A stretch of 64,000 bases of DNA from Massariosphaeria phaeospora (lineage: Eukaryota > Ascomycota > Dothideomycetes > Pleosporales): the NCBI GenBank assembly GCA_011032825.1, contig JAADJZ010000001.1:2418001-2482000 (forward strand), read 5' to 3'. The position numbers were made by a program, and so were the translations under genes. The notes under the pieces were generated by a model, which saw nothing but the letters and a program-made list of their open reading frames with translations, had not been told where the DNA came from and ran no database searches. Shown here piece by piece: positions 1 to 64,000 of this stretch; position 1 is the first letter of the stretch; each line of letters begins with the position of its first letter.

Positions 1-460
1 CAAAAACAAATTATTAGAAAAAAAAAATAATGTTACAATTTAATATTACAACTAGGCTTAGCGCAAAGCGCTTAGGTTATAAGCTACTAATAAAGTTACA
101 TAGCAAGCTAACTAAACTTTAGTTACGTAACTACTTAATAATAAGCGCTTAAAAATAAGCGTGCTTAGTAGTAAGCGCTTGGCAATAAGCACTACTTAGT
201 AGTAAACGCTTAAGAATAAGCAAGAACACTTTCTAAAGTATATAAACCTAAAGAAACAACGCACTTTTATAGTTGTTGTTTTTAATTTTACAACCTACAA
301 GTTAACTTTTACTTTAACTTTAATACTCTTTGGAAAACGAAGCTTGCTACTGCCTTAGTATTAAACGCTACACAAACTTCTTAGTCTATTGAACTTACTT
401 ATTTCTCGAGAACTAACCTAAGCTTAATAAACAATTTTTTCAAGTTCGCTTAGCTTTTAC
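1..460. other. AT-rich unclassified sequence with a short tandem repeat
   Basis: No intact gene is visible. Roughly 137-225 holds three imperfect copies of a unit of about 30 bp built on TAGTAAGCGCTT...AATAAGC. From about 240 to 460 the sequence matches 56,722-56,942 (listed separately). TGA, TGG, TCA and CCA are almost absent, as in the rest of the flank, so this is RIP-degraded repeat DNA of unknown class. Confidence 0.5.
240..460 (+). repeat. Dispersed repeat, copy 1 (pairs with 56,722-56,942)
   Basis: The two stretches align collinearly, most clearly from 301-460 against 56,781-56,942. Both contain the words TTAACTTTTACTTTAACTTT and GAAGCTTGCTACT and end at CGCTTAGCTTTTAC, after which they diverge. 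Most differences are C/T or G/A transitions. No coding potential or terminal motif identifies the element. It may be the end of an LTR, which is an inference only. Confidence 0.55.
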
Positions 461-648
461 ACCGCGCTATTAAGTTTCTACGTAAATATAATTAGTATAA
501 GTTAATCGCAAGCATGTATACAATTGCTTTACTAAACAATATCGTAATAATAACTATTGTAGCTACTACAATAACTTTATCTTTGAAGTAGTAAGCATAG
601 TGTTTTCTAGGCGCTGCGCAACTTCGAGCGCCGCGCGCACAAGCATAG
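461..648 (+). mobile_element. Fot/pogo-like element F0, 3' end only
   Basis: This stretch matches the 3' end of element F1 (19,838-19,928 joined to 21,778-21,878). It ends with the same kind of terminal repeat, read inward from 648 as an 11-bp head followed by two 15-bp units rich in GCGC, and then a TA dinucleotide at 649-650. Only the last part of the element is present. The rest is cut off at about 460, where an unrelated repeat begins. Confidence 0.65.
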
Positions 649-872
649 TAGCGTGTTAGTATTTCGCAATGCAGCTAAGCATTTCAACGATTTTAGCTGC
701 TTAACTTCGCACAACTAGCTAGCATTTCTATACCTAGTACTCGTACGAGCTTTACTTAAGCTTTATTGTTTCTTTCGCACAAGCAATTTAGAAAATTCTT
801 CGAAGAAACTTTAAGCTAGATTACATAATTCTTAGAGTACATACGCTGTAATGTTTTGTATAAACGAGAATA
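649..872. other. Spacer between F0 and F1
   Basis: About 220 bp of AT-rich sequence lies between the TA after F0 and the TA (871-872) before F1. No ORF, terminal repeat or RNA gene is recognised. It probably represents host or older repeat DNA into which both elements inserted. Confidence 0.4.
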
Positions 873-1812
873 CTATGCTTGTGCGCGCAGCGCTCGAAGT
901 TGCGCAGCGCTCGAAAAATACTAAAACACTAGACAAGCTACTAACTTTAACGCGTTGCATTTTAACTACTACAACAGCTATAAAAGCTGCGCTTGCAGCA
1001 ATTAAATTACTTAAACTAAAAAAAAAATTTACATACTAAGCAATAGCTAATAAGTTTAACGTAAACAGAACTATACTATTTTAAAAATACTAAAGCCGTT
1101 AGAGTACGCAAGAAGCTTAGAGAATTAACTAACAAAAGCTTTGCTTACAACAAGAAATAAAACTTGTAAGCTATATTAAAAACTTTACAAAAAAAAGCTG
1201 CTTTTTACAAAAGAGATAATACAAAATTTTGCATTTTAGATAGCTACAAAGCTAGTAAGCAACGCTTAAGTAACGCGCTTTTTTTACTAACAAAGCAATT
1301 ATTTAATTTTTAAATAGTTTTTTAGAATAGACTTTTTTTGCTACAACGCTAATTTAAACGTTAAGTACGCGTTGTATTTTAACTTGCTACATGCTAAAAT
1401 AAAGTAGTACAACGTACAACCGCGTTACTACTATAATATAAATTAAAAAAGTTTTATAATGTATAACAAGTTACTTAAAACAAGTGTTTACTTAATAGCA
1501 ATTAAAAAAAAAAAAGTGCAAGCATTACTCTAAAATAGCTTTTGTAAGTAAATAACTTTTTTAGCAGCTATTTGCGCTAATAAAAGCGCTCTACTGCTTA
1601 GTTTTATTTTTTAAGCGTTATTAAAGTTACTGTAGTTAAGCTAGGTAGCTAACGTTAAAGCAAAAAAGCACAACGTTTTTATTACTTTATTCTTGTTTAG
1701 CTAGACAAATAATAACATTGAATTAGCATAGCTTAAGCAGGGTTTTAACTGCTACACAAAAGAAAAAGCGCGCAAAAAAAAAACTAGCGTTTTTTTATAC
1801 TTAACAGCTATA

Positions 1813-2314
1813 TGTTACTAGAAGTATTCTTTTACCAAAGGTAATTGTAATTGAACTTAGAAATTCCGCCTAAGAAATTGTTTTATATTTAGAAAGCTTA
1901 ATAACAACAAAGAAAAATAATCTTAATTCTATATTAAATAAAATAACAAAGTAACAATCTGTTGCCTATAGATCTAATATATGTATAAAATGTACTTAAA
2001 AGAGTTAACTACAAAGAATTAAAATTATAAATTTTTTTTTACTAATTTATATAGTTTTATAATTTTTTGCTTAAAGCGTTTTACTTTGCTTGCTACGTTT
2101 TACTACGTTGTAGCACTTGTAGCGCTCGTAGCAACTGTTGCTTAGTATGCTACGTGCTAAAGCTTTGTAGCACTCGTAGCGCATTACGTAATTTTGCTAA
2201 CTTAATTTTGCTTTGCGCGTTGTTGTACTTCTACTTTGCGCACTAGCAAGTTTTAACAACTTTCTTACGTCGTTGCTTAGTTTATAATACTTAGTATCGT
2301 TTTTATTTGTAACA
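1813..2314 (-). repeat. G1 3' LTR (502 bp)
   Basis: This matches 18,339-18,838, 37,374-37,873, 53,979-54,482 and 60,610-61,110. Its ends are TGTTACTA and TTGTAACA, and the target duplication CTATA precedes it. The central segment at about 2,085-2,185 is built from GTAGC-rich repeats (GTAGCACTTGTAGCGC and variants). It is the downstream LTR because pol is on the minus strand. Confidence 0.88.
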
Positions 2315-2480
2315 TTATTTTTTTTTAGAGAATATTGTCTTAATAGCTGTTTTGTTGTACTATGCTAGTTCTTTTTGTGCTTTGCATCAAAAGTGTTTTT
2401 TTTGTATAAAAATAAGTTAACTTTAATTTTTGTCGTGTTGTAGCTTTTTCTTGTATTCTTTTGAGTTTTAAAGTTTAACT

Positions 2481-2717
2481 ATGCTTAAAGTCTTTGTATT
2501 TTCTTTTGCAAAATTAACTACTTGTAAACACGCTTGTTTTGCGCGTATTCGTGCAATAGATTATTTTGTAGCAAAGCCTTGCCGTTGCTACTTGTTAAAG
2601 AGTCTAAAGTTTTTTTTTTTGCTTAAAAAAACTTGTTTAGACTGTATCTCTTCTAGCTTAGTATGTAGTTTTTTTCTTTTTAAAGAAAAGTTTGCTGCTG
2701 TTGCTAAAAAACAGTAG
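2481..2717 (+). pseudogene. RIP-degraded antisense ORF of gypsy G1 (zinc-cluster relic)
   Basis: A 78-codon frame lies between the left LTR and the pol end, antisense to pol. It is the counterpart of the better preserved ORF at 61,277-61,810 in the second gypsy copy, at the same distance from the LTR. The cysteine pattern is damaged: the first pair has lost one spacer residue and the third cysteine reads Phe, but a CLDC pair and a following Cys remain. It is not expected to make a functional protein. Confidence 0.55.
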
Positions 2718-4529
2718 TTTTTACGTTACAAGCTTTTAGTAGTAGAGTTTTAAAAGCTTAAAATTCGTTAGCGTGTTTTAGAGCTTCGTGCTTAAGTTAA
2801 TGCAGCTATTAGTAAAAAGAAAAAGTTGTTTGCTTGTAAGCTAGCAACAATTGAAAAAATAAAACGTCTTAAAAAAGCGCTTAACTGCGCTTTTTTTAAT
2901 TTTAAAAGTACAGATTCTACTAATAGTTCTATGCTACTACTACTTAAACTACTCTCAACTAACTTAAGCTAGTTACAAACTAACTTTTCTCTACTTGCTT
3001 TTTTTTTTTAACTTTTCTACTTTTTTAAAAAACTTTAATTCTTTGCTTTTAGATTTTGCTAGTAATATGTTCGCACTAGTTTCTTGTAGTTTGTAAAATT
3101 CTATATTAGTTTCTATGTATTCTAGCTCTTTAGCTATTTTTGCTATTTAACTAAGTATTTCTACTAACTTTTAAACTTCTATAGGTCTTTAACTTTTTTA
3201 ACTTTGTACTTTTTGTTTTTAAGTTTAATGTTAGTTGCTACTTTAGCGTTTAGTAGTGCTAGTTTAAAAAGTAATTTGTAAAAAATTAAATGTATGCGCA
3301 TGCTTGTAAGTAGCTGTAGTTTAAATAACACAAGTTTTTTAACTTCTAAGATTTTAAATAGTTTTATTTAAAAGTTGTTTAACTTGTTGCATAGTAGTTT
3401 AGTTTTTAGATTTTTTCGTAAGAGAAAAACTCTATTTCTTTTTTTAAAAATTGGGGTTTTAAGTTTTTTCTTGTTTGCTAACTTAGCTATCGTAAAGTTT
3501 CTTTAAGCAATTCGTTAGCTTAATTCGTTGTGTAATTTTTGCATTTTAAAAGTCTTATCGTTTGCTGCTAGCAAAATGCTTTTAATATTTTTCAAATTTT
3601 AATAAGCTACTAGCTTATATTTATAGTTTGCGTAGTATAGCGAGTGTTTTGTAGTTGTAAACTTTGTAATATTGTAAGCTAATTGTACTGTTAGCAAAAG
3701 TTTAACTTACTTGTTTTGTAGCTTGTTAGCGTACATTTGTAGGTACTATTCTAGCGTTTAGTTAGTTTGTTTTGTCTAGCTGTTTGTTTGCGAGTAGAAG
3801 CTAGTTAATAGCTTTTTTGCAACTTCTAACTAGGATAAAAACGTATTCTAAAACTTTAACGTAAATAGCTTGTTTCTATTAGTAATAAACTGTTCTAGCA
3901 ATTTGTAATTAGCAACGAGTGTTTTTGTAACTTCGTAAGCTATTTCTTTTACTTTAATTAATTCTTCTATTAGTACGAAATGTAATCTTTTAGTTAATTA
4001 ATTTACAATTACCAAGATTAAGTTGCATAGCCGTGCTAATCTAGGTTTTAACAATTTCAAAAGCTTTACTATAAATTTCATTGTAACGCTAATTTATAAG
4101 CGTGCGAGTAGTTCTAGCAGTTAAAGTAATTCGTAGAGCTTATGTTTTTTAAGTTTGTTTTTTAAATAATTTAAATAGTTGCTTATTGCTTTTTAAACTG
4201 TATTTTGTACGTAGAGCATTAAGTACTCGTTTAAAATTTGTTAAACTATTTTGTTAATTTCTAAGTGTTTATATGCTTGTAAAGCATGTAATTTCTAAAT
4301 AAACTATATAGCTTAAGTATTGTTCGTAACTATTTATCTTTGCTAGTTTTTTTTACTTTATTCTTTGTGCATTTTTTTTTAATGCTTGTAACTATAGCTA
4401 TTTTAGCTAGTCGTAGTTAGTTGTATTTGAAAGTTTTGTTTGAGTTTCGTTGTAATACTAGGTTATACGTAACTAGTAAGCTAGCGAATAAGTAAAAGTT
4501 AGGTTAAAATTAAGTTTTTTTTTTATAAC

Positions 4530-4690
4530 TCTAACTTAACTCTACTTATATACTTAATTTTTTAAAGCTAGTACAAAGTTATAGTTAAGTTAAGTTGCAT
4601 AGATTTTAAGTTAAAGTTAAGTTATTTTGCATAAGCTCTAAGCTCTAGGTTATAGTTGAGTTATAGTTAAGTTATTATATTTAGAGTTTA
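4530..4690. repeat. T1 left subterminal repeat array
   Basis: Several overlapping copies of words such as GTTATAGTTAAGTTA and AAGTTAAAGTTAAG are present. The same words occur inverted near the other end of T1 (12,040-12,260). Subterminal arrays of this kind are typical transposase-binding regions in large class II elements, though the role here is inferred. Confidence 0.5.
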
Positions 4691-7600
4691 CATATTTTAT
4701 TTTAACGTTAGCAAAGTACAAGTTGCTTAAGTTTATTACAAATTGTTATTACAGCGTAGAATTAGTTGCATTTTAATAGCTAAATATAGAGCAACGTCTA
4801 CGCTAGGTATTGCTAAAAAATTTAAAATTATTATAGCTTTATACTACTAGAATAAGTACCAACTAGACTTTAGCTTTTACATTTGCTGCAAACTTTTCTT
4901 GTACTTTCTATAGTATTTCTTTGCTAAATTTATGTTTTTCGTGTTAATTGTTACTTATTCCGCGTGTATAGCGTTTATATTAGTATTTGTTAAAGTTAGC
5001 TTTGCACTTAGCAATAGGTAAGAAGCTATACTTTCAAAGATACTAATTAAAAAAGCTTTTGTTACTTTTTGTATAGCTTTAATTGCACTAGCTTAAAAGC
5101 GTAGATTAAGCTTAAACTCTTGCGCAATTTTGCGAACTAGCTAACTAAATAGCAGTTTGCGCATAAAAAGCTTAGTTAATTTCTAGTATTATTGAATTTC
5201 GCGCAACGCAATAGCTGCATGTTGTTAAAAATTAAGCTGTAATTAACTACTATAATAACTTACTTTTTTGCTTTTAGTAGTAAAGCTTTTTTATACTACT
5301 TGTTGTTAGTTTCTTTTTATTCTTGTATAGATTGCTAGATTTGCAAGCTACTTTTGTTACAAAAAGCTTTCGCAAAGCCTTGCCGCTAGTAGCAAAGTAG
5401 TAGTAGTTAGTTTGCTTAGTGCGAGCTATTGTAGAAAAATTGCTGCGTAGTAAGTGTAGTATAGAAAGTAAAAAGTCGTAATAATTATTCGTAATAATTA
5501 CGGTAGGTAAGAAAGCTATAGAAGCTGCAGCAAAAGTACGTGTTTTAAGTAGCTAGTAGCAAAGTGCTAGCTAAAGCTGTAGCTTTTGTAGTAGCGTACA
5601 AGCTACTCTATACAGAATCTAGCCTATAAATTCGCTACTTAACTTTTTGCTACTTTACTTTCTACTTCTACTTACCTACGTACTACAACTAGCTTTATTA
5701 TTATTTATATTTATTACAAATACGATAGCCGCAATTAAGCAAAAGCTTAACGACGAAATAAACTACGAGCTTAATAATAAGTTGCTTTCGCTTTACGAAA
5801 TTAAAGTTTTAACTAAGTTTAAGCTAGCAAAGTAGAAAGCGCTTACGAATGTAATTATTACAAAAGTTTATTACAGCATTTGCTAACAGATCTAAAGCTT
5901 TAAGTTTAAAAAGCACAAAGTTCTTAGCGTACTAGCAAATCGCAGTTGCGTTGAATTACAAAAAAAGCGCTTTACACATTATAAGCTACTATTTAAAAGT
6001 TAATTAAGCAATACTACTTGCGCAACTGCTTAGAAAAATCAAACAGCTTACTTAAGTACTAAAAGAAAAGCAATTGCAAATGCTAGTGCAAGAAATTAGC
6101 AAGCAAAATACTAGCTTAAAAAAAAGCTTAAAGCGAAAAAAAAGTTTACTGCGTTGTTTACGCACAACTAAAAAAAGCAGTTAGCAACTAAACTTAAGCT
6201 TTTAAATAAGCAACGCTACTGCAAACAAAAAAGTAGTAAGCTATTACATTAGTTTATTACATTATTGTACTTACAATGCGTAGTTAAGTAGTTTTAAGCA
6301 AAACTTAGCTTTGTCTATAAAAACTAAGCTTGTATTTATTACAATGTTAACTTTTAACAGCACAAAAAAATTCTTAAACAAATTACCAAAGCACTAAAAA
6401 ACAAAAGAAAAATTAAGAATTAGCTAATGTCGCGAATATTTAGCGCTAGCGAGGCTACTAATAGAATTATGCGTTGTATCTACTTAAACAAATTAGCTAA
6501 GTTAAAGAATAATTCGTTTAAAAACAAGAAAGCTAAAATAGATTAGCAAAAGTTTGTAAAAACGTTAACTCTAAAGAATCTAATACTAGTAACTGCTAAA
6601 AACTAGAAGTAAGTTATTACAGTAGTTTATTACATACTTATACTAACTATACTAGCTTACGCAAGCTTACGCTTTTTTCTAAACTACGCGTTAATAGTAA
6701 TAATGCTTATAAAAATATCAACAGCTTGTATATTTCAGCGCTTACAATTAATAAGTATAAAGAAAAAGCAAGTAGCAACTTAGAAATTAATGCGTTTTAC
6801 AATAAGTATAAAGACGAATATAAAACAAAAAATTAGTAAAAAAAAGCGTTAGCAGAAGCAAACAAGTCCTCTAGTAAAGATAAAAAAAAAGTCGAAAATA
6901 AAGATAAGAATAAAGAGTAGAATAAAGTAGTAGATAAAGTAGTAGAGTAAACTAAGTTAGTAGAGTATTTAGATTAAAAAAGTTTCTCGAACAATAGTAA
7001 CGCTTATAAAAAAGCGCAAATCTAAAGCTCTTTACTTTTTTATGTAAATTAAAACGTTGCTAGTATAAACATAGCTAGTATCTACTATTTATAACGCGGC
7101 CTAAAACGTGCATAACATTGCGATTAACAAATTAGCAAGTATAACCTAATTAGAACTGTAAAATAAAAGCGCTACTATTGCAGCTTTAATTTTAGCTTTA
7201 ATTTTAGTTGCATTACTGCTTTAGCTTTTGCGCTTGAACGTTAGCAATATTTCGCAAGCAAAGAAGCATGTTCTATTTTTCTTTAACAAGCTACGTGTTC
7301 TTTTTTTGCAATATACTTATTCTCTATCTTTAGTTTACTTTAATACTAATTATTATAGTTTATTATTACAGTACCTGCGCTTTTGTACTATACTTTTTGT
7401 TATAAACATAGCAGAACTTTCGCTACTTATTCGTTTATTTAAATTCAACGCTAAGCAATTCGTTCGAGAAAGAGAAAAAAATAAACGACATTTAGTAAAA
7501 TATTTTTTTACGCATATTAAGAATAATATAGAACAAGAAGTAGTAGTAACTGCGTAAAAAATGTAGTAGAGTTGTACTAAGTAGGCTTTAAACCTAGAAA

Positions 7601-7905
7601 TAGCAAATTCGCAATAAAACTTTGCTGTACGCACTAGTTAGGTATAGCTATAGTTTAAAAAAGCTACTAATTCTAGTAATAGCTACTTCTACGTATTTTG
7701 CTATAATTGCAGTTTTGCTTTTTAGCACCTAGCAGTTAAGACTATTAGAACTAAATACTTATTTAACTACTTTAAATCTAGGGCTTGCTAGAAAACGCTT
7801 ACTTTTGTTTACTTTTAACTTCGTTTACAGCTAGCACTACGTTAACTCTAATTTACTACTATTGTACTACTATATTTAACTTAGGCTTTTGAATAAAAAC
7901 TAGTA

Positions 7906-9753
7906 ACGTATTCTACTATTACTTTAGCTAACTTATTACCTCGGCTAAAAAAGCTTAGCAGTACTAACTTCTTTATTAACGTAACATGCTTCAACAACAA
8001 AACGCGCAGCTATTTAATTAAGAAAGTAGAATTTAGCTTGCTCTTTATGCCTGTACTACACGCTAATTTTAAAGCTTTTACTACGCTGCTAAAGTATTTA
8101 GCATACTTTCTTTAACTTTAACTAACTAATACAACGAAATTACGCACATTTTTAAAAAACGTAACAGCTAACAAAAGCTTACTACGACTAAAAAGCAAAC
8201 AATTGTCTAATATATTTTTAACTTTAATTTGCAAGAATTCGCGCTCTAGCTGTGCGAGGTAGTAGATATAGCTAATAAAGTGCTAGGTGTGCGCAGTAGC
8301 GAGCTAGTTAGCAAACACTAAGCTAAGCGCTTTGTAACGCACTTAGATAAACTTAAAATAGCTTTTAATTAAGCAAAGAATAGGCAGAGAATACTCTAAG
8401 AGAATCTAGAGATAATTAGCGCGTAGTTTAAGCTAGTAGAAAAAACTAAAGCTAAGTACAGCGTTTACAACGACGATGTGCACAACTCTAACAAAACTAG
8501 CTTCTAAATAAGCGTAATTAGCTCTATAAAAGTTGTTACAAGCGTAGAAAAACGCGCTTAGCTAGAGCTTGTTTAGCTAGGCAATTGCAAGTAGGTTACA
8601 GTTATCTAAAGCGTGTGCGCTGCTAGGTACGCAACTTTGCTTTTTATTATTTACAAAAAACGCGTTTATATCTTTGCGTAGTACAAAAAAGCTTTAATAC
8701 TACGCGATTAAAAGCTCTTAGTGTTAAAAAATAGCTAAACAAACAACGCTTTAGGTTTAGAGTAGTTAAAGCACTTTAACGCGTATACAAAAACGCGCTA
8801 GGTAGAAGTATACTAGCTACTTATTCTAGACAGCTATAAGAGCTACTAATTTTAGAATTTTAAAAACTATTGCTTTAAGAACAAGATTTTAACTTTTTGC
8901 ATACTTTTCTACTTGTTGCATATTCTCTAGCTGCTTAACGTAGTTTACTTTTCGCTGCTAAAGCGCAAGTACTTCTAGCGCGTTAGAAACTTAGCACGCT
9001 AACGCGTTTTCTATATTAACAAAAAAAGCTTTCTTTTAGCTTTTAAAAACGCGTTTTTTAACGTATTTACAGAAAAGAACTGCTGCAAGACTTTTAAAGC
9101 GTTAAAAATAGTTTCTATTAACGCGTAGATAGTATTAGATTGCTTTAAAGTGCAGCTGCGTACTCTACTAGCACTTCTATACCTAGAAACGCCGTAGCAG
9201 TTAAAAACTCTAAGCAATACGCACGAGTTTAGATCTTAGTTAAAGCTAGTACGCAATTTCTTTCTTTAATTACTTGTTATAGCTTAGACTAGCTTTTTGT
9301 AGCTTATAAAAGGTAGTAAACTTATGCTGTACTAAAACGCGCTTCTTGCTACTTGCAATAAAAGCTTAAAAAGCAATTAGCAAAGCTTACAAAGCAGAAA
9401 TCGCGTAAGCGCAAGCGAATCTAGCAAAGTAGTACTATAAAGTATAGAACTACTGCAGCGCAAGTAGCTACTAAAGCGTTTGCAGCGCTTTAGCAATCTA
9501 AGAAAGCTTGTAGTAGTAGTAATTAAAAACTAGCTCAACTAGCTCTACGGCGCTGTAGAAACTATAGCAAAACTAGGCATAACGCGCAAACGTGCAAAAA
9601 AAATATAGAAATATATTCTAAATTAGATGCAAGCACAACGTACGTAGGTTTTTTATTTAATAGTAATAAAATTAAAAAGGCGTAACGTAAGTTGGTGCTG
9701 CTAAGCCTTTTTAGCCGAGGTAATAAGTTAGCTAAAGTAATAGTAGAATACGT
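7906..9753 (+). mobile_element. Pogo-like transposon copy A (1,848 bp), nested in T1
   Basis: It is flanked by TA at 7,904-7,905 and 9,754-9,755. The inverted repeats are nearly perfect for about 58 bp: head ACGTATTCTAC, then unit TATTACTTTAGCTAA, 2 bp, and TATTACCTCGGCTAA. The plus strand reads as a RIP-broken pogo transposase (CENP-B helix-turn-helix, DDE_1 core) ending in a zinc knuckle of the form C-x2-C-x4-H-x4-C at about 9,545-9,600. Stops are frequent and no functional protein remains. Confidence 0.82.
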
Positions 9754-12039
9754 TACAAGTAGTTATATATAGCAACTAGTTTTTTTAAACAATTAAGCAG
9801 CTTTTATTCTAGCAATTTCTTTAATTTCTTCGACCTAATATTTTAAGTATTAGCTAATTCAAATTTTAGAGAATGTTCTATAAACGATTTAAAAAAGCTA
9901 AAGCATTACTACTTAATAACATTAGCTAGTTAACTAAAATCTCAATTGCGATAGATAGATAGTTTGCTTCTAATTATTTTAGTTTTTTTGTAGTTAAAGA
10001 ATACTACGTTAACTACAACTAGCAGCTTTAAAAAAAGTTACTAGATTTTATTTTTTTACGCGAAAAACATACTAGTGCTGCTGCAGCTGCTAATATACTG
10101 CAAGTACTCTTAAATACTAGTATTAAATTACGCTTTTTAGCAATTACTACAAATAATGCTAAAAAAAACAAAACGCTTAGTTGTGTTATTAAACAACAAC
10201 TAGAAGCAAAGAACATACTTTAAAGCTTATTAAAAAACTCAATCTTGTGTCTTGCTTACATTATTAACTTTGTTATTTAAAATATTATTTTACACTTTAA
10301 GCTTGCAGCATTAGTAAGTGCTAATGTTAAACTAAAAGAAATACTACAAAGACGCTATTTAAGCAACGTGCAAGCAAATATTTTTATTTTAAACTCTTTT
10401 TGCAAAGTATATAGTGCGTTATTATATACTTTTATTACAGCTTAATATACACTTAGCTTTAAGCTATTTGCATAGCAATTAATTTGTTGTTTTAACAATA
10501 CAAGCAGTTTATTGCTACGCAACTACACTTGCTACTAAAACAACAAATATCTATTATCTGCAACGTTAAAATACAATAGAATTTAACTTACAATATGTGC
10601 AAGCGCGCACTTAAAATTTAAAAATTTATTAACAAATAGCTAGTAAAAGAGATTGCACTTAAAATAACAATTAGTGCTAGCAGTATTTTTAATAATAAAA
10701 ATACAGCAAAAGTAAACTTTTGCAACTTTAAGCAACTAAAATTAACACTAAATAAATAGTACTACTTAAAGTTAATTACTAATATGCTTAAAAACTTTAA
10801 AAACGCAACAAACTATTTAAGTAAAAACTATAAGCTACAAGTTTAGTATATTTAGCTTATGTACAACTATTTTTTCAATTTCTTAGATAGTATGCAAAAC
10901 GAACTTAACAATAATATAAAAAATCGAGATACTTTTAAGTAGCCTACAGTTGTACGAACTGCTGCAAATAAAAAAAAGCTAAACTTAGCAAGTATTATAA
11001 AAGAACTAGCGATAAACAAAAGTTTTTATTTAATTGTGCTACTATTCTAGACTTTAGCTAAAAGCTTACGGCGTACGAGGTATAGTTATTATAGTTATTT
11101 ATTACAGTCATATGCTAACTGCGCGTATAAAACGAAACTTAAAATAATTAAAACAAGCACACTTACTACGAAGAGTTTTTTAATTACTTTAATTGCTATA
11201 ACGACAATACTTGCTTTGCTTTTACTTTTATTTCTTCGTTTTGTACAACTAGACTTTAAAGTAGTAAATAGTTTTAGAAACTAAAGCTTTTGCCTTAGTT
11301 GCTGCTAAGCAGTTTTTTATCTACTAACTTAAACAAAATAGAAAAAAAAAAGCTTAACTTGCTAAAGAGAAAAAGCTTATCTAAGCATTGCTTGCGTACG
11401 CGCTAGTGCTTCTTTTAATATCCTTAAATAGTAGCAAGTAAATAAAAAAACGTATTTACGTTTATTACAAGTTGCAAAAAATATACTTGTAGTACAAATT
11501 GCCTAGGTTAAAGTCAAGCGCAAATTCAACGTTGCTAAGAATGTTATTAGCAATAAAAAGCACTAACTTGCTGCCTAAACGATTTAGCAGATTATAATAT
11601 TAAAAAACTATATTGCTTAAGAAAAAAAACAGAACAGCGTTTTTCTATTTGCAAAAGCAAATAATAAGAAACTACTATATAACGAGATTAAAAACTTACT
11701 TAACTTTTAAGCGCAGTATGTAAACTTTACTTTTAAGCTTATACCTACGCTTATACTTAGCTCGTTATCTAGGCTAAAACTTAAGTTAACATTTAAGCTA
11801 ATACCTAGGCCTACATCTAGACTTTTACGATTAAGAATAACTTTGTCGAATAATAATTTAGAAGAAAAGAATTCGCTACTTTTGCTACAAAAGCGCGCTC
11901 GACTTCTACGCTACCGTAATTAATATTTGTAATAATACAACTTTTTTTACTCTACTTGTGTTCTTGTACGTAAATAGTAGCTGTAGTAATAGAACTTTGT
12001 AAATACTATTTGCGCGTTCTTAAATGTAATAACTAGCTG

Positions 12040-12260
12040 TAATAACTCTACAAACTTTAGCAACTCTCTAAGCTAACACATAACTTTATAATCTAAATGT
12101 AACTTTTAACTTAACTCTAACTTAAAGCTTTAATTACTCTAACTAAACTATAACCTAACGCTTTAATAACTCTAACTTAACTTCTACCTACGCTAGAGTA
12201 ACTATAACTTAACTTTAACCTAAGATCTATGCAACTTATAACTTAACTTATACCTATTAA
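12040..12260. repeat. T1 right subterminal repeat array
   Basis: Repeated words such as AACTCTAACTTAACTC and TAACTATAACTTAAC occur here, in inverted orientation relative to the array at 4,530-4,690. They superficially resemble degenerate telomere repeats, but no TTAGGG or CCCTAA tandem array is present. Confidence 0.5.
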
Positions 12261-14270
12261 TAAGTACTTTCTACCTATTCGCTAGCATAGTAACTAGTTT
12301 GTTAGTTTCTATAAAATTTAATTTTTAACTAAACGCGTTTGCGGCTCTATTGTTAGTTTCTTTGCGATAGTAAATTTTGATGTCGTAATTTACTATAAAT
12401 TTAGCCTATTTAACTTGTTGTCTATTTAGTTTCTTAGTTGTAGTAAAGCTAGTAAAGTTTTAGTAGTTTAAGTACACTTGTACTTAATGCTTTGCTTCTT
12501 TTAGCTACGCTTTTTATTGTTTAAAAGCGTTTATTATTGCTAATAGCTTTTTGTTGTAAACGTTGTAGTTAAGTTTTACTTCTAAAAACTTTCTAGAATA
12601 GTAGAACACTAGTTTTTATTTCCTATCGTTGCATTGCTGTAAAAGTATTGCTTCTAATGCGTAGTCTAAAGTATTAGTTTCTACTTAAGTTTTTTTTTTA
12701 GGTTGTGCATCTGTAGCATTAGTGTTGTAGTAAACTTTTTTTAAGTTCTTAAAACGCCTGTTTCTATACTTTTGTTTATTTAAATTTTTAATTTTTTTGT
12801 AACTTCTAAGAGTAGTGTTGTAGTTTTAAAGTAATTCTTAATAAACTTTCAATAGAAGTTGGCAAATTCTAAAAAAAACTACACATTTTTTACTATTTTA
12901 AGAGTTAGCTATTTCTGTATAGTCTAGATTTTTTTTAAGTTTATAAACATACTTTTTCTTAAAATAATAAATTCTAAATAGCTAGTTTTTGTAACGTGGA
13001 ATTTACACTTCTTTAGATAAAGTAGTAGCTAGTACTACTTTATTTTTTGTAGCACTTGCTTAACATGTTTTTAATATTTCTTTAAACGTTTTTTTAGAGT
13101 ATATTAATACGTTGTCTAAGTATGCTGTAACAAAAATGTTTAAGTATTTATATAGTACTTTGTTAATTAGAGCCTAAAACGTAGCTAGTGCATTAGTTAA
13201 TTTAAATAGCATAACCTAGTACTTATAGAGTTTATATCTAGTTCTAAAAGCTATTAACTATTCGTGCTCTTTCGCAATTTTAATGCGATAGTATCCGTTT
13301 CGTACGTTAAGTTTTGTAATTTATTTTACTCTTTAAAGTTAATCTATAAGCTTTTAAATAAGCGGTAGTAAGTATTAGTTTTTTTATGTAACGTTGTTAA
13401 GCTGTTAATAGTTTACGCACAGTTTCAATTTTCTATTTTTCTTAAGTACAAACAATATTAGCGAAGCTATTAAACTTTCGCTTAGTTGTATGTATTCTCG
13501 CTAGATATTCTTTTAAATATATTTCTTTAATTTCTTCTGCTAGTCGTAAGTTAGAAAATACATTAATTTTAGTTAACGTTATAGCTTTGTTTCTTTCTTA
13601 AAGATTATTTTGTAATTCTATTTTTAGTAGTTTGCTAAGTTGTGCTTTTTGTTTTTTTCAAAAAAAACTTCTAAACTTTGTTTAGTATTTAGTAGAAAAG
13701 TTTTTAAACTCTTTTTGCTATTTCTTAGAAAAGTTGAATTAGAGTTTGTTTACTTTTAAAAGTGCAACTTGTTGTATCTATATAACGCCTATTTGCTAAG
13801 AGTTTTTTTTACAAATTCTTGCAATTTTGTAAAGTACAATTAAACTAATTCTCTTGTTCTTAAGTAAGTTCTAAATTATTAAGTTGTTTTGTTGTACTAT
13901 AGCAACTTTCTTTCTAAGTCTTTAGCTACGTATAGTTTAGTTTATTTAATTAATATTAAAGTTGTGTTTTTGTAGCTAGTTGTACTTAATATACATGTTA
14001 GAACCTCTAAGGTTTATAATATTAATATACTATTAGTGCTTAATGCCTGCAACTTTCAATTTAACTTTTTAAGTTTTTAAGTTAATTAAACTGTTCTTGT
14101 ATTCTAGTAGTTGTTCGTTAGCTAACACTATTTGTATAAGTTAATTCTTAACTTAGTAAAGTATCTTGTTTTTTTTTTACTTATTCTAAAAAGACTAATG
14201 TTTAAGCAGCTTTGCTATTAAGTAGTGCAGTAAGCTTTTAACTTGCAACTTTCGCTTTTACTTCTATGTA

Positions 14271-14481
14271 TGTAATAGGCGGATGCCTAATAGAATGCCT
14301 TAGCCGCTAGGCCTCGGTTAGAGCAATCTCGTACGAGATTGCTTCGCTAACTTTCGGCTAAGCTTCGACGAATTCCAGCGTAGCGCAGAAAGTATAAAAG
14401 GCTCTTTTATCTTATAGATAGAACTGCATCAATTTATTACTTTCTACATTAAAACCTACTTACTCTAGCAATCTCTTTACA
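14271..14481. mobile_element. Solo LTR (211 bp) inside gypsy G1
   Basis: The element starts TGTAATAGGCGG, ends CTCTTTACA, and is flanked by a perfect 5-bp duplication ATGTA (14,266-14,270 and 14,482-14,486). A TATA-like TATAAAAGG lies at about 14,391. A perfect 22-bp palindrome lies at 14,322-14,343, nested inside a longer imperfect hairpin closed by CTTAGCCG and CGGCTAAG. It is richer in GC than its surroundings. The family is not identified, and no second copy is present in the window. Confidence 0.75.
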
Positions 14482-15748
14482 ATGTAATTTTGTTTTAGTT
14501 GCGTTTTTTATACGCTTTGTACAGTTGTGCTAAAAGTACTTCTACTAGCCTAATTGTAAGTCTAGTAGCCTACTAGTTTTTTGCTAAAAAAGCCTTTAAG
14601 GCTTGTTTTTTTAGAATATTCTATTGCTCGTAGTAGTTGCATTTATTAGCGAAGCATTTTTAAAGCTTTAAAAACTTGTCGTAGTTTTAGTTTCTAAAAT
14701 TTTATTTTATTGCGTTTTTTTATAGCTTATACATAGTGCATTTCGTAGTGCAAAAATGCTAACGTGCTTTTTAACACGTGTTGTAGTTCTTTGCGCATAA
14801 TTTGTTGTTGCATTTTAAGTAGTTTTTGTTTTTTAAACTTATAAGCTACTATTTAGTAATATGCTTACATAACTAGTGTGTTTAACATTTTTTATTTTAA
14901 TACTACGCTTATTTGCAGCTACTGCTGTAGTTTTTAAACTAGTTGTTGTAGTTGTATACGTAACATTTTGTTACTATACATTCGCTATCTTTAAGTAAAA
15001 TGTATAATAGTAGTTTTAGCTATTGCTAAGCAAGAATTTTATTGTTTGCGTAGTATACATAGTTTTTTTTGTTGTACTAGTGCTAAAGTAGGTTTTTGTA
15101 ATTATCTTAATTAGCAAACTATATTTTCTTTTTTGTTAGTTCTTGTTGTGCTATTGCTGCGTTTGCAACTTTTTATTTTTATACTTTTTCAATTTAAAGC
15201 GTATAAAACTTATTCTTGCAATACTAAGCAATGTAGGTTTTTTAGCTGCACATCTAGCATTCGTAGTTCTATAGTTGTTTATTAATTTCTTAAGCTTATA
15301 AAGTTAATAGTTTTTTGTTGTTTTTATTTGTTAGTTCTGTAAAGTCTTTAAAACTTTCTATTCAAATTCAATTGTTTTTTGGTTCTTTAGAGTTTTTTGA
15401 ATATAGTGTAGCTACTTGCTATAGTTGCACTATAGCAATAGTAATAGCTTATGCGCTTACTACTTGCTATTGTGTTTCTAAGCAGTTTTTACAAAAGTAT
15501 TTTACTTTGCTATATTAAAAACATGCTTTGTTGTTGTAACGCTTTTAGCGCTTTTTTTTAAACACTTTGTTTTAGAAGTATTGCTTTGTTAAAGTAGCAT
15601 TTCTTTTAGTAAATAGCTTTTGTAGTAGCTTGTTGTTCTAGATTTGTTTTACGCTGTTAATGTCTATTAAGTTGTAGTAATAAGTTTTTTTAATCGTAGC
15701 TACTAGACGTATGTATAGTTTAATAGTAGATTTGCGTTTTTACTATTA

Positions 15749-17597
15749 ACGTAATCTACTACCGAAAGCAACAAACTACCGAGAGCAACAAAATCTGCCA
15801 AAGCTGCTACTCCTTTTATTATCTTGTTATGCTTCAACTAAACAACGCGTTATTACAGCAAAACGAAAAGAGGTTTTAAATTGCCTTTGCAGCCTTTTAA
15901 GCTAGCTAATTTTAAAGCTATCGAGCTGCTGCTGCTGCTTTTAACGTTAATTACTATACTTTTTCTAAACGCACTAAAGGAACTTTATTTTGCTTTGAAT
16001 TACCTGCCAACGGCTATAAGCTTACAGCAATTAAAGAGCAAACAATTATTCGATATATACTTAACTTCGATTCGCGAGAATTCGCGCTCTAGCTGTGTAA
16101 GGTAGCAGATATGGCTAATAAAATGCTAGGTGTGCGCGGTAGAGAGCTAGTTAGCAAACACTAGGCTAAGAGATTCGTAACGCGTTTAGATTAGCTTAAA
16201 ATAGCGTTCAATTGAGCCAAGAATAGGCAGAGAATACTCCAAGAGGATCTAGAGATAATTGGCGCGTAGTTTAAGCTAGTAGAGAACACCAAAGCTAAGT
16301 ACAGCGTTTACAACGACAACGTGCACAACTTTGACAAGACTAGCTTCTAAATAAGCGTAATTAGCTTTATAAAAGTCGTTACAAGCTTTTAAAAACGTAC
16401 TCAACCTAATCTTATCTAGCCAAGCAATTGAGAGTAGGTAACAGTTATTCAAAGCATTTGCGCCGCAAGGTACGCGATTCTGCTGTTTATTATCTACAAA
16501 AAGCGCGTTTACATTTTAGCATAGTACAAAAAGAACTTTATACCTAGCAATTAGAAGCTTTTAGTTTCTAAGAACGGCTAGACAAACAACGCTTTTGGTT
16601 TTAAGTAGTTGAAGCACTTTGACGCGCATACAAAGGCGCGTTAGGTAGAGAAGTATTAGCTACTTATTTTAAACGGCTATAAGAGCTACTAATCTTAGGA
16701 TTTTAAAAACTATTGCTTTAAGAACAAAATTCTTACGCTTTGCATGCTAGCTTATTTATTTTATATTCTTTAGCTGCTAGATGTAGTTTGCTTTTTGCTG
16801 CTAAAGCTAAAGTACTCTTAACGCATTTAGAACTTAGCGCGCTAGCGCGTTTTTTATATTAACAAAGAAAGCTTTCTGCTAGCTTTTAAAAGCGCATTTT
16901 TTGAAGTGTTTATAACAAAGAACTGCAAGAAAGCTTTTAAAGTCTTAGAGCTAGTTTCTATTAACGCGTAGGTAGTTTTTAATTGTCTTAAAGTACGGCT
17001 ATGTACTCTACTACTACCTTTTGCACTAGAAACGCCGTAGCAGTCAAAAACTCTAAGCAATACGCTTAAATTTAGATTACAATTAAAGCTAGTACGCGAT
17101 TCTATTACTAGATTGCTAACTTTAGCGCAGAGCAGCTTCTTTTAGCTTGTAAAAGGAGCTAAATTAATGCTGCATTAGAACGCGCTTAAGAACTACTGTA
17201 TCAAGAAGCTTGAAAATCAATTAGCAAAGATAACTAAGCAGAAATCGCGCAAACAAAAGCGAATTCAAATAGGTAGTATAATAGAGTATAGTAACGAATT
17301 AGCGCAAGTAGCTGCTAAAGCGTCTACAGCGCCTTAGCTATTAAAGAAAGCGCGTAGTAGAAAGAGTTAAGAAAGAGCACAACTAGCTCTACAGCGCTGT
17401 AAAAATTCTAGTAATACAAGGCACAATGCTCGAACCTGCTAAAAGAATACAAAAGAAGCTTTTAAATCAAATGCTAGCACGACGTACGCAGGCTCTTTGT
17501 TTGATAGCGATGAAATTAAAAATGCGTAACATAAGTTAGTGCTGCTAAGCTTTTTTATTGCTTTTAGTAGTTTGTTGCTTTCGGTAGTAGATTACGT
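15749..17597 (+). mobile_element. Pogo-like transposon copy B (1,849 bp), nested in gypsy G1
   Basis: TA lies at 15,747-15,748 and 17,598-17,599. The ends are ACGTAATCTAC followed by TACCGAAAGCAACAA, AC and TACCGAGAGCAACAA. The right end is the same with RIP changes. From about 16,040 the plus strand reads as a pogo transposase: CENP-B-type domain, an NFDKT-type start of the DDE core near 16,340, and a C-terminal zinc knuckle at about 17,395-17,450. It is interrupted by many TAG/TAA codons. The body is nearly identical to copy C apart from transitions, but the N-terminal helix-turn-helix region and the terminal repeats differ. Confidence 0.85.
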
Positions 17598-18338
17598 TAC
17601 TACTATAGTTAGTTATTAATTTGTACTACAGTTTTAATTAGCTTTTTAAGTTTTTTAGGTTTTTTGTTTTAACTAATTTTATTTTTTACATATTTTTTTA
17701 ACTTTAGGTAGTAAAACTCGCATAAGCTGCGCTTTCTTACGTTGTTTACTTTAGTTTAAATTTGTTTAAACTTAATTGTGTATTTGCATGTAGATTTTTT
17801 TTTGTCGTAGTAATCTAAGTTTGTTTATAGCTTGTTGTGTTTTGTTTACTTTTTTTGTAAATCGTATAAAGCTTTTTTCTAAACAATTCTTAATTTTTGA
17901 AAATGCGTTGCGTATCTTGCTTTATTTTTTGCTTAGTATTACTTTTAACATAATCGTTTGCGTATAGTTAAAACTATTTTACTACGTTGTCTTTTATGTG
18001 CATTTTAGCTACAAAGATTTTATTTTGTTTTGTTAAAAAGCTTATTGTATAATAATAGTAGTAGAAGTTGATATTTGTAAGAAATAATTGTAACGTTTTT
18101 TTTTTTTTTTGCTATATTTCTCTAGAAACGGTGCCTTTGCGGCACTACTAGTCTCTTAACTCTTTAAAATTGCAACTATTTTTAACAATTCGCTAATTTG
18201 CTTGCTTATTAATTTGATTTAGCTAGTTTGCTTTGCTAATACCGTTGCTGCGATGCGCTAAAGTGTTCTAGCGCTACTACTACCTAAGCTTGCTAAAGTT
18301 ACTATACTGTTTTAGTTCTAAATTTAAAGTAGTTAACG

Positions 18339-18838
18339 TGTTATTAGAAATGTTTTTTTACTAAAGGTAATTGTAATCGGACTTAAAGATTCCGCTTAAA
18401 TAATTGTTCTATGTTCAAAAAACTTAATATTAACAAAAAAAAAATTTTAATTTTATATTAAATAGAATAAAAAAGTAACAATTTGTTGCCTATAGATCTA
18501 ATCTATGTATAAAATATACTTAAAAGAGTTAACTACAAAAAATTAAAACTATAAAAGAAATTTTGCTAATTTATATAGTTTTATAATTTTTTGCTTAAAG
18601 CGTTTTGCTTTGCTTGCTACGTTTTGCTACGCTGTAGTACTTGTAGCGCTCGTAGCAACTTTTGCTTAGTATACTACGTGCTAAAGTTTTGTAGCACTCG
18701 TAGCGCATTACGTAACTTTGCTAATTTAATTTTACTTCGCGCGTTGTTGTACTTCTACTTTGCGTACTAGCAAGTTCTAACAACTTTTCTACGTCGTTGC
18801 TTAGTTTACGATACTTAGTATTGTTTTTGTTTGTAACA
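18339..18838 (-). repeat. G1 5' LTR (500 bp)
   Basis: It pairs with 1,813-2,314 and has ends TGTTATTAG and TTGTAACA. It is followed by CTATA at 18,839-18,843, matching the duplication before the left LTR. It is the 5' LTR because pol reads leftward. It carries the GTAGC-type central block, and after it the interrupted F1 transposase frame resumes. Confidence 0.88.
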
Positions 18839-19928
18839 CTATAGCAGTTACTTTACATAAGATTTTATTAACTACTACAACTTTTATTATATACTCTTTG
18901 CTATATTTCTGCTCTATAGTACTTATACGCTTTAACTACTTAACGTTGTTTACTTTAAACTTCTTTTTAGCGCCTACTTTAAAAAGCTTACTAATTACTT
19001 TTTAAAAAACTTAAAAGCTTTTTGCAGTTAAGATAAGAAACTTTTTTCTACTATTTTAAAAAGCGTAGGAGTTTTTTTTTTACAATAGAAATTATTTTTA
19101 AGTTTTTCAAAGCTACTAGTATAGAACCTATAAAGCTAAAAGTTATACTTAAGTAGTTTTAAAAATAAAAAAATAAAAAGTAAAGAAATAGTAAATTATA
19201 GTCTTTAGCACTTAAAAATAGTAACTAGCGTAAAATAAAGCGTTTCTTACGCTTTGCAGTAAAGAATAACGCTATAGAAAAATAAAGTTGCTTTTTTAAA
19301 CCCTTTACTAAGTCTAAGTGCAAAATAAGCTACTATACTATAAAAACAATAGGCTAAAAAAAGCGCTTACTACTAAAAAAAAGCAAAAAAAGAGCAGCAA
19401 GCTTTTTAACCTATAGCAGCAAGAAAAGTACTATAGTAGTACTATTTTTTAGTTTTTACAAAAGATTAGAGAAGCACGTGCATAGAAAGTAGTAAAACAA
19501 CAAAAAAGCATAAAAAGCAGCTTGCAAAGGCGAACAAGAAAAAGCTTCTAGCTACTACTAAGCTACTTTAAAAGTAGCAAGCAAAAGAAAAGCTTATAGC
19601 AAGAAAAAAAACTAAAGTAGTACGTACTAGAAAGTAGGCTAAAAAAGAAGCTGCGCGCGCTGCTTAAATCGCAGCCTAAAATACTAAAAAAGCACTTTAA
19701 ACTACCTAAAAAAGCAAGCGCAAAGTTTTAAATTTTTTTTTACTAAAGCTTAAGCGACAGAAACGCGGTAGTAGCTTTGCAGCTATTGCAAAGCTTTTAA
19801 AAGCTGCACTAAAAGCTCTACCTAAAGTTAATTTTTATAGCTGCGCTATTAGGCTTCTACGTAAATATAATTAGTATAAGTTAATTACAAGCATGTATAC
19901 AGTTGCTTTATTTAAAAATATTGTAATA

Positions 19929-21777
19929 ACGTAAAGCACTAGCGAACTCGCTACACTAGTAAACTCGCTAAAATTTCTTGGCACTACTGCTTCTCCTATC
20001 AACGCGATATAGCTTAATCAACTAACGCGTTATTACACTAATACAAAAAGAAACTTTAGCTTGCTCTTAAAGCCTATAATTCTAGCTAATTTCAAAGCTA
20101 TCAAGCTGCTGCTATTGCTTTTAACGTTAAACGCTAGACTTTTAACAAACGCGCTAGAAAAATTCTATTTTAAGCTTAAACACAACTTACATTTTTAAAG
20201 CTTACTGCGACTAAAGAGCAAACAATTATTCGATATATTTTTAACTTTAATTCGCGAGAATTTGCTTCTCAGCTGTCTAAGGTAGGAGATATAAGAGATA
20301 AACTAGTAGCTGCGCAAAGTAAAGAGCTAGTAGGCAAGAACTAGGCTAAAAAGCTTGTAACGCGTTTAAGCGAGCTCAAAATAGCTTTCAATTGAGCAAA
20401 AAACTAGCAGAGAATACAATAGAAAGATTCTAAAGTAATTAGCGCGTAGTTTAAGCTTGTTAGGAATACTAAAGCTAAGTACGACATCTATAAAGATAAC
20501 GTGCACAACTTCGACAAAACTAGCTTCTAAATAAGCGTAATTAGGTCTATAAAAGTTGTTACAAGCTTTTAAAAACGTACTCAACCTAATTTTATCTAGC
20601 TAGGCGATCGAGAGTAGGTAATAGTTATCTAAAGCATCTGCGCTGCAAGGTACGCAATTCCGCTTTTTATTATCTACAAAAAGCGCGTTTACATTTTAGC
20701 GTAGTACAAGGAAAACTTTATACTTAGCAATTAAAAGCTTTTAGTCTCTAAGAACGGCTAGACAAACAACGCTTTTGGTTTTAAATAGTTGAAGCATTTT
20801 AACGCGCATACAAAAGCGCGTTAGGTAGAAGTGTATTAGCTGCTTATTCTAGACGGCTATAAGAGCTACTAATCTTAGGATTTTAAAAACTATTGCTTTA
20901 AGAACAAAATTCTTACGCTTTGCATGCTAGCTTATTTATTCTATATTCTTTAGCTGCTAGATGTAGTTTGCTTTTTGCTGCTAAAGTTAAAGTACTCTTA
21001 ACGCGTTTGGAACTTAGCGCGCCAGCGCGTTTTCTATATTAACAAAAAAAGCTTTCTGCTAGCCTTTAAAAACGCGTTTTTTGAAGTGTTTACAACAAAG
21101 AACTGCAAGAAAGCTTTTAAAGCTTTAAAGCTAGTTTCTGTCAACGCGCAAGTAGTTTTTAATTGTCTTAAAGTACGGCTGCGTACCTCGCTACTACTTT
21201 CTGTACTAGAAACGCCATGGCAGTCAAAGACTCTAAGCAATACACTTAAATTTAGATTGCAATTAAAGCTAGTACGCGATTCTATTACTAGATCGCCTAC
21301 TTTAGCGCAGAGTAGCTTCTCTTAGCTTGTAAAAGGAGCTAAATTACTGCTGCATTAGAACGCGCTCAAAGACTACTGTATTAAAGAGCTTGAAAATCAA
21401 TTAGCAGAGATAACTAAGCAGAAATCGCGCAAACGGAAGCGAATTCAGACAAGTGGTACGATAGAGTACAGTAACGGATTAGCGCAGGTAGCTGCTAAAG
21501 CGTCTACAGCGCCTCAGCTATCAAAGAAAGCGCGTAGTAGAGAGGGTCAAGAAAGGGCACAACTAGCTCTACGGCGCTGTAAAAACTGTAGTGATACAAG
21601 GCACAATGCCCAAACCTGCCAAAAGGATTTAGAAGCAATTTCTGAATCCGAGGCTAGCACGACGTACGCAGGTTCCTTGTTTGATAGCAATTAATTTGAT
21701 GTTCTTTGAGATGAGTTGGTTGTGCCAAGAAATTTTGGCGGGTTCACTGGTGTGGCGGGTTCGCTGGTGCTTTACGT
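19929..21777 (+). mobile_element. Pogo-like transposon copy C (1,849 bp) at the island edge
   Basis: TA lies at 19,927-19,928 and 21,778-21,779. The right end, read inward, is ACGTAAAGCAC, CAGCGAACCCGCCAC, AC, CAGTGAACCCGCCAA. The left end is the same with seven transitions. The plus strand reads as a pogo transposase with stops in the 5' two thirds. The last 300-400 bp is almost free of RIP, and the zinc knuckle (C-x2-C-x4-H-x4-C, about 21,580-21,625) is readable. A mutation gradient therefore runs across one element towards the gene island. The element sits inside the 3' end of F1. Confidence 0.87.
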
Positions 21778-21981
21778 TAATAGCTATTGTAGCTGCTGCA
21801 ATAACCTTATCTTTGAAGTAGTGAGCATGGTGTTCCCTGGGCGCCGCGCGACTCCGGGCGCCGCGCGCACGGGCACGGTATCGCGCGAGACTCGTTTTTG
21901 TCTAGCACAAGTCAAAAGGTTAATACAAATATACACCCCTTCTCTTTTCAACCGTCTTCCAGATTAACACTATCCATCATC

Positions 21982-23840
21982 ATGAGTAGCCAGATCCAAG
22001 ATTTTGCTAGTTCGCTCCAATCGCCGGATTACCAATCTGGACCGATTATTGACCTTCTCAAAGGAAACCAGGATCTGACCGCCTTCCTCGGTGGCGAGAC
22101 GTACAATTTGCTTAGCCTGGTCTTACTTGCGTGTCAGATATTGAAGCATATTCTCGGACAGGATGTTGTGGATACTTCTCCAGCGAGCGGTACTACGATC
22201 AAAGAAAGTTGGTCAGTATCCATTCCATGCGTCCTTGACGACATGCGTTGACACTCGATATTCAGGTCTCAGTCGTGCTGGCTAACACCCAGCTGCATCG
22301 TCGTGCCACGATCAAGCCACGATGTATCCGCTACTCTCAAAACGATAAAGTTTTTCGGCATCAAATTCGCGGTGCGAAGCGGCGGCCACTCTCCAAACCC
22401 GGGTTGGTCAACTCTCAATGGCCCGGGCATTCTCATCGATCTTCAACAGTTGAACCAGATTACCGTGAGCGATGACCGCAAATCTGTTGTCTTAGGACCG
22501 GGCGGACGATGGGGCGACGTGTACCAGGCTCTCGACCCGTATGATGTGGCCGTCGTTGGAGGTCGCATTCCCCATGTTGGCGTCGCGGGAGCGATTCTCG
22601 GAGGTTTGTGAAGCATGTGCAGATAGTGGCATTGTCTAACTGCGTACTAGGCGGGCTTTTCCATTTTTCGGGAGAATATGGGCTGGCGGCAGATAACGTC
22701 CAGAAGTTTGAGGTAAGTGGTACCCGATTCCAGATATCACACTGCTTATGCTTTCGAGGTTGTTCTTGCGGATGGGACCATCGTCGATGCATGCGCAGAC
22801 AATAACAGCGATCTGTTCTGGGCGTTGAAAGGTGGAGGGGCTAATTTTGGTAATTCACGTATTCCCTTCTCACGCGGCATCATTCCCTAACGTGGATTGC
22901 AGGTATCGTGACTCGTTTCGATATGTCCACCATTCCCGTTAAGAATATCTGGTTTCAACTAGGCATCTACACTGCAGACCAGGTCCCAACCATCTTGGAA
23001 GCCTTTGCTGAATGGCAAAAGAACGGCGCATCAGATCTGAAATCGACGGTCACCCTTGTTGTTGGGCTGGAGACCACGAGCGTGGGGCTGCTGTATTCGG
23101 TCCCTGCGGAGAAACCCGAAGCCTTTGCGCCCTTCTATGACATCCCAGCTGCTTTGATCGCAGTGCCTCCTACGAATGGAACCATCAACGGTCTTACCCA
23201 GCTGATAGGGTCAACCTCTTCCAACGTGCCCCAGCGGTAAGTTAACTATGATACTGAAGATGCATACTCGATTTACCTAGTCCGACACTGATCAGCCTAC
23301 AGCCACGACTACCGTGGAGCCAGCTCCAAAGTTGACGCCCAGCTATACAAAGACGCCTACGAGTTCTGGAAGAAGGAAGCAACCGCTGCGCGCGAGGCGA
23401 CAGGCGCCAATATGACTTTTGTGCTGCAGCCTATTCCAGCAAACGTCGCGAAAGTGGGCATTGCGAACGGCGGGAATCCGCTTGGACTTCTCGAAGAGAA
23501 CCATCAATGTGAGCGCAACCATTGGTCTAATGCCTTACTGGAAGACGGCTAATCGCATATTTCAGGGTGGACGACTCTTGTGGATTGGAATGATGCCATC
23601 CACGACGAGACTGTGCGCGCGGCTCCCATCCGTATGACTGAGTTCTGGAAGGAGCAGAGTGAGGCGCGCGGGCTGCAGGTACCTTTCCTGTTCATGAATG
23701 ATGCGTCGAGAGATCAGAATCCGCTGTCAGGGTATGGCGAAGAGAACGTACAACGGTTGAAAGAGATTGCGGCGAAGTACGATCCGACGCAGGTGTTTCA
23801 GAAGCTGCAGAATGGCGGATTTCTGCTCTCGAGAATTTGA
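21982..23840 (+). CDS. FAD-binding (PCMH/BBE-type) oxidoreductase, 7 exons, 511 aa
   Basis: Exons are 21,982-22,211, 22,266-22,603, 22,651-22,712, 22,759-22,849, 22,903-23,236, 23,303-23,508 and 23,566-23,840. Introns of 46-66 bp have GT-AG ends, several with CTAAC-like branch sites, and the spliced frame is 512 codons with one stop. The FAD_binding_4 domain contains RSGGH at residues 114-118, so His118 is the expected 8-alpha-histidyl flavin site. The glycine-rich stretch around 175-191 ([18 protein letters not shown]) has no cysteine where bicovalent family members have their second link, so mono-covalent FAD is inferred. The C-terminus matches the berberine-bridge motif (YDPTQVF). Family members oxidise alcohols, sugars or alkaloid-like substrates, and the substrate here is unknown. 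The ATG lies 100 bp after F1 ends, so its promoter is transposon-proximal. It is the only plus-strand gene in the island. Confidence 0.92.
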
Positions 23841-23946
23841 TATCTATATCACAAGGGGTTGCGCAGCTGTCCAAAAACAAAAACCTCGAACGTGTTCTGA
23901 ACGCATGTAGAGTCAGTCCTCCTTGACATGTATATATCTGCGCAGC

Positions 23947-24441
23947 CTAAGACGGAAATTCCTCCTTCAACTTGGTCCCGTGCTCAGACTCTCCACCTAC
24001 TGGCCCCCACACCGAGCGCTCAATCAAGTGCTCCATCTTCCCGCTCTCCTTGTCAATCTTCGCGAACAGGAAACTTTCAAACGCCGTCTCCGTCCCGTCG
24101 ACTTTGATTGTGCCCGTCATGCGTGCTGCCAACTGGTCGCCGTCGCGCAGAAATTGCTCGCTGTGCATCATCCATCGGCGTTAGCCTGACTAAAATCGCA
24201 CACCAACGGACGAATACAAGGACTCAACTCACACAACCGGCTTGTACTCGCTGACCTTGCCCCGCCACATCTCAATACCCTTGAGGTACTCGTCGTAACC
24301 GACGCGCGCGCCGTTCATCACCTGGTAGAAGCCGGGGGTGCAAACAGTATCAACCATGTGCTTTGACTCTGCGGGCGGGCCCGTCAGACTCCACTCCATG
24401 GCGCGCTGGAAGCCCGCGAACGTGGAGGTGTATTCGGCCAT
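23947..24441 (-). CDS. Small NTF2/SnoaL-like protein, 2 exons, 140 aa
   Basis: Exon 1 is 24,441-24,233 and exon 2 is 24,160-23,947. The 72-bp intron has a GTGAGT donor, GCTAAC branch site and CAG acceptor, and the spliced frame is 141 codons including the stop. The length, an aromatic-rich N-terminal helix (FQRAMEW) and alternating beta-strand pattern suggest the cone-shaped NTF2/SnoaL fold. Proteins of this fold act as small cyclases, isomerases or hydrolases, or as ligand binders in fungal metabolic clusters. This assignment rests on overall resemblance, not on a catalytic motif. No signal peptide or membrane segment is seen. It converges with the FAD oxidoreductase, with the two stops 106 bp apart. 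Confidence 0.72.
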
Positions 24442-24988
24442 GCTGTGTGCGACGTTGGGAAGAATGGGAATTTGGTGTTGTGTTGTGCGGATGGATGGTG
24501 GTGGAGAGATTGCGCGGGGTGCGCTCGTTTTCGTGCGGCGCAGTTACAATACAGTAACCTCGGGATCCTGCGGAGGGCACAGCAACTGTTGAAGCGGTGA
24601 AGCGGACTGGGTATCCATGAAGCTCTGACGATCTGGGGCGCTGTCTAGCGGCTACTGGGCGACGTTGGAAACATGGGGTTGGTGTCTTAGATCCGATTGG
24701 TCGGGGATTGGCGCCGTGATAGGTCACCTGATCGGTAGTATCCACGACGAGTCCGGGCAAGATAGAAGCGACGTTCGATAAGCTGAATAGTTGCTGTAAG
24801 GGGGTAGTGACAAGCTCTAGTTGCAGAGAGCGCTGGCTTTGTCATGACGTCATGCAGCAGCGGGGCTGAACTGAGGACTGTTGTTCTGAACAATAGCGCC
24901 TGACTCTATCATCATGTTAAGTGACTTCGTGAACAGTATCTGATTGAGAGGATTTCCCTAGGATATCCATCCACTTGATAAATCCAGC
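24442..24988. other. Intergenic region upstream of the SnoaL-like gene
   Basis: This stretch of 547 bp has normal GC content and holds the promoter of the SnoaL-like gene and the 3' flank of the amidase pseudogene. Open frames here lack homology and overlap a CpG-rich stretch. The only regulatory-looking word noticed is the palindrome TGACGTCA at 24,845-24,852. Confidence 0.5.
24845..24852. promoter_or_regulatory. CRE-like palindrome TGACGTCA (candidate bZIP site)
   Basis: TGACGTCA, within the 10-bp palindrome ATGACGTCAT, is the consensus for ATF/CREB-class bZIP factors. It lies about 405 bp upstream of the SnoaL-like start codon. A single copy could be chance, and function is inferred only. 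Confidence 0.35.
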
Positions 24989-26925
24989 TTAGCAAATCCT
25001 TAGACACCAGACGACAGCCCACACCTTCTCCTCTTCGTACTTCCTCGCGACAATCTGGACTCCCACTGGCGCACCGTCGTATACATCTACGTCATCTGCG
25101 ACATGTTAGTTCTTCAGCCCTTCCAGTGGGTGGTGGGTGACAGAGGGTCTGCGTTACTTACAGGCTGACCAATTCTTCGCGTTGACATTATTGAGCGGCG
25201 CATAGTCCGGATCCGCTCTGTCGATAGATTTGTCCGCCTTTGTCACCGGAATAACGACAACGCTGTAATCTAGCAGATTTATCGACTCCGTGTAGGCTTT
25301 TGCTTGTTAGAACGCGCTGGCATGGCATGGGGGACGCGATACTTACCTGTGTGGTAGAACTTGCCCGGAATGACGGCGGCATGGGGCGCTACGGGCATGA
25401 TGAATGCATCGACCATCTGGCCGTCATCTTGTCCTGTATTGTTCCAGTAGTCCGAATATGTCGGGGATTGTGGGCAACGCGCATGTGCGGAATATTGAAG
25501 GATTGAACTGAGGTTGTATTGTGTGTAGCTACGAACGGTAGATATACATGAGGGGCTGTAAACAGCGCTAGTGCAGGATGGGTAGTCGCACCTCAGCGTA
25601 GGTGAGGCGCCACTACACGTGAGGCAGGAGAGACTCCAAACCGTGACAGAATATGCGGCTTCGTACGCCAGGCCCTCGAGCGTCAGTTCCTGATACTTGA
25701 TCAAGGACATCGGCTCCCGAAGGCGGAATGTGTCTCGAAGCGGAGGGATTAGCGGCTCGCCGGAAAGCTCGAGCTGCTTGTGAACGTCGCGCCCGCCATC
25801 AGCTAACAAGAAGGCGACATGCACGCGCTTCGCCGTGCGCTGGTCTGGCGGGTTCCAGTCAACGACCGTATGGCCGGCTTTCCTTGCGGCATCGGCGAGG
25901 GTGCGGAGGCCGCGGGCGATGGGGGATGCGGCGTGACGACGTTGTCGGTCCAGTATATCCCCAGCTTGAGTGGTGTACCCTCGCTCGCATATCCATTATC
26001 ACGAGCCTAGCTAGCGTTTCGTCTGCGATGTACTGGCGCCATGGTACAGGGACTAGTTGCGGGTCTCGTAGCCAGGGCTGTGTTGCCAGGATCGAAGTGA
26101 AGACTAGATGGATGGCGTCGAGAGAGGTTCCCAGGACGCCAACAGTTAACGGGTACGTCGTCTGGCCCGGGATAACGTCGGCCATCTCGCGGTAGGAGAG
26201 TCGCGAATGCGTGGGCCGGATGGAGTAGATGCCGTTGAAAGCGGCGGGTATGCGAACGGATCCTCCAATGTCGGTGCCCAGGCCTACTATACTGCCCCTG
26301 AGAGCTTGCAGGGCGCCCTCACCTCCTGAAGACCCGCCGCAGGACAGGTTCCGGTTCACGGGGTTCAACGTGGTTCCGACGAGGTTGTTGACCGTTTCTC
26401 CGAAGAGCAGGGTTTGTGGTAGACTGGTCTTGCAGTACAGAATAGCGCCCTGGGCCAGGAGGTCCGAAACCACTTGGCTGTTCATTTGGTGTACTAGGCT
26501 TTTGTCGCGGCTTCCCTGGTAAGTGTCTATCCAGCCGATGTAGCCCATGGTGGTGTCGTTACCCCTGACATGGAACTGTTCCTTGAGACTGACGGGGAGG
26601 CCATGCAGGGGCCCCACGGTGGTGCCATGCTCACGGTAGTGGCTTGGTCGAAGAAGATTTCATGCATGTTGTTGTTCTGCCATAGTTAGCTGACCGTGAC
26701 GGAGAAAGGGAAGTGCCCACGTGCGATTTGATGTGCAATCGCGGCTGTCTTGCAGAAGGCCAAGGCGACTTGCTTCGCCGTCAGTGCCCCAGTCTGCAGC
26801 TTCGATACAAGCTCCACGGCTTCTTGCTGGACGATATCAAGCTCTGGCGCATCGAGGTAGCTAGAAATGAAGGGCCTGGTGATGTCACGCTGTGCAGCGG
26901 CTTTGTCCAGGTCGTCCGAGGTCAT
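24989..26925 (-). pseudogene. Amidase-signature hydrolase, decayed
   Basis: This gene would encode a fungal amidase (Ser-cisSer-Lys; hydrolyses carboxamides). The invariant parts are readable: the Lys in HGLPVSLKEQ, the cis-Ser in CGGSSGGE and the nucleophile region TDIGGSVR, all within 26,617-25,859. The reading is broken several times. The first intron has GC where GT is expected (just after codons for AHQI, about 26,725). About nine codons plus a frame change are missing near 26,640 between FFDQA and HYREHG. Single-base losses shift frame near 26,010 and in a five-C run near 25,920. The downstream frame resumes, with two normal introns (25,346-25,297 and 25,161-25,096). A 190-bp solo LTR sits inside the frame. 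The last residues before TAA at 24,989 also look out of frame. Sequencing error could explain one or two indels, not all. It reads in the same direction as the MFS and amidohydrolase genes. Confidence 0.85.
25459..25648. mobile_element. Solo LTR (190 bp) inside the amidase
   Basis: On the plus strand it begins TGTCGGGGATTG and ends AACCGTGACA. It is flanked by the 5-bp duplication GAATA at 25,454-25,458 and 25,649-25,653. It interrupts the amidase where family members read continuously, between EAAYS and SDYWNN. Insert plus duplication is 195 bp (65 codons), with no stop in the amidase frame. GT-AG splice borders are lacking, so it is not an intron. Its base composition is normal, without RIP. 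Confidence 0.72.
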
Positions 26926-27086
26926 CGAAGTGGAGTCCTGTAGTCAAGGTTGGCGGAGAAGTCGATTCTAGAAGTCTCAATTACAATTTCTCGGCTTTAA
27001 CGCTACGCTACGTACATTTAGCATCTCGCACTCGCTTCACACCCCTAGAATGAGCTTTGCATCATGTCCCCGTGATCAACATCTGT

Positions 27087-28817
27087 CTAGATGATCTCCT
27101 CCATGCGATGAACATCCGAGTGCCTCGACCAAGTCCGGATCCGCTTCCCCAGCCCAAAGTACAACGGAAACGCAAACAGCGCCGGCGCGACTGTACACGC
27201 AAAGATAACCATAGCCGGCGTGATCCACCCGTCCTTGCTCTCATGCGCAAGATCAAACACCCAGTAGCTGTACGAGAAGGCAATGAAATTCTTGCACACG
27301 GTAGCCACGACCATTATCTCCCCCGAAATGGGCTTGTAGCAGTCAATGGCGTAGGCAATGCAAATAGTCGGCACCGTAGTGACGGACAACCCCGCGAAAC
27401 CATAGCCCCACACGACGATGTGGCCCCAGGCCCACTGGCGCTGGTACGCGAGGCCGCCGAGCACGAACGACAGCGTCGTGACGGCCATGTAGAGCCACAG
27501 CGCGGGCAGCCGCATCTCGGCCTCGCGCACGCCGCCGTTCTTGCGCGTGGCGCGCGCGGCGACCCAGTCGGAGTAGGGGCCTGCGGTGGCGAGGCCGAGC
27601 AGTGCGCCGACGACGAAGGCGAAGTTCGTGTAGCCGACTTGTGCCGGGTTGAAGTTGTAGGGCGGCGCGGCGAGCACGACGGACTCGGTGATGTTGAAGA
27701 AGAGGACGAGGTCGGCGGGGCCCGCCAGCATGAGGCCCGCCCAGAAGATGATGGGGTTGGCGAAGACTTTGATGGGCGTCCATGTGTCGCGCAGGATGAA
27801 GGTTTTCCAGCGGGGGTCGGGCGCTTGGAAGGGTTTGAATTGGTGGCGCGAGGGTCGGCCTTTGCCTACAGGGGGTGGGATGATGGAGCTGCTTTCTGAT
27901 TCATGGCCTCGGATGTGAGAGACTTCCTTCTCAATTTGGCCGGGCTCGGTATTGTTGGTGAGGCCTGTCTCGACGGACTGGCTTGGCCGGGACGGAGTGG
28001 ATCTGTGGTTACGGTGGTACTTTGTCTCGGGGAATGTGAAGGCGATCATGAAGATGGCGAAAGCAGACAGGCCGGTCTCGAGCCAGAAGAAGGATTTCCA
28101 GCCGTGGTGCGCGGCAATAGTGCCGCTCATGACTGGCCCGAGGAAGGCCCCGAGGAAGTAGCCAGTACTGTCATATACAGTCTCGTCAGTGGCACTATCA
28201 AAAAAGCCGCGCTAAACGCCACAGACTTACAAGTAAACCCCAGTCCACAGCCCCCGTTCATGGAGAAAAAACATATCTGCAATCATCTGCACAGGGATCG
28301 ATTCGCTCGTCGCGCAAACGAGCCCATTCAACGCCCTCGCCGCCAGCAGACTACGGTGCGACGTCGCCAATGCCTCCCAGATGCAGGTCAGCATGATCAA
28401 GACGGAGAAGACTAGACTGATAGCCCGACGGCCGAAGATGTTGCTCAGGGGCACGATGATGAAGTTCGCAAAACCGAGCGTGATGACCGTGATGCCTGTG
28501 AGCAGGGATAGTTGGTTGTTGTTGAGGTGGAATTCGTGGCCCAGAAGGGGGAACATGGGCGCGATAGAGAGGGCGCCCGTGACGGAGATCCATGTGAAGA
28601 GCCACTGGCTCGCCATCACAGTGACTGGATACATGTATGTTAGTCCTGCGTTCTGTGCCAGACCGCGAGCGAGGTACGTACGTTTCCATGTCGTCGACCA
28701 ATTCAGAGGGTCATTCGGGTCCGACGATGGGCGAGGGATAAGTGCTTTGTCGGCCTTGCCATCCTCGTTCATGATCTCAGTGCCGGGGATGAGATCGACA
28801 TGCTCGTGGTTTACCAT
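27087..28817 (-). CDS. MFS transporter, DHA1/HOL1-like, 3 exons, 536 aa
   Basis: Exons are 28,817-28,682, 28,624-28,231 and 28,167-27,087. The spliced frame is 537 codons with stop. Intron 1 (57 bp) has GTACGT, ACTAAC and CAG signals but is also in frame without stops, so retention would add 19 residues. Intron 2 is 63 bp. The N-terminus carries SDPNDPLNWS, the cytosolic signature of fungal DHA1-type drug:H+ antiporters and HOL1-like carriers. Hydrophobic segments fit 12 helices with a long central loop, and NIFGRRA after the second or third helix resembles MFS motif A. Expected in the plasma membrane, it would import or export the cluster's small molecule. Transport direction cannot be judged. 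It lies between the amidase relic and the amidohydrolase, same strand. Confidence 0.9.
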
Positions 28818-30125
28818 GTTTGCTATGACCGCTCTCTGGTGTCAATAGAGTCTTCTGGGCTGAGAAGACAAATATGGTCTCCGCAGGATGGGGCTGTCTT
28901 GTCCGCGATATATACACGCTGCCCAGCCCATCGATATCAGGACGCTACCGATAAGCATAGATCAGCATCCGGAAGGTTCGGTGTTGGTCCCGCCCCTTAT
29001 ACCGTGGTACTCACGCTGATCCTACGTGTGCATTTCGTGCTGCATAATGGTCCGCCAGTAAGGTCAGCTCACGTCTGCAGACCTAACCGTGTCCGAAAAA
29101 TAAGGCTGCAGCTGTCAAAGCAGGTACCAATCAATCTTTTGCGTCGACTTAAGGTTGTCGGAAACTACGCCCGACCTGAGTTCCCGTGGTTCAGTTGATG
29201 ATGCATGGCCTCCGGCACAGCACAGCACCCTCGGGTCGGGAGCGGGCATTGATCCATGCAGCCATAGAGACAATTTGAGCGCGGCTTGGCTCATTTCATC
29301 CTCGTGGTGAAGCGTAGCTAGAATTCAACCGAAGAGAAGGCTGAAAAAGGCCTAGGGTACGGTCAGCGCCGAGACTAAGCAAGTTGAAGTGCGCCGCCTA
29401 CAGATTACTGACCCGGAGGTGCGGCCGTCGTTTCTCTACCTTGGATCCGGGTACTGCATCTCTCTATTCTCATGAGCAGCACTCGCCTCGAGACCCTTTG
29501 CGGACCATCTGACAGTATCGCATACGTCCTTTTCCCATTCACTACCGTATTCTTTCAAACAACCGTGCCATTCCACCCCAAGATGCCAGTCATAAAGGAT
29601 AATAGCTTCTATTATTCAACACCACAAACTACCAACCACTACCTCTTGTCGTCGTGAACAGTACATTTCCCGCAAGGTGACCCAAGTCCGGATGATGCGG
29701 GGTCGCGGCTCGGGCCAGGGTGGAGACCCAGCCGTTCACCGGAAACGCGGGGAAGCGAGCGTTGACGCCATAGTTCGCCGTCCATAGATAGATGACTGAT
29801 AACTAGCTTTTTGTAAACATGACTAATTAGTGTGTGCTTTTTGCTATTTGATTGCGTTGATTTAGACGGTTTGTTTGCGCTAAATGGGAGTCTGGTCATG
29901 AGTTGCGGGTCGTCGTGGACGGCTGCGCGGGAAGTGATGTGCAGACTATGTACCTACCTAGATGATCAAAATCTACTACCGGGACGCATGACTAGCAATA
30001 GTCAAGAGCAGTTCGAGACAAGGGAACGATGGTCTATTCCTGTGCGTTTGCCGATTGGCAGGGCTTCATTTTGCTCTACGAGTCTTGTCCTTTCAAACAT
30101 CACCGAAGTATCCTACCAGTAAACC
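28818..30125. other. Intergenic region (MFS promoter side)
   Basis: These 1.3 kb of normal-composition DNA lie between the MFS start codon and the amidohydrolase stop. Several short ORFs exist on both strands, but none has recognisable protein features. No RIP bias, terminal repeat or target duplication was seen. It should contain the MFS promoter and the 3' end of the hydrolase transcript. Confidence 0.5.
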
Positions 30126-31805
30126 TTAGTACTCCCTATCCCAAACACACTCCCCCTCAAAATACGTCCTCACCACCCTCGCCCCCTCAAACAGTCCCTC
30201 ACTCAAATCCCGATCTACAACAATAAAATTCGCCTTCTTCCCGATCTCCACACTACCTGCTTCCTTCTCCTTGCCCACCGCGTCCGCCCCGTTCAGCGTC
30301 AACATGCGACACAGAATCTCGGCGCCTTTCTCTTTCGACCCGCGGCCTACGGCTTCTACAATACGGGATAGCGGGTCGAAGAGGCAGGGGTCGGGGATGG
30401 CACCCCAGTCGGAGCCGATGGTGACGAGAGCGTCAGCGTCGAGTATCTTGGTGAAGTCCCAGTCAATGAGGCCGTTCGATGAGGCGGTGAAGGGGTGGGA
30501 GAAGAACTCTGCGGGCGACATTTCGGCGGTCACGCGGAGGGGTGCGTAGCGGGAGAAGTCGTCTGCATGATTGTCAGTTAGTTTATAGATGCCCAAGATA
30601 TTGAACCTCCACAAAGGCTACTACGCACCATCATGTACACCGCTGCAGTGCGCAATCTCATGTCGCGGACCGTCTGGGTTCTTCTTTCTTGCCATCTCGA
30701 TGCCGTCGAGCGCCGTTCTCGTGGATCCATGCCCCGTGCAGTGAACTCTGACTGTCATACCGCGCTCGTCATACTTGCAGATAGCTTCCTTGACATCCTC
30801 AACCACGATTTTGCTCTTGTCCGGGACCCCGTGGTCGTCTAAGCCGCAGTGGGTGTACAAAGGGGGAAGTGGGACGCCATCGAGGATGATCTTGACAAAC
30901 CGTGTGTCAACGTGCTTGCTCTTGAACTTCTCAGTCTCATCAAGCAGCTTGTGGAGGGTTGAGGCCGATTCGTGAGCAATGTATTCGGGGCCATAGACTA
31001 TATGCGTGCTGATGTCCAGGTCTAGTTTACCCTCTTCGTCCAGCTCCTTCAAGGCGCGTAGTAACAGCGTGTTGCTACTGGCCTCCTGGCAACTCGTCAC
31101 GCCCGAGCGATGTGCGACTACGATCGCATACTTGAGTACACGTTTGATATGGTTCAATCCTGGAAAAGGCAACGCAAGTGCCGCTTTCGTCATGGCTGTT
31201 TCACCCAATTCGCCCGTCAGGCTACCGTCTTCGCGTCTGAAGAATTTCCCCCCATGAACGTCCTTCTCATTTTCGATATCATAGCCTGCTCTCTCGAGCG
31301 CCTTCGTGTTCAATAGTTTCGAATGGCCAGCGCCACCGGAAACAACGACTGGAATGTCCGGGAACATCTCATCCAAATCCTTTCGGTCGGCGACACCGTT
31401 CGGAAATCCCTCGTTGTTGTATACGTTGGCCATGATCCAGTCTTGATATGTATTCACATAATGACACTTACAGCCTGCGTCTTTGATCTTCTGCGCGATA
31501 TTCGTAGCTGTCGTATCCATTCCAATATCAACATCTGAAGTAAGAGCTAGCCCTGAATAGAGAAAGTGCATGTGTGCATCGTGAACTCCAGGCATAACGA
31601 ACTGGTTCTTCAGATCAACGATTACGAGGTGCCGCCTTTGAGCAATGAGCAAGACTTCCTCGGTGCTTCCAACGTATTCAAACAGGCCATCAGCAGAGAC
31701 GATGAAAGCAGATGCCCAGGGGCGGGCGGAATCAATCGTATATACGCATCCGTTTATGTAAACTGTCGAGTTGAGGTCCGCGGTTGAGGAGATTGCGGGC
31801 GGCAT
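30126..31805 (-). CDS. Amidohydrolase-3 family metal-dependent hydrolase, 2 exons, 537 aa
   Basis: Exon 1 is 31,805-30,629 and exon 2 is 30,562-30,126. The 66-bp intron has an ACTAAC branch site, and the spliced frame is 538 codons with stop. The N-terminal small beta domain is followed by MPGVHDAHMHF with the metal-binding HxH (His78, His80) at the start of the TIM barrel. Further hallmarks are HCTGHG, EIAHCSG and TIGSDWG, then the closing GKKANFIVVDRD of the composite domain. Length and order match the YtcJ-like Amidohydro_3 family (PF07969), which hydrolyses C-N bonds in amides, cyclic amides or formamides. The substrate is unknown. No signal peptide is seen, so it is probably cytosolic. 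Its pairing with an amidase relic, an MFS carrier and an FAD oxidase suggests breakdown or tailoring of a nitrogen-containing compound. Confidence 0.92.
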
Positions 31806-32328
31806 TGCATTCGCGTTGTGGATGGAAAATGAAGGACGCTGGGTGACTGTCCAGAGGATCGCGAATTTAAAAGAGGCACAGTCGGCGCGGAAACGTTCCG
31901 TTCCGTGAGATTGATCCTTTTATCCATGATTGAGGGGGAACACGGAAGAAACAGAGATAACAGCAGAGGAGAATAGTCCGGCCTGAGCTCTGCGCGAGTT
32001 CTCGAGAACAAAGCCAGGCCCAAGAAGCGGTAGACACGTTCCAGAATGGAAATTAGATGATCGTCAGCGTAAAGGAAGCTGCAATCCCGTTCCGTGGCGG
32101 CCAATAGACAGTCGCGATAATCATGTGTAGCCTCTTGCTTGTAGAATGTGGTTTCTAGAGTTATCATGCTCTAATCGACTCCATGGCCTCAATAGGGCGG
32201 AAAGACCGGCGGCTAGTGTCTAATACGCAAGCCAGCCCGCCTCAACTTAGGGTTACATGATGATAGATCGATCCCGCGTTAATCGTTATTCTCATTTGAA
32301 CAGAAGCGGTCATCAAACTGATACTTAT
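31806..32328. other. Intergenic region (amidohydrolase promoter side)
   Basis: These 523 bp lie upstream of the amidohydrolase start and downstream of the rhodopsin-domain gene. Normal composition. The frame 32,167-31,754 on the minus strand runs into the hydrolase N-terminus in another frame and has no recognisable features. No repeat was seen. Confidence 0.5.
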
Positions 32329-33653
32329 TCAATGTTGCTCCCTAACATGATGATAGTCAAGCTCCATTAGATTATGGCCGGCTTCCAGAGTCGCGTTATC
32401 GGCTGTTGCATCGCGCAAAGGTGATGTTTGGCCCATCAGCGTCACATGAGTCAATCCTTGACTGGGAAGAGGCTGTATGTGCGCTTTGGTGTGGTCGGCG
32501 ATGTCGTTATCGTTCTCAGTCGAGCGCCACCACGACGGTAGAACCATAGGTCTCGCATTCCTGACTTTTCGCGATGGTTTGATCAATGCCTTTTTCAGAA
32601 ATACGGACCGAATCGCGATGACCGATGCCATGATGACCGCAGTACAAGCCTCTATCTGGCTCAAATAGAGAATCCATGTCTGGGTTACATTATAGTCTTT
32701 TCGCGACGTGAAATTCACCTTAGCCTTTGGTCCTGTAACACGGATGGTGGCCACAATTATCATGAAAATGGACAGACACAAAAGAGCCGCGACGCTGATC
32801 TTTTGCGAGGTTGGCATAAGGGAGGATCGAAGTACGAGGAGTGGGATGGTGACGACTGTAATGGTATCAGTATAGATCACGAAACTAGGATTGAAGACGA
32901 ACTCAAGGCATCCGTCATGACATCGATAACTCCTGTGAGGATGTTGATCACGAGCTGACGCTGGACTTGCGATTGATCTGATCCAGAACACTTGACTAAC
33001 AGGTTTCAGTATCCATGGCATCGTAAGCCTGTCACATACTTACAGCTGTCGATTCCCGTGTATGGACATGCCATGACGAGGCTGAAGCTAAGCAAAAGCC
33101 ATGATATGGCTACAAAAATAACCACTGCCCAATAATACCGGACCATAGCCTTCGATAGTTGCCAAACTAGACCATGGAAGTAGTATAGGAACGCAAATTT
33201 GATGGCAAAGATACTGAGCCACATGATAGGGACGTAAATGTGAAACCATTTCAGCTGATCTAGCACTATGCCGACTTCCGAGGGCTCAATGGCGATATGG
33301 AACTGATCCACAGCTTCGAGGAGATAGACGGCTGGCAGCATTTTGAATACGATCGCAGTGCAAACGCTCAGGGCGCTGGCCGCAAGAAGGACCAAGTAGT
33401 CGTCCACAGATAACCAATGTCGCATCTTGAAGCGTATGACTAGCCGGAGAATGACGGTCGTGATGGCCGTGACGAAGAAAACGCTTACGCAGGCCTAGAG
33501 CCTTTGTGATCAGCCTTGCTTACTACATACAATACATTGCTGGGGTTTGGTCACCTTGAAAGCTGTGATATTGATGCTACCGGCATGTTTGATCTTTGAC
33601 TGCCTGGTAGGGTCGGCGGACGAGGTCGTGAGAGCTGCGAAAGTATCGTCCAT
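32329..33653 (-). CDS. Rhodopsin-domain seven-helix integral membrane protein, 4 exons, 389 aa
   Basis: Exons are 33,653-33,555, 33,494-33,044, 32,995-32,903 and 32,855-32,329. Introns of 60, 48 and 47 bp were placed by frame and family pattern, and the spliced frame is 390 codons with stop. Seven hydrophobic segments are visible, starting at ACVSVFF (about residue 34), DDYLVLL, WFHIYVP, WAVVIFV, INILTGVIDV, ISVAALL and WILYLSQ. The sequence SGSDQSQVQRQL before helix 5 and the helix-5 core DVMTDALIV are typical of the fungal rhodopsin-like family (PF20684), which includes Pth11-like receptors. The C-terminal tail is about 100 residues and polar. No CFEM domain is present at the N-terminus. 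A receptor or sensor role in the plasma membrane is known for a few family members and only inferred here. Confidence 0.88.
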
Positions 33654-34137
33654 GGTGTACAGAGCTGATAGTGATATGTGGGGATCGAATTCAATCGATA
33701 GAGCAAGATGTAAGCAGGCTCCAGCCCACTATATATCAGAGCTCGCGTGGCTTCGACTTGTCTGACCAGTTGGTCGGTGTCCGAAGTCAGCTACGATTGG
33801 CTTCTTCCGCAGATAATCCCCGTTCGTACAGAAGCCACAATATAGAAAGAAGGCAGACGCATGGGTTGATACCGAGAAATACGAATGAGACCGGCGTTGT
33901 GCGAAGATCGACAGGCATTCGACTCCATACTGCTACTTTTGTAGCAGTAAGGCCGGAAGGCTCACGGTCGATGAGATGGCACTCCATCCCTTCAAGTTGC
34001 GCACTCATCCTCGCAAGTCAAAAGAGAATATTTGGCATATGGAACAAGAGAGGATGAGATGGCGTGTGTGTGCGGTGTGAAGAGTGCAGGCGAGGTGTAG
34101 GAGCGGGGGTGGGGGCGATGAATTACGGCAGCCGATA
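33654..34137. other. Island right edge
   Basis: These 484 bp lie between the rhodopsin-domain gene start and the first base of F3, and are GC-balanced without RIP up to the junction. The region holds the promoter of the membrane-protein gene. A minus-strand frame 34,008-33,787 (73 codons, one possible membrane segment) could be a small gene or a fragment, but nothing confirms it. Confidence 0.45.
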
Positions 34138-35661
34138 CCGTGTCCGTGCACCCAATGCACGGATTCAGCCAATGCACACCGAACACCATAAACGCTCTAT
34201 TAGAAATAAAGCTATAAAGCTACTTACAATTAATATCATTACAAAATATTCTAGTAGAGTACTATATTAATACTTGCAATTAACTTGTGCTACTTATATT
34301 TATCTAGAAGCTTAACATTGCAGTAGCAACGCGTTAAAATAGCTAAAGTAGCAAATACGCTTTCTAAAGCTTTTGTAGTAACGTATTTCTAGTATTAACG
34401 CTACGTTTATAACACTTTTTGCTTTATAAAAATAGCTATAAAGCTTTTTTTTTTCTTTTTTATAAAAATTGTAAAGCTTTTGTAACATTGCGAGTTTCTT
34501 TCTAGCAAGCGCGCTTTGCTGCTTTTTTTACTTGCTTTTTCTTTTTTGCTACTTTAGCTACTTTTCGCGCTATACGCTTTTTCTTTGCAATTTTCTCTTT
34601 GTACAGCTTAGCTACTTTTTTTAGCTTTGCTATTTTTACTTTTTAAAGTTGCTACTTCTAATTTTTCTACTCTTTAATTAACTAACGAACACGTGCTTTC
34701 TTTACTTTTTTTAGTAACTAGAAAATAGCTTTACTATAATACTCCTAGCGCTGTTAAAAGTCTAAAGCTTTGCTTTTTTTTTTACAATTTTTCTTAATAA
34801 ATAGAGCTTACTTAAGCCTATTTATTTTATGCTTAATTAAGTTATTTTGAACAAATAAGTAGTAGAGCAATTAACGAAGCTTTTGTGTATTTTTACTGCT
34901 TTAATTGCTTACTACAAAGCGTACAAGTTTATTTATCTTTTTCTAATCATAATCGCTAAGTAATAATAAAAAGTTTTTTTTTAATTCTTAAGTTTTGGTA
35001 AATCTATTAAGAATAGAATTAGAATTAGAAAGTATTATGCTTGTTGCTCTAGAAAAGTTAAAAATTGTTAATTCTTTAAAAGAAGTTTTCTACACTTTCT
35101 AGAATAGTAGAAAAAAGTCGCTTTTAGTAATAAAAAAAAACTTTAGCTTATTTGAAAGTAGTTTAATAGTTCTACTAAGTAGGTAGTTAATAGAAGCTTA
35201 AACATTGCTACATTAAGTAGCTAAAGCGTATAAATTAAATAAAAAAGTAGAATAGCAAAAAATCTTGTTTTAATTATAGTAGTTAATGAAATCTATAGTA
35301 ATATAAAATTCGTAGCTATCTAGAATTAAAAGTTAATAGAATTGTTAAGTTTTTTTTTTGTACAGCGATTAAATACTTGCTTAAACTAAGTAAGTTTAAT
35401 ATCGTTGTTCGTTTAGTTAGAAAGTAATAAAGTAATAAAAACTAAATGTTTTTTTACCTAAATATCGTTTACTTAGTTTAATTAAATGCTTTTGTTAGTA
35501 GCTTTATATATAAAGCTTAGAAGTAAAGTAAATCTATTAGCGTATATACATGCTAAAAGCGTAATCTATGCACAATTTCTATTCTAGATTAATACTTTAA
35601 CTTCTATTTTCTTCTACATTCGTTGGCTAAATTTTTTTTTTAATCTACTTATAATACTAAT
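34138..35661 (-). mobile_element. Fot/pogo-like element F3, truncated, bordering the island
   Basis: It begins at 34,138 after TA (34,136-34,137) with head CCGTGTCCGTG and two 15-bp units, CACCCAATGCACGGA and CAGCCAATGCACACC. This first 55 bp is unmutated, and heavy RIP starts by about 34,200. The minus strand reads as the C-terminal Lys-rich tail (34,440-34,780) and DDE region of a Fot-like transposase related to F1, full of stops. It is cut at 35,661 by pogo D, and its 5' part was not found. Its 3' end faces the island, in inverted orientation relative to F1. Confidence 0.75.
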
Positions 35662-37199
35662 TAACGTAATAGATTATTAAACTTTCTAGATTATCAAACT
35701 TTTTAGAAATTGCCAAAACTACTACCTCTTTTATTAAAGCAATATGTGTTAACTAACTAACGCGTTATTACACTAATACAAAAGAAAACTCTAGCTTGTT
35801 TTTAAAGCTTATAATTTTGGCTAATTCTAAAGCTACTAAGCTGCTGCTATTGCTTTTAACGTTAAACGCTAAACTCTTAACAAATGCGCTTAAGAAATTA
35901 AATTTTAAGCTTAAACACAACTTAATTGCTAAAAGCTTACTGCGACTAAAGAGCAAACAATTGTTTAATATATTCTTAACTTTAATTCGCGAGAATTTGC
36001 ACTTCGGCTGTTCAAAGTAGAAAATATAAAAAATAAACTAATAGCTGCGCAAAGTAGAAAGCTAGTAAGCAAAAAATAAGCTACAAGATTTGTAACGCGT
36101 TTAGGCGAGCTTAAAATAGCTTTTAATTAAACAAAAAATTAGCAAAGAATACAACAAAAAGATTTTAAAGTAATTAGCGCGTAGTTTAAGCTTGTTAGAG
36201 ATACTAAAGCTAAGTACAGCATCTACAAGAATAACGTGCACAACTTTAATAAAACTAGCTTCTAAATAAGTATTATTAAGTTTATAAAAGTTGTAACAAG
36301 CTTTTAAAAACGTACTTAACTTAATCTAATTTAGCTAGGCAATTAAGAGTAGGTAATAGTTATCTAAAGCATCTACGCCGTAAAGTACGCAATTTCGCTA
36401 TTTATTATCTACAAAAAGCGCGTTTACATTTTAGTATAGTACAAAAAAACTCTATACCTAGCAATTAAAAGCTTTTAGTTTTTAAAAACAGCTAGACAAA
36501 CAACGCTTTTAGCTTTATATAATTAAAGTACTTTAACGCGCATACAAAAGCGCGTTAAGTAAAAAAGTATTAGCTACTTATTTTAAACAGCTATAAAAGC
36601 TACTAATCTTAGAATTATAAAAACTATTGCTTTGAAAACAAGATTTTTACGCTTTGCACGCGAGCTTATTTATTTAATATTCTTTAGTTTCTAAATGTAG
36701 TTTATTTTTTGCTACTAAAGTTAAAGTACTTTTAACGTATTTAAAACTTAGCGCGCTAGCGAGTTTTCTATATTAATAAAAAAAGCTTTTTACTAGCTTT
36801 TAGAAACGCGTTTTTTAAAGTGTTTACAACAAAAAACTACAAAAAAGCTTTTAAAGCTTTAGAGCTAGTCTTTATTAACGCGTAAATAGTTTTTAATTAT
36901 TTTAAAGTACAGCTGCGTATTTTGCTACTAATTTTTGCACTAGAAACGCCGTAGCAGTTAAAAACTTCAAGCAATACACTTAAATTTAAATTACAATTAA
37001 AACTAGTACGTAATTCTATTACTAAATTGCTTACTTTAGCGCAAAGTAGCTTCTTTTAGCTTGTAAAAAAAACTAAATTACTACTGCATTAGAACGCGCT
37101 TAAAAACTACTATATTAAAGAGCTTGTAAATTAATTAGCAAAAATAACTAAGCAGAAATTGCGCAAACAGAAGCGAATTTAAACAAGTAGTACAATAGA

Positions 37200-37988
37200 T
37201 AAAAATAAATCGCCTAGAAAAGCAAGTTCTAGATAAAGAATGTAATAAATTTAATAGAGTTTATTTACAGCGCGAATAGAAAAGCTTTATATACTTTATA
37301 GTTAGTTAGCTTCTAAAGCACTTACGAAGCGCTTTTGAAAGCTATGTAAAAACTTAATACCGCAAAGCTTTCGTGTTATTAAAAGTGTTCTTTTACCGAA
37401 AGTACTAGTATCGAACTCGAAGATTTCGCCTAAGAGATTGTTTTGTGTTTAGAAAGCTTGATAACAACCAAAAAACAATTTTAATTCTATTTTGAATAGA
37501 ATAACAAAGTAACAATTTGTTGCCTATAGATTCAACCTATGTACAAAATGTACTTAAAAGAGTTAACTACAAAGAATTCAAATTACTAAAAAAATTCTGC
37601 TAATCTATATAGTTCTCTAATTTTTTGCTAAAAGCATTTTACTTTGCTTGCTACGTTTTGCTACGCCGTAGCACTTATAGCGCTCGTAGCAACTATTGCT
37701 TAGTATGCTACGTGCTAAGGCTTTGTAGCACTCGTAGCGCATTACGTAACTCTTGCTAACCTAATTTTACTTTGCGCGTTGCTATACTTTTGTCTTGCAA
37801 ACTTGCAAGCTCTAACAACTTTTCTACGTTGTTGCTTAGTCTACGATACCTAGTATCGTTTTTGTTTGTAACACTTCGTTAACTAAAAACTAGCGAGGCT
37901 TTTTTAGGTATCGTCGAAGCTGTTACGTACAGCGTTAATAGCTACTAAAGTTCTACAACGAAAGCTTTTTATTAGGCTTCTAGTTTAT
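37200..37988. mobile_element. Insert with 9-bp target duplication in pogo D, containing a solo LTR
   Basis: The word TACAATAGA is present at 37,191-37,199 and again at 37,989-37,997, where relatives A-C have it once. Without the solo LTR and its duplication the insert is about 284 bp. The ends (TAAAAATAAATCGCC and the inverse of GGCTTCTAGTTTAT) share only a weak inverted match. A 9-bp duplication suggests a Mutator-like non-autonomous element, which is an inference. Confidence 0.55.
37374..37873. mobile_element. Solo LTR of the gypsy G family (500 bp)
   Basis: It is homologous end to end with the G1 LTRs and starts TGTTATTA and ends TTGTAACA. The flanks are TTTCG and CTTCG, a 5-bp duplication with one C/T change. 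It carries the GTAGC-type central block (about 37,645-37,745). No internal gypsy sequence is adjacent, so it arose by LTR-LTR recombination. Confidence 0.82.
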
Positions 37989-38192
37989 TACAATAGAGTA
38001 TAGTAACGAATTAGAAAAAGTACAACTAGCTTTACGGTGCTGTAGAAACTATAGTAATACAAAGCACAATACTTAAAGCTACTAAAAAAATACAAAAAAG
38101 CTTTTCGACGTACGCAGGTTTCTTGTTTAATAGCAATTAATTTAATAGTTTTTGAGATAAGTTAGTTGTGCTAAGCAATTTTGAGCTGCTTA

Positions 38193-40288
38193 ACGTGTTC
38201 GTGCGCGTAATGCACGAATTCGCGTAATACACGCGAAACACCAAAATACAACAAACTCTATTGTTTTTAATACGCAACAACTCTACTAATATAGATTCAA
38301 TACAAGTTGCAATTAAAAAAATTAAATTGCAAAAACTAAAAGAAGAGTTTTGATATGTATAAATTGCTACTAAACATAGTATTATACGCTTTACGTTAAG
38401 CTAAAAACACTAAAGCCTAATACGCTCTAAAACTTCTAAAAACTTTAACTAACAAAAACTTAGCTTACAACAAAAGCAAAAGCTTGTATAGTATATTAAA
38501 GCATTATTAAAAAAACATATACTTTTTACAAAAGAGATAATACAAAATTTCTTATTAACAATAGCTTAAAAGCTAGTTAGTAAAAACTAGGTTACGCGCT
38601 TTATCAACTAGCACAGCATTTATTTTATATTACAATAAATAGTTAGCATAGATAGCAATCGCTACAAAGCTAATTTAAAAAACAAATATTGCTTCTATTT
38701 TTAGCTTTTACATAGCAAAATTGATTAATATTAGATAAATTCTCGTTATACGTACAATATAAATAAAAAAAACTTTATAATTAGTATTGTAAGTAGATTA
38801 AAAAAAAAATTTAGCTAACAAATGTAAAAGAAGAAAAAAGTTAGAGTATTGCTCTAAAATAGAAGCTGCGTATAGATTACACTTCTAGCATGTATATACG
38901 CTAATAAAACTACTTTGCTTTTAAGCTTTATCTATAAAGCTACTAACAAAAGCATTTAATTAAGCTAAGTAAATAATATCTAAGTAAAAAAACACTTAGT
39001 TTTTATTACTTTATTACTCTTTAGCTAGACGAATAACGATATTAAACTTGCTTAGTTTAAGCAAGTAATTAATCGCTGTACAAAAAAAAAACTTAACAAT
39101 TTTATTAACTTTTAATTCTAGATAGCTACGAATTTTATATTACTATAGATTTCATTAACTACTATAATTAAAACAAATCTTTTTTTGCTATTTTACTTTT
39201 TTATTCAACTTATACGCTTTAGCTACTTAATGTAGTAATATTTAAGCTTCTATTAACAGCTTACTTAGCAAAGCTATTAAAATACTTTTATAAAAGCTAG
39301 AGCCTAGCTTTTATTACTAAAAGCAAATTTTATTCTCTATTTTAGAATGCGTAGAAAGCTTTTTTAAAAAAATTAACTATTCTTAAAGCTATAGGCATAT
39401 TACTACCTAATTCTAAGCCTATCTTTAATAGGTTTACGCAAAAAAAAAAAATTAAGCAATAGCTTTTTATTAAAGCTTAGCGATTATAACTAGAGAAAAT
39501 AAATAAGCTTGTACAATTAGCAGTAAAGAATTAGAGTAGTTAAAATACACAAAAGCTTCGCTAATTGCTCTACTACTTATTTGTTTAAAATAAGCTACTT
39601 AAGCATAAAATAAATAAAATTAAGCAAGCGCTATCTATTAAAAAGAAGCGTAAAAAAAAAGCAAAACTTTAAATTTTTAACAGCGCTAAGAATATTATAG
39701 TAGAGCTATTTTTTAGTTACTAAAGAAAATAAAAAAAGCACGTATTTGTTAATTTGTTAAAAAGTAAAAGAAAAAAAAGTAGTAGCTTTAAAAAGCAAAG
39801 ATAGTAAAGCTAAAGAAAGTAGCTAAGCTATACAAGAAAAAAATTGCAAAGAAAAAGCGTATAGCGCGAAAAGCAGCTAAAGTAGCTAGAAAAAAAAAGT
39901 TAGAAAAAGCAGCAAAGCGCGCTTGCTAAAAAGAAGCTCGCAATGCTACAAAAGCGCTACAATTTTTTTGAAAAAGTAAAAGAAAAGCTTTGTAGCTATT
40001 TTTACAAAGTAAAAAGCGTTACAAACGTAGCGTTAATACTAGAAATACTACAAAGGCTTTAAAAAGCGTATTTGCTATTTTAGCTATTCTAACGCGTCGC
40101 AGCTGCAGCGTTAAGTTTCTAAATAAATATAAGTAGCGCAAATTAATCGCAAGTATTAATATAGTACTTTGCTAAAAATTCTTATAATAATATTAATTGT
40201 AGCTAGCTCTACTGCATTATTGCTAGTAAAATTTTTATAGTATTTTGCGTGTATTACGCGAATTTGTGTATTACGCGTACGAATACGT
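38193..40288 (+). mobile_element. Fot/pogo-like transposon F2 (2,096 bp), inserted in the end of D
   Basis: TA lies at 38,191-38,192 and 40,289-40,290. The head is ACGTGTTCGTG, then units CGCGTAATGCACGAA, TT, CGCGTAATACACGCG. The right end matches with transitions. The plus strand from about 38,300 matches F1's transposase frame: HTH, CENP-B-type and DDE regions, then a Lys/Glu/Ala-rich tail at about 39,770-39,960. It is interrupted by many stops. It landed at a TA within the right terminal repeat of pogo D. Confidence 0.82.
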
Positions 40289-40323
40289 TAGTAGTATAAG
40301 CTGCTTAGTAGTAATTTACGTTA

Positions 40324-40597
40324 GCAGCTAATAGCTAGTGCTTTCGTTACAATTAAGTGCACTTAGCTACATAATACTAAACTTTAATACTATAGCTTAA
40401 TTTTTTTTCTGTTTTCTAGAGTAGTAGAATAATATAATAAATATAGTAAATAGTAATTAAAATAAGTTCGCAAGTTAGAATTAAATAATTAAACTTTTTA
40501 TTTTTATATATACGCTAGGCTAATTATAAAAATAGCTATAGTAGCTTTTAAATAGCTTTCTAATAAGCTTGCAAGCTATGCGTAAGCTATTTGTTTA
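40324..40597. other. AT-rich spacer between D and E0
   Basis: About 270 bp without recognisable features. It could include older sequence into which D and E0 inserted. No ORF or terminal repeat was identified. Confidence 0.4.
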
Positions 40598-41409
40598 ATG
40601 TACTCTACAAGCAAGTTATTTACACAAGCGAGTTAGTTACTTTGCTAAAACTCTACTAAAACGTACTATTGCAAATAGTAAAGTTGTACTTTAACAATTT
40701 TGTACAGTACTGCATAGTAAAGTATATTAATTAAAAGCTATTTTTTTAACTTGTTTACATGTGCGCGAGTTGTGCTTAGTTTCGCTACAGCGCTTATAGT
40801 ACTTTTAAGTTAGCTCGCTGCCTTTAGTGCGCGCGCTTTTTTTTGCTTTTTTTTTATTACTGCGCGCTGTAAACTTTTTTAAAGTAGTTAAGCGCACGCT
40901 TTTTTTTAGCTATAAAAGTTCTTTTAGCTTGTATACGCTTTCTTTTACGCAATTTACAGCGCAAAGCAGCTTCGTTAGCTACCTAAAGCTCTTTAACTTA
41001 GTTGCTTATTAACACTAAGAAATGCGCTATTATCTTTGCGCTTTTAGCAAGCTTTTTAACTGCATCAACTATATAGGTAAGCGAGCTATCAACGTGTCGT
41101 TTAATATTCTTTCAAATTAGCGTTAATTGCGACCTAAATTCTAGAGTATTGCTTAGAGTTTTAGATACTTAAAGCGCAACATTAGTGGTAAGTAGTGTAA
41201 GCGTACAAAAGCGAATATTAAGCTTTAATATTACTGCTTTTAGGTTAAGTAGAAGCAAGCTAGCACTTTAAAAGCTTTTTTAAATATTGCTTTTAGTAAT
41301 AGCATCTTTAAAAGCACTAATAAAGCACGGCAGGAACTTAAGTTTAGTAATGTAGTTAATTTTGTTGCGCATTAGGTTCTTAGCTTAGCGCTTATACGCT
41401 TTTTTCAAT

Positions 41410-41635
41410 TGTTAGTTTACAAGTGTAAAAAAGAAAAATAAGTGCACAAGTAACTAATTTCTGTATATTAGTTCGTGTGTGTTCTATTTACAATAGAACG
41501 AGATAGTTCTATACACTACTTATAAGCTTGCTTTATATTTGCTACTACACGAAGTAGTAGTAAAAAAAGCTGCATGCTTGCGCTGTGTGTACGTTACACA
41601 GCACTTAGCTATGCAAAAGCAAGAAAGTACAAACA
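41410..41635 (-). repeat. Copia 3' LTR (226 bp)
   Basis: It matches 47,222-47,447 at identical length, with scattered transitions. The left LTR keeps ...TACAAACA at its end, while the right one reads ...TACAAATA. An inner inverted pair, TGTGTGTACGTTACACA, lies near its end. Confidence 0.85.
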
Positions 41636-44600
41636 CTAGCAACTTTTTTTTTTGTAGTAAAAAAGTGTGTGTAGTCGTAAAAGAACAATAAGCGTAAAAA
41701 AAAAGTTGTAGCTGTAAGTGTAGAAAAAAGAAAAGTTAGTTTGTAAATACTTTGCGTGTTACTTATCTATCAACTTGTACGCGTAGTAAGTTAGTGTTAA
41801 CAAAAGTTTCTAAAGCTTTGTTTAGTAACGCCTTTGTTATAGCATTAGCAGAATTGTCTTAGCTATTTACCTATTAAACCTCAAACAACTTTTTTCTTTC
41901 GTACGATTAGCGAAAGGCTATAATGTTAATTATTAGTTGCTTTTTTTTAGTTAATTCTAGCTTGACGATACACTCGTATAGTAAATATAAATCTATACAA
42001 ACTACTAGTAAAAGAGAAAGTAAACTAAGCTGCTTTGTAATTATAGCAAGTGTTGAGGTAATAGAGTAAGCGAAGTTAATGCTTTTTACTATTGCGTAGA
42101 TTTCTAACGCAAGTACGCTTCGAGTTACGCGCTTGCTTTTTGTAAAGCTTTAGTAAATAAAATTGCTGTAAATAGTAAACTTAGCATTAGCAGTATTTTC
42201 TATAGCGAGTATAATTGTGTAGCTAATTTAGCTACTTAAATTTTTGTTGTTAGCAAAAGAGCCGTCAACAAACACGAAGACTTTAGCTTAAAATAAGTTA
42301 ATTTCTTTGTAGGTAAAGCTACGGCGGAAGTTGTTTAACTACTACTATAAGCGCTTGTTTAAAGCGTTAACGTTATTTTAAGTAAGCTCTTAATTTTGTG
42401 CAGCAACAGAAAAGTCAAAAGCAGCTTCTAGTTAGCAAATGCTTGCGATATAAGCGCTACGAGCTTTTTGTTTAATATACTAATGCCTATAGTTAGTTAA
42501 GCTTGCGTTAATAAGCTAGATTTTACTGCTTTAGTTTTTTTGTTGTAGTAAGAGCTTGCTGTTATAATCAATTAAAAAAACGCAGCTATTAAAGATTAAC
42601 GAAGTACAAAGTGTTAACTTCTCTTTTAGCTTTGCTGTAAACGTTAACTCGTTTTTTTCTAACTTAAAAAAACGTTTATTTGCAAGAATAAAAGTGTTGT
42701 TAGTTTGCATGCCTACTACGCCAAACGTGTTTTAAGTAGTAGTAATAAAGAAGCATAAGTCGTACGTTAAAGTTTTTATGTAAAGCTTTTTTTTGTAATA
42801 AGTACTATAGGTTGCTTACTAATAAGTACTAGCTTTAGCTAAGCTGTACAAAAGCTTTTTAACTATTATAACTATGTTAGGCAAGTACCTATAAGCAATT
42901 TCTTTAAGCAAGTAAGCAATTACTACTTAGTTAAGCTTTGTGCGCAACTAGACGTAAGCCTAAGTAATATTTCGCAGCTAAAGCGAGATTCTATTGCGCA
43001 TAAGTAATAAAGCGATTAATAGAATAGCTCGCTAGCTAGCTCGTTGAATAGTTAGTAATTAAGTAAGAATTGTTGCTTTGCCGTTGTCTTAGTAGTTTTG
43101 CACTACTAGCCGAGATTTCTCGTATAGAGCAGTAGTAGCCTTGCCTTTAATTTCGCGTACTAGTTGCGATTTGAAAATTCGTTCTTAGTGCTTGTAGAAA
43201 TCGTACTTTTTAAAGCGAAAAACTCTATTAGCAATAAAGCTGTCAATTTTCTTGTTATCAAATTGCTTGAATAGTTTACTAGGTGCTGTTATTTTTTGTT
43301 CTTGTTGCAGTTAAATTGCTAGTAGCTAGTTAGTGTTTTCTTTGTGCGTTATAAAGATCTCGATTATATAAGTTTTAATAAGCTAAGTTGCATAGGCTAT
43401 ATAAAATTTGAGCTTGTTTTTACTTTCTTTTAAGCAGCTGCGTTTACGTTTAGAAAGCTCGTAAGTTAGTTCTAGTTCTAGTTTCTAGTTAAACTCGCTA
43501 GTGTTACTGTTCTAGTTTTAATTGGCATTGTTGTTGCTGTTAATTGCTAAAGTTGCAGCTGCTTCGTTGTTAGTATAGTAGAGTTTTACTACTGTTAATT
43601 AAAAGTTTGTAGATTTGTAGAGAAGTTATATTGTACAAGTTTCGTTAGTTACAGCAATAAGTTTGTAGAAGCTTATTTATTTACTTTTCTCGCGCTAAAC
43701 GCGTACGTCGAAGTTGATAAGCAAAGTAGTTGTTTTAATTGTTGTAGATCTATTGCGTGTTGCTAGCGCGTTACTAACTTAGCGCATGTCGTGTATTTGT
43801 TAAACCTCGTTTATAGCCTTTCTAATAGCAGCAGCGCGTTAAGTAATTAATAGCAACGAAAAAAAGCTTCTGCTATACGTAAGTAAGCGCTGAAAACAAA
43901 AAGTGTTAGTACTAAGCTATTTGAGCTTGCCGTGTTGTTAATAGCTTTTACTACTATTTGTAGAATAAGCTGTTTATCTATCGCAAGTAAGTTACTTCGA
44001 ATAGTTTCAAAAGCGCGCTGTAATAAAGCGTGATACTGCTTTATTTTGTTTACACTATTATAGGCTTCTATAGGTACTTCTTTAACGTTAATTAACAACG
44101 CCTTAGCTAGTTGCTTAAACTTAGTAGAAACGAAGTTCTTGCTAGCATTATAGACGAGATACTTAGAAAGTTCAACGTAGGTATTTATTTAGCAGTGCCG
44201 TAGAGCGTTCTAGGTAGTTGCAGCTAATAGATTTTTAAAAAAGCAAGCAGCTTAAAAAGCAGTTGCGTTGTTAACTACGTGTAGAACAAGCTTGCTATCT
44301 AGGTACATAACGTTAATAATTACCTTGTAGTTAAAGTTTATGTCTAGTTCTCTAAGCTTGAATTTAAAGCGTTTAAGTGCTCTCTAGTTTAATTAGCACT
44401 GTTAGTAGTACTTAACGAGCTTGTTAATAATTTTCTTGTAAACGTTGTTATAGCTAGCGCGTATAAGCAAGTTGTAAAGCTAACGAGCTAATAAGTAGTC
44501 AAATCGTTGGTATAGCTAGCGTAGTTTAGTTTCTATAAAGTAGCAGCTAGCAGCTGCGGTACGCTTAGGTTAATTGATAAAAAGCCAAAAATAGCTCTAT

Positions 44601-47221
44601 TTGCGTACAACTAGGTGTAGCTTGCTACTCTAAATTAATACGTTGCGTAGGTTATTAAATTTAACGCCTAGTTTGTTTATGTTGGCAAGACAAAGCAAGA
44701 ATAGCGTATTAGTAGGTAGTACATAGAACGTAACGTTTTCAATTGCTGTGTCAACGTGCAAAGTGCTTATAAAAGCAATTTCCTAGCTTCTACCAAAGCA
44801 GATTTGGTGCTGTCTAGCCGTTAAAGTATTTATCTGCAAGCTTTTTGTTGCTTGTAGAGTAATTGCTTGCAATTCGCTTACTATCGAAACGCCTAAGGCT
44901 TTTGTATTAAGCATAATGCCTTAGAAAACTTTTTTATTGTACCAATTCTCAAACGTAAATACGGCAGTAGGCGTTTTGTTAACTACTTTAAACGTATTAA
45001 TTTTGGTAGCTGCGTAACATACAGCTTAGTTGCTTAAATAAGCAATTGTTTAGTTTCTATCAATTGCACTAGTTAGTTTAATAAAAAACTAGTTTCTTTT
45101 TACTATCTTAGCAGCTAGCATTTGCTAGGCTTTTTTGTCGAATTCAAGGCTTTCGTAATTAGCTAAGAAAGCGTAAAAGTTAGCAACGCTAGAGTTAAGT
45201 TGTTTTTTGTATAAGTAAGCTAACGCCGTCTAGCAATATCTATTATAGAATTGCTTGCGCTTGTTCTTAGAGTACTTTGTTAACTAACAGCTAGGCTTGC
45301 TAAAAATAAAGCACTTTTTCTAGCGTTGCTATCGTTTGAGTAGCAATAGTCGTTAAAAGAGTAATTTTTAAAAGTTGTTTTAGTAGGCTCTATCGTTGAG
45401 GCCCTGTAGCGAAAAGCGTAATAGAAATTCTTGCGATTTGTTGCTTTAATTTCTCTATAAGCTTTAACTTCTATAGGTTTTGTTAGTTTAGTACTACTTA
45501 TAATTATGCTTTGTGTCGTTGTTAAAGTTGTTTCTATAAAGATATTAGCTATAGTTGCTTTTATAGTTGTCGTTAGCAGTGTATTTGTATTAGGTTTAAG
45601 TTACGTGCCTTTCGCAATTAAGTAGCAGCGCTAATAAACAAGCGTAAAGTAGACTAGAAACCTTTAAAAGTAGGTGCTAGAGCAAAAAGTGCAAAATTGC
45701 AATTCTTAATGCTGCTGCACGCATTAATTAATTGTTTACGCAGCACGTTGTTGCTTTAGTAGTTATAACCTAGTTCGCGTTAAAGCTTCTAGAGTTTGTT
45801 AATAAAAACTTGTAAAGCTTTAAAATGTAATTTGTTAAAGTAGGTGCTAATTGTACGGGCTAGCGTAGTTGTTCTCTACTCGCTAAAGTACAGTTAACGA
45901 TTCTCTTTAGTGTAAAAATAGCTCTTTATTATGCTTATTATTATTTTAAAGTTATAGCTCTAGCTTGCAAGACAGTTGTAATAGTAGCTTAATGCTCTTT
46001 TCTTTAGCATAATAGAGAAAGCTCGATTCTAGTACAGTTTAAGTAGCTCTATCTTGCTGCAGTTGTTGCGGAAAATTTTAAATTTGCTGTTAAATACGTT
46101 GTATAGCTTACTTTTAAAGCGTTTGTCGTTGTTGTACAGCTTGCAGAGGTTTGTAATAAGTTAATAGATATTGTTAAAACAGTTCGTAGAGCTTTTGCGT
46201 TGTAGAGAAAAGTTGTAGAAATTGTATAAGTTTGGTTGCTGCGTAGAAAGTAGAAAAGCGTTGTACTACTACTAAAAAAGTGCATAGAACGTAGGTTGCT
46301 TCTGCAGCAAAAATTAAATTTGAAGTAAGTAGTACTTCTTCGGTTGCTGTAATTGTAAACGCGTTTTAGGTTGTAGTACAAGTAAAGCTAAGTAAAAGAA
46401 AAAAAGTAAATAGGCAAAAAGTTGTTGTTGAGAAAATTATTGTAACAAAAAAGTGTTGTACGTAGGCGCTAGCGAACGATTTGAGTTAAAGTGCAAGTTA
46501 AAGTTCTTAGTTATTTTAAGCTAATTAGCAACTTCTTTGTTAGTTTATTTGTAATAGTTGCTTTGTATTGTTTCTGCTATGTTGCAATCAATTAACTTGC
46601 TATTTTTAACAACAAAGACACTTTGTATGCGTAGGTAGTTTTAAAAGCGAAAAAGCAAAATCTTATTAACTTTAGCAAATAGTTTTTTTGGCTAGCTTTT
46701 AAAAGTAACTGTAGTTGTATTCTATAGCTTATAGTTCTCTAATCTATAGTTCTAAAAAGTGCAGTATTAAAAGAAAAAGTAAGTGTTAACTGTTTTTGTG
46801 TTAATAGCTGTAATGTTTGTATTCTCGTTAATGTCTAGAAGTCAACCGTAGTTATTTTTGTTAATAATTATTTGTTTTTTTTTTGTAAAGTAGTTGGTGT
46901 AAGGCATTGTAAAGAAAGTAGTAAAAAAACGTTTCTTCGAAAAGTTGAGGCGCAAGTTGATAGTACTGTTAGAAGTAAGTACTTTAAGCGTAAGCAAGAA
47001 CTTAAGTAAACGCTTAGAGTTCTTGTTGCTTAGTAATAAACTTCAACGCGCAAGCTTTCGGCAAAAGCGTAATAAACGCGAGAACTTAGGTAAACGCTTA
47101 GAGTTTTATTAGCACACGGTTTGTAGTATCAATGTACTTCTAGTTGTGTTTTTTTTTATTATTCTTGCCGTTTGTAGTTATCTCATAGCATTGCTATATT
47201 GTAAAGTTAACTACTAATTAG

Positions 47222-47447
47222 TGTTAGTTTACAAGTGTAAAAGAGAAAAACAAGTGTATAAGTAACTAATCTTTGTATATTAGTTCGTGTATGTTCTATT
47301 TACAATAGAACGAAATAGTTTTATACACTACTTATAAGCTTGCTTTATATTTGCTACTACACGAAGTAGTAGTAAAAAAAGCTATATGCTTGCGCTGTGT
47401 GTACGTTACACAGCACCTAGCTATGCAAAAGCAAAAAAGTACAAATA
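47222..47447 (-). repeat. Copia 5' LTR (226 bp)
   Basis: Mate of 41,410-41,635. It is the upstream LTR because pol reads leftward. The near equality of the two LTRs apart from C/T and G/A changes suggests insertion followed by RIP. Confidence 0.85.
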
Positions 47448-48517
47448 GTAATAGCAAGAAACAACTTACATTAAAAAGCTGCAAGAAGTGCAACAAGTAA
47501 AAAAGTATGCAAAAAGTAAAAAAATTGTTTTTCTTGTAGTACTGCTAGAACTCAAGCGAGTTGTAGCTTTCGTAGCTGTTTATAATAAGCAAACAATAGT
47601 TTTCTACAGTTCTTTTCTTTGTGTAAGCATTAAAGTGCTTTAGCTACTCTAAACTAAGCTTGTTTGTTGTTTAGCTATTCTTAGAAACTGCAATAACTTA
47701 GTTGCGAAGTAGGTTATTTTCTTTGTACTAAGCAAAAATGTAGTTCTTGCTTTAAAAAATAACAAAGAGTAGAATTGCTTACTTAGTTGCGTTGATACTT
47801 TAGATTACTGTAGTCTACTCGCGATTGCTTTGCTAAACGCTTTTCAACTATTTTTAACGCTTAGAGCTTGTAACTACTGCTTTAGTTAATATTATGCCTA
47901 TTATAAAGCCAAACTTGTTAAAGTTGTAAGTATTTTTGTTAAGAATACTATAGTTAGCTTTTGTATTCTTTACAAGTTAAAACTAGCTTCGTATAACTTT
48001 AGAATTCTTGCAGAAAGCTTGCTTGTAGTTGTACTTGCAATTAAATTTAACTTAAAGCTTATAGCAACGTTTAACGAAAGTTAAAGCCTAGTTAACGCTT
48101 ACTAGTAGTTAGCTACGCTTTTTGCGTAGTAGATTAGCTATATTCTTTATAGCAGCAAGCCGTAGCAGAAATTCTTGCGCGTTAAAATTAAGTATATGCT
48201 AAACAATTACTTTTTTCTTTATTAAACGAAGATTTGCTAAGTTAAGTGCGCAATTGCGTCGAAACTACTTTCTAGCGCGTTAATTGCTAAGTGTTGTTTA
48301 AAAAACGTTGTAGATAGCTGCAGCGCGTTGTTGAAAAAAAGTTGCGTTTTGTTTAATAGCCTAAAGCGCAAGCTGTATACGTGCTTTTTTTAAATTCAAA
48401 TTACTTATATTGTTGTTAAGCTATTGCTATTCTACTATTTGCAACAGTACGTTTTAGTAGAGTTTTAGCAAAGTAACTAACTCGCTTATGTAACTAACTC
48501 GCTTGTAAAGTACGTTA

Positions 48518-49028
48518 CTATTTATAAAGTATAAAGCTATTACCTATTTCGTAGTCTTTAGTTTAGAGTAGAATATATATTTAAATACTAAAAAAAGCTT
48601 TTACTATTAGAATATAAATAGAAGAGTTTATTTATGTATAAAATATGCAAGCTTAAAAAAATAAACCTAATTTAAAACTATAAAGCTATTATTTTATAAG
48701 TTTATAAAGTTAAAAGAATACTTTAGTTTTACTATAGTACAACTTAGGTTTAAGTTTCTCTATAGTAGAATCTTAAAGCAAAATATAATATATTTTTTGT
48801 TTTTTTATTAGAAACTATTATTTAAACTATTATATTTTACTTGTATAGCTAGAAAGCTATTATATTAGTTTATTAAACTACTAGTAGTTACTACTTTTAT
48901 ATATTATAGAGTATAAATAAAAAATACTAAACTCTGCCTATAGAGTATAAAATCTACTTTAACTTTATTTTTATTTTTATTTTTATTTTATTTTTTTACG
49001 CGCTAGACTTTATTATATATTTAATCTA
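48518..49028. other. AT-rich spacer between E0 and E1
   Basis: About 510 bp of very AT-rich sequence with short runs of TTTTATTTTTATTT. It contains ATGTATAAAATATG, which resembles a TATA region of an LTR, but no pair or duplication was found. Confidence 0.4.
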
Positions 49029-50891
49029 ACGTACTTTACGAGTTCGTGCACTACACAGGTTCGTGCACTACTTTTGCTAAGCTTCTACCAACTCAACCTC
49101 TATACGTAATGCCTTAACAACAATACTAAATAGAGCTTTCTAATAAGCGTTAGATACAAACTGCTCTTTAAGCTTTTAAACAAAACGCAACACTTTTCTT
49201 GCAACGCGTTGCAGCTATCTACAAAGTTACTTATACAACACTAAGCTACTAACGCGTAGAACAAACTCTACAAGCAAATCGCTAGCCGAAATTAAAGAAT
49301 TTAACAAAAACTAAAAAAGGCGTAGTTGTTGAGCATATACTTGACTTTATTTCGCGCGGATTCTCTTCTAGGCTCGCAGCTGTAGCTGATATAGCCAATT
49401 CTTTACGCGCAAAGCGCAATTTAGGCTAAGTTAGCTTAAACTAGTCTAGTACGTAGGTCATGCACTGCTCTAAGTTTACAATAAAGTTTAATCGCAAGTA
49501 CAATTACAAAAAAGCACTTTGCAAGAATTCTAAAGTTATCTAGAGCTAGTTTCGCCTAGTAGCTAACATAAAAGCCAAGTACAGTATCTAGAATAAAAAC
49601 ACGTACAACTTCGACAAAACAGGCTTTATAATAAGCTAGATATTAACTAAAGCAGTTGTTACAGCTTTAGAGAAACGAGAAAAGCCAAAGGCAATACAGC
49701 AAAACAATAAAAAGTAAACAACAGTTATTCAAAGCATCAACGCAACAAAGTAAGCTATTCTACTTTTTATTATTTTTAAAGGCTGCTACTACTTCTTTGC
49801 TTAGTACAAGAAAGAGAATCTGCTTTAGAACTAGGTTATTGCAGTTTCTAAGAAAAGCTAGACAACAAATAAGCTTAGCCTATAGTAGTTAAAGTACTTT
49901 AATAAGCATACAAAGAAAAAAGTAGTTAGCAGCTACTAACTACTCGCAATTAACGGCTATAAGAGCTATAACTCGCTCGCATTCTAGCAATACTACAAGA
50001 AAAACAAAATTATTACTATTTGTATGTTTCCGCACTTATCGCACTTTCTGCAGCTTCTTAATGTAGGTTGTTTTGCTTCTTTAAAAAAAGCGTACAAGCG
50101 CTAAGCTAAAAATCTCATGCGCAATTAAATTACTTACATTACAAAACTTAAGTTTCTACTATGCTTCATACGCGCCTATAATGCTGCAATTACTAAAAGT
50201 AATATCCAAAAAAGTTTCGAGGCGCTAGATTGGTTCTATTTAACCTAGAACGAGTTATAACAGCTTTTAACGTTTAGTTGCGTACTCTATTACTACTACT
50301 ACCTATTAACAACAAGCTCTAGCAGTTGCAAACTCTAAGCAATACTTTTAAACTAGAGTTACAATTAACGCTTGTAAAAGCAAAAATTTAGAAGCATATA
50401 GATAGCTTACTAACGTCTATAGTAAAAGCCTTTAAAAAAGTTTTAAAAGAAGCAGCTATTATCGCGCACAAGCTAGTGTTAGCGCAATAGAAAATAGCTA
50501 AGCTAAAAGTAGCAAATAAAGCTGCTACGCGACGTAAATCGCATAAAAGAAAGCAGGTTTAGGCAGAAAGAACTTTGACAGTTAAGAATAAAGCTCGTTT
50601 AACTACTCTAAAGGAGTTTAGAGCGCGTAGTAATAAAAAGAAGCTAAAGACGCAAGTGCGCGCTAAAGCAGGTGAACTATCTCAAAAGCAGTGTAGATAG
50701 TGCAATTAAACTAAGCATAACGCGCGTACGTGTAAGCAAGTAGTAAAAGTAAACTCTAAATAATATCTCGTGTTATATTGCTTTATACAAGGCTAAAGTA
50801 AACTGTTTTGCGCTAGAATAAAGTAGTTTTGGTAGGAGCTTGGCAAAAGTAGTGCACGAACCTGTGTAGTACACGAACTCGTAAAGTACGT
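49029..50891 (+). mobile_element. Pogo-like transposon E1 (1,863 bp)
   Basis: TA lies at 49,027-49,028 and 50,892-50,893. The ends read ACGTACTTTAC, GAGTTCGTGCACTAC, AC, AGGTTCGTGCACTAC, and the right end is nearly identical. The plus strand is among the best readable copies: a CENP-B-type region near 49,340, NFDKTGF near 49,610, and the LNVGCFASLKKAY block near 50,060. A C-terminal zinc knuckle region is at about 50,695-50,740. Stops still occur every 20-50 codons. Confidence 0.84.
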
Positions 50892-50893
50892 TA

Positions 50894-51171
50894 TAAGTTT
50901 CTACTTATAGACTATTATTTAACTATTACTTAAAGTTGCTAGAAAATAGTGCGCAAGACTTATAAAAGTATAAGTATACTTATAAAGTAGTTAACGTAAT
51001 ATAAGCTAAATAGTCTAGGCTAAAAAAAAGTGCGTAGAAAGTTAAGCTAGGTAGCTATTAATTTTAAATTCTATAAAGATAACTTTATAGCGCTATAAAA
51101 AATAAATTTTAGCTAGCTTTTAATAGTAAACTAGCTACGTAATTAGTATTAAGTTAAAGTTTAGCTTTGCA
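50894..51171. other. AT-rich spacer between E1 and Ex
   Basis: About 280 bp with no recognisable gene or repeat end. Confidence 0.4.
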
Positions 51172-51173
51172 TA

Positions 51174-53036
51174 ACGTACCTAACGAGTTAGCGAGCTACA
51201 CGAGTTAGCAAAACACTTTTGCTAAGCTTTTACCAAAACTAATTTTATTCTAGCGCAAAATAGCTTACTTTAGCTCTGTATAGTATAATACAATATAAAA
51301 TATTATTTAGAGTTTACTTTTACTACTTGCTTATACCTACGCGCGTTATGCTTAGTTTAATTGCATTGCTCGCAGCGCTTTTAAGTTAGCTTACCTCCTT
51401 TAGCGCGCACTTGCATTTTTAGCTTTTTTTAATTACTACGCGCTCTAAAGTTCTTAGAAGCAGCTAAACAAGCTTTATTTTTAACTACTAAATTTTTTTT
51501 GCTTAAACCTGCTTTTCTTTATGCGTTCTACGCTGCGTAGCAGCATTATTTTCTACTTAAAGCTTTGCAATTTCTTTTTGCGCTAACACTAGCTTGTGCG
51601 CAATAATTACTACTTTCTTTAAAACTTTTTTAAAAGCTTTTACTACAAACGTTAGTAAGCTAACTATATACTTTTAAATTCTTACTTTTACAAGCGTTAA
51701 TTGCGACTTTAGTTTAAAAGTATTGCTTAGAGTTTGCAACTATTAGAGCTTGTTGTTAATAAATAGTAGTAGTAATAAAGTACGCAACTAAACGTTAAAA
51801 GCTATTATAACTCGTTTTAGGTTAGATAAAACTAATCTAGCGCTTTGAAACTTTTTTTGGATATTACTAAAAGTAATTGCAGCATTATAAGCGCGTATAA
51901 AGTATAGTAAAAACTTAAGTTTTGTAATGTAAGTAATTTTGTTGCGTATAAAATCTTCGGCTTAGCGCTTATACACTTTTTAAAAAAAATTAAAACAACT
52001 TACACTAAAAAGCTATAAAAAGTGCAATAAGTGCGAAAGTATGTAAATAGTAATAATCTTGTTTTTCTTGTAGTATTGCTAGAATTCAAGCGAGTTGTAG
52101 CTTTTATAGCTATTAATTGCGAGTAGTTAGTAGCTGCTAACTACTTTTATTTTTGTATTCTTATTATAGTGCTTTAACTACTTAAAACTAAGTTTATTTA
52201 TTGTCTAGCTCTTTTTAGAAACTGCAATAATCTAGTTTTAAAGCAAGTTATTTTTTTTATACTAAGCAAAAAAGTAGTAGCTATTTTTGAAAATAATAAA
52301 AAGTAGAATAGCTTAACTTGTTGCGTTAATGCTTTGGATAACTATTGTTTACTTTCTATTGCTTTGCTGCACTGCCTTTAGCTATTCTCGTTTTTCCAAA
52401 GTTGTAACAACGGCTTTAGTTAATATCTAGCTTTTTATAAAGCTTACTTCGTTAAAGTTGTACGTATTTTTATTCTAGATAATGTACTTAGCTTTGATAT
52501 TAGCTACTAGGCTAAACTAGCTCTAGATAACCTTTAGATTTTTCCAAAGTACTTTTTTATAATTGTACTTGCAATTGAACTTTATTGTAAACTTAAAGCA
52601 GCGCTTAACCTACATACTAGGCTAGTTTAAGCTAACCTAGCTAAAATTGCGCTTTGCGCGCAAGAAATTAGCTATATTAGCTATAGCTGCGAGCTTAAAA
52701 AAGAATTCGCGCGTAATAAGCTTAAGTATATGCTCAACAACTACGCTTTCTTTAGTTTTGTTAGATTTATTAATTTAAGCTAGCAATTTGCTTGTAAAAG
52801 TCGTTTAGCGCGTTGATAGCTTAGTATTGTTTAAGAAACGTTATAGATAGCTACAGCGCGTTGCAAAAAAAGTATTGCATTTTATTTAAAAGCTTAAAAA
52901 GCAGTTTGTATTTAACGTTTATTAGAAAGTTCTATTTAGTGTTGTTGTTAAAGCATTGCGTACATAGGTAGAGTTAGTAAAAGCTTAGCAAAAGTATTTT
53001 GCTAACTCGTGTACTTTGCTAACTCGTTAGGTACGT
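51174..53036 (-). mobile_element. Pogo-like transposon Ex (1,863 bp)
   Basis: TA lies at 51,172-51,173 and 53,037-53,038. The right end reads inward ACGTACCTAAC, GAGTTAGCAAAGTAC, AC, GAGTTAGCAAAATAC. The left end has the same layout, with a first unit differing at a few bases. The minus strand reads as a pogo transposase with its zinc knuckle near the left end (51,350-51,400). It is RIP-broken. The length equals that of E1. Confidence 0.82.
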
Positions 53037-53038
53037 TA

Positions 53039-53499
53039 ATTTAGTAAAAATTCTATTAGTAAAGAGTTACTAAGCGTATGCCTATAAAGTTGTAAAAGTA
53101 TATTAAATTAAAAATAGTAATTTTATTCTTTAAAAGCGTTTTAGATAATAGAGAATTACTTTGTGCATTAAAAGATAAAAGTACTTTTATTAGTAAATAA
53201 GCTTTATATAAATTGCAAGCTAAGCTAAGTTTATATTAGTAAATAACTAAAAATAAATAATAGCAAATAACTAATAAAAGAATAGACTAGCTAGTAAGAA
53301 TTAAGTTAGAAAAAGAGGTACTAAGTAAGTTTAGGTAATAGATACTTTATTTACACTTTTAGCGCAAGTTATATATTATTACTTAAAACTAACTTTTTTA
53401 AATATATAAATTACCTAAGTTTAAAGTAGTTAAATTCATAGAAACGCTAAAATTAGTAGCGTTAAAAAAGCAAATATAAAGTACTTAGTTTAAACTAGA
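53039..53499. other. AT-rich spacer between Ex and E3
   Basis: About 460 bp without recognised features. No ORF, terminal repeat or RNA gene was seen. Confidence 0.4.
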
Positions 53500-53501
53500 T
53501 A

Positions 53502-55870
53502 ATGTATTTTACTACTAAGTAACTTACACTAGTAAGCAACTTACTTAATTTAAATCGTACTATAAGCTGTAGTACAAATTACGATATTTTAACAACTATA
53601 CGTTGTACTATAAGCTAGAGTATATTATTAGCTATTAAAATTATTAAAAGTAACTACTTTATAGATTCGCGCATTATGCTTTGCTTTACTATAGGTTCTA
53701 CAGCGCTTTTGTCGCAGTGCTGCATGCGCTATACTATTACTTTTTAACAACTTCGCAACTATTTCTTGCTTACTACTACTTTTTTAAAAAGTTAACCTAG
53801 CTTCTTTTTCTATTGTAAGCGTATTTTTTTTGAATATACTTTTGTTTACGACTTTTACGCTTAGTTGCAGCTTTAATAGTTATACAAAGCTAAGTAATTT
53901 TATTTACTATTAATGCGTATTTGTAAGCTACTACTAGCGCGCTTTTCTTAAGCTTTCGTAGTAACTTAAGAATAGAAATGTTATTAAAAGTGTTTTTTTT
54001 ACCGAAAGTATTTGTAATCGAACTCGAAGATTTCGCTTAAGAAAATATTTTATATTCAAAAAGCTTAACGACAACAAAGAAAAACAATTTAATTTAATAT
54101 TAAATAAAATAACAAAGTACACAAGCTGTTGCCTATAAATTCAATCTATGTATAAAATATACTTAGAAAAGTTAACTACAAAAAATTAAAACTATAAAAG
54201 AAATTCTACTAATTTATATAGTTCTATAATGCTTTGCTAAAAGCGTTTTACTTAGTTTGCTTAGTATGCTTAGTACTAAGCGCGCTAATTTTACTAAGCA
54301 ACTTCTACTTAGTTTGCTTAGTACTAAAACTACTAAGCGTGCTAAGCACGTTGCGTAATTTTTATTTACTTAACTTTGCTTTGCGTATTGTTGTACTTTC
54401 GTTTTGCACACTAGCAAGCTTTAACAAATTTCTTACGTTATTGCTTAATTTACAATACTTAGTATCGTTTCTATTCGTAATAAGAAATTAGTAATAAGTT
54501 AACGCGGAACCTAATTCTACTGCAAATAAAAGTAAATTAAACTTCAAACTCGCGCGCGTTTTTTAGTATTTGCGATTTCTAAGAAGTAAATTGCTAAAGT
54601 AGTTAATTAAGTGTACAAAAACGCATATTAAGCTTTGATATTATAGTATGTAAGTTGTGTAGAACAAGCCTAGCGCTTTTAAAAGGTTTTTTTAATGCTC
54701 TTTGCTATAAACGTTTTAAAATAAGCTATTTTAAACGTAGTAAAAAAATCTAGTTTAGCAACATAAATAACAAACTTGCGCGCTAAAAGTATAATCTTAG
54801 TACTACATACGCGTTTTAACGGCGAAAAGTAGCTAACGTTAAAAAGCTATAGCAAGTGCAACGAGTACAAAAGTATATACAAAGTAATAATATTGTATTC
54901 TACGCAACAACTTTAGAAAGCAAGTAAGTTATAGCTTTTATAGCTGTTTAGAATTAGTAACTTACTATAGCCTATAGTACGCGTTATAGTAAACGCGTTA
55001 AAGTACTTTAACTACGCAATTTCAAGTTTATTATTTGTCTAGCTGTTTTTACTAATAGTAAGAATCTAGTTGCAAAGTATAAAGTTGTTCTTGTACTACG
55101 TAGAAACGTAAACTTTGCTAGCGTAGATAATAAAGAGTAGAATCGCTTACCTACTAGCGCAGATGCAACTAATAACAGTAACCTACTTGCAATTGCCTAG
55201 CTAAACTATTTTAAGTTTTTTATATTTTTTTAAAGCTATAATAACAAGCTAAAAGCTTATAACGCTTATTATAAAGCTAGATTTATCAAAGTTGTAAGTA
55301 TCTTTATTTAGAATGCTATGCTTTGCTTTTACGTTAGCTACAAGCTTAAACTACGCGTTTATAACTTTAGAATTTTTTTATTTCTTCTTTTAGTTATTGT
55401 AAAATTAAGTTCAACGCTTTCTAAGCTCTTTTCGTTGTTTAGTAAATTAATCTAGCGAGTTAATGCTAACAAGCTTAATTTCTTAGTAAGCGCGCAAGTT
55501 GTTAGCTATATCTCGTAGTAAGCTTTTGAATAGTAGAAACTCTTTTGAATCTAGATTAAGTATACGCTTTACTATCGCGTTTTTTTTAAGTAGCGTAAAG
55601 TTCTTGCAGTTAAGCTCGCAATCGCGTTGTAAATCTTGTTTGCAAGTTTAATAATTAAAAGTTGTTTAAAGCACTAGATAAGCGCGCGTAGCAGCTCGTT
55701 AAAAAAAACGCGTTTAAACTCGTAGCTTTAATAGCAATATTTATTCTAGTTTCGTTGCTAGATAATATAGTACAATGTAGTAGTTGCATTATAATAGTAC
55801 TATAGCTTATAGTACGATTTTAGTTAAGTAAGTTACTTAGTAGTGTAAGTTACTTAGTAGTAAATTACGT
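53502..55870 (-). mobile_element. Pogo-like transposon E3 with a nested solo LTR
   Basis: TA lies at 53,500-53,501 and 55,871-55,872. The right end reads inward ACGTAATTTAC, TACTAAGTAACTTAC, AC, TACTAAGTAACTTAC. The left matches with small changes. Without the solo LTR it is about 1.86 kb. The minus strand reads as a pogo transposase with stops. Just inside the ends lies a short hairpin, GTACTATA-AGC-TATAGTAC. Confidence 0.8.
53979..54482. mobile_element. Solo LTR of the gypsy G family (504 bp) in E3
   Basis: It starts TGTTATTA and ends CGTAATA (a RIP form of TAACA). A perfect 5-bp duplication, AGAAA, lies at 53,974-53,978 and 54,483-54,487. Its central block (about 54,236-54,350) is made of GCTTAGT-type words, not the GTAGC-type of three other copies. 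It shares that block type with 60,610-61,110. Confidence 0.82.
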
Positions 55871-56365
55871 TATAGTTTATTAATAGATATAAAAAGCTAA
55901 AGCTATATAAAATTAAAATATACGCTAGTGTTAATACGTATTCTTAGTATATTGTCTAGATATATATTAGTATATCTACTAGAACTTTAGTAAGTATACT
56001 TTTTTAGTTTTTATTTACTATAAAGAGTATAGGCAAAACTGTTTACTATATCTAATTAAACTAGAGTAAAGAAACTAAGTAGATGTTATACGCTTAACTT
56101 TTACTTATATTAAGTAATTATAGTAACGCGTAGTAAAAAAACTATTTTATATAAAGTATAAGTACTATAAACTAGTAAATAAAGTTATAGTAGTAGTAGT
56201 TATCTAAAAAGTTATTATTTACCTAGAAAGTAAAACTTATAGCTTTTATTACTTCTACTTTACTAACTTATTAAAATATACTTTTGCAATTTAGTAACTC
56301 AAAATTTCTTTTTACTAGATTACTTAGTTAACGTTATTACTTTTCTTGCAATTTATATAACGTTA

Positions 56366-56450
56366 TCTACTACTAAGCAGCGTACTTTACTAAAATTATA
56401 CTATAAGCTATAGTACTATTACAATGCAACTACTACTATCTACTATATTA
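56366..56450 (+). repeat. Orphan pogo terminal repeat (E3-like, single unit)
   Basis: It reads ACGTTATCTAC, TACTAAGCAGCGTAC, and then passes directly into sequence matching E3's subterminal region, including the GTAC...TATAGTAC hairpin. One of the two expected 15-bp units is missing. No transposase follows. Confidence 0.5.
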
Positions 56451-56721
56451 TTATTACAATTAATAATTCGCTAAGCTGCTAAAGCAAAGAATGCTTTTAC
56501 TTTAGCGTTAAAAGTAACAAAGTACGATTATACCTTAAGTAAGCTTAGCGCGTAAGCTAAGAACTTTCGACAACAACATAGCTTTTTTATATGCTTTTTC
56601 TAATCTTGTGCTCTTTATAGCACTTCAAAAGCAAAAAATTAAAGCGCTTTAACTAATTTGTTTAGTTTGCGAAAGTAAAAAGATTATATAAAGTACACTT
56701 ATATATATAGTTAAAACAATA

Positions 56722-56942
56722 AACTTTTATAGCTTATTATTTTCAATTTAGTTTATTTCAATTAGATCTCGATCTACTAAATTAACTTTTACTTTAACTT
56801 TAATACTTTTTGCAAAACGAAGCTTGCTACTACTTTAGTATTAAACGCTATACAACTTTTTTAGTCTATTGAACTTACTTATTTTCTAAAAACTAACTTA
56901 AAGTTAATAGACAACTTTTCTAAGTTCGCTTAGCTTTTACAA
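56722..56942 (+). repeat. Dispersed repeat, copy 2 (pairs with 240-460)
   Basis: It aligns with 240-460, with mostly transition differences, and stops at the same end word, CGCTTAGCTTTTAC. Class unknown. Confidence 0.55.
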
Positions 56943-58114
56943 GTATATATTAGATACGTAATTCTAGAATATTTTCTAAACTATTAAAAAAAAAAAGCTA
57001 ATTATAACTAAAAAGCTAACTTTATTTATATAGTATACTATTTCTTAAGTTATATATACTATATTAGGTAATTAGTAAATAGTAAGTAAGTGCAATATTT
57101 ATACTTACTTATAGTAAATACTCTAAGCTTTTAGTTTAGCTCTAAAAGCTAGTATAGCTTAAAGTAGTAGTAAAAGTTACTATAGTAGTCTATTCTTCTC
57201 TATAGTACTACTAATTTTTAATTTTTTTTTCTTTCTTTTTCTTTCTAGCTCTTTTACTTTATTAAATAGTTTAATAGCATTTTAGCAGCTAATTCTAGCG
57301 ATTCGTAACGCTGTTTCTAGAAACTAACTTGCTACTAAACTTCTTTAGCTTCGTTTATAGAGCTATATTGCACGTACTTTTCAACTTTTTTATTTTAGCT
57401 AGCGTAGGCGTTAGAAACTTGATTTTCGTTTCTACTTAGCATGTAGCAGCAAGCTTACTCGTTACGTATTCTTACTACTTATAATACTAACTTAAACTAC
57501 GGCTACTTAGCTAGCAAAGTACTTAAAGTTTTTTTCTTATTTTCTTGCAGCGTTACAAAACAAGAACTGCTACTTTATTTATTTTCTTACGCAAGCTACG
57601 TTTTGTTTGCATTAATATTTAAGTTTGCTTTGTTTCTCTTTTACATACTTTATTTTTAAACGCTTTGCTTTTAGTTGCTTTACTTCTCGTCGAACTGCGG
57701 CAAAATATAACAACGTTCTTTAGTTAAAAAATTCTCTAGATTCTCTTTCAAACTTAAAACTTTTTTTGAAAAGAATAATTATACTAAGCTTGCAAGCAAC
57801 AATGTAGACTTTGATACAAATCTAACAAACGTTAGTATAGTTGCTACTAAAAACAACAATGAAAAAGCATAGCTTTCTCTAAACAAGAATTATCTACCTA
57901 AGTACTATTTTTAACAGCTAAATAGCTTTAACAAACAAAAGTACACAAAATAAAACTATTAAAATAGTAGTACTCGCTTAATTAATTGCATAGCACATAA
58001 GTAGAAATAGTTAGGTTTTTGTTTTTCTATAGCTTACGCTAGAACGCATAGACTAACTCTAGCTTAAATGCTAAAAATACTTTTAAAGTTTTTATTACTA
58101 TGCTTTTGCAACTA

Positions 58115-59992
58115 ATGTACTCTACAAGCGAGTTGCTTACACAAGCAAGTTACTTACCTACGCTAAGCTTTTTCTCTACTACCTACTACTTTCTTTTTAC
58201 TACTTTCTTTCTACTACCTAGTACGAGTTAAAATTACTTAAATTACTTAAAATTAACTGCTGCATTTACTCTACACGTGCGCTTGTTGTGCTTTAGCTTA
58301 TCGCAGCGTCTACAGCGTTTTAAAAGCTAGCTGCTCTAATTACTAGCATTACTACGAGCTTTTTCTTTGCTTTTTTTATTACTACGCGTTTTAAACGCTT
58401 TAAAAGTTGTTAAGCGCACGTTTTTTTAAACTGTTAGAGTACGTTTTTGCTGTATACGCTTTTTTTTGTGCAACTTGCGTTACAAAAAAGCTTTATTTGT
58501 AGCTTAAAGCTTATTAACTTAGTTGCGTAGTAGTAGTACAAAAGCTGCTACGTACTCTACGCCTTTAAAAAGCTTTTTAAAAGCATTAACTATAAAAGTA
58601 AAAAAGCTATTTACATACTTTTTTATTCTTTTTTAAATTAGCTTTAATTGCGACCTAAATTTATAGGTATTACTAAGTGTTCTAGACTACTAGGCACTAT
58701 TCTTAATAGTAGGTAGTATAGGCGTACAAAAGTGCACGTTAAGCTTTGAAATTACAGCTTTTAAGTTAAATAGAACTAAGCTAGCACTTTAAAAGCTTTT
58801 TAAAATATTGCTTTTTGTAATAGAAGCTTTGTAAGCGCTAATAAAGCATAGCAGAAATTTAAGTTTAGTAATGTAGTTAATTTCGCAGCGTATTAGATTC
58901 TCGGCTTAGCGCTCGTACGCTTTTTTCAAAAGTAAAAAACAGCTTACATTAAGTAGCTGCAAAAAGTGCAACGAGTAAAGAAGCATGCAAAAAGTAATAA
59001 TATTGCTTTTCTTGTAGTACTTTTAGAAAGCAAGAAAGTTGTAGCTTTTATAGCTGTTAATAATAAGTAAACGTACTTCTTTAAAAGTACGTTTCTTTGT
59101 ATGCTTATTAAAGTGCTTTAACTACTTAAAGCTAAGCTTATTTGTTGCCTAGCTATTTTTAGAAACTGCGATAACCTAGTTGCAAAGTAGGCTATTTTCT
59201 TTGTACTAGGCAAAAAAGTAGTTCTTGCTCTAAAAAATAATAAAAAGTAAAATAGCTTACTCTATTGCGTTAACGCTTTACACTACTGTTGTTTACTTTT
59301 TATTACTTTGCTACACTGTTTTTAGCCGTTTTTAACGCTCTAAGCTAGTAATTACTACGCTTGTTAAAATCTAGCTTATTATAAAACTCGTTTTATTAAA
59401 GTTGTACGTGTTTTTGTTTACTACGTTGTACTTAGCTTTTATGTTTGCTACAAGCTTAAACTAGTTGCTAACAAACTTAAAGTTTTCGCAAAGAGCTTTT
59501 TTATAGTTGTACTTTTAATTAAACTTAACTTAGAGCTTAGGTTAACGCTTAACGAACGTTGTAGCTTAGTTAATACTAACTAGTAGCTAGCTTCGCTTTG
59601 CGAGTAGTAGGTTAGCTCTATTTGTTAAACTAGCAAGCCTAAGTAAAAATCTTTGCGTATTAAGTTTAATTGCAAAGCTTCTAATTACTTTTTCTTCTGC
59701 TAGACGAAGCTTTATTAAGTTAAATATGCAATCGCGTCGTAGAAGTATTCTAGCAAGCTAATTGCTTAGTATTTTCTGCGAAACGTTGTAGATTAATGCA
59801 ACGCGTTGCTGTAAAAGTATTGCATTGCATTTAATAGCTTAAATCGCAAGCTGTATTTACTTTTCTTTTAAAGCTAGTAGCGCGTTATATAGTTAAACTA
59901 GTGCGTTGTAAAAAAAAAAAAGTAGGTATTAGTAAAGAGCTTAGCGTAAGTAAGTAACTTGCTTGTGTAAGCAACTCGCTCGTAGAGTACGT
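58115..59992 (-). mobile_element. Pogo-like transposon E2 (1,878 bp)
   Basis: The ends read inward A(C/T)GTACTCTAC, AAGCGAGTTGCTTAC, AC, AAGCAAGTTACTTAC, close to E0. TA precedes the left end (58,113-58,114), while the right flank reads TG instead of TA. The minus strand is a RIP-broken pogo transposase with its zinc knuckle near 58,275-58,330. Confidence 0.8.
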
Positions 59993-60609
59993 TGTATCTA
60001 TTACTACTTTAGCTACGTTTTTTAACTAGCTTTTAAGCTAGCGCTAAAGAAAAGAAAAAAAAAAGCGCGCAAAAACTAAGCACGTTAGCTTTCTAGTAAC
60101 GTACTAAAAGATTTTTCGCTTAGTATATAAAAAAGCAACTAGTAGAAAATTACTTAAAGCGATTAAATAAAGCATGCATACGATATAATAAGTTTTGAGT
60201 TTTTATTTTACTTATGCATTTATAGCTAACGAAATTAACAAGTTCTAAAAAAGCTAGCAAAAAAGCACTATTTTAAGAAAACAAGTTAAAATAAAACTTG
60301 CATATATACCAAGAATCTAGTCTAAGTACTATATACAAACTTAGTAACAACTAAAAAACGTACTCGCATAGACGCTGTAGAATGCAAGCTTATTTTTATC
60401 TACTACTAGCTAGGTTTACAGCGAATTTACTTTAATTTATTTTTAGTTTTTGTTATTAGCATATCTAGGTTACGCTGCTAAGAAATTCTAGAAGTAGCTA
60501 TTATTAAGTATTTTTAAAGTTTACTATTAGATTTACAAAGAAATTTCTTAGTACCAAAAACATATACGTAACTACGCTTTGTACTTTCTACAACTTATAT
60601 TATTGCTAA
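59993..60609. other. AT-rich spacer before gypsy G2
   Basis: About 615 bp without recognised features. The five bases before the LTR are GCTAA, the candidate target duplication, whose partner would lie outside the window. Confidence 0.4.
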
Positions 60610-61110
60610 TGTTATTAGAAGTGTTCTTTTACTAAAAGTACGAGTTATCGGACTTGGAGATTCCGCCTAAGGAATTGTTCTGTGTGCGAAAGGCTTGGTA
60701 ACAACAAAAAAACAATCTCAATTCTATTCTAGATAGAATAACAAAGTAACAATCTGTTGCCTATAGATCTAATCTATGTATAAAATGTACTTAGAAGAGT
60801 TAACTACAAAGAATCTAAATTGTAAAGAAAATTCTGCTAATCTATATAGTTCTATAATTCTTTGCTAAAAGCGTCCTACTTAGTCCGCTCGGTGTGCTTA
60901 GTTACTAAGCGCTTTAGGCTAGCTAAGCGCTTGCTGCTTAGTGTACTTAGTCCGCTAAAGCTCTAATCGCACTAATTACTATTACGTAACTGCTAACTTA
61001 ATTCTGCTCTGCGCATCGCTGTACTTCTGTCTTGCAAACCTACAAGCTTTAACAATCTTCCTGCGTCGTTGCTTAGTTTACAATACCTAGTATCGTCTCT
61101 GTTTGTAACA
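60610..61110 (-). repeat. G2 3' LTR (501 bp)
   Basis: It runs TGTTATTAGAAG to CTGTTTGTAACA, homologous to the other four family LTRs. Its central block at about 60,870-60,960 is of the GCTTAGT type. It is the least mutated LTR of the set and the best reference for the family. Confidence 0.9.
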
Positions 61111-61124
61111 TTATCTTTCTTTTT
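61111..61124 (-). other. Polypurine tract of G2
   Basis: On the minus strand AAAAAGAAAGATAA ends directly at the LTR. This is the expected position and composition for plus-strand DNA priming and confirms the leftward orientation of the element. Confidence 0.7.
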
Positions 61125-61276
61125 AAGAATATCGTTTCGATAGCTGTCTTGCTGTGCTGTGCTAGTTCTTTCCGTGCCTTGCATTAGAGGTGCTCTTTCG
61201 TATAAAAGTAAGTTAACTTTAATTCTCGTCGTATCGTAGCTTTCTCTTGTATTTCTTTGAGTCTTTGAGTTTAACT

Positions 61277-61810
61277 ATGCCCAAGTCTTCGCTTTCTGTA
61301 GATTCGTGCTCTAAGTTGACTCGCCGTTGTTACGATCAAGTTGCTTGTATTCGCGAAACTAGTCTAAAGATGCCTGCTTCCTGCGGCCGTTGTTCTAAAG
61401 AGAACTTAAAGTGCCTAGTTAATCTTTCGTTAGATAAGTGTGCTAAATGTCTTTAGTCTAGCGCGCCTTGCGGTCTTGCTCTAACGAAAAGAAAGTAAGC
61501 AGCTCTTTAACAAAAGCGTTGCAACTTGCAACATCGGCTTTTGCTAGCTAAGCAACAGGTGCTATCTGCACGGATCCAAGCTGCTTAGATAGTGTCTACG
61601 GCGAAGTCCCATGCTGCTACTCTTCGAGTAGAGCTTTTTGTTGCTAAGATAGAAAAAAATCAGCGTTTTGCTAATAAGTAGGTAGCTATTAAAAAGCTAG
61701 AGAAACTAGAGGCTGCGCAGTTCGGCGCTGCTGTCGATTTCAAAAGTACAGTTTCCACCGATAGTCCTGTACCGCCGCTATTCGAAACGCTTTCGGCTAA
61801 CCTAGGCTAG
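61277..61810 (+). pseudogene. Antisense ORF of gypsy G2 encoding a Zn2Cys6-like cluster and coiled coil
   Basis: From the ATG at 61,277 the frame is open for 59 codons and stays readable to 61,810 (177 codons), interrupted only by a few TAG/TAA codons that RIP would create. Cysteines at codons 36, 39, 46, 55, 58 and 65 give C-x2-C-x6-C-x8-C-x2-C-x6-C, the spacing of fungal Zn(II)2Cys6 domains. An Ala/Lys/Glu-rich stretch that could form a coiled coil follows. It lies between pol and the 3' LTR on the opposite strand and ends at the base where the pol-strand frame ends. G1 has a damaged counterpart at 2,481-2,717. It is not assigned a function: DNA binding is suggested by the motif, but an RNA- or capsid-related role is equally possible. 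Confidence 0.65.
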
Positions 61811-64000
61811 TTACAGACTAACTCTTCTCTGTTTGCTTTTTTTTCTTTTAACTTTTCTGCTTTCTTAGAGAACTTGGATTCTTTGCCTTTAGATTTCGCT
61901 AGTAATACTTTCGTACTAGTTCCTTGTAGTTTGTAAAATTCCGTATCAGTTCTCATGTGTTCTAGCTCTCTAGCTATTTTTGCTATTTGACCAAGTACTT
62001 CCACTAACGTCTAAACTTCTGTAGGTCTTTGACTTTCTCAACTTCGTACTCTTTGTCTTTAAGCTCGATATTAGTTGCTACTTCGGCGTTTAGTAGTGCT
62101 GGTTTAAGAAGTAATTTGTAAAAAACTAGATGTATGTGCATGCTTGCGAGTAGCTGTAGTTTAAATAATACAAGTCCTTTGACCTTTAGGATTTTAAACA
62201 GTTTTATTCGAAAGTTGTCTAACTTGTTGTATAGTCGTTTAGTTTTTAGGTTTTTTCGTAAAAGGAAAACTCTATTCTCCTTTTTAAGAGTTAGTCTTTT
62301 AAGCTTTTTTTTATTTGCTAACTTAGCTGTCGTAAAGTTCCTTTAAGCGATTTTTCGGTTTAATTCGTTGTGTAATTCTCGCATTCTAAAAGCCTTATCG
62401 TCCGCTGTCAGCGAAATGCTTTCAATATCTTTTAGATTTTAATAAGCTACTAGCTTATATCTATAGTTTGCGTAGTACGGCGAGTGTTCTATAGTCGTAG
62501 ACCTTGTGCTATTGTATGCCAATTGTGCTGTTAGCAGAAGTTCAACTTAGTTGTTTTGCAGCTTGTTAGTGTACATTCGTAGGTACTGTTCTAGCGTTTA
62601 GTTCGTTCGTTCTGTCTAGCCGTTTGTTTGCGGGTGGAAGCTAGTTAATAGCTTCTTTGCAACTTCTAACTAGGCTAGAAACGTATTCTAAAACTTTAAT
62701 GTAAACAGCTTGTTTCTATTAGTAATAAACTGTTCTAGCAATTTGTAATTAGCGACGAGTGTCTTCGTAACTTCGTAAGCTATTTCTTCTGCCGTAATTA
62801 ACTCTTCTGTTGGTACAAAATGTAATTCTTTGGTTAATCAATCTACGATTACCAAGATCGAGTTGCATAGCCGTGCTAATCTAGGTTCTAACGATTTCAA
62901 AAGCTTTACTATAAAGTCTATTGTAACGCTAATCCATAGGCGTGCGAGTAGTTCTAGCGGTTAGAGTAATCTATAGGGCTTATGTCTTTTAGGTTTGTTC
63001 TTTAAACAATCTAAACAGTTGCCTATTGCTTTTTAAACTGTGTTTCGTACGTAGGGCATTAAGTACTCGTTCGAGATTCGTCGAACTATTTTGTTAATCC
63101 CTAAGTGTTTATATGCTCGTGAAGCATGTAATTTCTAAATAAGCTGTATAGCTTAGGTGTCGTCTGTAACTATTCATCTCTACTAGTCGTTTTTGCTCTA
63201 TTTTTAGTGCATTTTTTCTTTAATGCTTGTGACCTTAGCTATCTTAGCTAGTCGCAGTTTGTTGTATTTGAGAGTTCCGTTGAGATTCCGTCGCAATACT
63301 AAGTCGTGCGTAACCGGTTTGTTAGTTTCTGTAAAATCTAATTTTCAACTAAGCGCGTTTGCAGCTTCGTTGTTGGTTTCTTTGCGATAGTAAATCTTGA
63401 TATCGTAATCTGCTATAAATTTAGCTTATCTAACTTGTTGTCAATTTAGTTTCTTAGTTGTAGTAAAGCTAGTAAGGTTCTGATAATCTAAGTACACTTG
63501 TACTTAATGCCTTGCTCCTTTTAGCTATGCTTTCTATTGTTCGAAGGCGTTTATTATTGCTAATAGCTTCTTATCGTAAACGTCGTAGTTGAGTTCTGCT
63601 CTTGAAAACTTTCTAGAATAGTAGAACACTAGTCTCTATTTCCTGTCGTCGCATTGTTGTAATAGTATTGCTCCTAATGCGTAGTCTAAGGCATTAGTTT
63701 CTACTCGAGTTTTTTTTTCTAAGTTGTGCATTTGTAGCATTAGTGCTGTAGTAAACTTCTTTCTAAGTTCTTAAAACGCCTGTTCTTGTGTTTCTGTTTA
63801 TTTGAACTTTCTATCTTTCTTAGTGACTTCTAAGAGTAGAGTCGTAGTTTTGAAGTAATCTTTAATAAACTTTCGATAGAAGTTGGCAAATTCTAAAAAA
63901 AACTGCACGTCTTTTACTATTTTAGGAGTTAGCTATTTTTGTACAGTCTAGATCTTCTTCGGGTCCATAGACACACTTTTTCTTAAAATAATAAATCCTA
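61807..64000 (-). pseudogene. gypsy G2 pol (integrase end, RNase H, RT start), partial
   Basis: About 63,720-63,330 reads as RNase H, beginning ETNALDYALGAILLQQC and containing YYSRKFSRAELNYD. About 62,350-62,000 reads as the integrase C-terminus and a chromodomain-like segment (KDKEYEVEKVKDL). The last open stretch is 62,004-61,807, Lys/Glu-rich. Internal TAG/TAA codons at former Trp and Gln positions show RIP. The 5' part lies beyond the window. Confidence 0.82.

Follow-up and report, generated by a model that had tools for sequence, protein, structure and literature searches.

The 64,000-nucleotide window of Massariosphaeria phaeospora analysed here (contig JAADJZ010000001.1, positions 2,418,001 to 2,482,000) holds a series of transposons of the pogo/Fot type, whose ends keep a fixed order: TA, an 11-bp head, a 15-bp unit, 2 bp and a second 15-bp unit. 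This layout had been proposed in a first-pass annotation made from the letters alone. It was recovered at the same places by a de novo scan of the window (threshold 12 matches, TA required), and the first-unit coordinates quoted at the time (7,917; 15,760; 34,149; 38,204; 49,040) proved correct. The ends of F3 at 34136, Ex at 51172 and E2 at 59993 (minus strand) fell below the scan threshold or lacked the TA, and were read by eye. TA-flanked inverted repeat pairs are present, the scans having demanded TA; a TA and a TAA target site look the same here, since the head starts with A. The ends, and the codons for the psq recognition helix where they could be placed, are as follows.

871..915, plus: F1-type end (scan, 14/15)
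7904..7948, plus: element A 5' end, with TA, head, unit 1 (7917-7931), 2 bp and unit 2 (scan, 12/15)
9711..9755, minus: element A 3' end (scan, 12/15)
15747..15791, plus: element B 5' end (scan, 14/15)
15943..15969, plus: element B codons 39-47, psq recognition helix, NVNYYTFSK, K47 ambiguous after RIP
17555..17599, minus: element B 3' end (scan, 12/15)
19927..19971, plus: element C 5' end, RIP-altered (scan, 12/15)
20123..20149, plus: element C codons 39-47, psq recognition helix
21735..21779, minus: element C 3' end (scan, 13/15)
21836..21880, minus: F1-type end (scan, 13/15)
34136..34180, plus: F3-type end (by eye, 11/15)
35662..35706, plus: element D end (scan)
38191..38235, plus: F2-type end (scan, 12/15)
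40246..40290, minus: F2-type end (scan, 13/15)
40596..40640, plus: element E0 3' end (scan, 13/15)
48283..48309 (approximate), minus: element E0 codons 39-47, NVF*TTLSN, RIP-altered
48473..48517, minus: element E0 5' end, L062 lineage (scan)
49027..49071, plus: element E1 5' end, L010/L029 lineage (scan)
49223..49249, plus: element E1 codons 39-47, psq recognition helix, RIP-altered KVTHTTLSR
50849..50893, minus: element E1 3' end (scan, 12/15)
51172..51216, plus: element Ex 3' end (by eye, below scan threshold)
52994..53038, minus: element Ex 5' end (scan)
53500..53544, plus: element E3 3' end (scan, 13/15)
55828..55872, minus: element E3 5' end (scan, 15/15)
58113..58157, plus: element E2 3' end (scan, 13/15)
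59761..59787 (approximate), minus: element E2 codons 39-47, NVSQKILSN, RIP-altered
59949..59993, minus: element E2 5' end, flanked by CA and not TA (phase by eye)

The two ends of E0 lie 7.9 kb apart, so that this element is interrupted, and a matching 3' end for D was looked for and not found. When TAG is taken as Gln in the DNA-binding domain of E1, further stops remain.

The 17-bp period stood out clearly from every other spacing. Sites were anchored on TAAYGTA, and 11 or more agreeing letters in 15 counted as a self-match. Offset 17 was then found at 17 of 56 sites in the window, and offsets 10-16 and 18-30 at none save one site at offset 24; in 20 fetched loci (L009-L028) offset 17 matched at 39 of 67 sites and every other offset from 10 to 30 at none, an excess beyond chance. 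The 5' units lie some 40-70 bp upstream of the start codon. Exceptions to the two repeats are the single-unit ends of L032 (3'), L060 (5') and L061 (5'), and one element, L052, carries two different ends. A first scan gave no clear end pair in this layout for L020, L023, L026 and L027; L020 and L026 were later met again as L032 and L039, each with a good 5' end, and in L027 the motif CCGAGAC is seen twice, 17 bp apart, by eye only. In a search of 30 loci no end pair was found for L039, L048 and L049, and an end hit in L054 was rejected as spurious.

Repeats of this kind have been seen before. The elements Trem, Aft1 and Tan1 of Paracoccidioides and Aspergillus were described in 2010 as having two 17-bp direct repeats in each TIR, with TIRs of 42-49 bp, HTH, CENPB and DDE domains and a length of about 1.85-1.9 kb (PMC2836289). 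The first-pass annotation knew of no description of such element-private iterons; as to the layout this no longer stands, whereas a link of the units to helix residues and the recombination of matched parts go unmentioned in the accessible text of that report (PMC2836289). The Fot and Fot-like pogo families are likewise fungal, with TIRs of 40-60 bp, a TA or TAA target and a pogo-type transposase, but the TIR types are classed by length in the text available (PMC7386202). The Tc1/mariner elements of Sclerotinia also have ends that start with ACGT, and direct repeats in TIRs are named there as transposase sites, although their own TIRs are reported, in the portion accessible, as being without direct repeats (PMC4188875).

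The unit had at first been considered largely private to each copy. This was wrong, as it is common to the members of one transposase lineage: both ends were located in 26 of the 30 loci, and seven unit types occurred in 7, 6, 4, 2, 2, 2 and 2 elements, in addition to the hybrid L052. Over the whole element, E1 differs from the L010/L029 lineage by one transversion among 301 substitutions and over the 5' 300 bp by none (0 of 300), and the 5' part of E0 differs from L062 by 54 transitions and no transversion in 299. By these substitution patterns, both window copies belong to lineages present elsewhere in the genome and have been mutated by RIP. The units in the window seemed copy-private because roughly one copy per lineage was sampled and RIP changes each copy. 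Among the lineages compared, the nearest to Ex was L040 (4 transversions of 299) and the nearest to E2 was L059 (15 of 300); the interior of D is near that of C (20 transversions of 300), yet its unit differs.

The transposase itself was examined in the open frame of L010, where DDE_1 (PF03184) was found with E=4e-37; all 150 candidates scored, from 823 first-look ones in the genome, matched the same family. HTH_psq (PF05225) is weak in this frame (E=9e-05, 22.6 bits over a cut-off of 20.4), no single stretch passing alone, and HTH_Tnp_Tc5 (PF03221) is unlisted for it and present in the precomputed annotation of relatives, P0064 and P0096 among them. AlphaFold2 predicts residues 42-49 as the third helix of the N-terminal helix-turn-helix (pLDDT 80-89 over residues 11-50), with further helices at 67-82, 89-102 and 112-119. 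When solved structures were searched with the DNA-binding domain by sequence and by profile, no PDB chain was found for it. The 50 matches listed in a fold search were taken up by catalytic domains, those of Mos1, SETMAR and retroviral integrases, and did not include CENP-B. CENP-B has a related N-terminal architecture of two HTHs, and its box is 17 bp, single and not tandem; what it shares with the present repeats is the 17-bp length. In Drosophila pogo, the subject of work by Wang et al. in 1999, the N-terminal HTH reportedly binds a 12-bp site present in two copies per end, and that system is said to be one family, with no diversification series.

Sibling lineages have similar catalytic cores and differ in the right half of the unit, and this right half follows the recognition helix. 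Among the 447 protein columns with at least 13 rows scored, residue 47 alone parts C from G at unit position 9 in 15 lineages (Asp47 with C9; Arg, His or Tyr47 with G9), and residue 42 alone parts T from non-T at position 12 (Gln42 with T12). Within each pair the two traits are distributed identically across all 15 lineages; the catalytic-domain tree requires 4 changes for 47/9 (3-4 over 1000 bootstrap trees) and 5 for 42/12 (4-6 over bootstrap trees). An NMI scan of 529 transposase columns in 15 lineages, whose rows share ancestry, placed column 47 on top for position 9, 41 for position 10 and 42 for position 12, in both units. Position 9 is identical in both units of all 15 lineages; the two units differ at position 12 in L035 and L040, and in L040 at position 10 too. 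Same-lineage repeats (the L037 neighbour, L045-L047, L050-L053, L055-L059, L064-L067, L069 and L070) were left out of the NMI scan, as were all window copies because their codons are RIP-altered; the single unit of L061 was entered as both units, and L048, L061 and L062 were represented by the 5' end alone.

For L061 an advance prediction of C9 held and one of G11 failed; a simple R42-G11 rule, which fits L035, L038, L040 and L048, was rejected on the same lineage. L062 (D with C9), L048 (Y with G9) and L063 (R with G9) were as expected from their units, although this was recorded only afterwards. Seven further lineages, whose retrieved or aligned sequence gave no usable catalytic part (L068, L071-L073, and F-type elements in L016, L021 and L048), were judged by eye, with L073 put in phase by its best self-match, and all seven fit 47/9 (L068 D-C, L071 E-C, five F-type R-G); L068 has T12 with Ser42, contrary to 42/12. 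Window element B, with K47 and G9, may be an exception, its nearest compared relative, L071, having E47. When the E clade is taken by itself, residue 43 comes out ahead, with 0.43 against 0.41 for residue 47 at position 9, and 0.81 against 0.56 for residue 42 at position 12. At the left-half positions 4-7 the top columns lie outside the helix, and units 1 and 2 of one end are unlike in several lineages. Positive selection on codons 39-47 was rejected as a reading of transversion density alone; the non-synonymous transversion excess there is of borderline significance, with 6 sites and P = 0.053 when the best window anywhere is considered. Among database relatives of fewer than 600 residues, the helix window ranked 16th to 30th of 525 in variability; the disordered N-terminus and the linker varied more.

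The lineages are mosaic in structure. In Mantel tests on 9 haplotypes, with transversions only, 5' and 3' units agreed fully (r=1.00), units tracked the psq region (r=0.47, p=0.01), and the psq region tracked the 3' sub-terminal DNA (r=0.55, p=0.004); units against three middle segments gave r=0.14, -0.12 and -0.08, not significant. L044, L051 and L052 (outgroup or hybrid) and L032 (lost unit) were set aside from these tests. The untranslated DNA that separates the 5' units from the helix codons, itself transversion-rich, tracks neither (r=0.08, 0.05), so that the exchange of a single block does not by itself account for the matched parts. L036 and L038 differ by 17 transversions over their first 270 bp, by 5 over the following 1470 and by 8 over the final 130. 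The co-variation of units, helix region and 3' sub-terminal DNA, with the middle apart, suggests selection for matched parts while the cores recombine.

Ordinary family divergence, in which helix and unit would match through shared ancestry and not contact, is the alternative that survives best, and we regard it as unlikely. The lineages share ancestry, no more than 2 of the tree's 12 inner branches are starred, no sign test on independent pairs can attain significance (2 pairs on starred branches, 4 and 5 when all branches are used), and position 8 in the E clade tracks residues 52-53 perfectly in a single split that resembles hitchhiking. However, each partition arises repeatedly on the tree, 4-5 times, no other of the 447 columns gives either, and middle-segment distances do not predict unit distances. 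Moreover, L044 and L060 have the helix NVPQKTLSD and the right half CGCTCAC in common and differ in the left half, while being 75% and 55% identical, respectively, to a common query over the first 179 residues. The units might instead serve a host factor or transcription regulator and track the transposase by adjacency only, for which the closeness of the 5' units to the start codon speaks; this is very improbable, as the 3' units change with the 5' ones despite some 1.6 kb to the helix codons and a recombining middle, the intervening untranslated stretch does not track them, and recognition-helix residues lead the association at positions 9, 10 and 12. We give equally little credence to the mosaics being assembly chimeras or chance: L052 is known from one assembled copy, but the mosaic pattern of L029 sits in an element with an open frame, and the separate window copy E1 matches L029 over its length with one transversion. 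Least credible of all is that separate C-to-T changes in each copy made the units differ, since transversions between lineages average 0.106 per site in the units against 0.016-0.017 in the middle and elements with long open frames (L010, L013 and L014) also show them in their units; RIP, which the first-pass annotation had dismissed as a cause, is thus refuted between lineages but holds within one, E1 and E0 deviating from their own lineages over the 5' 300 bp by transitions only.

What we consider the probable explanation is that tandem units are read by the helix, that helix and units changed together, and that matched parts were kept on recombining cores. Each Fot/pogo-type end would then hold two putative transposase-binding sites with a 17-bp period, preceded by an 11-bp head in which the cleavage site would lie, and the right half of the unit (positions 9-12) would be read by the recognition helix of the first HTH (HTH_psq, 42-49), a protein-DNA contact that we infer from sequence co-variation. 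That the units behave as putative sites for the N-terminal helix-turn-helix of the transposase is supported by the same co-variation, which also bears out the earlier proposal that specificity diversifies at fixed spacing; of the proposed pairing with a CENP-B-type domain, the paired sites fare well, but the part that tracks them is the first HTH. Sibling lineages would have changed helix and units jointly, between acidic 47 with C9 and Arg, His or Tyr47 with G9, and with Gln42 paired to T12. The catalytic middle would have been swapped among lineages as units, helix region and 3' sub-terminal DNA stayed matched, elements whose parts do not fit presumably being immobile. Units may become alike through gap repair or other recombination, with loss or gain of units.

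A broader view, which we put forward tentatively and think doubtful, is that of a radiation in one genome, in which sibling transposons became mutually exclusive through a readout of 3-4 helix residues and the matching unit bases, with the specificity parts, which lie at the two opposite ends of an element, staying or being joined on interchangeable catalytic cores. Such a radiation would be driven by the advantage of escaping two effects, titration and cross-mobilisation, of RIP-killed copies and of short, internally deleted elements that have the parent's ends.

What is new here is that the lineage-specific right half of the unit follows the psq recognition helix, which amounts to a testable recognition code. 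It bears on the old puzzle of how a transposase and its ends can shift specificity jointly although four sites have to fit one protein. One genome holds several closely related lineages together with a hybrid, ends of a single unit and a residue-base match that is close to perfect, so that the steps can be read and tested. If true, the helix code would predict which dead or short elements an enzyme still moves, and it would guide the making of orthogonal transposon tools.

Transposon ends made up of a flanking TA, an 11-bp head, a 15-bp unit, 2 bp and a second 15-bp unit are real, and a scan placed them in the window where the first-pass annotation had reported them, with three positioned by eye (F3 and a single end each of Ex and E2, that of E2 with a CA flank). 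The 17-bp self-match check proposed there was run from TAAYGTA anchors, with at least 11 of 15 matches, and the excess was confined to offset 17 (17 of the window's 56 sites, and 39 of 67 at 20 loci that surround DDE_1 matches elsewhere in the same genome), the remaining offsets from 10 to 30 giving counts of 0 or 1. The genome (42.1 Mb, 51 contigs) yielded 823 first-look DDE_1 candidates, and all 150 of the 150 scored matched. Of the 20 loci, 15 contain paired ends of the 11 + 15 + 2 + 15 layout, flanked by TA and headed by ACGTA, and L021 contains an F-type pair. In the distant DDE_1 family of locus L027 (around 2664-2700; helix GVPKSTVAH), CCGAGAC was seen by eye twice in the ends at 17-bp spacing, which suggests that the 17-bp period may predate the E and F families. 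The end layout is already published: one paper describes the TIRs of Trem as two 17 bp direct repeats resembling those of the fungal transposons Aft1 and Tan1 (PMC2836289), and another describes conserved ACGT ends, with direct repeats absent from its own element set (PMC4188875).

The window consists of RIP-type, AT-rich DNA interrupted by a GC-richer island (about 22-34 kb), and contains the following features:

22000-34000: island with long open frames that are amidase-, major facilitator transporter- and amidohydrolase-like (by eye, from translations), surrounded by RIP-altered repeats
2000-2310, 18450-18840, 37520-37880, 54120-54480, 60740-61110: five copies of an LTR-like stretch of about 300-400 bp (by eye)
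2-5 kb, 12-14 kb, 61-64 kb: retroelement-like DNA beside the LTR-like stretches (by eye)
49022-53043: E1 and Ex, inverted to each other and together near-palindromic (arms 924, 368, 298 and 256 nt long, 81-87% complementary)

Both ends were found in 26 of 30 loci around matches of one DNA-binding domain, these loci being a subset of 150 scored matches of that domain, and the first-unit cores sort into seven types and a hybrid, L052.

Cores of the first unit (positions 6-12) and the elements that carry them
CGTGCAC: 7 elements
CGTGCAT: 6 elements
GGTGGAT: 4 elements
CGCCGGA: 2 elements
GTCGGGC: 2 elements
GGCGGGC: 2 elements
CGCCGCT: 2 elements
L052: GGTGGAT at one end, CGCCGGA at the other

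Within a type the units are alike except for RIP-kind transitions, and at one end of L044 the second unit also carries an insertion of 7 bp. Window elements have close kin elsewhere: E1 and L010 are 301 substitutions apart, only one of them a transversion, E1 and L029 show no transversion over the 5' 300 bp, and E0 differs from L062 in its 5' part by 0 transversions of 299. Over the 5' 300 bp, Ex and L040 differ by 4 transversions and E2 and L059 by 15, while C and L071 show 10 of 249 in the 5' part. The unit had been annotated as private to each copy; instead, it is common to lineage members (seven types and a hybrid among 26 elements, with near transition-only kin of E1 and E0). The outcome named in that annotation as refuting privacy, a single unit common to each transposase family, is thus found at the level of the lineage, without holding for the larger family. 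The apparent privacy is a sampling artefact, as the window holds about one RIP-mutated copy per lineage. In L014 (2686-4989), a 1.86-kb element (2822-4686) with GTCGGGC-type ends is nested in a short element with CGCCGGA-type ends, likely a non-autonomous element of another lineage.

An HTH_psq profile matches weakly at the psq helix position of the transposase, and an AlphaFold2 model of the database relative P0002 (61 sequences; mean pLDDT 71, 80-89 over residues 11-50) has helices at 10-25, 31-37 and 42-49, so that residues 42-49 are the predicted third helix of the motif. Across the seven types the helices read KVTHTTLSR, NVDQSTLSR, K/NVAQS(T/S)LSR, NVSRATLSD, NVSRTTLSY, NVARTTLSH and NVPQKTLSD. 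Codons 39-47, with 6 sites of non-synonymous transversion, form the best 9-codon window of the frame, a borderline result (P = 0.053). Among the query and 67 of 120 listed database proteins, 68 non-redundant sequences together, variation is seen at residues 39, 41, 42, 43, 46 and 47 and is low at 40, 44, 45, 48 and 51, the helix window ranking only 16th to 30th of 525 in variability, behind the disordered N-terminus and the linker.

Each transposase column was scored against each unit position in 15 elements (13 unit types, two entered twice). In both units, the highest-scoring of 529 columns at position 9 was residue 47, at position 10 it was residue 41, and at position 12 residue 42; columns 53 and 47 tie for the lead at position 11, columns 52 and 53 lead at position 8, and the leading columns for positions 4-7 fall outside the helix. 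Among the 447 columns scored in 13 or more rows, residue 47 alone separates C9 from G9 (Asp vs Arg, His or Tyr), and residue 42 alone (Gln) separates T12 from the rest. Arg with G, Gln with A on the other strand, and Asp or Glu with C are the usual pairings in helix-major groove readout. On a tree of residues 81-470, many inner branches of which are weak, the 47/9 partition takes 4 changes and the 42/12 partition 5, with identical residue and base distributions (3-4 and 4-6 changes over 1000 bootstrap trees); sign tests on independent pairs could reach no significance for either, the pairs being too few.

Of a prediction made beforehand for L061, C9 held and G11 failed. The helices of L062 (D, C9), L048 (Y, G9) and L063 (R, G9) match the expectation from their units, recorded afterwards, and lineages read by eye add D-C9 in L068 and E-C9 in L071, while the five F-type ends of L016, L021, L048, L072 and L073 combine R47-G9 and R42-C12. 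The 42/12 rule is broken in L068, which has T12 with Ser; Lys43 is paired with C11 in L044, L060, L061 and window E2, with L022 (C11, Ser43) as the counterexample. Window B, with K47 and G9, may be an exception to the 47/9 rule, because RIP obscures the original residue and L071, the nearest relative compared, has Glu. In the E clade only, residue 43 outscores 47 for position 9 and 42 for position 12. The proposal that the units are diversifying transposase sites is, at the level of sequence, well supported, in a sharper form than first put forward.

TIRs and transposases change together. Among the entries and abstract openings returned by a literature search in which subscription journals were thinly covered, none describes a code linking the psq helix to TIR units, or their joint inheritance; as far as the searches go, the single residue and base resolution, the lineage series within one genome and the mosaic evidence are new.

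E-type elements are about 1868 bp long, and those of unlike unit type are some 26-61 transversions apart along the full length, with L025/L044 set aside. Per site, transversion differences average 0.106 for the units, 0.044 for the 5' untranslated stretch, 0.037 for codons 1-60, 0.025 for the 3' sub-terminal part and 0.016-0.017 for the middle. In 20-bp bins, the maximum of 10 sites (bin 61-80) lies in the untranslated stretch, with 5-8 sites in the unit bins and 6 in the bin of codons 40-46, which falls in the psq helix. Distances among 9 E haplotypes, from transversions only, correlate fully between 5' and 3' units (r=1.00), and also between units and psq region (r=0.47, p=0.01) and between psq region and 3' sub-terminal DNA (r=0.55, p=0.004). 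Correlations with the three middle segments are r=0.14, -0.12 and -0.08 for the units, and 0.25 (p=0.08), -0.25 and -0.18 for the psq region. The untranslated stretch that separates units from helix is uncorrelated with either (0.08, 0.05), and therefore the matched parts are not one contiguous block.

Individual elements are mosaics. Comparing L036 with L038 gives 17 transversions over the initial 270 bp, 5 over the following 1470 and 8 close to the 3' end; the reverse is seen for L033 and L036, of one unit type, with 2 over the initial 270 and 26 beyond. L029 is 5 transversions away from L030 and 20 away from L031 up to position 656, with 31 and 6 beyond, respectively. L052 has 0 transversions against L036 in its first 700 bp and 0 against L038 thereafter, so that its ends are mismatched, the 5' part and its unit being of the L036 lineage and the 3' part and its unit of the L038 lineage. 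Single-unit ends occur in L032 (3'), L060 (5') and L061 (5'), those of L032 and L060 being exactly 17 bp shorter than the other end of the same element; loss and gain of units would be one route by which units become alike. From these sequence comparisons, the pattern is read as recombination among relatives, which may proceed by a route such as gap repair templated by a relative once the element has excised, together with selection that keeps matched parts.
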